DNA from: Arctopsyche grandis
Taxonomy: Eukaryota; Arthropoda; Insecta; Trichoptera; Hydropsychidae
Assembly: GCF_051622035.1 (NCBI RefSeq)
Contig: NC_135355.1
Span: 39,041,986 to 39,105,985, forward strand
Direction of reading: 5' to 3'
DNA: 64,000 nucleotides
Shown here: in pieces, positions 1-64,000 of the stretch
Layout: every line of letters starts with the position of its first letter
How positions within the stretch are numbered: position 1 is the first letter of the stretch
Made by a program: the position numbers and the translations under genes
The notes under the pieces: generated by a model
What the model saw: the letters and a program-made list of their open reading frames with translations, nothing else
The model's database searches: none
Told to the model about the DNA's origin: nothing

Positions 1-1369
1 ATTTTATCTTATTTATATTTTTGTAATCTTAATTATATCTTATTTATACGTTTGATCGTCTTTTTTTATTATTTATTTATTAAAGGGTTTTAGTCTTTTT
101 TCTCATTTTATTTTTTAAGTGTACAAATATTATATTAAAGAAACATAATTTGATGTGTTCTTTTGTTTTATAATCTAATCATAATTTGTTTCTATGTGTT
201 GCTGTTTTTTCTTTAATATATTAGAAAATATATTTTTTAAAAATATAATATATTTTTTTAATTCACACAAATTTTATGAAAAGCTTACGAAATATTTGTT
301 TTATAAAATGCGCATTTAAATTGTCATTCTCATTTCAACTTAAGATCCTACAATTTCTGTGCTACGTGCATACATCTGGTACCCAACACTTTAGAATCTT
401 GACATTTAATTCTCAAGTTCAATTTATCTCTTTATATTTTTGTTATAGCGGTTATTGTACTACTATTTATATCGATTTTTTTTTCTTTCCGAAAGTTTGA
501 ACCACATGGAAAACATGTGCTCGCGAATGTAGCATCCTGAGCAAAATTAGCCACTTCTTGAGCTTATTTATTACGACATTAAAACATTTAAAAATAGTCG
601 AAAGCACGTGACCGACAGCTTTTCTATGTCAACTTGTGACGTAGGCCACTAAGATTTCGTCTAATCTGCATTCAAAAGCTCTTTATCTGCGTTTCATTTG
701 CGTTACACATTCAATTGACACTACCCACGACCGCTCCAAAACAATTCAAATCTGATGGCTAATGACTCACAAATACGGTTCGATATGAACCAAAAACGGC
801 TACCGCTCCATTGAAAAGACGTGGGAAATGATCTGGACAACAATGATCACAGCTCAAGTGGTTGTTGCAGGAGTCTGATTTGACACTAAACAGTTCTTCT
901 CAATTGTGGACGCACGCGTGGGAAAAAACTTCTTCTGTTGTTACATGGTATGACAAGAACCACCAGAGAATATTGTGTCATGATAACAGTGACTCTTTTG
1001 ACCCTACTTCTAGACAGGAACCAGCCAATGCTTTCGCTTTCTGAAGACCAGCTACTACTTCCTACACGCACTGTGCTAATAGCACTTATAAAACTATCAC
1101 CAGTTTGATCTATCATGAATTTCATATTTTTTAATGTAATTTTTTATCTAAATCTGCCAGCATTTTCCGCATTTGCTTAGCTCACAATTTATTTTATTTT
1201 GTAATATGAGATACTTATTTAAAAAACAACCAGCCAAACTTTTGAAACGATTGTTGATAAATTCTATGATAAACTCTACAGTTGACCTCTTATTTTTTTT
1301 CTTCATTAATCATGAGAAACGAATTTTGAAATGGGAACTTTTTCAGAAATGCTAATAATTAGTATTCTT

Positions 1370-1687
1370 AGGGTAAAAAAACACACTGAGTGGTACGTGT
1401 TACGTGTTTCTTTTTGGATACTTGTAAACATGCGAAAAAACGGCCCACGTACATGGTGCACAGTCGCAAAAATCACATCCTGGTGTGTTTTCGGTGATAT
1501 TTTATCCTTGTATTTACCCTTGCTTGACAGTGATCGTTAACGGTGAATTCCATATTTGAAGAAATGTAGGAGAAACATATGCACTCTGCACGTGCAACTA
1601 CACCCGAGTTCGGTTTGGGGAACACCCGCTGTAACAGCGGCGAGCCAAGGACATGACATTCCGTACCACTCAGTGTGTTTTCGCCCT
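1370..1687. mobile_element. MITE of about 318 bp with 26-bp terminal inverted repeats
   Basis: The left end (about 1370-1397) and right end (about 1661-1687) are inverted copies. Both contain ACACACTGAGTGGTACG or its complement, and both outer ends start AGGG. The flanks, tattctt on the left and tattcatt on the right, could be an eroded 8-bp target duplication. There is no transposase inside. The class is not certain. Confidence 0.6.
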
Positions 1688-2715
1688 TATTCATTTCTGC
1701 AAGTACGGTTGACGGATCATTGGCCGAACGGACACTTGGCCGATGGACGCTAGGCTGACATTTGCCTGAATGATTTTTTTAATCGTTTAAATTTATCAAA
1801 AATATCAAATTTGAATGATAAGTCAAGTTTGATTTTGATTTTTAAATGCTTTTTATTATTACGAAATTATGTTCACAATACATCTTATATCTATTTTAAT
1901 AGCTACTGATCTACTGATCATTTTCTATTTTACAATTTTAATTTAATTTGGTTAGTAATCACAGTATTATATTATTCTAATGTTAATCTAAAGCATAATA
2001 GGAAAAAGAGCTCAAAAACCTATTTACAATCCTTGATAAGTCAAGTGATTTCTGAATAATATATGTGTTTTCATTGGGTTTTAAGTAATTTTGACACACA
2101 ATAGACTTAATGTACGTCCGTAAGCTTAAAGTCCGTCTACCAAGTCTCGATTCGGTCAAATTTCCACGCATGGCAAATACACGATGCAAACTATTTATGT
2201 ACATATATCCTAATTATATAATCTATTAGTGAAAGCCTATAATGCACATTTTATAAGACATAGTGTGAAAAAGACATATAGACATTTCAACAATTAAAAT
2301 TTTACAAATCTAGTAGGGGGCGGAAAGTCAAAAAAATGAGGCTACTGGCTAAAGGCAATGGGTTAGCTGTCACCATCTCCACATTTTTTGAATGTTTAAA
2401 CTTGTTTATGACAATTAAATTTTACTGTCGAATTGCGGAAACAATTGATATTTCTATCGGGAGCCAAGCCTCGCAAAATGGCAAAGTTTCAAAGCCAACG
2501 GAAGAGTTCAGGAAGTCTGTCAGACTACAGTCCCTGACCAGAATATTACGCCACCCCTCTCGAGATGCGTTTGGGTAAATTTGTCACGGTCGTAAATAAC
2601 TCATTATGGGAACTTTTGGCCTCATTTTTTTTGTGATCTTATCCTTAAATGCAACTCTATTCACTAGTAAAAAATATCAAACTTACTTAACGTACTAGCA
2701 ACTTGTAAAGGTCGA

Positions 2716-3315
2716 CTAACCAACTTGTAGACATTTTTCACGCTTCAGGAACAAAACTAGTATTTTATATTGTAAAAAAACTTGAGATGCCAAGATATGA
2801 TGCAAATGTTGACATTTCGTTCTACATGTGTATAAGATTATATTAAAAAATGTCACCGAAGCAGATATTTCAATTATGAGGATATTTTTTGCAACGATGA
2901 CTTTGGTAGATAAGCGTGAAATAACAGTAGATGTCACAGAATATTTAGAAGAAATTTTAATCAATTCCGAATAAGACGAAGCATAACGGTAGGTAAAAGC
3001 GTAAGTGGAACATACGAACTGTGCTAATCGATTCCAGAACGTCGCAAGCGCCCAAGAGAAGAGCTGACAAACTGCTAATAATTGTATGCACGCCCAGGTT
3101 GCAATTAATAACGGCAATAATCCAAAATTGACATGGACAGGCTTGAGACCTGGATTGAAAACAAAAAACAATGATTTGAGTTGGGTTATGAAACGAAAAT
3201 GCTTACGATGGCCGGTCAGACTGGTTAGTGGACAAGGATGTATCTGGCACATGCAAGCGGTGTCTTCTTCTGTTGTCCATCTACCAAATATTGAGGTTGG
3301 GCAATGGACCACCAC
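2716..3315 (-). other. Unrecognised 199-codon open frame
   Basis: This is one of the longest uninterrupted frames in the window. The predicted protein is rich in hydrophobic and aromatic residues. It shows no domain I recognise, no signal peptide and no flanking splice signals that link it to another exon. A shorter frame overlaps it on the plus strand at 3086-3325. It may be chance or transposon debris. Confidence 0.15.
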
Positions 3316-4718
3316 AACAGACTGATCTTTGGTGTTTGGAAATAGCGCAAGATTTTCGCAAGGTGCTAACAGTAATCCATCATTAATAACACAGTCGAAG
3401 ATTACCCTGGGAGGGGGGGAGGAGTTGAGACTTTTCGAAACAAACTTGCTAATAAATTGAATATATTGAGCTCTTTTTCCTATTTTTTCAAAACATAATT
3501 TTGATTTTTTTATAACATTATATGCATTCTTATTTAGAGCCGGTACTAAATTTTGTTACCTGAGATAAAAAGAAAAATTTGCTCCTGAGCTAAAGGAAAA
3601 CTAGATCATGAAAACGTGATCAGTAATCGATTCTGAGTTCGAATCAGTCAAAATCTCGAGTTCGAATTTTCGCATGATCACAAAACTTCATCTATTGTTA
3701 CTACGTATGTACATAGATAAAGTAAAAATTGTATGTCTTAATCAGAAATAGAAAAGTATCCTTATTCATTATGTTCAATTAAAAAATATCATACGCCGCA
3801 GGCATTAGTTTATTTCGAATGTTTGAGAAATCCTGGTGTAAAATATATGCTTAATGGGCCACTGTTCGAAGAAGAGTATGTTCAAAAGTTTTCATATGTA
3901 CAAATGCATATTCATATATGTACATATATTCATAATAGATTGACAGATTTGTGTGTGATGAATCAGAGTTTCTCAAATTAATTATTGCTTATTTATTTAA
4001 CACGGTCGCTAAATTCAAGTTTTCTCATCAGAGGGATATGCAAGACTGAAAGATTTTTAAATATTGAATTTTTCACGAAAGGGAAAGGTTCCCATGCGCT
4101 CCCGTCCATTTCGAGCCCTGATTAGGATAAGAATAGTGAGATTAATACTGAAAGTCCTTTCTAACACAGTTCCATTTTTCTCTGTTTTGAGCATTTATGT
4201 ACATACATATTATAATTCCACACATTTTCCTCACTTATCACCTCACCTTCCTTTGCGTAATTTTACCGTCTTGGGTGCCATTTGAGCACTTTTCTTACAT
4301 TCAAGTTGGATTTCATGTAATTTATATAAACTGGGTGAGGTTTTGAGTTTGCTTAAGGCTTTCTTTGCAAACCATCGGCGATTTCACGCAAACGACATCT
4401 CATTTCTTGAAAACGATCCGGTTGACCTCAAAACATATTCTAATTCAATTCAAGGTCGATTCAATATTTGCCGAACAGGTTTTTCTCGATTATTGTTTTT
4501 CCTTAGGTACCACCATTACACTGGGTGACATCTGCATAATTCAAGCAGCTATTATATCTGCGTAATGACACAGAAGGCGGATGCGAGAAAATACCATTTG
4601 GCAACAAACGTTCCGTCGACTCTGGAGAGTGCTTTCGACAGCTTTGCTTTGTTTCTTTTTACACCATTTTTCATATGCTGATTCAGCTGAGAGTGCTTCG
4701 TACGTTTGATTCACCCAC

Positions 4719-4728
4719 CTATAAATAG
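4719..4728 (+). promoter_or_regulatory. Possible TATA box upstream of conu
   Basis: The motif CTATAAATAG stands about 780 bp before the first conu exon found. It is followed by a pyrimidine-rich stretch that could hold a start site. No transcript evidence is available, and the region is AT-rich enough for such a motif to occur by chance. Confidence 0.2.
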
Positions 4729-5500
4729 AAACCCTCTTTTCTCACCTTTCCGGGGGGAACCTTTCCTCGAACTTACATACTTCCAATTCCATACCCAATT
4801 ATGCTAATTAAACGAATGCACAACTTGAAGTTCACTTCACAGCGGCCTTGTTTGACTTTCATATTCGAAATCTAATTAGAACCAATCACCAATTTGTAGC
4901 GCATACAGATGACTTCCTTACTTATTTTTTTCACGATACTTAATCATTACTCTGTTGAAAGTTCCGACAGTCAAAAGTACAAGAATAACTGTACCAAAGG
5001 TGATCTAGTTGATTCTGTAGGAGTTGAATACGAAAAGTTGGTGTGTCATCTATTCCAGATCTTCTTAGTGGTGAGACAGTTCAGAAATCTCCTCAGTTTC
5101 ACTGAAAGCAGTGTTGAGTGTTGTCGTCTGTCTAAACCCAAAAAGATGAACACATATTCCGTTGCTCTGTATTATTATTTCTATCGTATTTTCGGTTAGT
5201 TGGTACAGCTCAACCATGGGTTGAACGAACCTCGTTGACAAGATGGGAGCGTTGTGTCCTTTACCCAATTGTGTCCTAGGTAAAAAAAAAACATACAGAC
5301 ATGAAATTTTACTAGCATGTAATTCGATCGGAATGAAAATAAACTTTAATTTGAGGCCGGATGTGTGCGCTCGAAGCAGTCAGCTTTCTCATTTGCCGGC
5401 AGTGAATCACAGAATCCAAATGTGATGATATGTCCTCTCCACTAAAATGGATCCGTTTTGTTTATCCTCGAGGCTGATGTTTGCTTATTTTTGTTTTCAG

Positions 5501-8472
5501 AGGGTGAGCAAGAGGCGGAATGGTTGGTGGCAGCTGGTCTGGCACAGCTAGCCGCTCCCTTTCTAGCTGGACGAGAGGCTGCTGAAGCTGAAGTCACAGC
5601 AGCTCTGAGAAGATTGCCAAGGGCTCAAGCTGATGCTGCAAGACGTCGCGTCCGCAGACTCAACAGAACCCTCAGGAGACAGAGAACGCGACGACCAGAC
5701 ATCAGAGATGTGTTCCGCGACCACGAGGTACATTTTTGTTATTAAAATCAAATTAAAACATTTTATTCATGTCTTGTCAGTGATGCCGTATGGATGCGAA
5801 ACTTGGTCATTGAAAATCAGAATGCTGCATATTCGCGGAACACATTGTTTATGACTCGTAGAGTTTGTCAACTATGTACATACATACATGTGTAATTTAT
5901 TGGGAGTCGCTAGCTAGTCCCTACATACATATGTACATAGGTGACAAAACGTTAACTAACAAACGGTTTTCTCCCTCACACGCCATCTCGCTCGCACGCG
6001 TTAGATCAAAGTTGTGCGTAAGGTATTAAAAGGGCCGCGTCCACCAAGTTGCGGTGCTCTGCTCTAGAGCATTCGAAGATGGAACGCTGTATGCTTAAAA
6101 TAACTAGGAGAGATAGAAAACGGAATACGTAAAATAGGTGGTTTGTGTAATGTTGAGAGTTAAGAAATTGAAATGGAAATGTGCGAGTCACGTAGCTAGA
6201 AGAACGGACGATAGATGGACGAAAGAAGTGCTTTAATTATACCCGAGAGAATGTAAAAAGTTTCATGGAAGGCCACAGAGGACATGAGTGATCATAAAAA
6301 TGTGTGGAATGAGATGAATGCGAGTTCTTCAAAACAGAGACGAATGAAAGCGTGTTGGAGAGGCCTTCATCTAGCAAGTGGGTGGCGAATGGCTGTGAAT
6401 GACTATGATACAAGCTATTGAACTACATACTGGAGCGACACAAATCATCCACAAAACACTCGCCTGTCATAGCTGCCTTTCGGCTTGAATCCCAAGTTCT
6501 CTTCTTTTTAATATACCTTCAACAATTTTTAATACTACTTTTGATCTTTATGCCATGTCCACATAAGAAAACCATATTTTAATGTTAAAACATTAGATAG
6601 AAGTATTATAGGTAAGAAGAATGTTGAACTTCTAATTTTTTTTAATTTAAAAGTGGAACTATAGTTAATAATCCAGAATTTTTGACAAGAGAGAATGGAT
6701 GAGTACGGCACGGACGCGTTCTTGGCCTCATGTAGTGAACAAGTATGTCTCACACTGCAGGAGTTTCTCTTCGACAAGTTTCTCTTACATTTCTTCAGAT
6801 ATGGGAATCACTGTTAAACCTATGTTAATTCAAAAAGTTTTGGCTTGGGTGCCATAGCATAAATCAGGCGTGCTAGCATTTTTTTTACATGTGCAAAACT
6901 AACTAAAAAAAAAAATGTGTATATCTCTGTATATCTGCCCCTTTAATGAAAATGGCATCTTATCAAGTGACATCTCATCTTCTCTCTCCGATTTTCGAAT
7001 GAATGGCGTGTCGCGCAATATACTACATACTATCTTCTTTGCAAAATCATCCAACCACTCACCGTTAAATAATTTCATTATTATTTTTTAAATACACACA
7101 TAATAAGTTCACACAAAATGCATATACATATCTAAATCTTTACATTTTACGCATCGACGCTTACGTTGCGCGTTTTGAATTATCGCGAAATACTTGCTTT
7201 AACACATTATGCAAAAAAAAATAGAGTATAATTGCAAAATTATATTATATTAAGTATATCAGATTTTGTGCAACGATTTCATTAGCACATTCGACGCGTT
7301 TTACTGCCATTTGCATACCAATCAATATTCATACTCACCTTTAGATTATTTTGACGATTTCCCCACCGCATTGTTAATATTTCAACCTGGTGTTTTATTT
7401 CACATGTTATACATTTGAAATTGCTTTTAAAACTTTCGTCACATTGTAATGTGAAAATGCAATTAACAAGGCAAGGACACGTTCATCAATATCGACTCCA
7501 CTAATGAGCAAAGAGGAACGAGCGACAGAGTGAAAATTGAGGCCACTCTGTCAATTGTATGTCATTGGGTGAAAATATATTGAGTGAAAGTGACCGAAAG
7601 TTAGAGCCGAAACGAAGAATGAAATAAAAAAGTCTAACAAAAATGCTCATTGCATAGGAAAGATATAAATATTAACCTGAAGAGGGCTGATCTGGAACTT
7701 TCACTCGTCCTTTCGAAGTTTCGATGATATCCTCAAAGGAGTTGCGAATATGGCATTAGATGTCTCAGGTTATTAAAAATCTTAATAAGGAAATCTTTCG
7801 TAGGAATGTCAGGTAAACACACAGAGAGATACACGACATGTGTTTTTTTTTTTAGATATTTTTGCACATGCACAAAACGCTAATCTGTATCGTCGCGTCC
7901 CTTGACAAACCTCACCCTTAGAGTATTATCCAACTCGCCTAACAGATTGACGATTGTGCTATACCGATTAATTATTAATTATTTAATAAACACGACATCT
8001 ACATATGGTCAAACGATTAACAGCCACAGAGACATCTATGGACAATTTTTTGCAGCATTTTCTAAACAGCGAAAATCGAGATGCTGAATAGCTCGAATTT
8101 TTGCGAAATCGATGTCAATTTGTTGGAACCGTTTCAATAAAATTGCAAACTCTAATAAGAAACGATCGAACTTGGGGTCACATGACAGCACAACCACTGA
8201 GCCATCAGCATGGGTCGGTGGTTGTGTTGATCCTAAGCACCGAGAGGTCGCCGGGTTCGATACCGTGAGCTGACCTCGGTAGAGCTTACACTTGGATATT
8301 TGTGACTCCAAGTCGATCGTTTCCTATTAGAGTTTGCCAATTTATCTGATTTCATTGTTGAAGCGGTTCCTCCATCAAATTGGCAAAAACCATCCTACCC
8401 ACTATGTCACTACTATTTGATATGATTTCAAAAATGTATTATCTATAACGCGAGTGATGTCTCGCTAATTTT

Positions 8473-8538
<66 letters not shown>

Positions 8539-11500
8539 ATTTGTATTATGCTTATATGTCTGGTCACAGTGACGCGTTAGAACATTCTGTAATATCACTG
8601 TGGCTAATATGTAAATAAATAAATATTCAAGGTCTGGCCAGCAGCATACGGAATATAACCCGTGACCACACAATTGAAAGCATTACATGCTAACCATTGA
8701 TCTATGCTACTGGTTATCCTAAAAAAAATTGTACGAATTAGCAGTGACATGAAGATACGCCTCTCACAACCGGAGTCCCACGTACACGTCGGTTCTTACC
8801 ATTATTCGTCCTTTCAGATCCTTCTAGATAAGACAAAACTTATTTTACAATGAACCTATGTACATAAGTACCATTTGTACTCAAATTCACTGGCGATATT
8901 GTTCAATGCGAGCTAGATATGAGTAGAGGTAGGACCGGAAGCGTGCTGTTCTTTGTTTATTGTTCGTTGTGCATTGTTCATGTTTATGATGAACCTTTGT
9001 TAAAGGTTCGCCGAACCTTTTTTATTGCACTCTAGCTTTGTGAATAGACCCAAAACGCCGTGTTTCCTGGAAAAAGCACGCTCTCTATCCGCCCTTTAGA
9101 TATGAGTAGAGGTAGGATAGTCACAGTGCTATCCATTGTTCGGCAAACCTTTAACAATGCATTTACAACCTTTGAACAATACACGGCCCCCTCAGGCTCC
9201 GGTGACTAGATATGAGCTATTGAAGCTTAACCACTTCATCGCCATAAGCGCAACGGTGCGCGCTCCTTCGTATTTAAGGCTATGACTCGAAATTAATTTT
9301 GGTTTCTTCACATGTAAAAATATCCTGTGATACTAATGAAATTGCAAAACGTCAATATTTTTTGTTAGTTTTTAATACATTAAAGAAGTAGATGTCATGG
9401 GTTGGCACTAAAAACATATAATAAAATAATCGAATCGGTTTCTACAAACGCGTGGCAATTGTAGAAACCGATTTCTACAGAAAATTTCAAGCAAGCACTT
9501 CAGTAGGTATCTCCAGAACTTGCACGTAAGCACGATTGTCTTCTTCTTCGACAACTTCTGGGTTTGTCGCTGTTAGGTTTTATTTTTCGGCGCTATTATG
9601 CTATCTGCCTGTTGGGCAATTAAAAACGCATTTCAACCAGACTCGCCATTGCTGTTTACGCATTTCTAGTCAAATTTAGCAACGCATTCATTTGTAAATT
9701 GTGAGGTGAGTGGCGGTAATGTCGCAAGGCGAGCAAGGCGCCACTCTAGCATTTAGTCGGCAACCGTTGTTGTTGTTGGTTGTTGTTGTTGTTTTTGTTG
9801 ATAATATTGTCACAACGTGTGTTCCTGGTCTGTTGGCTCCTCATGGCGATGATCGTCTCCTATCCGAAGATAGTCGCCTTCGATAGACTATCACGTTCTG
9901 TAACTATGCCCTTTATTATACACTACATATGTACTTTAAACATAGTAAGTTTGTAGCTTGGAGCGAAAGTCGTGCATTCGTCACCCAATCACGACCTTTA
10001 CAAAGCTATTAATCGCTTTTGTTGAGCTAAACTTCTGTGAACTAGTTAAACAACAATACCCAGCCAACTCAAGGACATCTACATATATGTATATAACACC
10101 AAACATTCATTCATTCATTGGAACAACCTTTAATTCGCTTCACAATTATTTCTATTGATCAGCTGAATACTGTGCCACTGGTTAGCTGGGAACTTGTTCA
10201 AATACTAGACGGACTTCAAACTCTTATGTACATATGTAGTGTTCAAACTTAATATTCTTTGATGATAAAAGCCTCTCCAATACAAATCTTCCCTATTCTG
10301 GACCACACCAAACTACTCTTTTCTGCAGACCCACCTCGCTTTCTTATTATCTTGGGTACCATTTGATAAAATTGCTATTTTTACAAGGCTTTTATATGTT
10401 CCACTTTGCTAGTAGTTCAGGCATTATTCCTAGTAGAAATATTGCCTGAACCATTGAATATACGTCAAAAATAAGACGTATGTATATCCAGTTATATTAT
10501 TGATGTATTGTCATAGAAGCTTATTAATTTGTGAAGCAATATTTCAACTAAATTACCTATATAATAAATCGTTTGCGAAGTAAACATAAGAAGAGGCATT
10601 GTAAAATATTTTCAACTTCGCATATACGTTATATATTTAGTATATGCGAAGGATCGTGGATCAGCTGCACTGATTATGCACATGTAAACATTTTATACCT
10701 GAAAGGCAGAGTGGTCTGCTTACACCCCCGATTCAATAATGTTACTTTTTGAACCAAAAAGGCACGTTTTTAAACGCCGAATACGAATTTTAATTATTTT
10801 GTATATGTATAATATTATGTAGTCCTCTAGGGTGGTGACCATTGACCTTGTGCCACCACCGTGGATCCGCCAGTGATTCCTACATTCTTCCCATCGGTTT
10901 GAAACTTTGCTATTTTGCCCGGTTTTAAAATAATCGTAATCGTTTAAGAATGCAAAAATTTTGGAGACGGTGACGTATAGTGGCAAGTAGGCCTTATATA
11001 TTTGACTTTCCGCCACCCACTCGTTTTTGTCAGATTTTAATTGTTTCAAACTATATCTTATAAAAATTTTATGTAATTAACATTCTGACAATTCAATTTG
11101 TAATTTGTCTTTAATGTGTCTTTAGGCCCAAATCCTCTAGTAAGATCTCAGATAGCACAACCGCTGTAGCTTATACATATTTTCTGATGTATCCAGAACA
11201 CTCCTCAACAACTGGTTCTACGCCCGCTTTAAAGATCAAGGAATTCGACCCTTAAAGCCCTCAACATGAGGCCGCCCCCCCCCCCCCCCTCCAACGAATA
11301 CAGTCTAAGAGACCATTTCGTCGGAGAACGAGACGGTTGTTCATGAATATCGCACAAGAACAGCCGCACATCACTGTTCTAATAAAAAAAACCACACTGT
11401 ACATAACCAAGTACAAAATAAACAACAACGCATGAACACGTAAAGCGCGCATGCGTTAGGAAATAATACCTGAAATGTGCCGTGCGAATGCACGCACACC

Positions 11501-14500
11501 TCAAGTAAACATGTGTTTATAAAAATGTGTTCCTCGCAACAGGCCGCAAAAAAAATTAGAGTCGAAAAAATTATATTCCTTAAAAAATAAGAAACGAGAC
11601 AATGTACTTTTTAAAATAAAAAAATTAGATTGTCTTGTTGTATACTTGTGGATTGCTTTTGTAAGTTACAACTTGTAACACACCCGAACTATAATTCAAG
11701 GAAATAAGGGGATAGCAGGTATAGCTTCGTTCCGCATAAAGCTAGATCTTTTATGTTCTATTATCTTTGCGACTTACGGATGTTGAGTATTGGTTGGTCA
11801 TCGAAAGAACAATGTCCTAGAGGTAGAATTGGGGGGTAAAAACACTATATTTTTATGAATAAACTTGAAAACGTTAAGTCTTTCTTGTCGTCTGGTCCCG
11901 TTCAGAACTAAACTTTTTGCTTTTCTGTCTGTTATTCTTGTTAATTTTATTGTGATTAAAATTTTCAACACTGTACCCCGAATTAATATGATTTAAAGAA
12001 ATGCTATGATAAAAATAAAGAGCGGCCAATTTAAGTTCGCACAAAGGTGGCCGAACTCCTAGGCCCTGATCTTAGCCTTCCAATTTATATAATTAAAAAC
12101 AGGCTGTTTAAGCCTGACTGTTTCTTAATATATGGATAGTTTTACATTTATTCCCGCTCTTTGTGGTTATATAAAAGAAATGTGTACTTTATAGTTGGTG
12201 TTGGAGGACTGTTCAATAACATTGAAACTTTAGATTTATTATACCTATATAATCATCAATGCATTACATTATTTAATCGTGAATTTATATTACGCTTTCA
12301 GAACTCGAGTGGAAGTGAACCTCGTTCTCGGAGTGCTACGCCGGACTCACTAGACTCATTACCGAGCGGCGGCTCAGGTAGTCCGCCGACGGAATGGGCA
12401 GACCCTCCACCCAATTTGATGATGTACGTCAAACTTTTTAACTATATCAATTCATTACGCATATATTAGATCAATATTAATCTAAATACATTTCTAGAAG
12501 CGATGGCTATCCAATATCGAAGCAATCTTTGTATCGGACGCCGTCTGCACCGCCCACAACCTTCACACACTTGCCTCCAAATCTTCACCATCGTGACATC
12601 GATGGAAGAGATGGACACTCACCACCGTCACATTTCACCCAAGTTCCAGTTCATGAACTATTCAAACCGTCCGAGCTACATTGGGCAGACGTTGCATCGA
12701 ATACAGGTAGTTGCATTAAAATTGCATTATATTACAATCATTTAAAACTTTTCAATTCTAAATTAAAATTTGCTTGCAGAGGGTATTGAACTTCTGGGCT
12801 ACCAAAGATTCGGAACGATTCAAGGACCCCGATTAGGTAGAGAAAGACTTCCGACAGCAATACTGATACCTGAGAATGAAGTATCCAAGTGAGAATTCGA
12901 TCAGCATGTTGTTAATTGCATTCTGATTCCAATTTTATAATATTGAAACTATTTTTACAGGCGTAAACAATCTCACTCTTCGGTGACACGAGCCCACAGC
13001 GTAGCTTCGGAGAGATTGGGTGATGACAAGACTAATCTCTCCCGTGCTTTATCTCATGAAGTGTTGAGCTTTGAGCAAAAGTTTAAGAAAGATACTGATC
13101 ATTTTATTATTGATGAGGTTTGTTTTGATTTTTTTTATCTACCTAACATTCATTCAGTGATGACTAAATTGTACTATAATAATGCGATTCTTTTAGATGT
13201 GGCCGGAAGAAGGTTTAGCTACAAACATAGAAGACTTGTCCGAAAATCACTTGAAGAAACTTGTTCCTCATTTGTGGTTGAATCTTACTACATTATACGA
13301 CCGACATAATTTACCATTCCAAAAAAGAAAACCTCACAAAAGGAAAAAGAAAGAAGGTGATTTTCAATTGATTTTTAACTAAATTACTGTACTTCAACGA
13401 TAATGTCGAACATTTCTAAAATAATCAAACAAGTGACAGACACTTATGACTTTTTTCACATACTAATAATGGCTCCAACCAAACCTGTAGCGATAAATAT
13501 GTATATATGTAGTTCATATCCAATACCAGGTCTGATCCTAAATGAAAAGATATTTCGCTTAGCAAGAAAAGCGACACACATACACTTATTAAAGGAAAAT
13601 AACTTTTAATCACGTTTCTACGGCTGTCTTCTTTTTACTATGATCAAAAACTAAAACTTTTCTGTTTTATAGTAGTTTAAAGATCAACATTCAGATCAGA
13701 TTAGATTGGTAAAGTTAATAAACCTGATCAAGGACGAAAACAGATGTTATTAGTCAGCAGTTTGGCTTAATGGTAGCGTATATATTTAGCACCACTGCGA
13801 TCGATGGATCGACTCGCCAAACTGCTGGTCAGGTTTGGGGATTTTGTGACTCCAAATCGATCGTTTCTCTATCATCTAATTGTTGAAACGATTCCTAAAA
13901 ATTGGTAATTGACCATTTCCTGTTGTCACAAAAATCTGTGTGTATAATTTGTAGAAATTATACACAGAAATCTGAAATCTATAGATGTTTCTATAATTTC
14001 GTGTTTATTATGTGTATAGGAATTGTAATAATAATTGTGCACAAAATCTAAAAATAATCCATAGATGTCTCTATGATTATTATTTCTGTACTTGATTAAT
14101 TATTGTATTCGATGTTTATTGAACGTACTGTATACGTTGTCTGACCATTCTCGTACACTCGTCACATTGGAGCGATCTGTAATGACGAGTGTACATTGAT
14201 TGTAATAAAAATAAAATAAAATATTGGACTTGAAACTTATTAGCTGAAGGCTTGAATCCAATTTAACGTACGTTTTCTAACCTGACGGCTTTAGAACAGG
14301 CCCTACTCTGACTATCAATCTCACAATTTTTGTATCATTTATCATTTTTTTAATCCAAATATTATATGTACATATATATTTCAGGCAATTTCAAAATTTA
14401 AATGATATTTACATATAATTTTGTTTTTCATTACAGAAAATAACGTTTTTGGAGTTTGTATTTTAACACTAATTCGAAAAGATCATTTGGTTGCTGGTGA

Positions 14501-15382
14501 AGCCGGTTCTGTTATTCCAAAAATTTTACGATTATTATTAGAAGCCCTTTCCAAAAAGGTGCACGAGGAAGGAATTCTCAGAATCACTGGAAATAAGCAT
14601 AAGGTTAGCTATTATTTTTCATATAATTTAAACAACCGACTATATTTTTACTGTTTACTTATACGATGAAAACTTTCAGATTGATAGTTTGTGTCAAGAA
14701 ATAGAGAGAAACTTTTACGCGGAGCCTGAAATAGTCGAAAGTGCAATCGCCGCAGCTGGATGCCATGAAATCACAGCCGCATTAAAGAAATTCCTACGTG
14801 AACTCCCTCAGCCGATCTTGACAACGGAATTGGTTCAATTATTCTACCAAACGCATGGTATTTTAACGTGCATATATGTAACTCATTTACTCAATATCAA
14901 ACGTAGTCAAAGAAATAATTTTTAATTGAAATTTATAGATCTTGACGGTCCAGCTCAAGGAAGAGCACTGAATCTACTCGTTCTGTTGATGGCATTCGAA
15001 CATCGAGCTACCCTCTTGGAATTGTTGCGATTGTTGAATAAAATATCTCAATTCCAAGCGTCCAACAAAATGTCTGAACACAACGTTGCTATGATTATTG
15101 CTCCTACACTTTTTCCTCCTAGGTATTTTGATTTATAATACCGTTTACTGTTATTTTTTTTCGATTATCACAATTTCAATATGAACTTTATATTGCAGTC
15201 TTGTCATCCGACCGGCTGACGGTTTGGAAGCTCAAGTTCAGATGGCCGCAAACAGTTGTCGGGTAACCGAAGCGTTGATGAGATATTGTGACAGCTTGTG
15301 GCTCGTTCCACCGTCGATTGCTTCCCAACTTGACAGAAAACCTCATCTCAAAAAAGCCAACGGACACGCATTAAACTCTTGA
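5501..15382 (+). CDS. conu: RhoGAP protein of the ARHGAP18/28 (conundrum) family, 5'-incomplete
   Basis: Rho-family GTPase-activating protein that should speed GTP hydrolysis by Rho; Drosophila Conundrum acts at the cell cortex. Ten exons join in frame: 5501-5727, 12302-12423, 12498-12706, 12780-12888, 12961-13117, 13197-13356, 14437-14603, 14680-14857, 14939-15122 and 15199-15382 (TGA). They give 565 residues counted from the split first codon. The N-terminal exon carries the family's EGEQEAEWL and PDIRDVF blocks. A serine/proline-rich linker follows, then the conserved HWADVASN and GIELLGYQRFGTIQGPRLG segment. The RhoGAP domain spans about residues 333-500. It has the arginine finger in GILRITG (R377), FLRELPQPIL, and the conserved asparagine in MSEHNVAMI (N492). 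Introns have GT-AG ends. The first intron (6.6 kb) is full of transposons. The start codon lies in an exon I did not find. Confidence 0.88.
5775..6415 (+). mobile_element. RTE-type non-LTR retrotransposon relic (C-terminal part of RT ORF)
   Basis: Broken reading frames in the first conu intron match the region after the reverse transcriptase in RTE elements. Visible pieces are PYGCETWSL (about 5790), a KMERCMLKITRRDRKR-like stretch (about 6078) and a KLKWKCASHVARRTDDRW-like stretch (about 6165-6220). About 200 bp of unrelated sequence separates the first piece from the others. Stops and frameshifts show it is dead. Confidence 0.7.
8185..8625 (+). mobile_element. tRNA-derived SINE, near full length
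   Basis: The head has a polymerase III B-box-like GGGTTCGATACC near 8250. Next comes the family body, TGTGACTCCAAGTCGATCG (near 8300) and AGAGTTTGCCAATTTATC (near 8330). The tail ends in a hairpin, CACAGTGA...TCACTGTG (8569-8606), and a TAAATAAATAAAT run. A (TA)n tract interrupts the copy. The same body occurs near 13840 and 21935. Confidence 0.7.
8474..8533. repeat. (TA)n microsatellite
   Basis: About 30 uninterrupted TA dinucleotides lie inside a SINE copy. Confidence 0.95.
8628..8712 (-). mobile_element. SINE head fragment, tRNA-like
   Basis: Read on the minus strand, it has an A-box-like CAATGGTTAGCATG and a B-box-like GGGTTATATTCC. Outer arms CCAGTAGCATA and TATGCTGCTGG resemble an acceptor stem with one mismatch. 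The following GGCCAGACCTTGAA matches the start of the SINE body at about 21920. Only the head remains. Confidence 0.6.
9225..9475 (+). repeat. Dispersed repeat, copy 1
   Basis: The sequence starting TTAACCACTTCATCGCC and running through the AAACCGATT motifs recurs in inverted orientation at about 21993-22145 in a Cdk10 intron. Shared blocks include the aatttcattagta and gattcgattattttattat segments. It is non-coding and probably a MITE-type element. Confidence 0.6.
11222..11375 (+). repeat. Dispersed repeat, copy 1 (second copy at 28120)
   Basis: About 150 bp are closely similar to 28120-28265. Shared blocks include CCCGCTTTAAAG, GACCCTTAAAGCCCTCAA, CGAATACAGTCTAAGAGACC and GGAGAACGAGACGGTTGTTC. 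This copy carries a run of about 16 C inside it. No coding potential is seen. Confidence 0.75.
13357..14436. other. conu intron 6 of the visible exons
   Basis: This 1.08-kb intron is mostly occupied by a SINE (13755-14222). The remaining sequence is AT-rich and shows nothing recognisable. Confidence 0.8.
13755..14222 (+). mobile_element. tRNA-derived SINE, full length, in a conu intron
   Basis: The head contains TTGGCTTAATGGTAGCG (A-box-like). It is bounded by the perfect inverted pair CAGCAGTTTGGC and GCCAAACTGCTG. The body carries TGTGACTCCAAATCGATCG. The tail ends in a perfect 12-bp stem, GTACACTCGTCA (14153-14164) and TGACGAGTGTAC (14183-14194), around the loop CATTGGAGCGATCTGTAA. It then closes with an A-rich AATAAAAATAAAATAAAA tail. 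Confidence 0.75.
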
Positions 15383-16630
15383 CCTTTCAACGAGCCAACA
15401 TTTTATACTCACATATAGAATATAAAAGTCATAAGATATTACAACCAATGTCACACTTAAAAATAATTATCCTAAAGCCATATACATATATCATAATATT
15501 TACCCATTTTAGTTAAGCTATTGTGTATTTATATATTTTTAATGTTTTTAAACCACTTTTTATTACATTATCTAGAAAATTAGTTTGAATTTCAAAGTGT
15601 ATAATAGATAGATATTAATTGTGTTGCTTTCACATTTATTTTATGTACATATTATTTAAGCTTCTACATTTCTTTTTTTACTATATGGCATTTTATAAGT
15701 TTTTATTATATTGATGAATCTGCTTTATTTTAGTGAATTATTTGCCAAAGACCTTATGTGACGTTGGTTTAAAGCCGACTACCTCTATTTATTTATAAGA
15801 TTGCTCTCTTCATAGACGTTATCTTACCGGGTGGCATCACATTCACCAAAACACGATTCCCTGGACTCTCTGCCATATTAAAATCAATCTGTGAACTATG
15901 CTTTGTATATACAATTAACTATTCTGTATATATTCAATATACAAAGTCCATATTACAGACTTTTTTTTTTGTTAAATATACACACATGCAATAACTTCTG
16001 GTTCTTAAATGCAGCGAGCTTCGAAGAGTCGAGTTTCGGTAAAATACAGTATCTTACGATATACTTATAAATATCTAAATTAAATGATAAAGAAAATCAA
16101 AAGAGAGTCAAAGTGATATAATAATATAATAAGTTAATTCAATGAAGTATTCATCACTTGCGTACCATTCTGCAGATAATTCAGTGCAATATCTGATTTT
16201 TTAATATTATTTCTCAAGATTATTATTTCATTATAGCGTATTTTACATACATAGTTTAATTTCTTGTGTCAGTGTGTATATCACAGGACTATATATAATT
16301 TATAAAAATGGGGTTACCTTAATTATGCATAAGAATCAACGATAGCACAACGATTTCAATTGTCGATAATATGTAGTTTGAATATGTATTTAAATATACC
16401 AATACTCTCTGTATTTCGTTATATATGAAATTTTCGTTGTTGCATTTACATACCTTTATGGCATTTTTTAATGTTTATCGATTATGTGATAGTAAGAAAC
16501 GATGTCAGTAGTTCTTAATTAACGAACAAAACTTTTTACTGCTTGGAGACTTGTACAAAAGAAGACTGATTGAATATAATGATATAATTATTCCATTGTA
16601 CATGTTGATGAGAATAAAAATTTGAATTCA
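15383..16630 (+). other. Probable conu 3' UTR
   Basis: The AT-rich stretch after the conu stop codon contains no transposon I recognise. The first clear AATAAA signal is at about 16612, so the 3' UTR may be about 1.2 kb. A shorter UTR using a variant signal cannot be excluded. Confidence 0.45.
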
Positions 16631-18178
16631 CGCTTAAAACTTTTAATTTTTTAAATTGTATTATTTTTCTAATTAAATTAAATTGATGATTACAAACAAA
16701 ACCTTACACACATAAGAAAAAGACCGCAACAATTGGCCAGATAAGTACTAAATGCTTACTTTATCTTTAAACTGATAAAACATAAGATATTACTATTACT
16801 ATTGGTCACCGGAAAAAAAACAACATCACTGAAAGCCTTGTGTACCCAAAATCTCTTATTCATTGCCAATCTGTGTATAGCTATGTATATATAACTTAAA
16901 ATTGACCATTGACATCCCATTTATTATTGTCTCTTCCTTATATTTTTCTGGAAAGATGATGCAAACAAATTCGAAGTCCTGTTTTAAAATATTCTGCTTT
17001 GTATTTGAAGACATGAAAAACTTAGAGTCATAGAATTTCACTTAGATACCTAGAGATGTATAGATTGACGCTTAACAATTATTCGTATGTTTAAAAACAC
17101 AAAAGTTTAAAATTACAACTTTTTTAATTAGAAAAGAAAAAAAATATTTTGACCACCATTCATTTCATACGCAAATTGTGGTCAAAAATATTTTGAAGAC
17201 TTGGAAACATGCAGCTCATCATATAGGGGAAAGCAGAAGGTAAACATTGACTGAGAAAAAGTAGATCTCGTGATTGACGAATTTTCAAATTTAGAAATCA
17301 AAATTTATTTATTTAAATACATGAGGAAGACGGCAAAGCCGATAGACCCACAGGGTTTGACTTATAAAAATAACAAAATAAAAACAAAAACATTCATAAC
17401 AATAATAAGAAAGAAGAAAAAAAGTTTTTTAAAAACATAACTCTTGTATAATTTGTATATAAAATTATTATTTTAAATAAAAACACCAATTTTTTTTTTT
17501 ACTACCGCCATCTATGTATAAAACTAATGACTACCAACTGTCACCGAGATTAAAAATCTTCGGACCTGAAATGCTTCTTATACGATATTTTATCTCTATC
17601 GTAATGGCGGAGGCTCCATTTACTTATATGTATTGATGAACAAAATGAGAAATATGGCAAAGTATGAAAACGATCGGATAAGAGGTAAACTTTTTCCTGA
17701 ATTGTAATCGTAAGTGAAACGTAAAAGAGGTATGTAATATGAAAAAAAATACGAAATAAGAAAAAATACCAAAAGAGGAAAAATAAAAAAATATATAATA
17801 TTAAACGGTGACATAATAACTAAAAGAAAACAAAAGTATAGAAAAGGTATTGGAAAAGAAGAATACATATCGAATCAAAGAATTACATATTGCCAAAGAT
17901 GATTGGAAAAAAAAATGATTTTCTCAATCGCGCTTTTCTTGCTTTTTTTTTAACCATGGATGTGGATCTACGGTGAGATTGAGATTCGTGCATTTTTGTG
18001 CAGTTTCATAACTGCGGGGGTCAGTATTTTTGAATAATGAAAGGTCAATAAGCAGCTATCGAAAACCGGGACATTTGGCTGTTCCGAAAGGTCCCTTCGG
18101 GATGCCGGGGCAAGAAGCTTGAAACCGGGACAAACCCGGAATACCGGGACGCCTGGCAGTCCTAATCTGATGACACGG
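16631..18178. other. Intergenic AT-rich region
   Basis: The region holds one MITE (17436-17734). A short block at about 18060-18160 is rich in CCGGGAC-type motifs. Otherwise no gene or known element is seen. Confidence 0.6.
17436..17734 (+). mobile_element. MITE with CATACCTC-type ends, copy 1 of 3
   Basis: The element starts CATAACTCTTGTATAAT and ends GTAAAAGAGGTATG, an imperfect terminal inverted repeat. The interior has CTACCGCCATCTATGT, CGTAATGGCGGAGG and CGATCGGATAAGAGG. Relatives lie at 38860-39120 (minus strand) and 59771-60010. Confidence 0.7.
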
Positions 18179-18933
18179 CATAATGTTAACTAAGCATTTT
18201 TGTTGACATTATACCTAAAAAAATGGTAAAAGTTGGAATTCTCGACAGGGCGGACCCTCTCGGCTCGGTCGACTCACTCCATCCTGACATTGGTTGCTCT
18301 TTGACGAGTACTTTAGTATTGCCGTGCCTTGAATTGACTTGACTTTTACCTTATGAAATACTCCGACATATACTGCCTGGTTGGCATATAATTTCGGACG
18401 GTTGGGCAGCGTACGGAAATATTCCACATATTGCGAATGTAATATACACGCATTCGTTTGTACTCGTCAAAGAGCAACCAATGACAGGAAGGAGTGGGTC
18501 GAACGAGCCTCGCTTCCGAGCCTAGAGGGTCCACCCCAGAGAAATGTTATATTAATAGAAGTGACTTTAGGCGTCATATTGTTGTCAAGTGACGATTGTC
18601 CACAGACATTCCTAAATAATTTTAGCATCAGTCGTATTTGATGCTTGGTGCTCGACGTATGTCCGATAAAAACTTATCTATTTGTTTATATTACTCGCAA
18701 AATGGGCAAGCATCGGTAAAAATTGCACAATGCATTCAAAAACACACAATAAACAACATGGGATACATTTTTATAATTAAATTGATCCGATTGTATTCCA
18801 TGCGTTGTAGCGTATTTATAGAGACGCACCACGTAATATTGATAACAATTATTTATTCGTAAGGGCTCTTGTATTATTATTATATTTCTCTGGACATGGT
18901 ATAATGTTAACAAAGCAGCTTTGTTAACATTAT
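18179..18933. mobile_element. Element with a palindrome at each end
   Basis: Each end is itself a hairpin. The right end (18901-18933) has perfect 16-nt arms, ATAATGTTAACAAAGC and GCTTTGTTAACATTAT, around a single A. The left end (18179-18212) is a decayed version. An internal inverted repeat of about 62 bp (18249-18310 against 18461-18538) contains ACTCGTCAAAGAGCAACCAAT. No open frame of note is seen. The class is unknown. Confidence 0.5.
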
Positions 18934-18935
18934 TC

Positions 18936-20980
18936 TGTAGGCGGGGTAGGTAGTGTTGACAGCGCTGTTGAATGCTGTGAAGGCTGCGTAGATCACGTCG
19001 GGGTCACCAGTTATGGGGACTGATCTAGTTGTGAAGGTGTTCTTCACCACCAGTCCCACATGTATTATAGACGAGTTTGTCTTGTGTTTTAGTAGTTAAT
19101 ACTGCTGTTTGTTTGAATAAGGTACTTTATTGTTTGAATATACAAGTGTATAAATATGTTGTTGAAGCGGCTGGAATCGTAGTGTTCTCGAGACTTGGTG
19201 TCGTGCGGGCCGCTGGATCTGCAATGTGTCGTTGCTCTGGATCCGGCTATGTTCAGATGTCTCTGGATATGGCAGTGTGTTGCTGGCTCGGCATTCGGCT
19301 ATGTTCAGAAGGTCTCTGGATATGGTAGAGTGTCGCTGGCTCGGCATTCGGCTATGTTCAGCAAGTCTCTGGATACGGCAGTGTGTTGCTGGCTCGTTCG
19401 GCTGGTCCGCTGCTGTGTGTCGACTCTTGTTGCTGTGGGTCGACTGAAGTTGTTTGGGGTGGACCTCCTTTTATATTCTTTTGGGGATCCACGTGACTGG
19501 TCGCAGGTGGTGTTTACGTGTGCGAGTTATGCGAGGAATGTGGTTTGTCGATTAGGGTGGACGTTTCTCGAATGTTTGGCGTCGTTCCACTCGATTTAGT
19601 TTAATGGCTGCAGGTGTTCTTCGACTTGAGGTGACGTCAATGGTTGAGCGTGAGAAATGTATTCTCCGTCGCAATAGATTTCGATGGTTTCGATTACGGT
19701 GATGAGATTCCTACAATTCTAAAAAAATATTGTATATCGATGTTTATAATTGGCCAGGAATGTGCATTAAGGTTTACCTTTTAGTAGTCGGTGGTCATCA
19801 ATTTAGTATGCGGGACAGATATGTTGACCGTGTGCCGGTCTAAGAAAACACCGTTTGTGTTTGTAAGAGGATCGCTTATTTTTGTTCAATTGTTACAATG
19901 GTTATTGTATGTACGAAGAGGTTGAGCTTCGGTTGAGAAGTGAGCTGATTGAACTCCAGAGGTTCACTCTGGTGTTTGGAGCTGGTGCGTCGCTTTATAT
20001 ACGTTCTGGCTTGAAGCGTGCCGTGTGCAAATGCTTTGTATTCATTTCCAAGACACGTGTTGACCTGTTTTCGGGGCGCTATGGGGTCAGCGCCAGAAGG
20101 TCGTTCGTTTAAGAATGCGGTCGTGTGCCACGTGTAAACGATTTTTAGGACATGTGTTGCGGTTGCCTGATGACATCACTGTTGGGTTTCGTTCGTTTTA
20201 CGATCAAGCGATGAACTCTTTCTGTTTCGATAGCTGCAGGGGCTGTATGTGTGTATGTGTTTGTTTGGAGATGACCAGCGGCTGTGTATGTGTGATGGTT
20301 GTCGTCTTCTCTCTCGTCGAGCACGTTCTGGAACGGCGCGGGGTGGGGGAATTAGAAATGTCAGTTTAGTTACGACTTCGTTTATTGAGCTTGAATGGCC
20401 GAGCCGGAGAGTTGCTCGGCGCCTCTGCCCCTTGATGGCGGGGCTGTGGATGAGAGCGCTGGCTGGTCAGGAAGGGTGAACCTCTGAACCAGCCCCATCA
20501 ATCACCTTGGTTGATAGCTCGGGAGCGTCTGAGAGCTCCCTCGGGTCGAAACACGTGGTCGAGCTGGCCGTAGTCGATAAGTGTCATAGTCGATAAGAAG
20601 TCAGACTCCTCGGAGGACTTCTATGCCAATGAGAGCTCGCCGTGATCGAGGCAGGGGTCAATCACGGGCCAGCCTGCCTGAGTAAGGCTGGGTTTTACGA
20701 GGCTGCTACATCTGGCGGTCCGCGCTGGGATCACCGGACATACGAACCCACGGGAAGGAATATAAAGGGCGACTGACAGATGGTCGGTGCAAAAGGTGAG
20801 GAAAAAAGGCCGAAGCCGTAAGGGGACAACCAACGGCCATGAGGGCTTTTAGCTCGAACACTTTCTTTTTGAATGGTCAAAGGGGACGTTGCCCTTGAGT
20901 TATGCATGTTTGTACAGGATCGATGATGAGATCACTGGTTTTGATTCGTAATAGCACAAGTCGTACTATATTCCTACAAC
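18936..20980. other. GC-rich, G/T-biased block, possibly a long LTR or element fragment
   Basis: Base composition changes abruptly from the AT-rich flanks. The block begins TGTAGGCGGGG and ends TTCCTACA. This TG...CA inverted terminus would suit an LTR, but I see no matching flanking duplication. A TATAAAGG-like motif lies at about 20761. Several open frames overlap and none resembles a known protein. Confidence 0.3.
19247..19405 (+). repeat. 53-bp tandem repeat, three copies
   Basis: The unit begins CTATGTTCAG and contains TCTCTGGATA and TGTGTTGCTGGCTCGGCATT. Three slightly diverged copies follow one another inside the GC-rich block. Confidence 0.8.
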
Positions 20981-21060
20981 CTGTTAAGCCTTCCTGGTAT
21001 AAATTAAAGATATATGTATGCAAAATGAAATAAATAAAATTAGAAGAGGGCCATTTTTGG

Positions 21061-24000
21061 ATGCATTACGACCAAATCCAGCGCGCTTGTTTTGTGTCGG
21101 CGTCTCCACCTAACCTGTCACTTGTCAACAATCGTAATTCGTCGATCCGATCAGTAATGTCAGTGGGCATGATGGAAGTCGGGGGCCGAGTCGAGTACGG
21201 GGGCTCCGAAATGGGGGGCGGAGCCGCAGGTCAAGATGGCGGCGGTGGGGGCGGAGGCGCTCTGCCCCCGGGCTCCGATTCAGACCCGCACGCCCCCTCG
21301 CCCCGCAAACCACTGCTAATTTCATTCCGCAACGGCAAAACCATCGAAATACCAGACAAAGACATCGTGAGCTATATACACTATAAACATAATTCGTACA
21401 TACATACATTTCATTGTTGTTTTTTTTTTTTTGCTTGTTACAGTTCGGTAAATGTAGGTTTGTCGGAGAATTCGAAAAGTTAAATCGCATCGGTGAGGGG
21501 ACCTATGGTATAGTTTGTAAGTTACCGTTGTTGCAATTTTATTAGCGTATTATATACTATCGCTTGTGTGTGTGGCTTACAGGTTTTTTTTTTATTTTGA
21601 TTTTGATTTTCAGACCGAGCCAAGGATAAAGTCAACGGTAATATTGTCGCGTTGAAAAAAGTGAGAATGGAAGTGGAAAAAGATGGACTGCCTTTGAGTG
21701 GATTGCGCGAGATACAAGTATTGTTATCTTGCCGGCATGAAAACATCGTACAGTTGAAGGAAGTATTAGTTGGAAAAAGTTTGGAAAGGTATATGTTATT
21801 GCTTTTATTTCTTGCTTTATAAGCTTGTGAATATTTCTAATAAGCTCAGGATCCAAATACTAGGTTACACATTGCAACAACGTGGTCACGGGTTCAAATC
21901 CCACTAGTTTCTGCTGACCAGACCTTGGATTTGTGACTCCAGGTCGATCGTTTTCTATCAGAGTTTACCAATTTATCAAATTATCTGACCATTAACCACT
22001 TAATCGCCAAGCGTTTTTTGAAACCGATTCGATTATTTTATTATTTGTGTTTAGTTGTCAACCTTTGACACTAAATACTCTCTTGAATATATCACAAACT
22101 AACGAAAAATATTGACTTTTTTCAATTTCATTAGTATAACAAGCCCTGTAGGCGGCACCTTTTTCGCTAATTTGGCAATCGAGTTTTCGACCTTAGATAC
22201 AGATTTTAATATTTACTCAAGTAACCAGATATGTTAATTAACACATAAAGTATTATTTTAAACAATAAAATACATAATATATCTCATAGTTTTGGCTTAA
22301 TTGTCTAATAATCATTCTTCATACAATTGAGACGTATCCTCGCCATTGTTCAACAGACGTGACGTCACATAAAATAGGTTTCAGTATGGTTCCACAAAAA
22401 ACTAATTTTGACTGGTATATATGAATTTTAAGCAAATTGAATAGATGGCATTCAACCTTCAGTAATATATTCAACCAATTTTGAACCTTAAAACAGTTGA
22501 AATAGGCGCATATAAGGCTCAAAATCCCGTGCATAGTTCAGAAATTCTATGGAAGACAGCCGCGCTACAGACTTGTCGCGCAAAGCTTCCATAGAAGACA
22601 GCCGCGGGCAAACGGTTAAAAATAACTACATAAAACAAACTCCCGAGCTTTTTACCTACCAGTACTCCATAAAGAATTCTCATTGTAAATTTCTCCATCT
22701 AGCTTGAGAAACTCTTTTGAGCAAATTATAAAATAAAAAGATATCATCTTTTGATGGTTGTACCTCCTGCCCGCACAATCTTTATCGGATGGCTCCTATT
22801 CCAAAAGATTTCCGTTTTTTTAATGAAATCGTTGCTGCCGTGCCTGAATGTGATATTCTCCACCTCAGTAAATGTAGATTACCAGAGATTATTTTAACCT
22901 ATTTGTCCGGTAGCCTGCACTCATCATTATTTTCATGTGATGTATGATTGAATTTTGATCTTCTCTCTTCCTTTCGAGCCTCACAGGGTCTGTTTTGTAT
23001 TCACAGCTGGTCCTTCCTGTATTCACTCATTTTAATTTTATTACAGCATATTTCTATCAATGGAGTATTGCGAACAAGACTTGGCATCCTTGTTAGACAA
23101 CATGGCGTCTCCGTTTACAGAATCACAAATCAAATGTTTGATGTTGCAAGTTTTAAAAGGTCTGAAGTATTTACATGCCAACTACATAGTCCACAGAGAT
23201 TTAAAAGTTTCAAATTTATTATTAACCGATAAAGGCTGCGTTAAAATAGGTATAATAATACTATCACATACGTATATGTATACAATGTTTAGAAAATACT
23301 GATTTTTTTTTTACTTTATAGCTGATTTTGGTCTTGCAAGATGGCTTGGTCTCCCGCCTCGGGGTATGACTCCACGAGTCGTGACTCTGTGGTACCGAGC
23401 ACCGGAATTACTGCTCCAAGCTCCGTTACAGACTCCCGCTTTGGATATGTGGGCGGCTGGATGCATACTGGGAGAATTACTTGCTCACAAACCGTTGCTG
23501 CCGGGTCGTACTGAAATCGCTCAGCTGGAATTGATCGTCGATCTGTTGGGTTTGTGATCTCTGAACCTAACCATTGAAAATATTCATTAGATCTGCTTAT
23601 TTTATATATTTTTAATTATGTCAGGTACTCCGTCCGATGCGATATGGCCCGAGTTCAGCTCCCTGCCCGCTCTGCAAAACTTCACCCTCAAACAACAGCC
23701 GTATAATAATTTGAAACAGAAATTCCCATGGCTGTCGGCTGCAGGATTGAGACTGCTCAATTTCCTCTTCATGTACGATCCAAACAAGAGAGCGACGGCC
23801 GAAGAATGTCTTCAGAGTTCCTATTTTAAAGAAGCTCCACTTCGTAAGTTGTCGTTCAGCGTTCGTTGATAATGTTGATGTATTGAAGTTTGCCATGTTT
23901 ATGTCTATGTTTTTTAATTTAGCCTGTGATCCTAAGTTGATGCCGAGTTTTCCACAACATCGCAACATGAAAGGGCAATCGAAAAATAATGGCTCCGGAC

Positions 24001-24101
24001 AAAACTCCTCAATGAACACCGGAGCAAACGACCAAACGAGTAATCTCCCTGCCATATCTGATCTTTTTGCTTCTTTGGTCAAAAAAAGACGCGTTGACTA
24101 A
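21061..24101 (+). CDS. Cdk10: Cyclin-dependent kinase 10
   Basis: Serine/threonine kinase partnered by cyclin M in vertebrates, with roles in growth control. Seven exons join in frame: 21061-21366, 21444-21516, 21614-21788, 23047-23249, 23322-23549, 23625-23843 and 23923-24101 (TAA). They give 460 residues. The kinase domain starts at [13 protein letters not shown] (residues 112-124). Visible functional sites are the ATP lysine (VALKK, K141), a cyclin-binding helix PLSGLREI, the catalytic HRDLKVSN (D236), DFGLAR (D254) and the activation segment [13 protein letters not shown]. The lysine/arginine-rich C-terminus ends KKRRVD. The first exon encodes an unusually Gly- and Pro-rich leader. An in-frame ATG at 21157 (residue 33) is an alternative start, and either makes the protein longer than the usual 360-390 residues. 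Intron 3 (21789-23046) is inflated by repeats. Confidence 0.95.
21845..21990 (+). mobile_element. SINE fragment in Cdk10 intron 3
   Basis: A B-box-like GGGTTCAAATCCC lies near 21892. It is followed by the family body TGTGACTCCAGGTCGATCG and AGAGTTTACCAATTTATC. The tail is missing; an inverted copy of the 9225 repeat begins at about 21993. Confidence 0.7.
21993..22617 (-). repeat. Dispersed repeat, inverted copy of the 9225 family
   Basis: The first 150 bp are the reverse complement of the 9225-9475 repeat. The segment starts TTAACCACTTAATCGCC and a CAAACGGTTAA motif stands at 22607-22617, so these could be its two ends. An imperfect duplication around TCTATGGAAGACAGCCGCG lies at 22541-22605. 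No coding potential is seen. Confidence 0.5.
22800..22995 (+). mobile_element. LINE 3'-end fragment in Cdk10 intron 3
   Basis: A short open stretch reads [20 protein letters not shown] and ends [11 protein letters not shown] just before its stop. The minus-strand frame at 27252-27467 ends in the closely similar [16 protein letters not shown]. The two copies share the following 3' UTR bases (ACCTGCACTCATCATTA type). This looks like the C-terminus of a LINE ORF2, truncated before its tail. Confidence 0.55.
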
Positions 24102-24185
24102 ATTTTTTATCAATTGATATATTTGTAAGCAAAATGGTTTTTTTTTCCGTGTAAAAGATATGATAAATGTATGTATTTACTTAAA

Positions 24186-24205
24186 AATAAATAAGTTTTA
24201 ATAAA
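24186..24205 (+). terminator. Cdk10 polyadenylation signals
   Basis: Two AATAAA hexamers, at 24186-24191 and 24200-24205, follow the Cdk10 stop codon by about 85-105 bp. The 3' UTR is therefore short. Confidence 0.65.
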
Positions 24206-25915
24206 GAAGCGTTTGAAATTTTTTTTTATATAAATGTAATGTGTAATGTGTGGATTCTAAATGATAACAGGGTATATATTTACACGTATGTCAGTTCTTA
24301 TCTAATAGATTGTACCGATGCTTAAAAATACTGTCGATTGTGAACTAAACTGTCCCAATAGTGTCAGCTAGAAAAAACTCGGTCAAAATGTGAGAAAATT
24401 GAGTATGAATCAGGGGTGTCTTTAAAAATCTTTTAATATTTCAAATATATGTAGATTGTTACTTCACTGTGAAAAGGTTCTAAACTAACAGCTGAAACCC
24501 TTTCAAAATAAGGTAACGATTTATATTTGACACACCAAATGATTTTTGATAGTCGATTAACCTCTCTTCATACTGAATATATGATAAAAAAAAAATTAAA
24601 ATTCTCATGTTCAACATGGAGTCATGTATTATTGTACCGTCTTCCAATTTCTACAAATATATTAAAATACTATCTCATATATGACAAAGTAATCTTTGAA
24701 CCTGATAAATAATGAACAAAGAAGAGGTTTGTAAAAAGCTTACTCGTACTATCAATTGGCATTTTATAAAGATCACATTTCATTAAAGGAATTTGTTATT
24801 TAACACTACAACAATACACAAGCTAGGACATGAAAACAATGAGGATCAAATACAACTGCTGATTTGTTGAGTTTTATTATATGTAATATAATCTGTGAAC
24901 GGAGGTGTCTTATATTTCATAGTACATACATAAAAATCTAGTTAAGTTGATATAATTTTACAGATTTCATAATAATTATATCTTTACTATGTATTTATCA
25001 AAGAATTGTCAAACTGACAAAATAAAACAATACATCCTACGATGATTACAAAAATATCTTAAATAAAATACCATACATTTGCAATAACTCATCGTTTAAA
25101 AAATGACTGTTTTTATATGAAGAATGCTCTGTATGATTCTCAGTCGTCACTAGTATTGTATAAAAAATACTAGTATACAAATAATTTTGAAGATAGATCA
25201 ACTCATTAATCATTATAATGTAGGTACAGATTTCTCATTAAGATCCTAAAATCTTAATCTTCTCTTAAAAATACTCTGTTCCAACACATGTCTGTCGAGT
25301 AAACGTGTATTAATAACTATATTTAACAAGTTGCAGAATGTCTTTCACTTTTCGGTGATAATAAAGGTTTCTAGAAATTTAAAATTTTGAAGGTTTCTTA
25401 AAATCTGTCAGATGACAGCTCTGTCAATATGTTTTGAGTGGGTTTTACGCATCTAAATTGATCCATCACCTTAAATATGAAGATATTATGTTAAATTATA
25501 CTACAATACATGAGTAGAATAGTTTTCGAACGATTAAAAATAAAATTCATATAAACAAATCAATAATGAATTCGTTATTGTGCCATTTTTACAAATAAAT
25601 TGCTCCGACAACGGTAGAACCGAGTTTCGAACATACGTTATCGTTAAATAAATAAAAAAAAATGTCCTTCGTGCAATCGTTCGATTGAATGTTCCAACAA
25701 ATAAAACGGTACATCGATAAATTTCAATCTGAAGAGGTGATACCGTGACGTCACGTCTGGGTTTGCGGACAAGTGTGAACGGCCATATCGAAAAAGCGAA
25801 GAAACTAGACTCACGCCGCATAAAAAATTGATTACAATATATTTCCGAATTGAGAAGCGTGTTTTACGTGTAATTTGAGTTAAATTAGATACAATTTCAA
25901 ATGAAAGTTTAGTTG
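24206..25915. other. AT-rich intergenic region
   Basis: I see no gene, RNA gene or recognisable repeat here. Open frames are short and low in complexity. Confidence 0.6.
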
Positions 25916-26108
25916 AAATTCGGTGTTTGTCGAACGAAACAGTTGGCGGCCGTGCGCGATCCGGGCGAGGTTATATATAGAGGGGACGTTGGCGGGTAAC
26001 CGCAGAAGCCGTTGGGCTGTCGTCGCGAGCTGAGCTCCGTGCCGGCCTCGCGTCCAACATGGCCGCCATCGCCATCGCTACCGGTTCCAGCGAACCTGAC
26101 GATCGCCA

Positions 26109-26150
<42 letters not shown>

Positions 26151-26310
26151 CCTTCTGCCAAGATAAGTGCCCTTGTCATTGTCATTGTCATTGTCGACTT
26201 TTGTGTATGCTCTTGCACCGAACACGTGTACTTGTGCACGTGCACATGCACATGCAAACGCGCGCGTTCCCGTTATCGCGCTCCACGCCCGTTTTGTACA
26301 AATGAACGAC
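25916..26310 (+). promoter_or_regulatory. GC-rich island with a TATA-type core promoter
   Basis: A sharp rise in GC and CpG surrounds TTATATATAG (25971-25980). About 80 bp downstream is an ATG (26059) starting a 35-codon frame, MAAIAIATGSSEPDDRH, followed by alternating Cys-Arg (from GCCGTT hexanucleotide repeats) and a stop at 26166. Further TTGTCA and ACATGC repeats follow. This looks like a promoter plus 5' UTR or first exon of a gene whose other exons I did not find. The small frame may only reflect the repeat. Confidence 0.4.
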
Positions 26311-26752
26311 GGGCCAGAATCAGGGTCATCACATACACTACATAAATGATAAAAATCTTGTTTTTAATATCTTATGTTGATACACATTTATTTTAAATTA
26401 CATATTGATCCAAATAATGAAAAAAATTACTTCAAAAAAACCCTAAATAATTCGCTTATTGAAGCGTTGATGGTTACACTCTTATTGTAAACGTATCGCT
26501 TTTCAAGTGTAATCGTGAAAAAAAAAATTATATCGATCATAACTTTAAACATTCATCAACGACCAATTTTTGCATTTCCGTGGAAAAATCTGAAGCAAAT
26601 CTTCTAACCAAACCATTTCGTTTGCTAATTAAGCAAAAAACCTGGATGGAGAATTTCATCCATTAAATAGTCAATGCAATGTTTTGTTTGCTAAGAAATT
26701 TGGACCGTATTTTGGCAATAACTTGCTGTTGAGGTACCACATTGTCACTTCT

Positions 26753-26900
26753 CGGGGGGGGGGGGGGGTAATATTTAAATATAAATTTTATTTTAATATA
26801 TATATTATTTTAATATATATATTATTTTAATATATATATTATTTTAATATATATATTATTTTAATATATATATTATTTTAATATATATATTATTTTAATA
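26753..26900. repeat. G-run and 17-bp AT minisatellite
   Basis: A run of about 16 G is followed at about 26788-26900 by roughly seven near-identical 17-bp units, ATTTTAATATATATATT. Confidence 0.9.
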
Positions 26901-26956
26901 AACGCACCACAATCGTCTTCACAGGTTACCCCAATATTATATATTAATAATTTTGG

Positions 26957-27470
26957 ACCATTGTGGCATTACAGGAAGAACCTAATGCGCCACAATGGCC
27001 TACATTTAACAAAGATATAAATACAAGTAAAATGAGTAAAAAATTAAAAAGCTGAAAACATGGTAAAATAAAATAATAATAAAAAAGTAACAAAAGGAAA
27101 ATAATAATACAATTAAAATAGTACATAAAAATATACAAATTAGAACGGAAAAGTAAAATAAATCAAACAAAATATGAATAAAAAATAAAATCACAGCGAG
27201 GCCCAAACGGAAGAGAGTAGATTAAGATTCCACTCATACATCACATTCTAATTAAGAAAGTAATGATGAGTGCAGGTTACCAGATAAATATGTTAAAATA
27301 ATATCCTCAACGAGGTGGAAAATATCGCATTCGATGTGTATTATACACGAAATGGTGCGTATCCGTCCAGCCGAGGATTTTGCCATTGACACTGGCAAAA
27401 TCACCTTCCAATGACTACGTATATTGATTGGTCTACGGAATATTTTGTTTGAGTCTTCTATATACATTTA
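26957..27470 (-). mobile_element. LINE 3' end with terminal hairpin (copy A)
   Basis: Read on the minus strand, the C-terminus of an ORF (ending LTYLSGNLHSSLLS, 27252-27467) is followed by an AT-rich 3' UTR. The copy ends in the hairpin CCATTGTG...CACAATGG (about 26957-26998) with loop core GCGCATTAGG and CCTGTAATGC. The hairpin defines the 3' end, and AT-rich sequence follows. Similar coding and UTR sequence occurs at 22800-22995. Confidence 0.55.
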
Positions 27471-28119
27471 TCCAGAAGTCACTCCTTTATTATGTTTGCA
27501 GTGCAAACATTAATATCCGATGTCGTTTTTTTTTTATCGACTTGGAAGACAATCCACCATGAATTTGTTAGACTAGCATACAATGCAATCCATTTTGCAC
27601 AATCGTTTATATTATTAACTAGTGTTGTGCCCGTTGATTTGGGTGGTTTCGAAAAGAAATTGAAACGATTGGTTGCAATTTAAAAACTGAAGATAATGAG
27701 AAAAAATGATACGATAATTGGTTACCCATAGTGCGCCCGTTGTCCGTCACATATTTACCGACACGTTGTTTTTATATATAGTATATATTCCGGCAAATCA
27801 AATCGAGTTTATAATGATAATGCACACCGATAAGTGCAATTCCAGAGTATTTTTAAAATTATTTTCAAATGTTTTTCGCAACCTTGACATCTTGGGGGTT
27901 ATGTTTTTATTGGTTTGCCGGTAATTCAAAATGGCCGCCGCGAGCTGAGCGGTTAGCGTTCTTCAAAATGGCGGCCGGACGCTACATTTGGCGGGAAACA
28001 GATCAACTCTTAACATAAGTTTTTTCAATCTTAACAATCCTTACGGCATGATTTTGTAAAACAACAATTTTTTCTTAACGTGATCCCTATACACGCTCAT
28101 TACTGTGAGTATTATACTA

Positions 28120-28265
28120 AGCCCGCTTTAAAGGTCAAGGAATTTGACCCTTAAAGCCCTCAATATGAGGCCACCAACCCCCCAACGAATACAGTCTAAG
28201 AGACCCTTTCGTCGGAGAACGAGACGGTTGTTCATAAATATCGCACAAGAACAACCGCACATCGC
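28120..28265 (+). repeat. Dispersed repeat, copy 2 (first at 11222)
   Basis: This is nearly collinear with 11222-11375, with GACCCTTAAAGCCCTCAA and GGAGAACGAGACGGTTGTTC shared. It lacks the long C-run. Confidence 0.75.
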
Positions 28266-29672
28266 ACATAGCTATATGGCGAATTTGCACATACTTAGCT
28301 ATATGGCGGTGTATGTCTCGCCAAATCACATGACGTAATGCGTGGCGGCCCGGATCCTGATGAAGATGTGGTTGACTGTAGTCGAAAGGTCGGTGAATCT
28401 CTATATTTTTCCAGTGACTGCTTCAGGATATTTAGCTGGTAACTAGCCAAACTGGTCTTTTTTACATTAACATTCATATATATACTATGGGCGTTCAGTA
28501 AGTATAAGTCGAATATATGAAATACGACTTTTTAGTACCATTTAACTGTTATCCTCGAGCAATTTAAGCTTGAGAGCATCATGTCAGTCTTGTCAACAGC
28601 CCCCCCATGTTTTTGTTGTAGTCCACCACACAGTTTGGTTTCAGTGTGGCTTCCCCTGTCTGTCTGTTTGTTTTGCCAGTCGGCACAAATTGTCAAAATG
28701 TCGTCATGAATGGTAGTGAGCATGTGTACGTCCCGTTTGGGCATTCGTTTTCTAATATTACGTACGATACTGCATGCGTTTGTAATATTTTTGTTTGGTT
28801 TTATGCATTTTGTCTATGCAAGTGGATAAATCAGTTGGGGCTGGTTTACCAATTGTCTACCCAAAGACTATATATGACCTTTACCAATGTAGTCCTTGGG
28901 TAAAGTAGTAACAATCACTCCCGACATACCTAGCCCGTGTTCGTCAGTTATTTCTGTTCTGTCTCCACAGTATATGATGATTTTACATCGCATAAAACGA
29001 ACGTCTTTATTCCGAGTCGATGTCGTTTCATTGGAAGGAATTGTTTAAAAGCTAGACGTCCTTTGAAAACAACAATGCTTTCGTCGATACATAGGTTTTT
29101 TTTTATAGGGGTTCTCAGTCTGCTTGAAAATTTGACACGTGTGGTCAATTAGGAGTTTCGTTTTTTATAATTTATCCCCAGAATTTTGAGTTACATTATC
29201 AGAGAAATGTAACATACTGAGCAGTATTGTGGGAATTCGATTATTGTGGTAACTACATAACAGTACCTATGACAGGCTTACGGGTCTAATTGTAAGGGGA
29301 ATTTCAGGAATGAGTGGATTAGGCCATATCTTTCTACTCGATTCGGTTATCTTCTTTTGGATATCCGAATCACTGATCAGACACGGAATGTGTCTTCAAC
29401 TAATGATGGACGACAGTACGACGTCAATCAGATATCGCTTTGGTTCTAACCACAAATTTCGTGAAATTACCTGGTTCATCTCAGCGTTGTGCGTCCAAGA
29501 ATAGGACTCCACCAAATACATTTGCACTTTATTAATAGATATTTCTTCTATATGTCGATTGTACGGTCGGCCTGTCACGTAAATTTTGTCATTGATGAAC
29601 CACTGTGAAACAACAGCCGTCGATAATGGAGCCATGATCATCCATTTCTCAGTCTTGTTATTTAATCTATTT
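28266..29672. other. Intergenic region leading into the 67-bp array
   Basis: No convincing gene is seen. The last part (about 29440-29672) is homologous to 31360-31640, sharing ATACATTTGCACTTTATTAA, and appears to be the parent repeat within which the array expanded. Confidence 0.6.
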
Positions 29673-30700
29673 GAGATGAACAAGCGTTATCAATGGAGCC
29701 ATGATCTCCCAAATCTCAGTCTTGTTGTTCCATCTATTCGAGATGAACAAGCGTTGACAATGGAGCCATGATCTCCCAAATCTTGGTCTTGTTATTCCAT
29801 CTATTCGAGATGAACAAGCGTTATCAATGGAGCCATGATCTCCCAAATCTCAGTCTTGTTGTTCCGTCTATTCGAGATGAACAAGCGTTGACAATGGAGC
29901 CATGATCTCCCAAATCTTGGTCTTGTTATTCCATCTATTCGAGATGAACAAGCGTTATCAATGGAGCCATGATCTCTCAAATCTCAGTCTTGTTGTTCCG
30001 TCTATTCGAGATGAACAAGCGTTGACAATGGAGCCATGATCTCCCAAATCTTGGTCTTGTTATTACATCTATTCGAGATGAACAAGCGTTATCAATGGAG
30101 CCATGATCTCCCAAATCTTGGTCTTGTTATTCCATCTATTCGAGATGAACAAGCGTTATCAATGGAGCCATGATCTCTCAAATCTCAGTCTTGTTGTTCC
30201 GTCTATTCGAGATGAACAAGCGTTGACAATGGAGCCATGATCTCCCAAATCTTGGTCTTGTTATTACATCTATTCGAGATGAACAAGCGTTATCAATGGA
30301 GCCATGATCTCCCAAATCTCAGTCTTGTTGTTCCGTCTATTCGAGATGAACAAGCGTTGACAATGGAGCCATGATCTCCCAAATCTTGGTCTTGTTATTC
30401 CATCTATTCGAGATGAACAAGCGTTATCAATGGAGCCATGATCTCTCAAATCTCAGTCTTGTTGTTCCGTCTATTCGAGATGAACAAGCGTTGACAATGG
30501 AGCCATGATCTCCCAAATCTTGGTCTTGTTATTACATCTATTCGAGATGAACAAGCGTTATCAATGGAGCCATGATCTCCCAAATCTCAGTCTTGTTGTT
30601 CCGTCTATTCGAGATGAACAAGCGTTGACAATGGAGCCATGATCTCCCAAATCTTGGTCTTGTTATTCCATCTATTCGAGATGAACAAGCGTTGACTCCT
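29673..30700. repeat. 67-bp minisatellite, about 15 copies, dimeric higher-order pattern
   Basis: Units starting GAGATGAACAAGCG recur exactly every 67 bp from 29673 to 30678. Two variants mostly alternate. One has GTTATCAATGG with CTCAGTCTTGTTGTTCCGTC, the other has GTTGACAATGG with CTTGGTCTTGTTATTCCATC. The array therefore grew largely as a 134-bp dimer. A single diverged unit occurs at 31540-31600. Confidence 0.95.
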
Positions 30701-31359
30701 CTTGCAGTCAATCTAATGATACGTTCGCAATTGTTCCACCTTTCCACTAAAGATAAAATAGTATTTTAGTATATCCATCACCACTAATGGTGATGTATTC
30801 GGTACTATTTTTACTTTAACAGCTGGAAATGATAACACTCTACACATTTTGGTATTTATATATGTACTACATTTGTAAGGGTATTACGAATTTTTCCGTC
30901 AACCATTGTTTTAATTAGTTCACGGTAAACAAAAACGTTACAGTTTTCAATGAGAACTTAGAGAACTATTAAAGTTTGATTCTATAATATGAACATTTGA
31001 ATAAAATTCATTAATCATTTTGGAATTAAATATACTTAAATTTTTTGAATTATTAATATAATCTTGAAGTGAAGTAAAATCCTTCCGTTAAAGATCTGAT
31101 GTTAATGCAACTCCTCCTATTTTATATTACCATTGGTGACTCCAATGGCGTTGCGGGGTTGTCAGTAATATCTGTATGTAGAATACAGACTTCAGCACTT
31201 ACGTTGCTGGGATGTGGGACGAGATTCTTTGGTGCTATCTAAAAAGCGAAGAGATTCGACATATTATAAGTGAATTTTCGTTTTTTAGGAGCTGCACCTC
31301 TACTCCTTGTCGTGTCAAGCCTCTTTACTTTAATATAATAACCTCTTAAATTCCTCTGC

Positions 31360-31640
31360 TTTGGTTCTAATCATAAATGACGTGAAATTCGGTATCCGAA
31401 TCATCTAGTTGCGGTATTTCCAATAATAGGACTCTATTAAATACATTTGCACTTTATTAATTGATATTTTTACGTATACGGTCGAACTGTTGCGTAGATT
31501 TTGTCGCCGATGACAATGGCTGTCAATCAACAGCCACCAATAATGAAACGATCTCTCGATCCCCAGTCTCATTGTTCCATCTATCCGAGATGAACAAACG
31601 TTGACTTGCAGTCGATGCAACGATACGTTTGTATCGCCTT
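31360..31640. repeat. Single-copy relative of the 67-bp array and its flank
   Basis: The sequence aligns with 29440-29770, including the ACATTTGCACTTTATTAA block, but holds only one GAGATGAACAAACGTTGAC unit. It represents the unexpanded form of the repeat. Confidence 0.7.
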
Positions 31641-31985
31641 CTCATGTAGATGGCGAGATCTAAATGTAATGATACACTATCGATTGATGGAATCCTGTTA
31701 ACTTCCATATAAACCAGTATCAATATCATAATGATTTATTAGCCAAATTGGCTGTGACGTTTTGTATCCTCTCTGCCAAGCGTATGTATTTCGGCCGCTG
31801 TTGTCTTCCCACAGCTCCGGAGTTTAATTCTTGCACTAACTTCTCGGTTTCGGCTTGGAGACCTTGAAGGGACTTCAAGAACTTCCATAGGTTTGGAAAT
31901 TGGACTCCAATATTGTATAGCCAACTTTCATGTGAAAGCCTTCCACTTCGTTGTCCGTTTTTCCATAGTTATCTAATATTCGGGC

Positions 31986-32660
31986 TCAAACATTCCATAT
32001 GTCTATGGCAGCTACCCGAGGTTCACGTCTGACATTCGCCATGATTTTCCCAATGTAATTGACCTCAAAATACAAGAGGAAATCATCGATCTTCTGTTGG
32101 ATTTCTAGTTCTTGTGCCAATAACCATGGGTTGAGAATTTGGAGGAGTTCCTCCCAGCTTTCAACGACATTTTTCTGGAGTAACAAATGCTAATGCCAAT
32201 AGCATTTTAAATCTAATTGCACTTTCTTGGTTATCATAAAATTCCGATAGTCCCAATTCCTGGATTTTTCTGTAGGTACTTTGGGACAAATGAAAAAGCA
32301 ACCCGTTACTTGTGCAGTTGGCCGTTGGGTTTGAACGGCATTGATGGCTGCCCTATGGGGTTCCCAATCTTGAAGGATCATTTTTAATTTACTAAAAAGT
32401 CTATTATATGTTGTTCCAGTTTTATCTGGAAGCAACCTGTTACTTGTGCAGTTGGCCGTTGGGTTTGAACGGCATTGATGGCTGCCCTCTCAAAATCCAT
32501 CATTACCCTATGGGGTTCCCAATCTTGAAGGATCATTTTTAATTTACTGAAAAGTCTATTATATGTTGTATGAAGCAGACAAAATATTGAGGGAACCGCC
32601 TTCCCATGCAGATGGCGAGATGCTGAAATGCAGCTCTGACTGCATTTCTTCATTCATTCC
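31986..32660 (-). pseudogene. MULE-type transposase relic
   Basis: Minus-strand fragments include TYNRLFSKLKMILQDWEPHR and VMMDFERAAINAVQ followed by QVTGCFF. This is the DDE-region block of Mutator-like transposases (DFE.AAI...GC.FH). The segment around TTGAAGGATCATTTTTAATT occurs twice (about 32360 and 32525), so the relic contains an internal tandem duplication. Frameshifts and stops make it non-functional. Confidence 0.65.
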
Positions 32661-32789
32661 TGCAAATCCGGAATTGAAAATATTACTATTACCTTGATTC
32701 CGCGAGGCCCTTACTATTCTTGCCACATTATTTAATGGCAAGTAAGTGTTTATGTAAGGGAGGCTGAGACGATTCAACACTTGAGTTGG

Positions 32790-33190
32790 TCGGTAACACG
32801 AACTTGGTACGACATATAGTGAACTTCCAAGTGATGTCTAGGTTTTCGAGATACTCGTTCACTACCACGCGGTCCGAGTTTTCAATAGATCTTGGCAACA
32901 TATCTGAAAGCTTCTCACAGAGCTCGTCGACAGCTTTTTTTCGTTCTTCGCCGGCTGGATATTTACTAGCAAACTGAGTATGTTATTTTAGTGAAGTGTC
33001 TCTCTAAATTTGATTTCTTATTGTGTGCGAGTTTTTCTTGGCAAATGAGACAAGTCGGAAGGCCATCTGAGTTGCATATGAAAGCGAACGACTCCATCCA
33101 ATCCCGATTGAATTCTCGATGCTCTTCTTCAGTTCTTCTCCTTTTTTTTTGTAGATGCCACGCTTGCGGTGAAGCTGTAATAAAGAATTT
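32790..33190 (-). pseudogene. BED-finger / hAT transposase N-terminal relic
   Basis: The minus strand encodes a zinc-finger segment, LPTCLICQEKLAHNKKSNLE then RHF, with the C-x2-C...H spacing of BED fingers. It is preceded by EFNRDWMESFAFICNSDG. A second open piece, KYPAGEERKKAVDELCEKLS, follows at 32975 and below. These fit hAT elements of the ZBED5/GTF2IRD2 kind. Confidence 0.6.
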
Positions 33191-33644
33191 TTAAAATTAT
33201 TATTTAGGTATCCAAAACAGCAGATGACAAGTTTTGCAATTATTTACTTTGCTTGATCAAGTTTTTCTTGCAAGGACTGTTCAATTTCTAGTTTAACTTT
33301 CTCTATGTCATTATCTATTATTTCGATATCGGGCTCTGAAGTATTTGGACATACTTACAACCATGTTTATTATTGATGATTTATTCTTCGCTGTATCGAA
33401 GAACTGGACATATAAATATTGAAATAAAATGTACTTACATAAAAATAGATAATCTTCGTACAATTAACAGAAACAACAGCGTCTTAGCACAACACACACA
33501 CACCGCGTAACGAGATCTAAGCACTTGAAAATCCAAAGTACGACTGAGAAAATCATATTCGATTCTAAATTTTTTGAATTTTTTTTTAATGAAAATGAAC
33601 AAATCAAAACACAATAAAATTCTTACATAAAATAATAAATTCTG

Positions 33645-33851
33645 TTAATGAGAGGGATGAACCGGATGCTCCGATATCAATTGGTCAATATTTGGGTTCA
33701 AATTCGTAAGGTACAGTCGTAAATCTCCACGTTCAGTGATTTGCAACCGATTTCTTTTTTTCGTAAGAAAATTGGTAACTACACTTAAACCTCTTTCCAC
33801 GAAGTACGAAGAAGGAAATGCTATCAAAAACTTTCTTGCGATAGCCCACAA
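33645..33851 (-). pseudogene. hAT transposase C-terminal relic (ZBED5/SCAND3-like)
   Basis: The 68-codon frame contains FPSSYFVERGLSVVTNFLTK, NRLQITERGDLRLYLTN and an NIDQLISEH end. This is the dimerisation segment of hAT transposases. It lies upstream, in the minus sense, of the BED-finger relic, so the two may come from different copies. Confidence 0.75.
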
Positions 33852-35477
33852 TAAAGGTAGGGTTTCTGGACTTGACTCGACCTGGCCGGGTAATGTCTTA
33901 AAACCCCGACCCGGCTTTCAAAACCCGCCGGGTCCGGGTATTTAAAATTTCAAGTACTAACGTAAAAATTCAAAATGATTTTCAGTTGATACATAGAAAA
34001 TATCCAAATATGTATGTGTTATTTATAGATTCTGTGTGTACATGATTCAAATACATATATATATGACCTTATTTGTTCGAAAACTTGATTTTACGACTTG
34101 TGCACATTCGCCTTACAGATTCATCTTCTACTCGTATCAAATTGTTTACTAATATAGGATTTAAGTTAAGAATTTTACTAGAACTCGATATAGGATTCTT
34201 ATTTAATACAGCTTTATATTCTGCTGGAAACGATTGTTGTTGAGCAATCTTTAGCATACATAAAACCGATGGTTGTCCTGTTATTTTGCACTTGCGTTTT
34301 TTTTTTATTGAAGTACATTCTGCGAACATAAGTTTGAAGCTTTCCTATATATATCAAGGGGACCACAAATAAAAGTAGGAAATACAAATAAGAATGTTTT
34401 TTTTTTATCTTGGTATTTAGAGATACAGCATACATCCTGGGAATTATTATATGTTACCCCATTTTTGCAGAGTCCACTTCGAATTCGGTCTTTCAGTCCC
34501 CCTTTGGTCTTATCGATTGAACTCGGAACAATTGACGTTCTATCCTGTGTTACGGGGTTTTTTTTTATTTTTGGTTTGCTCCATGGCACCGTCTCATGAT
34601 TGTCTGCACCGATAATTGAATAGAATCCTTTTCTAATGTGAATTGTATTACATGTGCAGATTCTTTACTATGTTCGGGATAATTTTTCCTTCAGTTCAAA
34701 ACATTATCTCAGAGGTGGCAGTATTTTCTGTGATCCGTTTTGCTTGATGCATCAAATTTTCGGTGGTTATTTTTCTATATTCCGCTAAATGTGTTTCATC
34801 CTCTGGTTCACTTTCATCCGAAGAATTTTCATTTGTTAGGTACTTCTTGTGTTATGTCCTGCACACTTCAATGAAATAAATGATGTCTGATATTTTTGAA
34901 TTAGGTTGATCACCTCAATTTTTGCACTTGCCTTGCAAGAACTTGGTATATATGTACTTAAAATCGTCAAGCAAAGATAGCAAGAATAATTCACCAGCGT
35001 CTTTATTTTTATTTTCTTCTCTGTCGGTAATGCTGGACTTCAATACTTCTAATATCTCACGCAACATTGTGTAGATATAGAATATTAGCCATAACAGCCA
35101 TAGATATAGAATGTCATTCTACATACATCTATGGCTGTGCCTCGATGAGCCGCTATAAAGTAAATTTACCTATCTTGCCCAGCTTGGACATAAAAGGGTC
35201 TATGTCTTGGCCTCGATGTCTTACGTACACTCTTTGAGCGGTGTCATTTTCTGCTTGGTTGCTATATTCTCCATGGAAATATCTGAACCACCTATTATTT
35301 ACGGTTAATTTACAACTGTAAAGGAAAGGTTCATTGCGTCTTGTGACGAAAGTAGGTTATCCACTAGCAAAGGATCATCGCCAGTATCAAAAGTTGTCAC
35401 ATTTAAGTGTAAACGGAACGTTACGAGATTCCCTTTTTTTTGTTCGATGACGAAAAAGTTCGTCAAGTGTATCGCAT
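33852..35477. other. Transposon-like debris without a clear family
   Basis: Short minus-strand frames (34069-34589) have mixed composition and several homopolymer runs. I see no diagnostic domain. Their position between hAT and protease-like relics suggests decayed element sequence. Confidence 0.4.
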
Positions 35478-35711
35478 TCATTCAATCACACAAGCCCTAC
35501 CATTAAATGCGATACAACCTTTTAGATCACACAAATGTGAATCTAAGAAGTAATACCGACCATCACAATGCATGACTCCTAGTGTCTTGGACACAGTTAT
35601 TAGGAAACCAGCATAGTGATCAAAAAACATTCTTTTAAGGGCATCACTTAAAGTCATTCCAATACGAGTGCGTTTGATGGGATCCATATATATTGGTATC
35701 ACCATCATCAT
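35478..35711 (-). pseudogene. Protease-like fragment of a possible transposon
   Basis: The 77-codon frame contains AGFLITVSKTLGVMHCDGRY, then YFLDSHLCDLKG and GRACVIE. The spacing resembles the His/Asp half of cysteine-protease-like domains carried by some eukaryotic DNA transposons (an FDSH...G...V pattern). No upstream Cys half was found. The assignment is weak. Confidence 0.25.
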
Positions 35712-35800
35712 AATTAATTGAGAATGATCTATTGCATTGTATAAGATAATATCTTGTTCGATGACATCGAAGTTGTACTTAGCTATGATAATTTAACTTT

Positions 35801-36893
35801 GACAATGATAATTTAACTTTATATAGCTCAAGGTTCGGTTATTGAATACCGTTCGCTGCAGCTGTCGTAGAGAGATGATGTTTCTTTAGGACAAATCCTC
35901 GTCCAAACACGGCGGACAATGATAATTTAACTTTATATAGCTCAAGGTTCGGTTATTTGAATACCGTTCGCTGCAGCTGTCGTGGAGAGATGATGTTTCG
36001 TTAGGACAAATCCTCGTCCAAACACGGCGGACAATGATAATTCAACTTTATATAGCTCAAGGTTCGGTTATTGAATACCGTTCGCTGCAGCTCTCGTAGA
36101 GAGATGATGTTTCGTTAGGACAAATCCTCGTCCAAACACGGCGGACAATGATAATTTAACTTTATATAGCTCAAGGTTCGGTTATTGAATACCGTTCGCT
36201 GCAGCTCTCGTAGAGAGATGGTGTTTCGTTAGGACAAATCCTCGTCCAAACACGGCGGACAATGATAATTCAACTTTATATAGCTCAAGGTTCGGTTATT
36301 GAATACCGTTCGCTGCAGCTCTCTTAGAGAGATGATGTTTCGTTAGGACAAATCCTCGTCCAAACACGGCGGACAATGATAATTCAACTTTATATAGCTC
36401 AAGGTTCGGTTATTGAATACCGTTCGCTGCAGCTCTCGTAGAGAGATGATGTTTCGTTAGGACAAATCCTCGTCCAAACACGGCGGACAATGATAATTTA
36501 ACTTTATATAGCTCAAGGTTCGGTTATTGAATACCGTTCGCTGCAGCTCTCGTAGAGAGATGGTGTTTCGTTAGGACAAATCCTCGTCCAAACACGGCGG
36601 ACAATGATAATTCAACTTTATATAGCTCAAGGTTCGGTTATTGAATACCGTTCGCTGCAGCTCTCGTAGAGAGATGATGTTTCGTTAGGACAAATCCTCG
36701 TCCAAACACGGCGGACAATGATAATTTAACTTTATATAGCTCAAGGTTCGGTTATTGAATACCGTTCGCTGCAGCTCTCGTAGAGAGATGGTGTTTCGTT
36801 AGGACAAATCCTCGTCCAAACACGGCGGACAATGATAATTCAACTTTATATAGCTCAAGGTTCGGTTATTGAATACCGTTCGCTGCAGCTGTC
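35801..36893. repeat. 114-bp minisatellite, nine full copies plus a partial
   Basis: Units starting GACAATGATAATT begin at 35801, 35915, 36030, 36144, 36258, 36372, 36486, 36600, 36714 and 36828. One unit is 115 bp. Each holds TATATAGCTCAAGGTTCGG, GAATACCGTTCGCTGCAGCT and CGTCCAAACACGGCG. Linked variants (ATTTAAC with ATGGTG, ATTCAAC with ATGATG) alternate in later copies, a sign of recent dimer-wise growth. Confidence 0.95.
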
Positions 36894-37191
36894 GTAGCTA
36901 TTCTCGGCTTTAAATTAGCATCCCTGGATTTTTCGCATCATCAGAACTTTTCCAATTTCAGCATTATATAGCCCAAGGGGCGAAGAACAGCCTGCTCCAC
37001 GGGAGTCCTTTATTAGACTATCCGCTAGCTTGAGGTCAATCAGCTGAGTGTGAGTGTCAGGCGTCCGCGAGGAGTCATCTTCCACTCGCGCAACCAAGAT
37101 TATTTCGGAGGTGGCCTCAAGAATGCCAACGATCTAAGATTTGGAGAACATTTCCTCCAGATAGATCACGTCACACCGGTTGTAAATTGAT

Positions 37192-37282
37192 TTAACCGCT
37201 TAGCTGCCCAAAGCGCCTTAAGGAGCAAACAGCCGTATCTATTATACGCTCAGCGCGTCGGCTGGGCGTCTAAGCGGTTAAA
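37192..37282. mobile_element. Short palindromic MITE
   Basis: The 20-bp arms TTTAACCGCTTAGCTGCCCA and TGGGCGTCTAAGCGGTTAAA differ at two positions and enclose about 51 bp. The ends resemble those of the repeats at 9225 and 21993 (TTAACCRCTT). No clear target duplication is seen. Confidence 0.55.
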
Positions 37283-37559
37283 GCACGACATTACAATACG
37301 TATACAGAAAAATACGTCAATACTGTCCAAGCAACCGAGGGAGACCATTTTGATACCTCCAAATAACTTGTCATTGTTCTTTAATGGCTTTGGCCTTGAA
37401 TTGATCATGCACAGCATTTCATATTGTATTATACATAAATTAATCAAGCCTACTCGTCTAACAGATTGTTCCAAAGCAACAAGTGTGCTACACCGATTAA
37501 GAATGGTAAAAAGTACATGAAAATACAAGTAAAAATACATAAATGGAAGAAAAGAAATA

Positions 37560-37625
37560 GAGAAAAATAAATTAACATGACATTAAAAATTCTTAGTGAT
37601 CGACTCAACCGTTCTAATTGGTCGC
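37560..37625 (-). mobile_element. LINE 3'-end fragment
   Basis: The block CTAATTGGTCGCGACTTCCG corresponds to CTAAATGGTCGCGACTTCCG in the 3' region of the minus-strand LINE at about 48411. Only the end of the element appears to remain. Confidence 0.45.
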
Positions 37626-38855
37626 GACTTCCGTAACTTAGAAAGTGGTGCAGAAAATGGAACCGTTGATGTCGTCGGCAAGCTTGTGGTAATAGGGAAG
37701 ATTTTCCTGTCCCAGTATTATCTATAATGAATAGCAGTAATCGATTCTTACTGCTTTAAATTTGATCTAAAGATATTATGAGTATTAAATTTAAACTCAT
37801 CCTTTTGTCACTGTATTTTGTGACGTCTGGAACTGGTTATCATCCATGTGTTGTTCTGGTATGACGTCTTCCTGTTCAAAAGCATGGATTTGAATGAACG
37901 CATTTTCCAGCTGTTTGTTTCGCATTGTGTACAGTCCATGTGTGCACTAGAATCCTGTAAACTTCCATATAAACTGGTATATCATCATCATAACTATTTG
38001 CTTGATGACATCTCCTAGTAGCCATTATCACCCATAGGATGAGCTAATATATCATCCACCGTAAATAATATTCATATTCTTAAAAACTTGCTAAAAGTTG
38101 AACAGCCGATTCCAATGAAGAATCGGGCTTATAAACAAATGCAGTAGAAGATGTACGATCTGTAACAAGACCGACAAAGTCAATATTGATTCCAGTAAGA
38201 TGATCCTGAGTCAAAAGAGTTGTATAGTATTCCAAGTGCAGTGTATTTCCACTTGCAAATACTTTTACCTTTGGAGACATGAGTAAATGTTGAAAAGTCG
38301 CGCATGTTAACAATGACTAAAGACATCATTAGAGTTAAATACATTATATCCATAAGTGAAAAAAAAGATAGTATGGCGAAGAGATAAATGAATATTTTCT
38401 TTTAACTTCGCGTCTCTGAATTATATTCGTATTCAGTATGTTAGTAGACTACCCGAAGACGAAGTCTGAATACAACGTTAAGACTTGTGTTTAGATCCAT
38501 TGTCTTTTTCAAAACATCATCGTTAAACTCTTGGAGACAACCTGTCCCTGGAAAGATGAATTTACCACCAAAATAAGACCACCCGTACACCCCATTCACA
38601 AATTGAATCCTACAATTATTTCCAGTTAGGTATGCTCACAATTACTGGTACAGCCAAAATACTTTTCGCCGTGTCTGATCGATTAAAATTAAATAAGTAA
38701 GTAACCTTTTACATTCCACTTAAATAGTTTGACCTTACGAATTTTATTTTATACAGTTAGAAAATTCCATTCGCACTTTGTTAACACATTTGAACTACCA
38801 CCATAATATATAACATATAAAAACTTTGCAATTTATATAATTTGTTTGTTTTTTA
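37626..38855. other. Intergenic region
   Basis: A 77-codon minus-strand frame at 38080-38313 is the longest open stretch. I recognise no family in it and no splice context. The remainder is AT-rich. Confidence 0.5.
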
Positions 38856-38859
38856 CATT

Positions 38860-39120
38860 AAGTTTCACTTACGATTACAATTCAGGAAAAAGTTTGCCTC
38901 TTATCCGATCGTTTTCATACTTATTGCCATATTGTTCATTTTGGTCATCAATATAAGTAAATGGATCCTTCGCTATTACGATGGTGCAAAAATATCGTGT
39001 AACACGCGTTTGATATCTGCCCAGCGAAATAGTCGTTGACGTTTGTCCATCGTTTGTTTATTAGTTTTGAACATAGATGGCGGTAGTAAAATAAAATTAT
39101 TGTTTTTATTCAAAATAATA
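38860..39120 (-). mobile_element. MITE with CATACCTC-type ends, copy 2 of 3
   Basis: This is the reverse complement of the 17436 and 59771 elements. It shares TTTCACTTACGATTACAATT, CTCTTATCCGATCG, the CATCGTAATAGCG block and ACATAGATGGCGGTAG. The terminal CATACCTC is eroded. Confidence 0.7.
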
Positions 39121-39329
39121 ATTTTATTTCCGATTTTGATAAACTGGCATACATATTAAGTTTTGGGGCAAAGAAAGGACGTGACTTAATAAATAAAAAA
39201 TGTCTAAATTAGACATTTTTTTTTCGACTAATATTCAAGTTTTTTGTTCCCAATTAACATCTCAAACTGCAGATAGGTCTCAATACATATTGTTTTTATA
39301 TACATTTTCAGTCTCTTTTTTTTTTTTTA

Positions 39330-39700
39330 TTGTTTGTAACCAATCTGGATTAGACATTGCGGGCTAAGAATTTTGAAACCTTGGAAATTTGTGCACCCCC
39401 GTGCAACTTTAAGGCCGCGGACGTTGGTGTTACTTAACTAATTGCCAACGGGTCGTTGATCAGCCGCCGAATGCAGCCGCCGGGGAGTGCTGAAGACCTT
39501 CAGATGTGAACCACTAATCTCCCATTCATTGTCACTTTCATACCGAGGACGGGTTGGCTGTAATCTCCCGGGCCCGGTGTTTCAGGCGGGAGCTTCAGTG
39601 GTCCATCTCAGTGACGCATTACTTCCCGCAATGTTAATCTTGACGGTTATGACAGTGAAGGGTAAATTTGATCGATAGCAAGTGGCTCGTTGATATAAAA
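39330..39700. other. GC-richer dispersed-element-like segment
   Basis: The composition differs from the AT-rich surroundings (blocks such as GCAGCCGCCGGGGAGTGC and CTCCCGGGCCCGG). No coding frame beyond about 60 codons and no second copy in the window were seen. It may be part of a retroelement. Confidence 0.3.
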
Positions 39701-40276
39701 TCTATAATGTCATAATATGTATTGAAATCGTTACTGGTTGATTGTTCTTTGCAGTGCTTCAAAAGACGTTTGCATAAAATTGGGTATAGAATAAAGTAAA
39801 AATCAATATAAATGTAATATGTGCGTCCTGACTTTTAGCCTTTTTGTTGAATGAACAGTCTCAAAATATGTGTCAAACTCTGAGAAATGGCAAACTTAGT
39901 TATAATAATCGAGTGATTGAATTATGTGATACTATAATTTGGACTTAATTTTGGAAAGTTTTCAGTGTAAATGTATGAATTTACAGTTTCGTTGGTTCTG
40001 AAAATACAATACAATATAAGACATATTCAAGAACTTATTTTCTAACTGTATACGATATATATTTTTGATGCTTATTTATTTTTTATCTATAAATGACACA
40101 GGATTTACAGGGCTCTAATTTTTAAGAATTTATAAATTGTGTTTATGCACGAAATTCATATGCCCCGTTTTCCTATTATGTGTGTGTTGAATCAAACAGA
40201 GTATTTTTTGAAAATAGATTCAAGAGGAATATAAACAAAGTTATTATTTTTTTTTTTTTTTTTTTTTTTTTACATA

Positions 40277-40800
40277 CCAGGAAGGCATTACAGGTAAACC
40301 CCAATGCGCCTTCCTGGCCAAATTACAAACAATACATTATCTCCCGGTGCGTCATGCGCACAATCTCGGGAAATGCGGCGAGGGAGGGTGTGAAAGTCAC
40401 ATTAATATTCGCCTCTTTGACTACTTGGTTCCTTTGGAACGCAGAAGTCTCGAGAGCGGTGGGCTTTTCCACTATCTCATCTCGTGTGGGGGGTGGCCCC
40501 CGTTGCGCCATTCCTCCTTTTGGGATGGTTTTGGGAAGTGGCGGTTTCGACTGCCTACTACCAGATGACTGGGTTTGCGCGTCAGGTCTAGAAGACTGTA
40601 TAGCGCGAGGGTTTCTACGGTTTTCGGGTCTACCTTTGTAGACTCCTTGTTGCCTTTCGGGTTGTGTTGTATATCCGTTGTCAGCCATTGGTGCGTTGTA
40701 AGCGGTTTGTCGAGTTGGTGTTGGTGTGTTGGTTGGTTTTGGTGTTACGTGGTACGTAAGTCGTGATGACTTGTGGTTGTCCAGTAAACAAGTTCCGAAC
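40277..40800 (-). mobile_element. LINE-derived element with open frame and terminal hairpin (copy B)
   Basis: On the minus strand a start codon at 40688 opens a 121-codon frame (MADNGYTTQPERQQGVYKGR and onward). It is polar and rich in Pro, Gln and Arg. The stop is followed within about 10 bp by the terminal hairpin CCAGGAAG...CTTCCTGG (40277-40317), then a run of over 20 A. An ORF1-like start fused almost directly to a 3' tail suggests an internally deleted LINE derivative. Confidence 0.45.
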
Positions 40801-40828
40801 CTCGGACCTCATAAAATGGGATATACAT

Positions 40829-40880
40829 ACAAGTTTCTCTTATCATATATGCATATACATATATGATAAGAGAAACTTGT
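40829..40880. repeat. Perfect 52-bp palindrome
   Basis: Arms of 23 nt (start ACAAGTTTCTCTTATC) pair perfectly around the 6-nt loop CATATA. It lies just beyond the 5' side of the LINE-derived element. Confidence 0.95.
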
Positions 40881-41300
40881 TGCAAAAAAAGTCACCCTTG
40901 CGGTGGTAGCAAGTTCTCTCATCACAGGAGGCCTAATTCCCCGGTCTGTTACCAGTAATCTTGAGGTACCTGAATGGAAAAATTTGCTGGAAAACTACAA
41001 TTTTTCTCGATAACAATCTCTACTATTTCCTTTTTTGGGTTTTTAATTTTGTTCAATGTATTTTGGACTATTGGTCCGTACCGACGAGTATCGTCATTGC
41101 TCGTCCTTGGCAATATTACTTCCTCCGATTGCAATACCAGTAGTTATTATATCTTGAGGTAGCCGAATGAGAAAATCGTCTGTAAAACTACATCATTCTC
41201 ATAAATAACGCGAATGACCGCTTGCATTAAGCTTAGTTCACTTACAAACTTACAAAATGGTTACATAAAACTAAAACATACAAAATTTTATTCAAAAAGA

Positions 41301-42071
41301 TCAAGGCTGTCCGATGCTTGGCTTGAAGGCGACGGTGAGGAAGGAGCTAAAGCCATTAAGTCGATCCTCCTTCATTGTCGACCTCAGCCATGTCTTTGTA
41401 CGCAGCAATGTTGAAAAACTTCTTTCTACTGTAGCAATAGATACAGGTAGACAAGCAAATATTTTGTACAGCGTGTGCAAAGTAGGATAGTAAGATCTAG
41501 GACAAACAGACAAGGCTTGCATAACAGAATCACAGGATAATTAAGGGCGTTTATGTTTATGTGCTTATATTGAAGGATCTCTCCCATTAATCACTTTTTA
41601 ATCACAAAGGGTGATTCTCCTTCAAAGAACGATAGTTCAGTTAAGCACTGATTCAATTTATGTGCCAGATCATTACCGGCATGTTTTAGTAGTTGTGAGG
41701 GCAAAAGTATGTTGAATTTTAAATGATAAATATTTTCTTCAGCAAAACTTTCTCATGTCAGTCGTAACATGGTCCAGTGTTGGAATAAAAACAGTTCTTT
41801 GCCAATATGTCATAGCATCATCATTATGATCGCAGTTTTCCCTGTGTCTTTGTCTGCCTGTAAGACGAGGAACACTGATCTCCACGTCCAACTCTTCCAT
41901 AACTGCCTTCGCCTCTTCAACAATACGAGCAAAGTGGCTATCAGCATTAGCTCTCATGTCCTCATACACCTTGAGCGTCGAATCTATTTTTGATTTTGCC
42001 ATCGCGACGTCTATGCTAGGGTCTTGTAAGATTTTGCTGACTGGATATGTTATGCTCATAATGTCACTCAC
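41301..42071 (-). pseudogene. hAT transposase relic (52-kDa-repressor/ZMYM-like)
   Basis: The frame at 41301-41522 contains PTLHTLYKIFACLPVSIATV, ERSFSTLLRTKTWLRSTM and KEDRLNGF, the C-terminal dimerisation domain of this hAT group. The frame at 41739-42071 holds the preceding helical part, ending in DHVTTDMRKFC. The two are out of frame, with stops between. An inverted pair TGCTCTATAAGTTGC (42161) and GCAACTTATAGAGCA (42251) lies beyond it. Confidence 0.8.
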
Positions 42072-42726
42072 TGTAAACAGTGTGATAATAAACTCGCAAT
42101 TAGTGAGAGCTCGAATGAGAATATTGACTTTGGCAGCCGTTATTCTATCCTTTCCTGGCTTGCTCTATAAGTTGCGTGCCAGCGGCTGCCGTGTGTATGA
42201 GTGGGCTCGAGTGACTGATTTTACGTGTCTGTCTGACCGTGCGTGCGCATTGCAACTTATAGAGCATTAGATTGAATGGAGGGGGAAATAGGTCGTAACC
42301 AACACAAGTCCGTCCATATAATATAAAAGTTCAGCGGATTGCTACGTTGATTCATTCGAAACTTGACTATCCCAAGATGTGAACACTTCGCCACTAGTAT
42401 CATTTCGATCTGATCTGGAAACCCCTACTCACGCCCACGCAACAACATTCATACATGTTGATTAAGGGTATGATTAAATCACGACGTCGAATTATTTTGA
42501 GGTTGTTATTTTATATGTACGTATACAGTACACGAAGAATTGTACTGATTTGGAACATTTTATGTTATCGCCGAAGTATGGGCCGAAATTGCACTCCAAT
42601 ATAAATCTTTATCTTTGCGCGGGATTGCTTGAATTACAAGTACTCGATTTTCCGATCATTTTCGGACCCAGACTTTTTATTTCTTGAGAACGAAATCAAA
42701 GCCTTTCGTTATTAATCTTTTTTGTT

Positions 42727-43430
42727 TTCATCCTTAAAGAATTCATACAATATGGATCTCTACACGATTTAGCGCGGACCTTATGGGCTAACCTATAAAA
42801 CAAAGAAATACATATCTAAGTGAATTGCCGAAGAGTTCTTTAAACTTGACTTGTTCAATGAGTCTGATGGTATTAATCGACTATCGCATCAAAGGTGCGG
42901 CTTATATAATCGATTATTTTTATCGACTCAAAACAAGCTTCGATTGTATCATACAAAGTTATTTCAACTTCAAACAAGGTTGCTATTTAAAAAATCAATG
43001 GAGATGCATAAAAGTTTTAAATTTATATAGTATAATCGAAGTATACACATGTGTGTGTACATAGGTAGCTTCTAATTTAATTTTTTTTGGTTTCATCCTT
43101 AAAGAATAATTAATGCACCCACAATATGGATCTCTACACGATTTAGCGAGAACCTCACGGGCTAACCTATAAAACAAAGAAATACATATCAAAGTGAATT
43201 GCCGAAGAGTTCTTTATACCAGCGAAGAAGTACGTTTGGTTGTATTGGTCACTGTTTATTTTTGTTCTCGTTTCATCTCCGTTTCCACTTTTCCAGACTC
43301 TGGCTGTTGGCGGGGTCACAATTTATGTGGTTGGGAGATGGGATTGGGACCTATATAATCGATTTTTATCGACTCAAAACATTAAAACCACTATTGTCTT
43401 TCCCATCGATGGTGGTCCTTGATAGATCAA
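42727..43430. repeat. Two-copy tandem duplication of about 360 bp
   Basis: The blocks ATATGGATCTCTACACGATT, AAACAAAGAAATACATATC and GAATTGCCGAAGAGTTCTTT occur at about 42750-42840 and again at 43120-43215. Each is followed by a TATAATCGAT...TTTATCGACTCAAAAC block (about 42906 and 43354). It is non-coding. Confidence 0.75.
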
Positions 43431-44011
43431 GTTGTATCTCATTTTAGATGCTCCAATTGCGTGTTTTTAAGTTGTTGGATTTGAGGATCGCACCGGTCAT
43501 GGGTCATATTTCTACTGTTACAAGATTCTCTGATGAAAATCGTCTTTTCAGGGCTGTTTGGATCCATTCACTTGCTCCATTAGTGAGCGTGAATTCAATC
43601 CCTGAAGGACGACTCCTCGCAGGAATTCCTTCTGCTTGCGTCACCCTATCTCACAAAAAAAGGTGCACGAGTTCTGAAGTTCTGTTATTAATTCTGCTAC
43701 GAATTCTGTCGAGCGAGAGGGGGCTCGGCCAAGTTCGTATCCGTTTCTTGGTGTGATATTTTCACCAGTTTCGCATCTACTAATAATGCCTCCATAACGG
43801 CTGTAAGTAATCACAGCTACCTCGAAATAATAAGAAGCTATTTTCATTGTTTTAATTGCCAACGTCAAATAATATGATCTTGGGATTCAACATAAGCCAC
43901 AAATAGTTTTGGTTTTATCAAAACATCTTCGAATCCACAAATCATCTTCATCCACCTTACTGGTAAACTGCTCTATGTTATTTTATTTTATTTTTTTTTA
44001 TTTAATTTACA

Positions 44012-44052
44012 CCAAGAAGGCCTAACAGGTAAACCCAATGCACCTTCCTGGC
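44012..44052 (-). mobile_element. LINE 3' terminal hairpin (copy C)
   Basis: On the minus strand CCAGGAAGG and CCTTCTTGG flank a loop containing TGCATTGGG and CCTGTTAG, followed by an A-rich tail. The stem is of the copy B type with one pair lost. A simple-repeat stretch lies on its 5' side. Confidence 0.55.
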
Positions 44053-44079
44053 CAAAGACAATTATATAAACATATATGT

Positions 44080-44252
44080 ACACCATCCATATATACACAA
44101 ATACACATACATACATACATAAATATAAAAATACACATACACACCTACACATATATATATTCACATATACATATACACATACACATACATTACATACATC
44201 CATAAACATACAAACATTATACATGCATATACACATAAATAAAGATAAATTA

Positions 44253-44295
<43 letters not shown>
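44080..44295. repeat. Microsatellite cluster (CA/TA-rich)
   Basis: Imperfect ACATAC and CACATA repeats are followed by an uninterrupted (TA)n tract at about 44256-44294. Confidence 0.9.
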
Positions 44296-44299
<4 letters not shown>

Positions 44300-45093
44300 T
44301 AAATAGCATACATATATGTTTCTTCCTTACTAATCGGCATTTTAAAATGACACTTATTTATTTGATTTTTCCAGATTCATGGCACTTGATGTCTGCATAA
44401 TCAAGGAGTTGCTAGGAGAAATCCTGGCGGTGTAATAGGCCAACAATCGCACCCGTAGACGAGTTCGTCCGGAGACAAGCAAGCATGTAAATCCTGATGA
44501 CTGAAGCAATACAAACTGATAACACAAATCAGTAACTGATGTAAGTACCTACATACTTTTGGATTCAATAATATACCAATGTTTTCCTGTTTTATTAACG
44601 TATAACTTTTTATACGGTATCAGGTTTTTTTTTTTTACTACATCGTATTTCTATGTTGATTGCAGCACAGTGAAAAGGAAACGCTCCAATGGAAGCAAGC
44701 AAAATAATTAATGGAAGGCAAAGCAAATTGGAATCAACAGACTCAACATTATATAATGAGACAAAAAATTTATACTGTTTATTTGGGTTTCATCGATGGT
44801 TTCGTGTCCTCATCGCTCTATTTTCTAAGAATAATTTAATAAAAACTTAATATGTTATATATATTCGTAAATATACATGTACATATGCATGTGTGAAGTA
44901 AATAAAAAGAATCAAGGCAAATTACTGTATTTATTTTTATTTATTATACTTCAGTGGCAGCTATTGCACTGAATCTATTGCAGCACTGTGACCAAACATA
45001 TTAGTTACATTTTATTATTTATCTTATACATGTATACATTTTTTACATTAAACACAACATATGGTCAAACATTGTACAAAGAATTATAAGTAT

Positions 45094-45529
45094 TGTTGCG
45101 TAGGGGTGGGTGGAGGATCCAAGTAAAAGGCCAAAGTCGTTTCACAGCATTTATTGATGATTAAGGAGATACACACACTAGCAGTGCTACGTCCAGAATG
45201 TCTTGATATCGCATAAGTACCTCCTTATTAAGGACAGGTCTCTCAGGGCATCTTCGACGTCCGTTTTGTTTACCTATTGTTGTGGTCACGTACTAGATGT
45301 GCCACGGAAGTCAGTCCCACGCTATCGCTGTGGGTTCGAAGATGTTTTGACTTCTTCGACCGACCATCAACTCGACCGGGAAGCCGTGCCGCCCACTTAG
45401 TTCATTCGGGAGTTCTTTGTTAGCCGAATGCACTTAAGATAATCCTCGAAACCAATTACAACGGTCATATAGTCTCTGGGATGCTACTTGGCCTAATCCG
45501 ATTGCACTTATTCGGCGGTGTACGTAACA
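45094..45529 (-). mobile_element. Probable solo LTR
   Basis: The plus strand begins TGTTGCGTAG and ends GTACGTAACA, an imperfect inverted TGTT...AACA terminus typical of LTRs. Read on the minus strand it starts TGTTACGTACACCG. No internal retroelement coding region adjoins it, and I find no clear flanking duplication. Confidence 0.4.
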
Positions 45530-45689
45530 TTATCATACAAATATCAATTGACATGCACAGAGACATCTATGGTCAAATTTACAGCATTTTATACAATTAT
45601 GCAAAATTCGATATTTGCGACAATATGGTAAAAAGAATTTTCCAAAAAAATTTTTAAGTGGACCAACCAGTCTGGGATTAAGATACATA

Positions 45690-47391
45690 TAAAGTGGCTA
45701 GGTTATTCAGTATGACGCTTGTCTGTCGGAAGGAACCTTTCCAAAACCATGGAAAAGACAAAAACTCGTGCTGATTTCAAAAGGAAAGGGAGGGCCACCA
45801 GGACCCTCATCATACAGACCACTCTGCCTACTAGATGGGGTAGGAAAACTACTAGAGAGACTTCTTCTACAGCGACTACAACAACAGCTGGAAAACAACG
45901 ACACAGGACTGTCATCGCAGCAATTTGGATTTCGACCCAGTCGCTAAACTATTGACGCGATCAGTGAAGTCGTAGACACCGTAAGACTTGCATGGCGTGG
46001 GAGCGTCAAGGCGAGCAAACATGTTGTGATGATCGCACTCGACATAAAAAATGCATTCAACACTGCCAACTGGGGAAGGACTCGATGCATTAGTCACTAT
46101 CAATGCTCCGTAAAAACTTATCAAGATGATCGAGAGCTATTTTTCGTACAGAATGCATGGGCAAAAAATACGAGCGATCAGTCACTGCGGGCGTACCACA
46201 GGGATCGGTCCTGGGCCCGGCGCTTTGGAATGTAATGTACGACAGCTTGTTGAAGATCCCAATGCCAGATGAAACGAGCCTGGTCGCCTTTGCTGACGAT
46301 GTCGCGTTGCTTGTCACCGCAAAGAACACAACATCTTTACCGCAGAAAGCTGCTGCCTCCTCAAATAACAGTCAACGGTTTTGAGGTGACGTTCAGCAGA
46401 TCACTACGGTATTTGGCAGTGCAGATGGATGACAAATTACGCTTTGCAGAACATGCGGAAAAAGCGGGAGCTAGGGCGGCCCAAATAGCAGAAGACCTCG
46501 CCAGACTGATGCCCAACATCGGTGGACCGAAACAGAGGAGAAGAAAACTATACTGCGAAGTAGTACACTCAGTCCTCCTGTACGGTGCTCCGATTTGGGC
46601 GGAATCGACAAAGGTTGAGAGGACGAGGCTCAGCCTCGCTAGAGTTCAAAGAAAAGCTGCATTAAGAGTCGCAGCGGCATACCGAACAGTATCAGAAGAT
46701 GCCATCCTGGTGTTGTGCGCCATTCCACCGATCGACTTACTCGCTCTTGAACGACAAGCGATCTACAGAGGTGAAAAGAAGAGTACAGCCAGAGAGACCA
46801 CAATGATCAAATGGCAAGACAGATGGAACGGGTCTGAAAAAGGTCGATGGACACACCATCTCATCGGAGACCTAAAAGCTTGGTGCCAAAGAAAGCACGG
46901 TGAACTGAATCACCACACGACCCAAATACTCGCAGGTCACGGGTGCTTCGGGACCTTCCTACACAAAATAGGGAAGGAAACAACTCCGAAGTGCCACCAC
47001 TGTGAAAACGAGAAGGACGACGCGGCCCACACAACCTTTGATGACAGAAGAACATTCAGAACTGTCATCGACGTAGAACACCTGACGCTGAGAAACATGA
47101 TCTTCGACATACTGGATAGCGCAACTGCCTGGTCAGCGTGGGAAGCATTTGCTTCCAAGATAATGAAAAGTAAAGAAGACGCAGAAAGAACCCGATAATT
47201 TTAAGGAAGAGCCATAAATGGCTGAGACAAATCTGCTTTCCCGAAGCAAAACATGAAAATGTGTCCGGGGAGCGGAGGAGTCAAGGGGGTGGGGTTTAGT
47301 CGGTAAAAATCCGACACTATCCTCCAGTGCGGGCTGGAGGATGTCTTTGGAAGATTCCCCACCTCCGACGATAAAAAAAAAAAAAAAAAAA
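45690..47391 (+). mobile_element. R1/I-group LINE, 5'-truncated and frameshifted
   Basis: Conceptual translation across frames gives reverse transcriptase blocks in order. First EGTFPKPWKRQKLVLISKG, then SSYRPLCLLDGVGKLLERLL, FGFRP, ALDIKNAFNTANW, GVPQGSVLGPALW and the catalytic AFADDVALL. The last 309-codon open frame (46269-47198) covers the part after the catalytic centre and ends with a Cys/His motif, CHHCENEKDDAAH. The 3' UTR has a hairpin (GTCGG...CCGAC, then ATCCTCCAG...CTGGAGGAT) and ends in 19 A (47373-47391). Frameshifts and stops upstream show it is inactive. Confidence 0.85.
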
Positions 47392-48395
47392 GGTTAATCA
47401 GTAAAACAACAAGACTGAAAAATCAAGACAAGAAAAATCTTAATTACACGCTAAATCCTGTTTTACGTGTGATTAGTGGATAAATTCAGCGACAATTGAA
47501 GAATATACATATCTCGTCGGAACTGCAAAGTCATGTAAAATACTGGCGTCAAGTCATTCATCGTGTTATTAATGTCATTTAAATTGGCTAAATGTTTTCG
47601 GCACTTCGATGGTATCAAGACAGTCTAATTTTTCTAACAATCCTGGAAATTTTCCATCTTTTATTACTTTTAGCAACTTATGATCCATTTTTGAAATCAT
47701 CGATAACCAAATATAAAGCAGGTTGTGTGACTGAATGCAGAACAGATTTTTCTATGTAAGAAAGGTATGTATTACTATTTTGGAAAGTTTTTTTTATACA
47801 TGTGTATAACCCCCCCCACCTTACACACATGAAATAATATGTGTTAAAAGGAGGGGGGCGCCTGGAATTCACGTTACGCCACTGATTTCAAAGGTATAAT
47901 TTGTTTCCTGATGTATAACCTTAACAAACCAAATAAATGTGGTATCAGAATATACGTGTTAGCGGATTCAGGATCTGGCTATATTTATTCTTTCGTCCCA
48001 TATATATTATGATATTATGACCACAAATAATTTGATTAGACCAGATCTAACATATTCACGTCAAGAATTGTTCTATTCTATTAATTTGTGCCATCTAAGA
48101 GTGTACCGAAAAAAATTGCCCATAAATCCTTGGGTTTGGTGCATCCGCTCTAAAATCGCCAGACAAACGAACGACAGATTAACAGAACGGCAGCTTTAAA
48201 CGTAATTCTCGTTTTCTCGAATGATAGATTGCACATCAGATGAGTAACCTTTCGATGTGCACAGATGCAATTATTAAAATTGAGTTGGATCTTTCTGGCG
48301 AGTTTAATAAGGCAAGATTCGGAACATACCGAAAAGATAACTAAATAAAACATGACAGAAAAAAAGAATTCTTAATAAATTCATAATTAAATAAA
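47392..48395. other. Intergenic region
   Basis: No gene is seen. A short G-rich block near 47845-47880, reading CAGTGGCGTAACGTGAATTC on the minus strand, resembles the end of a DNA transposon. Confidence 0.45.
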
Positions 48396-51300
48396 CTAAC
48401 TCAACCTTTCTAAATGGTCGCGACTTCCGTAACTGCACCAATTCCTGTGACAAATGTCAATGGTACCATCCAGTGAATTTAAGAAACGGAGGCCACGAGG
48501 AATGGGAGAATAACTAAAAGCCACAGTTCTAACCAGAGGAGTGTGAATAAGGGGACGATGGCGGGTCCATATCACACTCTCCGGAGCATGAAGGCCCAAC
48601 TAGGGATCCCAAATATTCGTCGACTTAAACTATTCGAATATCGAATAGTAAATCAAGAGCTATTCGAAAATTAAAAAAAGGTAATTATATATGTACCAAG
48701 CATAAGTTTGAATGAATCGTCTTATCATAGTCATACCTCGTTTTTACAGCCAATAATAATTCCAATTTTTTATTTTCTTTTTTCATTATGATTTCTTGTA
48801 AAAATGTATATTTCGCCAGTGACTTCTTAACACTTTGCACTCTTATTGGAATTTCTCTTCACCACTAGTCTACTCTAGGATGGAAAAAATTATATGATTT
48901 TTTTTTTAATTTTAGTTGTTCATATTATTAAATTATGTCGAAGATCAAATTGGTGAATTCATTTTAGCAAAAAATACGCAATTTTTTTTTTTAGGTAAAA
49001 ACTAAATATTGTGCTCAGTTATTTTGGGACTATCTGTTCGTCTCCAATTGTGACCATAATAACATGATGTTGATTTGGGATAGCATTTTTCGAATATAGT
49101 CACTAAACTCAATTATTTCAAACCATCATAATTACTAAATCGAACTAAATGATAAGTTCTACATTTCTTGTATTATTTATGACAGCAGTTTTGTATAATA
49201 AATGAGTTTTATTACTAGAAACTTTTAAAATATGCCTATAGAAATGTTTTCATACCTACCCTATAGTTCGTTAGGCAGTTTGGGTCCAAGGATGCAAAGC
49301 TATTGTCTGTTTACTCATTGTATTTTAATGCGTACCCACCCTCATAAAGTGTCTATTGGTTAGTTTTTAAACTGTTAGTTAAAATCATATTTTCTATTCG
49401 TTACCTACTTGTAGGATACATCGAAAAAAAAAGTTGGATCATCCCAGAAGGCGGGCAAAGACGAAAATATTAGATTTAACAGATACACGGTGTTTTTGAT
49501 CACTATTTTTTTACGCTTTTCAAACAAATCTTGCCTTTGAAGTTCACGACGAACTCATCGACCACTATGTCTCTGCACGGTATAATTAATTGTCTGCATT
49601 CAGCATCTAAATGATTCAAAAAGCCATTGTGTTCTACATTATTATTTTTGAGTTGTAATATCCGAAATATTTGTAGAAACCGATCTCTTTTGAAGACACT
49701 CCTAAAAAACATATTTTCAACCGAAAAATAAAAATTTTTTGGTTGAAAATATGATGACTTAAAATCGACCAATTATCACTGTTTGTATCTCTGATATCAC
49801 CTTCACTATCGTTTTCATTATTATCACAATCATTTTGGAAGTCTTCTAGGTTTTGAAAGTTTTCTATTAGGTAACGAATAGAAAATGTGATTTTAACTAA
49901 CAGTTTAAAAACTGAAATTTCAATGTTGCCAACACTTGTATTTATTATTTCTCCATATGCACTAATATTACCGAACACGTCGTAAAATTATGGTCACCCC
50001 ACCTAAAATACCTCCTTAGAGCACAATGTATCGATACCGACTGCCCAAATAAAACGGCGCACTCAAATGTAGAAGCAGGTAAAGAATTCAAATATTCTTA
50101 GAAACAATATAGACGCTAACCCTTTACTGTAATTATCCTATTTATACATTTTCTAGCATCTCGTATCCTTTAAGTACACTATTGTAAAATAAAACCTTCA
50201 AAAATTTGCCAATGAATATTAAAACTAAAGCTTCAAAGTAGTCGCTTAACAAAGCCACTATACTGGCTTTCAGAGCTGGCAGCCGAATATCCGAAAGCCA
50301 CTATAGTGGCTTTCAGAGTTCAAGACGTTAAATATTCGTATTATTTTCTGATGTTTTCTAAAATTATCGATCGAAAAGTAATTTTCTTCAAACATTTCCG
50401 TATTTAATAAATAAAAATCCGTTTCTTCACATGTAGACATTTCATCTTCTTCATTATCTTCATTTTTATCACAATTATCCCCATTATATATTTCATTTTC
50501 TTCATTATCGTCGGCTTATTTTTCATCACTCTTTTCATGTTGATTTTGTTTATTTAGTTTATAAAAATATATATACACGAATAATATTCGAATAGTTGAT
50601 GAAATATTCGAATAACGAATGACTGAAAAATCAGACGAATAATTCGAATATTCAATTGGGATCCCTAGGCCCAACTCAGCTAGGATAGACGGACAGGAGA
50701 TATAGCCTCTAAATATGGAAAACAAGAACTTGATAAGTGTAGCCGACCATACCCATGATGAATTGTGAAGGAAATAAGTATGGGTAAATCCCATATTGCT
50801 CCTTATAAAGCAGTCTGAGAAATCATCTTTGGATAAGTTCAAGTTTCATAGATAGAAATTTAGTGTAAGGATTCCAGATCATAGAGGCGTATTCCAGAAT
50901 ACTCCTAACTAGAGCATTGTACAGCAATCTCAAAACAGCGGGATTATGGTAGTGTCGAGAATTACGAAAGAGAACCCCAAGCATTCGTGAGGCAGAGCAA
51001 CACGATATGTTCGATATGATCAGAGAAATTTAGGTCACTATGGAATTCAACCCCAAGATCAACAGTTGAATCGATCCAGTTCAATAAAGAGTTACCAACA
51101 AGATATGGAAAGGTACGATCGGGGGTGGATCTGGATCTGGAGTAACACATATTCTTTATGATCATTTTCGATACATAGATACTAAAAATATAATTTTCTA
51201 ATCATACTTTCAATTTTATCTGCAACATAAAAGATCATTATCGAGCTGTTCTCAGGTGTAAAATTCAATTCATTTATTTATTGGAGCGCTAACGCGGTAA

Positions 51301-52010
51301 ATTTAAAAAGGCACTCCAAAATCCATGCCGAATCAGAGGAAAACGTATCGATTGCTAGATTTTCGATCATCGACTGAACATATTGACGTCGAATGTGATT
51401 AATTAAGATAATGTTTATTAATTATATAAAGATATTATTAATTAATTATTCCTGCGTGTCCGCCATTACTAATTTTTTTTCACGTACCACCAAACATCGA
51501 CTGCGTACCACCAAGTGGTACGCGTACCACAGGTTGGGAACCGCTGGGCTATATCATTAATATATGTAAATTAAAAAAAGAATTGGGCCTAAAACAGACC
51601 CTTGAGGAACACCACTAAGGAAGGGATGAGATTCTGAAGAGCAGGTTCCAATCCTCACTGAGAAGTATCTAGACTTTAAAAAACACTCTGATCCAGTCAA
51701 GTAGCCGTCCTCTCGAACCTACATGCTCGAGTTTTAGTAAAAGCCGATCGATAGGAACTCGATTAAAGGCTTTTTTGAAGTTAGACGAGATCTACGGGTA
51801 TATTATTGTTAAGAAGGAGAGACCAATCATTGTGCACGGTTAAAAGATTACTCAGTACTGATCGGCCTTTTATAAAACTATGTTGGCATATAGATAATAG
51901 GTTTCAAGATTCTAGAAATATAGTCAGTTGAGGGGAGATGATTTTTTCCAAACATTTTCGCAAAATGGGTGAAAGACTGATAGGACGATAATTAGTAGCT
52001 TGATAGCTTT
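48396..52010 (-). mobile_element. Jockey/CR1-like LINE relic, split by a later insertion
   Basis: The minus strand shows AFNRVPIDRLL, GVPQGSVLGP (about 51580-51610), then YLVGNSLLNWIDSTVDLGVE with a following SDHIEHI (50962-51165). After the 48601-50667 insertion it continues with SVIWTRHRPLIH and FSYSPIPRGLRFLN (48396-48599). These are ordered reverse-transcriptase and post-RT blocks. Stops in several places show decay. Confidence 0.75.
48601..50667 (-). mobile_element. TIR element with 8-bp TSD carrying a piggyBac-like fragment
   Basis: The ends are TAGGGATCCCAA and TTGGGATCCCTA. The flanking 8 bp GGCCCAAC (48593-48600 and 50668-50675) are identical, and removing the element restores LINE sequence. 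The end type and TSD length fit hAT. Inside, minus-strand frames (49503-49978) read FKRDRFLQIFRILQLKN and DIVVDEFVVNFKGK, which match the piggyBac transposase DDE region rather than hAT. Inverted copies of about 48 bp (about 49363-49411 and 49862-49913) bracket this fragment. Confidence 0.75.
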
Positions 52011-52021
52011 TAATTTGTTTC

Positions 52022-52059
52022 CCTTTTTGTAGATAGGAATTTTCCTATCTACAAAAAGG
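52022..52059. repeat. Perfect 18-bp-arm palindrome
   Basis: CCTTTTTGTAGATAGGAA is followed after TT by its exact reverse complement. Confidence 0.95.
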
Positions 52060-52129
52060 ATAAGGATAGATAGGAATTGTTAGAAGTTTTCCATTCGTTG
52101 GGTATAAAGGAAGATATGTACTATATACT

Positions 52130-52590
52130 TTTTTTTTGTTATTTTAAAGTGCATTTGCACATGGATCCACAAATGCTGTGAAATTGAGTAGATTTTTCGA
52201 TAAGGTAAGTGAATTATTGTATCTCGTTTCAATTTACAGTGATCACTAATTATAGATTTATATTTTATTTCAGGTCATAGAACGTCATCATTATTCTAGA
52301 GATATATCTAGTCCTTTTTCTGATAAAAAAAGACAATTTTATATTCACCTCCATTTACCACACCTCCAAGTGCTTATTCTCCACCATCATATATATACAA
52401 AGTTTTATCATAAAGATTCATTTTTATTTATTTTTATAATTATATACATATTGTTATCTATGGAATACATTGAATAAAAGCATATGTATTAAATTACAGG
52501 TGTAGTAAAATTTCTTTTACAGAGCCCATACTCGAACGTAATCGACTTGAAGTGATCGAGTTTCTCCGCCATCCTGAAGATTCCATGTTC
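52130..52590 (+). repeat. Segmental duplication, copy 1 (partner 59080-59545)
   Basis: About 450 bp cover the 3' end of the GH16 gene and the adjoining sequence. On the plus strand two exon-like pieces are preserved in both copies. The first is 52150-52204 (AFAHGSTNAVKLSRFFDK), followed by a GTAAGT donor. The second starts at 52274 after TTTCAG (VIERHHYSRDISSPFSDKKR), with a stop at 52475 and an overlapping AATAAA. I do not recognise the protein. It may be the tail of a convergent gene or chance. Confidence 0.6.
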
Positions 52591-54780
52591 GCAACCAGTT
52601 TTCACGTTGTTCGTAGAAATCTTTCATTGCCTGAATGATAATTTTGTTTGAGATTGATTATTTCAGTAATGAACATATTTCACAGGTGTGTTTTAAGAAA
52701 TGAATAATTTTACCGTGGGAGAATTGTTATCCCATGGTTTGCCATCAGGATTTGATGCGAAATCTGGGAAGTAGTTTGTACCACCGACAGCCAAATTCAT
52801 GATAATATAGAACTTAAAATACAATTATTAGTTCAAACTTTCAATTAAGTTTTGTAATAAATTTTATTTGCTTAACATATTAAAATAATAATACCTCTTG
52901 ATCGAAAGGTGCCATTTTGCTTGCAAATCTCCAAGGATTTTCAGTATTTGGAGCCGCCGCGTCAAAATTACCATGTTCCCAAAAACCACCTGCAGGTGGT
53001 GACATTCTTCCGATTTCAACATCATCAATTGAAAATTTCAAGTAGTCTGTAAACGATAATAAAAATTTGTAGAAGTCTGTAGACGGTAAACAAAAGAACA
53101 AAATTTAACTCTCTTTAATTATATAACCTGGAGTCCATTCCATTTGATATTTTTTGAAAACTGTGTCATATCCTGGTGCAAACTGTTGTTCATAATGAGC
53201 TTTTTCCCAACCGTTTAGTCCAGGGTATGGTCCGTAATGCAAAGTGCTGCCGACTTGTTGGGTTCCAATATTAAGACCGTTTATTTCAAGATTTCTATTA
53301 CCTCGTGATTCTACCAAGTCAATTTCTCCTGATCCTGGCCACGTTCCGTATTCATTATTAGCCGGCAACATCCATATTGCTGAAAAAATATTACCATTCG
53401 TTATTCAAATAGATGATTTCATTCGGCAGAATTTTTATGAGATAATTACCGGTCTCCGTGACGGGCCGGAATGTGAAATGCCGGAAAACGCAAATATCGG
53501 AAGGCAAAGATCGAAAATCGAAAGATCTTAAGTCGAAAGATCAAAAAAAAGAGTGCATGGTAAACGGTACATACTCACTTAATTTGCGCAAGCAGGATAC
53601 AACAGGAACAAGAGGAACAGGCTGTTCCTCTTGTTCCTATTGTATCCTGCTCGCGCAAATTAAGTGAATATGTACCATTTACCATGCACCCTTTTTTTTT
53701 GGTCTTTCGACTTAAGATCTTTCGATTTTCGATCTTTGCCTTCCGATATTTGCGTTTTACGGCATTTCACATTTCGGCCCGTTAGGTAGACCCGATAATT
53801 ATACAGGTTGAACTTAAAAATATCAAGTATTATTGAAAACAGTGCCGGTTTCAGGGGGGGGGGGGGGCTTGATCGGGTGGCGCCCGAGGGCGCCAAATAA
53901 GTTAGGGTGCCGCTCGATACGTCAAAGGCGCTTTAAAATTTAAAATTAGAGCGCTAAAAGCCATACAAAACAAAGGCGAATTTTTTTCTAAGGGTGTTAA
54001 GGAAAAATTGCCCAAGGGCGCCATTGGGTGTAAGGCCGGCACTGATTGAAAACAACAAAAAATTAATTACCTGGCCACAGCCAATCTCCGGCTGGCATTT
54101 TTGCTGAAATTTCGGTTCGGCCATATTTAAATCTGAAAGAGTTTACCGAACGTAGTCTGGCGCTTTTGGTTGGATTGATAATATTTGAAGGAGTTCCAGC
54201 TCTTTCGCAACCCCAAAAAGCAGGATTTGTACATCTGGCAAAATATAATTTTAATTTAATTTACGATAATGATTTAAAAGTATTCGTAATAATGATAAGA
54301 ATTTATTATAATTAATATTGTAAAAGTATGAATCATATTGTATTACTCGTCGGCTGGTGCTCCACCATGACAACTTAAAGTCCCCGACGATAAGAATCCC
54401 TCTCCAGTTTGATCCGATAATAAAGTGGGTCTGATGTAAAGGCGTCCCTCCTTGGTGTAACTATTAGTTCTGTTATTCGTGTACCACTGGAACTCCCAAT
54501 TCTGTGAAAGTGTAATAATTAAGTATACATTTTTATATTTCATTCTTTTGTGGTATATTATTTAATATATGTATCTTACACCTCCTCCGGACAGTGTGTT
54601 CTCGTGTTGCCATTTGGAAAAGTCCAGTTTGTCGAAGTTATCTTCAAAAATGAGATCTCCTGCGCAAATTTGACCCGCTGGCTTATGGAGACCACTCGCT
54701 GTCGTGATACTTGGTTGGGCACATTGTGAATTTACTGAATATACAATAAATAACAATACGAACAACGATAAAATCTTCAT
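52517..54780 (-). CDS. Secreted GH16 beta-1,3-glucanase, catalytically intact
   Basis: Hydrolyses beta-1,3-glucans, acting in the gut lumen or haemolymph. Seven coding exons join in frame: 54780-54580, 54501-54347, 54234-54071, 53379-53128, 53046-52895, 52812-52714 and 52630-52517 (TAA). They give 378 residues. A signal peptide (about residues 1-18, ending VNS before QC) is followed directly by the GH16 domain; there is no N-terminal CBM39 glucan-binding domain. The active site GEIDLVE holds the nucleophile E192, D194 and the acid/base E197, which non-catalytic GNBP recognition proteins have lost. Other family blocks are NTLSGGGNWEFQWYTNN, GDWLWPAIWMLP, HYGPYPG, KMAPFDQEFYIIMNLAVGG and VDYVRVWAL. 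Introns are short except intron 3 (53380-54070), which two inverted-repeat elements nearly fill. Confidence 0.95.
53442..53800. mobile_element. Fold-back element with arms of about 175 bp
   Basis: The two arms are near-perfect reverse complements around position 53621 (AGAGGAACAG, G, CTGTTCCTCT). Outer ends contain GATAATTA and ACGGGCC, with TGTGAAATGCCG further in. It lies wholly within intron 3 of the GH16 gene and would form a very long RNA hairpin in the pre-mRNA. Confidence 0.9.
53840..54044. mobile_element. hAT-type MITE with perfect 8-bp TSD (copy 1)
   Basis: The 205-bp element starts CAGTGCCGG and ends CCGGCACTG. The flanking 8 bp ATTGAAAA are identical (53832-53839 and 54045-54052). 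It sits 26 bp from the donor of exon 3 of the GH16 gene. A run of about 14 G follows the left end. Confidence 0.92.
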
Positions 54781-54787
54781 TTTGATT

Positions 54788-54891
54788 CTGCAATTAGTTT
54801 GTTCATAGTATGATAGTTAATATGATCAAATTATCAAAATTAATATACAAATCATTGGACTAATTACTAATAATTATAATTAGATAATTAC
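54788..54891 (-). other. 5' UTR intron of the GH16 gene
   Basis: A GTAATT donor follows CTGGAG and an ATTGCAG acceptor stands 7 bp before the start codon, so a small non-coding leader exon (about 54892-54915) is spliced to the coding exon. Confidence 0.6.
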
Positions 54892-54940
54892 CTCCAGTCG
54901 AGAGCCAGGGCTGACTTGATATCTGGTATCATTTTACAGC

Positions 54941-54949
54941 TTTATATAC
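54941..54949 (-). promoter_or_regulatory. TATA box of the GH16 gene
   Basis: TATATAAAG on the minus strand lies about 160 bp upstream of the ATG, and about 25-30 bp before the presumed start of the leader exon. This is a typical core promoter arrangement for a strongly expressed, tissue-specific gene. Confidence 0.65.
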
Positions 54950-55184
54950 TACACTGGGCTACAAGCATAACATAAATGATAGTGCCTTAATGAATATTAA
55001 TTACTTTTTTGTAAACTATGAATACTTACTAACTCAAATATGATATTTTGAATTCACGGTGCATTTCCAAATACCATATGATAATATTATTTGCATTTAA
55101 AATGTACTATTGTATTTTTATGCCTTATTGAATTGAGAAGATATTTTCATGTGCACAATAGATGGTTAAAGTGAATAATTTACC

Positions 55185-55397
55185 CAGTGCCGGCCTTACA
55201 CCCGATGGTGCCCTCGGGCAATTTTTTCTAAACACCCTTAGAAAGAACTTTCGCCTTTGGGGCTCTAATCTAAAATTTTGAATGCCTTTTGGCGCTAATT
55301 TTAAATTTTAAAGCGCCTTTGGCACATCGTTCGGCGCCCTAACTTATTCAGCGCCCTTAGACGCCGCCCGACCCAGTACCCCCATAAACCGGCTCTG
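55185..55397. mobile_element. hAT-type MITE with perfect 8-bp TSD (copy 2)
   Basis: The 213-bp element starts CAGTGCCGG and ends CCGGCTCTG, inverted relative to the copy at 53840. The flanking AATTTACC is identical on both sides (55177-55184 and 55398-55405). It lies upstream of the GH16 promoter. Confidence 0.92.
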
Positions 55398-55497
55398 AAT
55401 TTACCTCTTATTGTTTTTCCTATTGCGGGGCTGTTACCTCTAAGAGCTATTATTATTTATTCGAATATTGTCGGTGTGTCTATCAATTTCTGGTCTT

Positions 55498-56385
55498 AAA
55501 GAAATCTGTTCAGATTATCTTCACTTCCTCCTGTCGTCTATTAAGTACGTACTTGCAGACTTTTTAAAATTTAGATTTTTTTTATCTTAATTATTCTCAT
55601 TCATTGTAATTATTACAGTGATTACTTATTATGTATTGTATTAAATCTGTTTTCAATATTATTTTAAAGCTTATAAATAATGATAATTATAAGTCTAGGG
55701 CTTCCAAGCCGGTTTAAACCGAAACCTAAATGCCGGCTTTTTGACCATTTTTCAAAAGACCGAAAACCGAGCGAAAAATGTGTTTTTCCTCAAATATGAC
55801 AATTATGAATTTCAAAACTCTCTTACATAGGTAATAGGCGTATATTTCTTTGAACAACAAAAGCATAGATAAAGTAAAAAGGTACAGCCCTTAGCGGTTT
55901 CTTTGAGATTTAGTAATGGACGAAGACCGGGTCATAAACCAATAAAATATTATTGAAAGTAGTTTCAATGATCTACACAAGTTCTGGTATAAAAGTATAG
56001 AAAACATTATTATCGCAAAACCTAGTACTTGACAAAATAAAATCATCTATTGTTACTGCGTACATACATAGATTAAGTAAAAAGGAGTCGTAAGCTCGAA
56101 TGCTTTATGGCAAAATTCTATAATTGAATATAATAATATTATATAATCAAAATAATTGATTTTTGTTCGTAGGAATTGGAAGCCCTTTAAATGTTGAGGC
56201 CACATACCTACTTTTTATTATGGTTTTAAAATGTTTGTGATGTGCCGTTTCTAATGAATTCGTTTCCGAAATTTGCAGAAATCTGTCCAGATTATCTTCA
56301 CTTCATCCTGTCGTCTATTAAGAAGATTACCGTGATTACGTATTATATCTCGTATTAAATCTGTTATCATTATTTATATGCTTTA
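55498..56385. repeat. Pair of direct repeats upstream of the GH16 gene
   Basis: The blocks AGATTATCTTCACTTC, CTGTCGTCTATTAAG and GTATTAAATCTGTT recur at about 55498-55670 and 56277-56385. A CATCTATTGTTACT...CATAGATTAAGTAAAAA block at 56043 also occurs near 3690. It is non-coding. Confidence 0.65.
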
Positions 56386-57159
56386 AAAGAATATTGACAA
56401 CTATAAAAAAAATTATATTATTTTTTAAACAAGGGAAGGATATATTGATTCTAATTATTAGTACCAAATCCATAGACATCTAATTCTCCCTTTAATTAAG
56501 AAAAAAGTGCAACATGTTTAGGTTGATAGTGGTAGAGTCGGTAAATTTTGAAGCGATTCCACAACCCTGGTGATAACGCATATAAAACAATAATGCTTAG
56601 GAATATAAATAAGATCAAATTAAATAACACACAATTTTAATAACACCTAGTACTTTATTATAATAACTACATTATATCGTATGTGTGATGGCTTATATGG
56701 ATTATATTTGGATTATGACGTAAGAAATTTCTTAACACAATTTTATCACTAATCCGATATATACTATATTGATTATAAGCATGATGTTTCATTTTTAGCG
56801 ATTAAATATAAATAAATAGTATTATTACAATACTAATTTGTTTTAGTAAAAATATTATTATTTTACAATGGAAATTAGATAATTTGTTGATTTCATGGCG
56901 ACAACATATTGTATCTAAACATAATATAATTACGTAATTTTTGCATCAGGGCCCAAAATTTCTAGCAAGGGCCCCTTGATATTTTTTTAAATACGAAATG
57001 AAATAAGTTTATGTATAATAAATACTATACATGTTTGACATAATAAATATTCATATAATAGAGAAAATAATTCAGAAATAAGCTCACCAATTTTAATATT
57101 TTTCTTTCATATTCGCGAAATCACTAAAATTCAATTTTTAACTTCTAATTTTGCCACTT

Positions 57160-57330
57160 GTTTATATTCAATGGCCAACAATGCAAGATTATTTAGCCTT
57201 CATTGTACGATAGAGTTTATTTTGTGGTTTTTAATCATTTTTAATTTACTGTTAGATATTTCAACACTCAACACTGTTATTGGTAAAGTAAAAAATAACA
57301 TAACAATAAACACGACATAAACTTTCGAAA
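57160..57330 (-). pseudogene. hAT transposase C-terminal relic (ZMYM1-like)
   Basis: Minus-strand translation gives FFTLPITVLSVEISNSKLKM, then RLNNLALLAIEYK after one stop. This is the dimerisation domain layout (LP.T.AS.ERSFS.LK...RL.NLALL.IE) of hAT elements. Key serine/arginine positions are degraded and stops interrupt it. Confidence 0.7.
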
Positions 57331-58379
57331 ATTCACTTTATAAACAACTGTATTTTCTGATAAGTAATTGTGAAAATTGTCTTATGGTCATGTTTTCAGT
57401 GAAATCGTTTTTCAATAATGAAATTACTTAAATGAACTGTTCATAAAATTGATCTGAGAAAACTTCTGGATATTTTTTTCCTTAATTTTAAACGATTTTA
57501 TAGTTTTTTACTCTTGCATTCATTGAAAGCGACTTTACAGGCAATGCCATTTGCACACGGCTGTGTATGAAACTAAAGTATGTAAACCAGTGCACCAGTT
57601 CCAGACGACAGAGTGAGCCTCTGGAGTTCAGCCAGCCCAATTCTCCGAAATCGTGCAACTACCTCCTTTGTACATAAAATAATACAAACTTGTATTCTGA
57701 ACCAATAAGGAAACTTTTTTTTAAACACAAACTTGTTTTTCAAATTTCAACAAATCTTCCCTGTAGCATTTTTTAAATCTAAATCTTAAAATAACATTTT
57801 TTTTTAAATATTCTTAAATACAGTGTCATTTTGGAAGTTTTAATGTGTATACTTCTATGCACGCAATTAGGCTTTTTCACTGAAACCACTTCATATATGT
57901 ATGTACATATGTACCATTGAAAATAGGCCATTCAACGAGGACTTGGGTGCACACAGGATTTCTATCATTCAGGATCTCTTTTTTATCCTTTCTCAACAAT
58001 ATTCCATTACCAATAATTCAAAACCAATAAATAACACATTGCTGGAAAGTATAAAATTAATGACGTAGGAGTTTAATAACAGTTTTTTGGAGACCTTTTG
58101 AATCCTATTGGATTCATCTACATTGTACACCTTGTATGTATATTTATATTCAAATGCTTAGTAGTTGGAAAGACAGCTTTGGCAGATAAATCATCATCAA
58201 TTGGAATGAAATTTTTCACATTGAAAATCGGGTGTTCTGTGTCGGTTAAATTGCACACGTATAAACAAGGAACTCCTTAACAAAATACATATTTCATAGA
58301 ACTGTATGACATCCGTGGGTCAAATCATCATAAAGAATCGAGATCAGTTTTCTATCATTCAACCTACGGTATATACATA

Positions 58380-58605
58380 TGTGTGGGAATTCATGTAAGG
58401 GAATATCGTGAAGAGGGAGAAATTATACGCGACTTTATAGCAAGTCTTTTATTCTATGTATATCGATACAGCCAATTCAGTACTCCATTCGCACCAAGCA
58501 TGATTCCCTGACTGGCTCGCTGACACTCCCGACCAATCACAGTTCAGCCGCACTCAATCGGTATCTGGGGTACCAACTCTTAAAAATTAATACTAAAGTG
58601 TAACA
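58380..58605 (-). mobile_element. Solo LTR
   Basis: On the minus strand it starts TGTTACACTTTAG and ends GAATTCCCACA. An AATAAAAGACTTGC polyadenylation region lies about two thirds along and a CG-rich U3-like part precedes it. No internal region is attached. A flanking duplication is not evident. Confidence 0.55.
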
Positions 58606-59079
58606 ACTATTTGACATTACTCTTACATTAAGTAATCATTTATACATCAAATTCCTACATATGTATGTATGTACCTACAATGTGTTCATCAACATTAAAG
58701 CTTTAATGACTTTCGAGTTTTAAAGGTATGAAGTTGGTCAATAACATAAGTTTCAGGGATTATACTCGTTCACGATTTGACCAATCGCAAAAGTCAATTG
58801 ATGGTTTATTACCGAGTTCCGGTTTAGACTCTGAACAATTTTTTCGGAACTACGCAGGTTTGATATTACATAATATAGTTGTTTTTTTTATTTCGGTTAT
58901 ATCAACAACTTTTTTCATTTATAGATTCCAATATTTGTGGTCGGCATTAAATGGGATTTAAGAGATGATAATTAATCATTAATAAAATGAAGTAACTATC
59001 TTAAATATGAATGATAGCATGTAATCACTTGATCGATATGAAGTTTTCGCAATTGTAAATATGTACTTTATAGATTTTT

Positions 59080-59545
59080 TTCTATTATTTTAAAGTGCAT
59101 TTGCACCTGGATCCACAAATGCTGTGAAATAGAGTAGATTTTTTGATAAGGTAAGTGAATTATTGTACCTCGTTTTAATTTAAACTGATCATTAATTATA
59201 GATTTATATTTTATTTCAGGTCATAGAACGTCATCACTATTCTAGAGATATATCTAATCCATTTTCTGATAAAAAAAGACAATTTTATATTCACCTCCAT
59301 TTACCACACCTACAAGTGCTTATTCTATACCATAATATACAAAGTTTTATCATAAAGATTAGTTTTTATTTATTTTTATAATTTTATACATATTTTTATC
59401 TATGGCATACATTGAATAAAAGCATATATATTGAATTACAGGTGTAGAAAATTTTCTTTTACAGAGCCCATACTCGAACGTAATCAACTAGGAGTGACCG
59501 AGTTTCTCCACCATCCCCAAGATTCCAGACTATCCTCACCTCTTC
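59080..59545 (+). repeat. Segmental duplication, copy 2 (partner 52130-52590)
   Basis: This is collinear with the 3' end of the GH16 gene and its flank. The first plus-strand exon-like piece has acquired a stop, while the GTAAGT and TTTCAG signals remain. Similarity ends inside the duplicated GH16 last exon. Confidence 0.85.
59459..59530 (-). pseudogene. Fragment of the last exon of a GH16 glucanase
   Basis: The minus strand encodes WNLGDGGETRSLLVDYVRVW AL and a stop, still open and clearly paralogous to residues 356-378 of the intact gene. No other GH16 exon accompanies it. It is a partial duplication or the remnant of a former tandem gene. Confidence 0.85.
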
Positions 59546-59770
59546 GTGCAATGTGCAATATACGTTTGTAACTGCAATATACGTTTCAGGCATATTGTTG
59601 AAGGTCTATCCTTGATTTTTAATTCTTCAAGAATAGACACATTTGTGCGTTTGTCGGTTCAAGGCACGCGCAATAGCCGTCTCCAGGACCACATCTCCAT
59701 CTATCCGCCGCCTTTATGGTCCACGTCTCGACTCCATAAAGGCAGACAGAAAAAAAAGGTTTTTTAAAAA

Positions 59771-60010
59771 CATACCTCTTCTATAATGTGTATATAAAAT
59801 TATTATTTAATTTTGCTACCGCCATCTATGTTTAAAACTAATAAACAAACGGTGGATAGGCGTCAACGACTATCTCGCCGGGCAGATTTAAAACGCATCT
59901 TACACGATATTTTTGCACCATCGTAATGGCGGAGGATCCATTTAAACGATCGGATAAGAGGCAAACTTTTTCCTAAATTGTAATCGTAAGTGAAACGTAA
60001 AGGAGGTATG
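59771..60010 (+). mobile_element. MITE with CATACCTC-type ends, copy 3 of 3
   Basis: The element starts CATACCTCTTCTATAAT and ends GTAAAGGAGGTATG, the best preserved inverted termini of the three copies. It lacks about 35 bp present in the 17436 copy. Confidence 0.75.
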
Positions 60011-60289
60011 TAAAAACGAGAATTCACGAGACGGACTTTGACAGCAGTTGTAATGGCTCTATTCTTCCAAATCTTCGTTAGTTGTGACAGGATACACGCA
60101 ATAGATCTGTTGTATTAAGAAATTTTGTGGAAAAATAGTTATTTGCGGAGTCACGATTATAATATACTCAATTTTACTATTCTGTCGGTTTTAATAAAAA
60201 CACAAGATTTCAAAGTACATATAATATATTTTATTTTCATTAATTACATAAATCTCCTTAAAAAATAAATTTAATGAGATCCTTGTGAT

Positions 60290-60560
60290 TGTTTTTAGAA
60301 AATTTTTTAACAATTTCGTTCAAATGATGCGAGATGTACCCTGAAGTCTGGAGCTGCATTCAATCTATTTCTATATTTGTATTTTATTAAAATATATGAA
60401 GAGGAAGCTCTCTCAACCAGTTTTCAGTGCTAGTAAACGGCGACAGAAATTTGAGTGCTATGCCAGACAGCCGTTTATATTCTTCACTAATACTTAGCCA
60501 AAAATTAATAACCTTATTTGTTTTTAATTCAGTTTTTAAATTCTATAATTTGAAAGGTCA
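60290..60560 (-). pseudogene. hAT transposase C-terminal relic
   Basis: The minus strand gives FWLSISEEYKRLSGIALKFL and SPFTSTENWLRE, then after a frame change SSSYILIKYKYRNRLN and APDFRVHLASFE. This is the FW...EYP.LS..AL..L.PF...FS...IK.KYR.RL...PD.R..L order of the hAT C-terminus. The mRNA would be frameshifted. Confidence 0.75.
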
Positions 60561-60639
60561 ATCAAGTTCTCCTTTTCCTTGATTGATAATTACGTAGCTG
60601 TCTGAAAATTTTCTATGTATCGAAAATCATTTTCGATGC

Positions 60640-61250
60640 CGCTCATCCCTGCCTCGCCGAGCCAGGCTACCCGCTACCAGCTACCCGCCGCGCCCCCATC
60701 GCCATCAACACAGCACGCCGCGGCCCGCGGGTGACAATAAACGAGCAGACACGGCTACCTACCTACCTACCTACCTATCTATCGACATGAGTCCAGCCAC
60801 AACGTCGATGACAGGTGCTTAAAAAAATGGGGGAGCGAATGAGACGACGATCTTGACAGCTGGATGTGGAGTCATGCGCGATCCACTACACATAGAACGG
60901 TCATCCAGCACCACAAGATTCATCACACACCACCTCAGCACCATCATCATCATCAAGGCCCCGTCCGTCCCCACGAGCGTCGTCACGCCGAGACGGGCGG
61001 TAGCGCTACAACACCTCCACGAGCCACAACGACTCACAGTCCAGCTCGGAGTATCATCAACCACATCGATGCCCCTGCCGCCCCCGCCGACCCACCAACC
61101 GACATCAGCCTCGGAAGAGCGGCGCCGCCGCAGCATCGCATCGCATCGGCGCGACCATCGGACCACCCACCGTCCTGCTCGCGACGTCACCGCCCTCGAA
61201 TCTACCGACCATTCAGGGCGGTACACCTATGTACACAGCGGATGACCCAC
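60640..61250 (+). promoter_or_regulatory. GC-rich, CpG-rich island with candidate first exon
   Basis: The composition jumps to GC-rich. A (CTAC)n run is followed by ATG (60787) opening a short frame, MSPATTSMT, that reaches a GGTGCTT donor-like site at about 60814. Two long overlapping plus-strand frames (60853-61245 and 60864-61370) are His-, Thr- and Pro-rich and likely reflect composition. It may be the 5' end of a gene continuing beyond the window. Confidence 0.3.
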
Positions 61251-61359
61251 GTCAACAATTTTTTTTCTCCCCACGTAATAATTTTTTCTCTTTGTGTAAC
61301 AATAATTTTTTTCTTTTGTAAAATTTGTTTCTTTGTAATTTTGGTATCGCTGATGCTGG

Positions 61360-61700
61360 GGGGGGAGTGATGTGGCGGCTCGCTTATACGACATGGTCGA
61401 GTTTGGTTGCCTTCCTGCGAGTGGGGACCAACCCGCGGTACGTGACGATTGGGCGCCCAGGACGATTGGGCGATCAGTGTTACTCGCCACTGCGACAATT
61501 GGACGACGAGACTGGCGGACACTGCGTCAATTGGGCCCTGCGTCAATTGGGCGCCCATCGCACTGGGCGATCATCGACTGGCCGACGGCGACCGGGCGAC
61601 CAGGGCGCGTGGGCGACCACCGACACGGCCCGCTGGTGAAGTGGTCGCCAAGCTTACGTAAACTCTGCGTTTTGCAAGGAACGACCGCGAACGGAGCGTT
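61360..61700 (+). repeat. Degenerate GC-rich short-motif repeat
   Basis: The motif GATTGGGCG and variants (CAATTGGGC, ACTGGGCGATC, CTGGCCGACG) recur many times with irregular spacing. Similar wording (CATTGGCCGAACGG, ACTTGGCCGATGG) occurs at about 1715-1750. No credible coding frame is seen. Confidence 0.5.
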
Positions 61701-63591
61701 ATAGGAATTTCCGATGCACTGACAAATATTCTACCTACATACATACATATGCTTTATACCGCTTTATTTTTCGTTTCAGTTTTACCAATTTTTCGTAACA
61801 ACACGAATCATACTATTAATTTTTTTCGCTATATTATATTACATTTGCTGGAATTTTATATTAAACGTACTTTTATAAATACATGTGTAGCACCTTTTCA
61901 CAAAAAATAATTGTAAGATGACAAATCATATGTACCTACATATTCTCCAAAATAATATAAAAGAAAAATGATCGATTGAATCTTTCGCGCAGTGCTTTTA
62001 GTTTTTTTTCAAATGGACACACTTTTTTTTCTTTTAAATGTTATATTTCAGTTTTATCAATTGGATAAATTCACACTCTATTCTCAATTTTCTCAACACT
62101 GTATTAGTTATACATAATAACAAAATATTTTCTAATAGCGATTCTCAAAGTTTTCAAGATTATATTTTTTTTCAATGATGAAATACGTTTACGAAAAAAA
62201 AGCGCATACTTAAATTCGTTCGCGGAGCTCGAATAATTTTTTTCGGCTTTTCCCATAATTAAATTATTACATCGTTTACGATTCGCAGAGGCAATTCTCG
62301 AAAAAAATAGCTTTTTAAAGTAATTTTAAACATCTCCCGTTCTATGGTTATTGTTGAAAATTACATTGAGCCACAAAAAATCACGTTTTTTAGTTACCAG
62401 AGCGGAGACTAACCAATCTTTACTAACTTTGACCCACTGAATTCGAATATGATATTGATTTTTGCTGGTTGGTGATTGTTTACGAGATATGAGCGTTTAA
62501 AAAAATGCGCGATTTTTACAGTTTTTTGGCTTTTGCGGTCTTTAACTCAAAACCTAGTATTGCTGTGCTCAAAGTGAGTATTGGAATCAATAGTCAGATG
62601 TTTTTCCTATTGATTGTGATATTGTATTGCTTTAAAATACTTATAATTAATTGTCTAGCGAATTTTAAAAGTCAAAAAAATATTTTTTTTACGGATTTTT
62701 TCTCCGTGCTATTTTGCATTTATTTGGCAATTTTTTTATTTCACCTCGTTTATAAGGATTGGTTTTCTATTTCAATATTTTTTATTTTTATCTAAACGTA
62801 CTAACTCGAGCGGTAATTGCAATTTAAATGCTTTCGTTTTTGTTGCTCAGTGTTATTATAGTCACATTAAAATCTATATGATAGTTTATAGTAATTAAGG
62901 CTCATTTCGTTTATCAATAATTTAATAAGGTATATTTTTACTAATTAATATCTTTCGCTTTTGTAAATTCGAAACATACATACATATGTATAACGAATTA
63001 TGTTTACATCTATAACTGTCATCCAGCGCTCATCTGTTCATCTAATGTATAATTTCTTTAATAATATTTTATGCGTATAAAATATTACAAAGACCTTACA
63101 AGAAATTATATATTTTCAAATATTTGGACCGAATGAACGAACTCATTCAAAACGTTTTTTTTTTACTATGAGTGGCAGTTTTATTGCCTAAAGATAAATA
63201 ATACCGCGTCTCATAGGCTAGGCTAGAGATGCTCTGCAAGTCATTTTGATAAAAGAGTTCTCAAAACGACTTTTGACAACTGTTTCTCGAACTACTTTTT
63301 TTCTTGATTGTTTTACATGACATGTTATACATACATACATATGTAAGGTTTTTCAACGGGTTTTTGCGGTATCATAAATTCATGGCCCTCAAATTTGGTT
63401 TCAAATAATGCAATGACGTAAATGATTTTATACCCTTTATCCTTTTATTAAATTCAAATTATTCTGAAAATATTTTTCATCACAGAGTAAATTCCAATAA
63501 CTATTTTGAGGGAAGGTCTTGATTTCAAAAATATTTCGCATTTTAATTTAAGTATTTCATCCTCAACTAGTATTTGGTCTACATCCAAAAA
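61701..63591. other. AT-rich region
   Basis: It is composed of AT-rich, homopolymer-rich sequence. No supported gene, RNA gene or element was seen. Confidence 0.6.
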
Positions 63592-63837
63592 TTATTTTAA
63601 TTTGATTGATATTTCTTCTATTTGTATTTCATCATTGAATGGGAATGACATGAATAATATTATATCCTCTATTTTTGAAAAATCTTTAAATCTATCAAAC
63701 ACATTTCGTAACTTATTAGCATATTGATCATATTCATGTGAGCTTCTATCGTAGATATGGCAGCCATATTTTCGAATTTGCATATTTGAGCTGGGCTCGT
63801 AAAAACTGACTTTCGACATTGTATTTTTGGTGATCAA
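63592..63837 (-). pseudogene. hAT transposase internal relic (possible)
   Basis: The 81-codon frame contains LRNVFDRFKDFSKIEDIILF and MSFPFNDEIQIEEI. This resembles the F..RF.DF...E..L.LF..PF segment before the C-terminal domain of ZBED5/SCAND3-type hAT transposases. The usual following LQ.ELI.LQ block is missing. Confidence 0.45.
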
Positions 63838-64000
63838 TTTAATATTCTCTATTTCTTCACCTTAATTTTTTCATTATAATCATCTGCTTCCTTTTTTTAC
63901 CATTCATTTGACTAAAAAAATAACTGAACTTAAATAAATTATACAGTTAACATTAAAAAAGGAAAATATATACAAAACGTGTTTAAAGTATTGTCTAACA

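Follow-up and report, generated by a model that had tools for sequence, protein, structure and literature searches.

Variable but paired stems around a conserved core in the 3' hairpin of related LINE and SINE families: a further case of a known tail-recognition system

The closest described systems are the stringent-type LINEs of the L2 clade, UnaL2, ZfL2-1 and ZfL2-2, together with their SINEs. There, as would hold in our case too, the LINE requires a 3' hairpin and the loop carries identity, according to the sections of PMC4176376 that deal with these elements. For ZfL2-1 and ZfL2-2 the same sections describe a stem that can be exchanged as long as it pairs, whereas neither exchange of the loop nor disruption of the stem is tolerated. 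Changes to the stem of the third LINE, UnaL2, are said there (as cited in PMC4176376) to reduce activity strongly, hence stems may matter beyond pairing. A similar arrangement is described in parts of PMC3747384 (Ohshima 2013) for plant L1-clade LINEs and monocot SINEs, which share a common end of about 50 nt with conserved loop letters and a variable stem with compensation. SINEs of Lepidoptera likewise combine a tRNA head and a conserved central domain with differing tails (PMC8010984, PMC3272025). Here the domains are likened by description, and the words "stem-loop" and "hairpin" are absent from the main texts of both papers.

The hairpins described below are a clear new case of this stringent-type LINE/SINE tail recognition and do not call for a new mechanism. 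In contrast to the L2-clade tails covered in PMC4176376, the conserved part is mainly the internal loop with the inner stem, and the outer stem is longer; our case is known from sequence alone. It differs from the plant L1-clade case, as far as set out in PMC3747384, by another host, probably another LINE clade, and the co-occurrence of three LINE families with several SINE families in a single genome.

In the 64-kb window, by which we mean the whole stretch of Arctopsyche grandis DNA analysed, five hairpins were pointed out in a sequence-only reading, and all five are present and fold. They belong to a SINE of family S1 (8561-8606, plus strand; stem GGTCACAGTGACG, core CGTTAGAACATTCTGTAAT), a SINE of family S2 (14151-14196, plus strand; stem CGTACACTCGTCA of the LINE-C type, internal loop CATT/TAAT), a LINE-A copy (26955-27001, minus strand; stem GGCCATTGTGGCG) and two 5'-truncated SINEs of family F3 (40274-40320, minus strand, stem GGCCAGGAAGGCG; 44009-44054, minus strand, a diverged copy with TTAG in the 3' loop strand). 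Each beats all 200 of its own dinucleotide shuffles in folding (z -3.3 to -5.9). The motif CTGTAAT had been ascribed to all five; the tail at 44012 reads CTGTTAG instead. A sixth, decayed hairpin that had escaped notice belongs to LINE-C (37440-37496, minus strand). Its fold is no better than that of shuffled sequences (z -0.38, 62/200 equally good), and it is not among the matches of the covariance model at a limit of E 5. The loop pattern is seen three times in the window versus 0.09 expected. CATTRG-N3-8-CTGTAAT matches the 475.7-Mb genome 6,986 times versus 103 times for the reversed pattern. These genome searches prescribed most loop letters, so the loop constancy among the copies drawn from them is in part a product of the search; copies found by other routes show the loop variants CTTT, TTA, TTAG, TCAA and TTAA.

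Three LINE families (A, B and C), which may resemble the L2 clade or CR1 group, each have their own stem; their ORF2 C-termini are 42-48% identical (A-B 48%, A-C 46%, B-C 42%). In all three the hairpin has two stems, an outer one of 9-13 bp and an inner one of 4 bp, separated by an internal loop; the inner stem is capped by an apical loop of 4-5 nt, and an A/T-rich tail follows the hairpin. Between families and subfamilies the outer stem differs with its pairing kept, and the internal loop and inner stem vary less. LINE-A is the most recently active LINE that we could document here. An intact copy (L171) encodes a 989-aa ORF2 with endonuclease (PF03372) and reverse transcriptase (PF00078) domains, and among the best 121 of 14,398 candidates 84 share a score of 701.9 bits and 19 have a 989-codon open frame (hand count). 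In the window the LINE-A hairpin is preceded by a 3' fragment (27002-27332, minus strand) comprising the 3' UTR and the last ORF2 codons (27332-27270, 76% over 25 aa). For LINE-B, ORF2 coding sequence 35-48% identical to LINE-A lies upstream at 6/7 loci with the CGTTGGAG-type hairpin. LINE-C was sampled by 20 copies picked by protein with the tail unseen: the GCACACTCGTC-type hairpin forms the end of 16 of them, with 11 or more of its 12 pairs; two further copies have it with one arm damaged and two lack it. The decayed hairpin in the window follows a LINE-C ORF2 end (37603-37671, minus strand; 70% over 23 aa, E about 5e-5), and this upstream coding rules out a SINE tail at 37464.

The SINE families S1, S2 and F3 have one central domain in common, so that one SINE lineage took or evolved several tails. 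In the window, the S1 body (8195-8560, plus strand) has a box-B-like GGTTCGATACC at 8254-8264, followed by the central domain from about 8299; in the S2 body (13744-14150, plus strand) this domain is diverged. The tRNA-like head with box B reads GGTTCGAGTCC in the S2b consensus, and a search of the window with ARAGORN gave no tRNA gene. The S1 tail aligns best with LINE-B (score 46.5; A 20.5, C 8.5) and the S2 tail with LINE-C (25.5; B 16.0, A 6.5); the S1 3' end is homologous to that of LINE-B and the S2 3' end, with its LINE-C stem, to that of LINE-C. For S2b, LINE-C is barely ahead of LINE-B (20.5 vs 16.0). F3 fits LINE-A best (21.5), and no LINE fits the F3c tail well.

The tails at 40277 and 44012 had been read as LINE tails. 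They turn out to be SINE F3 3' ends: of 21 copies sharing the F3 stem, 17 are preceded at the expected distance by the SINE central domain (through short matches alone in two cases), and LINE coding in the same direction is absent from all 21 within the 239-1,500 bases examined. Nor was LINE coding found in about 500 bases upstream of nine further F3-type copies (0/30 overall). The two window copies, both 5'-truncated, stand outside these 17; their 3' ends including the hairpin match the SINE copies L131 and L133, the one at 40277 over 86-92 bases (94%) and the one at 44012 over 73-78 bases (87-88%). Only 26957 among the tails noted before is a LINE, and 37440-37496 is another.

A check for covariation of the stem positions, proposed along with the sequence-only reading, came out positive. 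Among 42 distinct hairpins 92.2% of the cells are paired vs 73.0% in shuffles, and the covariation score is 0.606 vs 0.254 (best slid register 0.216). For 21 LINE and SINE representatives the values are 95.2% vs 70.4% and 0.728 vs 0.235, and 10/12 outer pairs are altered on both sides. None of 500 shuffles reaches the observed percentage paired, number of double-change cells or score, where the shuffles ignore relatedness and the independent stem types are only about five. Pairs with double changes are no more numerous than in shuffles (their number is reached by 172/500 for the 42 hairpins, 67/500 for the representatives), and neither are pair types (337/500, representatives). An alternative core pairing of CATT with AATG performs about as well (92.9% paired, score 0.561). 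It is broken by the F3 variants TTAG and TCAA, and neither form is proven. Taken together, the copies end in a secondary structure conserved near the 3' end, and the covariation and the family copies bear out the claim of a 3' hairpin common to LINEs and SINEs, its core conserved and its stem variable but paired.

We are confident that these hairpins are the 3' recognition structures of related LINEs with endonuclease and reverse transcriptase, exploited by tRNA-type SINEs, with the enzyme presumably reading the core and the outer stem acting as a scaffold. The internal loop and inner stem would be what the LINE protein binds. Of the outer stem it would require only pairing, as a scaffold, so that compensatory changes could accumulate there, and reverse transcription would be open to every SINE RNA whose core fits. 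The earlier suggestion, in which the enzyme recognises the loop and any stem will do, agrees with the data, and we infer as much here. One genome offers, in thousands of copies, natural stem/core combinations of one hairpin from several SINE and at least three LINE families, a ready substitution series for which nucleotides the LINE protein reads. The same series bears on whether SINEs track the active LINE via loop changes alone.

The stems had been called unrelated, with an unknown process rewriting both arms as one explanation. With the arms aligned on the loop, LINE-A agrees with LINE-B at 10/13 positions and with F3 and S1 at 9/13 each; the earlier comparison was out of register. By this alignment the stems of LINE-A, LINE-B, S1 and S5 are homologous and differ by compensated changes, and the F3 stem probably belongs with them. 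A process that rewrites arms is therefore unneeded for most stems. Only the S2/LINE-C arm matches the others at chance level (4-5/13), the GTACACTCGTC stem type alone being unlike all others in this comparison, and here such a process might have acted. Alternatively, the whole LINE-C stem might have been swapped at once, by template switching or tail capture, instead of by stepwise compensation. The ORF2 C-terminal identities are similar for all pairs, yet the arms of A and B agree at 10/13 and those of A and C at 4-5/13. However, columns 11, 13 and 14 and the loop frame hold register in LINE-C, compensated changes carried to saturation would leave the same picture, and it is a single case; we consider the swap unlikely. 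Somewhat less improbable, though still doubtful, is that each SINE is bound to the LINE with its own stem, the stem sequence being part of recognition and the LINE of F3 being extinct or rare. The matching stems of S1 with LINE-B and of S2 with LINE-C speak for it. Against it, no LINE with the F3 stem occurs among the 30 F3-type copies, F3 copies 97.7-99.3% alike indicate recent activity, and foreign stems work in two zebrafish LINEs, as reported in the relevant part of PMC4176376.

SINEs could switch their LINE partner by few internal-loop substitutions and keep the stem of the former partner, an idea that we put forward tentatively. The S2 and F3 stems would be inherited from older partners, the internal loop would later have adapted to LINE-A, and the loop alone would decide on the partner, a reading we hold as possible rather than probable. 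Among the first 100 of 1,006 places, TTA is present in all 33 LINE-C-type stems (CTTT/TTA in 29/33) and S2-type stems mostly have TAA (63/67; CATT/TAA in 45/67). S2-type copies with CTTT/TAAA are older (n=8, 74.9% mean pairwise identity over 15 scored pairs) than those with CATT/TAAT (n=5, 84.2% over 6 pairs), and F3 runs from TTAG (about 70-84% alike) over TAAG to TAAT (97.7-99.3% alike). CATT/TAAT is the internal loop of LINE-A. With some reserve, S2, which carries a LINE-C stem, and the youngest of the F3 subfamilies seen may both have reached the loop of this recently active LINE. Yet one young F3 pair, 97% alike, has TTAA, a TAAG pair is likewise young (96%), S1 and LINE-B retain CGTT, and CATT/TAAT may simply be ancestral. 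Moreover the ages come from few copies, and the compared CATT/TAAT copies were mostly picked by that loop pattern. The newer aspect of this case could be that, in two SINE families, young copies combine an inherited stem with the loop that a recently active LINE carries.

Some candidates were discarded. The L158 hairpin is not a LINE tail, given that its adjoining sequence resembles SINE bodies. A LINE at 46000-47380, with an ORF lacking a Pfam match at E 0.001, is ruled out as partner by its different 3' end. A viral-contig pattern scan was too loose, and its matches were taken as chance and set aside. Further coding remnants in the window belong to the ORF2 C-terminus of LINE-C (48399-48599, minus strand, 77% over 73 aa), to LINE-C ORF2 (50648-50987, minus strand, 67% over 84 aa) and to an ORF2 related to LINE-A (22724-22935, plus strand, 71% over 52 aa and 63% over 19 aa).

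The five hairpins at positions 8569, 14153, 26957, 40277 and 44012 of the window fold as proposed from sequence alone, each beating all 200 of its own shuffles. From outside in, the outer stem is followed by an internal loop (usually 5' CAT opposite 3' TAA), an inner stem of 4 bp (T-R-G-R with Y-C-T-G) and an apical loop of 4-5 nt. A covariance model trained on 42 hairpins recovers the same five (E 1.7e-15 to 1.3e-5), four of them being model-building sequences or near-identical to these, whereby the scan of the window is not independent. Below E 1 the model adds just one match, on the opposite strand of one of these hairpins (E 0.009). A decayed sixth hairpin at 37440-37496 is absent from the matches up to E 5. 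In the 475.7-Mb genome (189 contigs) from which the window comes, the loop core CATTRG-N3-8-CTGTAAT is found at 3,527 + 3,459 places, compared to 56 + 47 for the reversed control, and CGTTRG-N3-8-CTGTAAT at 882 places versus 102 for the control.

Element bodies were assigned by sequence comparison. Three related LINE families end in the hairpin. LINE-A, present in the window with the hairpin at 26955-27001 (stem GGCCATTGTGGCG), has two overlapping frames of 370 and 989 codons, the longer of which holds endonuclease and RT. Since 84 of the best-scored 121 of 14,398 candidate copies have one score in common and 19 of the 121 retain the 989-codon frame (hand counts), LINE-A is judged to be recently active. 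Some hairpins of LINE-A type deviate: L126:1212-1263 (+) carries an additional GTGGC repeat in its 5' arm, and L147:425-470 (-) and L148:1787-1832 (+) have a LINE-A-type stem and an internal loop that reads CTTT in its 5' strand and TTAT or CTAT in its 3' strand, the two strands being altered together.

The ORF2 of LINE-B (stem GGCCACAGYGACG) is 35-48% identical to that of LINE-A. Six of the seven loci bearing the CGTTGGAG-type hairpin of LINE-B give an ORF2 coding match, the exception being L176; a relative, L182, gives a coding match as well. LINE-C (stem AGCACACTCGTC) was traced from one fragment. Of 20 copies selected by their protein, 16 carry the terminal hairpin with no fewer than 11 of the 12 pairs kept, two carry it with a damaged arm (L190, L205) and two show no hairpin (L197, L200). 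By hand count, 16 of 150 scored LINE-C matches lie in contig C2 at 30.8-34.4 Mb with nearly equal scores, as if local duplication had amplified them; L197 is the copy retrieved from this cluster.

A tRNA-like head and a shared central domain characterise the SINEs. The tail of S1 is of LINE-B type, including the bases following the stem (GGCTAATATGT), and the stem of S2 is that of LINE-C save one pair in which both bases have changed (C-G to T-A). The stem of the SINE F3 (GGCCAGGAAGGCG) has no LINE match. The SINE domain is in place in 17 of 21 F3 copies (supported by no more than short matches in L139 and in one L155 copy), lies only far upstream in L146 and is missing in both window copies and in one copy with just 239 bases upstream. 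None of the 21 shows LINE coding on the same strand. Of nine older F3 copies with TTAG, seven have the central domain and none has LINE coding within about 500 bases.

The stems were initially regarded as unrelated. This does not hold for most of them, as the 5' arms agree in register at 10 of 13 positions for LINE-A/LINE-B, 9 for LINE-A/F3 and LINE-A/S1, 12 for LINE-B/S1 and 11 for LINE-B and the further stem type S5. The exception is LINE-C and S2, whose arms share 11-12 positions with each other and 4-5 with other families, the latter corresponding to chance. Among the LINEs only LINE-C has a stem unlike the others, despite about equal ORF2 distances among the three (42-48% identity over about 160 residues). 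The LINE-A/LINE-B agreement is reached by 0.02% of shuffled arms (0.07% without the last two, fixed letters), that of LINE-A/F3 by about 0.1% (0.8%). The F3 stem agrees less well with LINE-B (8; 2.9% of shuffles) and S1 (7; 6.5%); as the comparison spanned 13 pairs of arms in all, its link to these stems is probable rather than certain.

Variation of the stem with pairing kept is supported: 95.2% of cells pair in 21 representatives, and none of 500 shuffles reaches this value. A both-sided change is found somewhere in 10 of the 12 outer pairs, i.e. arm differences are compensated. Cells with double changes and the covariation score exceed the shuffles (0/500 reach either). The number of pairs with double changes does not (67/500 shuffles reach it for the representatives, 172/500 for the 42 hairpins), nor does the number of pair types (337/500, representatives). 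The core (internal loop and inner stem) varies less than the stem within the representatives, but is less constant than the five window hairpins suggest; it looked more constant because first searches fixed its letters. Without loop filter, CATT, CTTT and CGTT occur on the 5' side and TAAT, TAAG, TTA, TTAG, TCAA and TTAA on the 3' side.

The best-supported account is a tail of the stringent type. The LINE protein would recognise the core, the outer stem would be a scaffold drifting by compensation, and SINEs would ride on the LINE machinery by carrying the tail. This recognition principle is already in print. In PMC4176376, swap experiments with zebrafish LINEs back core recognition, and a strong drop of activity on stem changes is noted for UnaL2. 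Further backing comes from the plant L1/SINE hairpin of PMC3747384, which combines a conserved loop with a compensated stem, resembling the conserved core and compensated variable stem seen here. Among the open-licence papers listed in literature searches, judged by titles and abstract starts, none dealt with the hairpin of these elements.

It is conceivable, albeit rather doubtful, that S2 and F3 kept their stems and shifted from the loop of former partners to that of LINE-A (CATT/TAAT). The main difference between S2 and LINE-C, the donor of its stem, lies in the internal loop. Among the first 100 of 1,006 genome places of a fixed S2/LINE-C pattern (0 controls), LINE-C-type tails show TTA in 33/33, S2-type tails TAA in 63/67 and CATT/TAA in 45/67. 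Older S2-type copies carry CTTT/TAAA and younger ones CATT/TAAT, the central domain being detected in 4/8 and 4/5 of those examined, respectively. The F3 series leads from TTAG copies, which are about 70-84% alike, to three TAAT copies that are 97.7-99.3% alike. Both series finish at the LINE-A loop. A hand count in the first 100 of 1,309 places of the fixed F3 pattern (0 controls) gives 57 TAAT, 34 TAAG and 9 TTAG, all with CATT. However, young copies of the subfamilies F3c (97% alike) and F3b (96% alike) carry TTAA and TAAG, respectively, which argues against such a shift.

The window contains further repeats. A different LINE at 46000-47380 (+), which we take to be R1-like, has a poly(A) tail at its end instead of a hairpin of LINE-A/B/C type, and no Pfam match at E 0.001. 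Translated frames at 41700-42300 (-) presumably resemble a hAT transposase remnant. Two stretches are tandem arrays: at 29478-30782 a 67-bp unit recurs in 16 register copies, and at 35728-36940 a 114-bp unit recurs in 9, which are 64-100% identical to the reference. At 53451-53792 two inverted repeats, of 100 and 78 nt, are nested, with the inner arms 1 nt apart.
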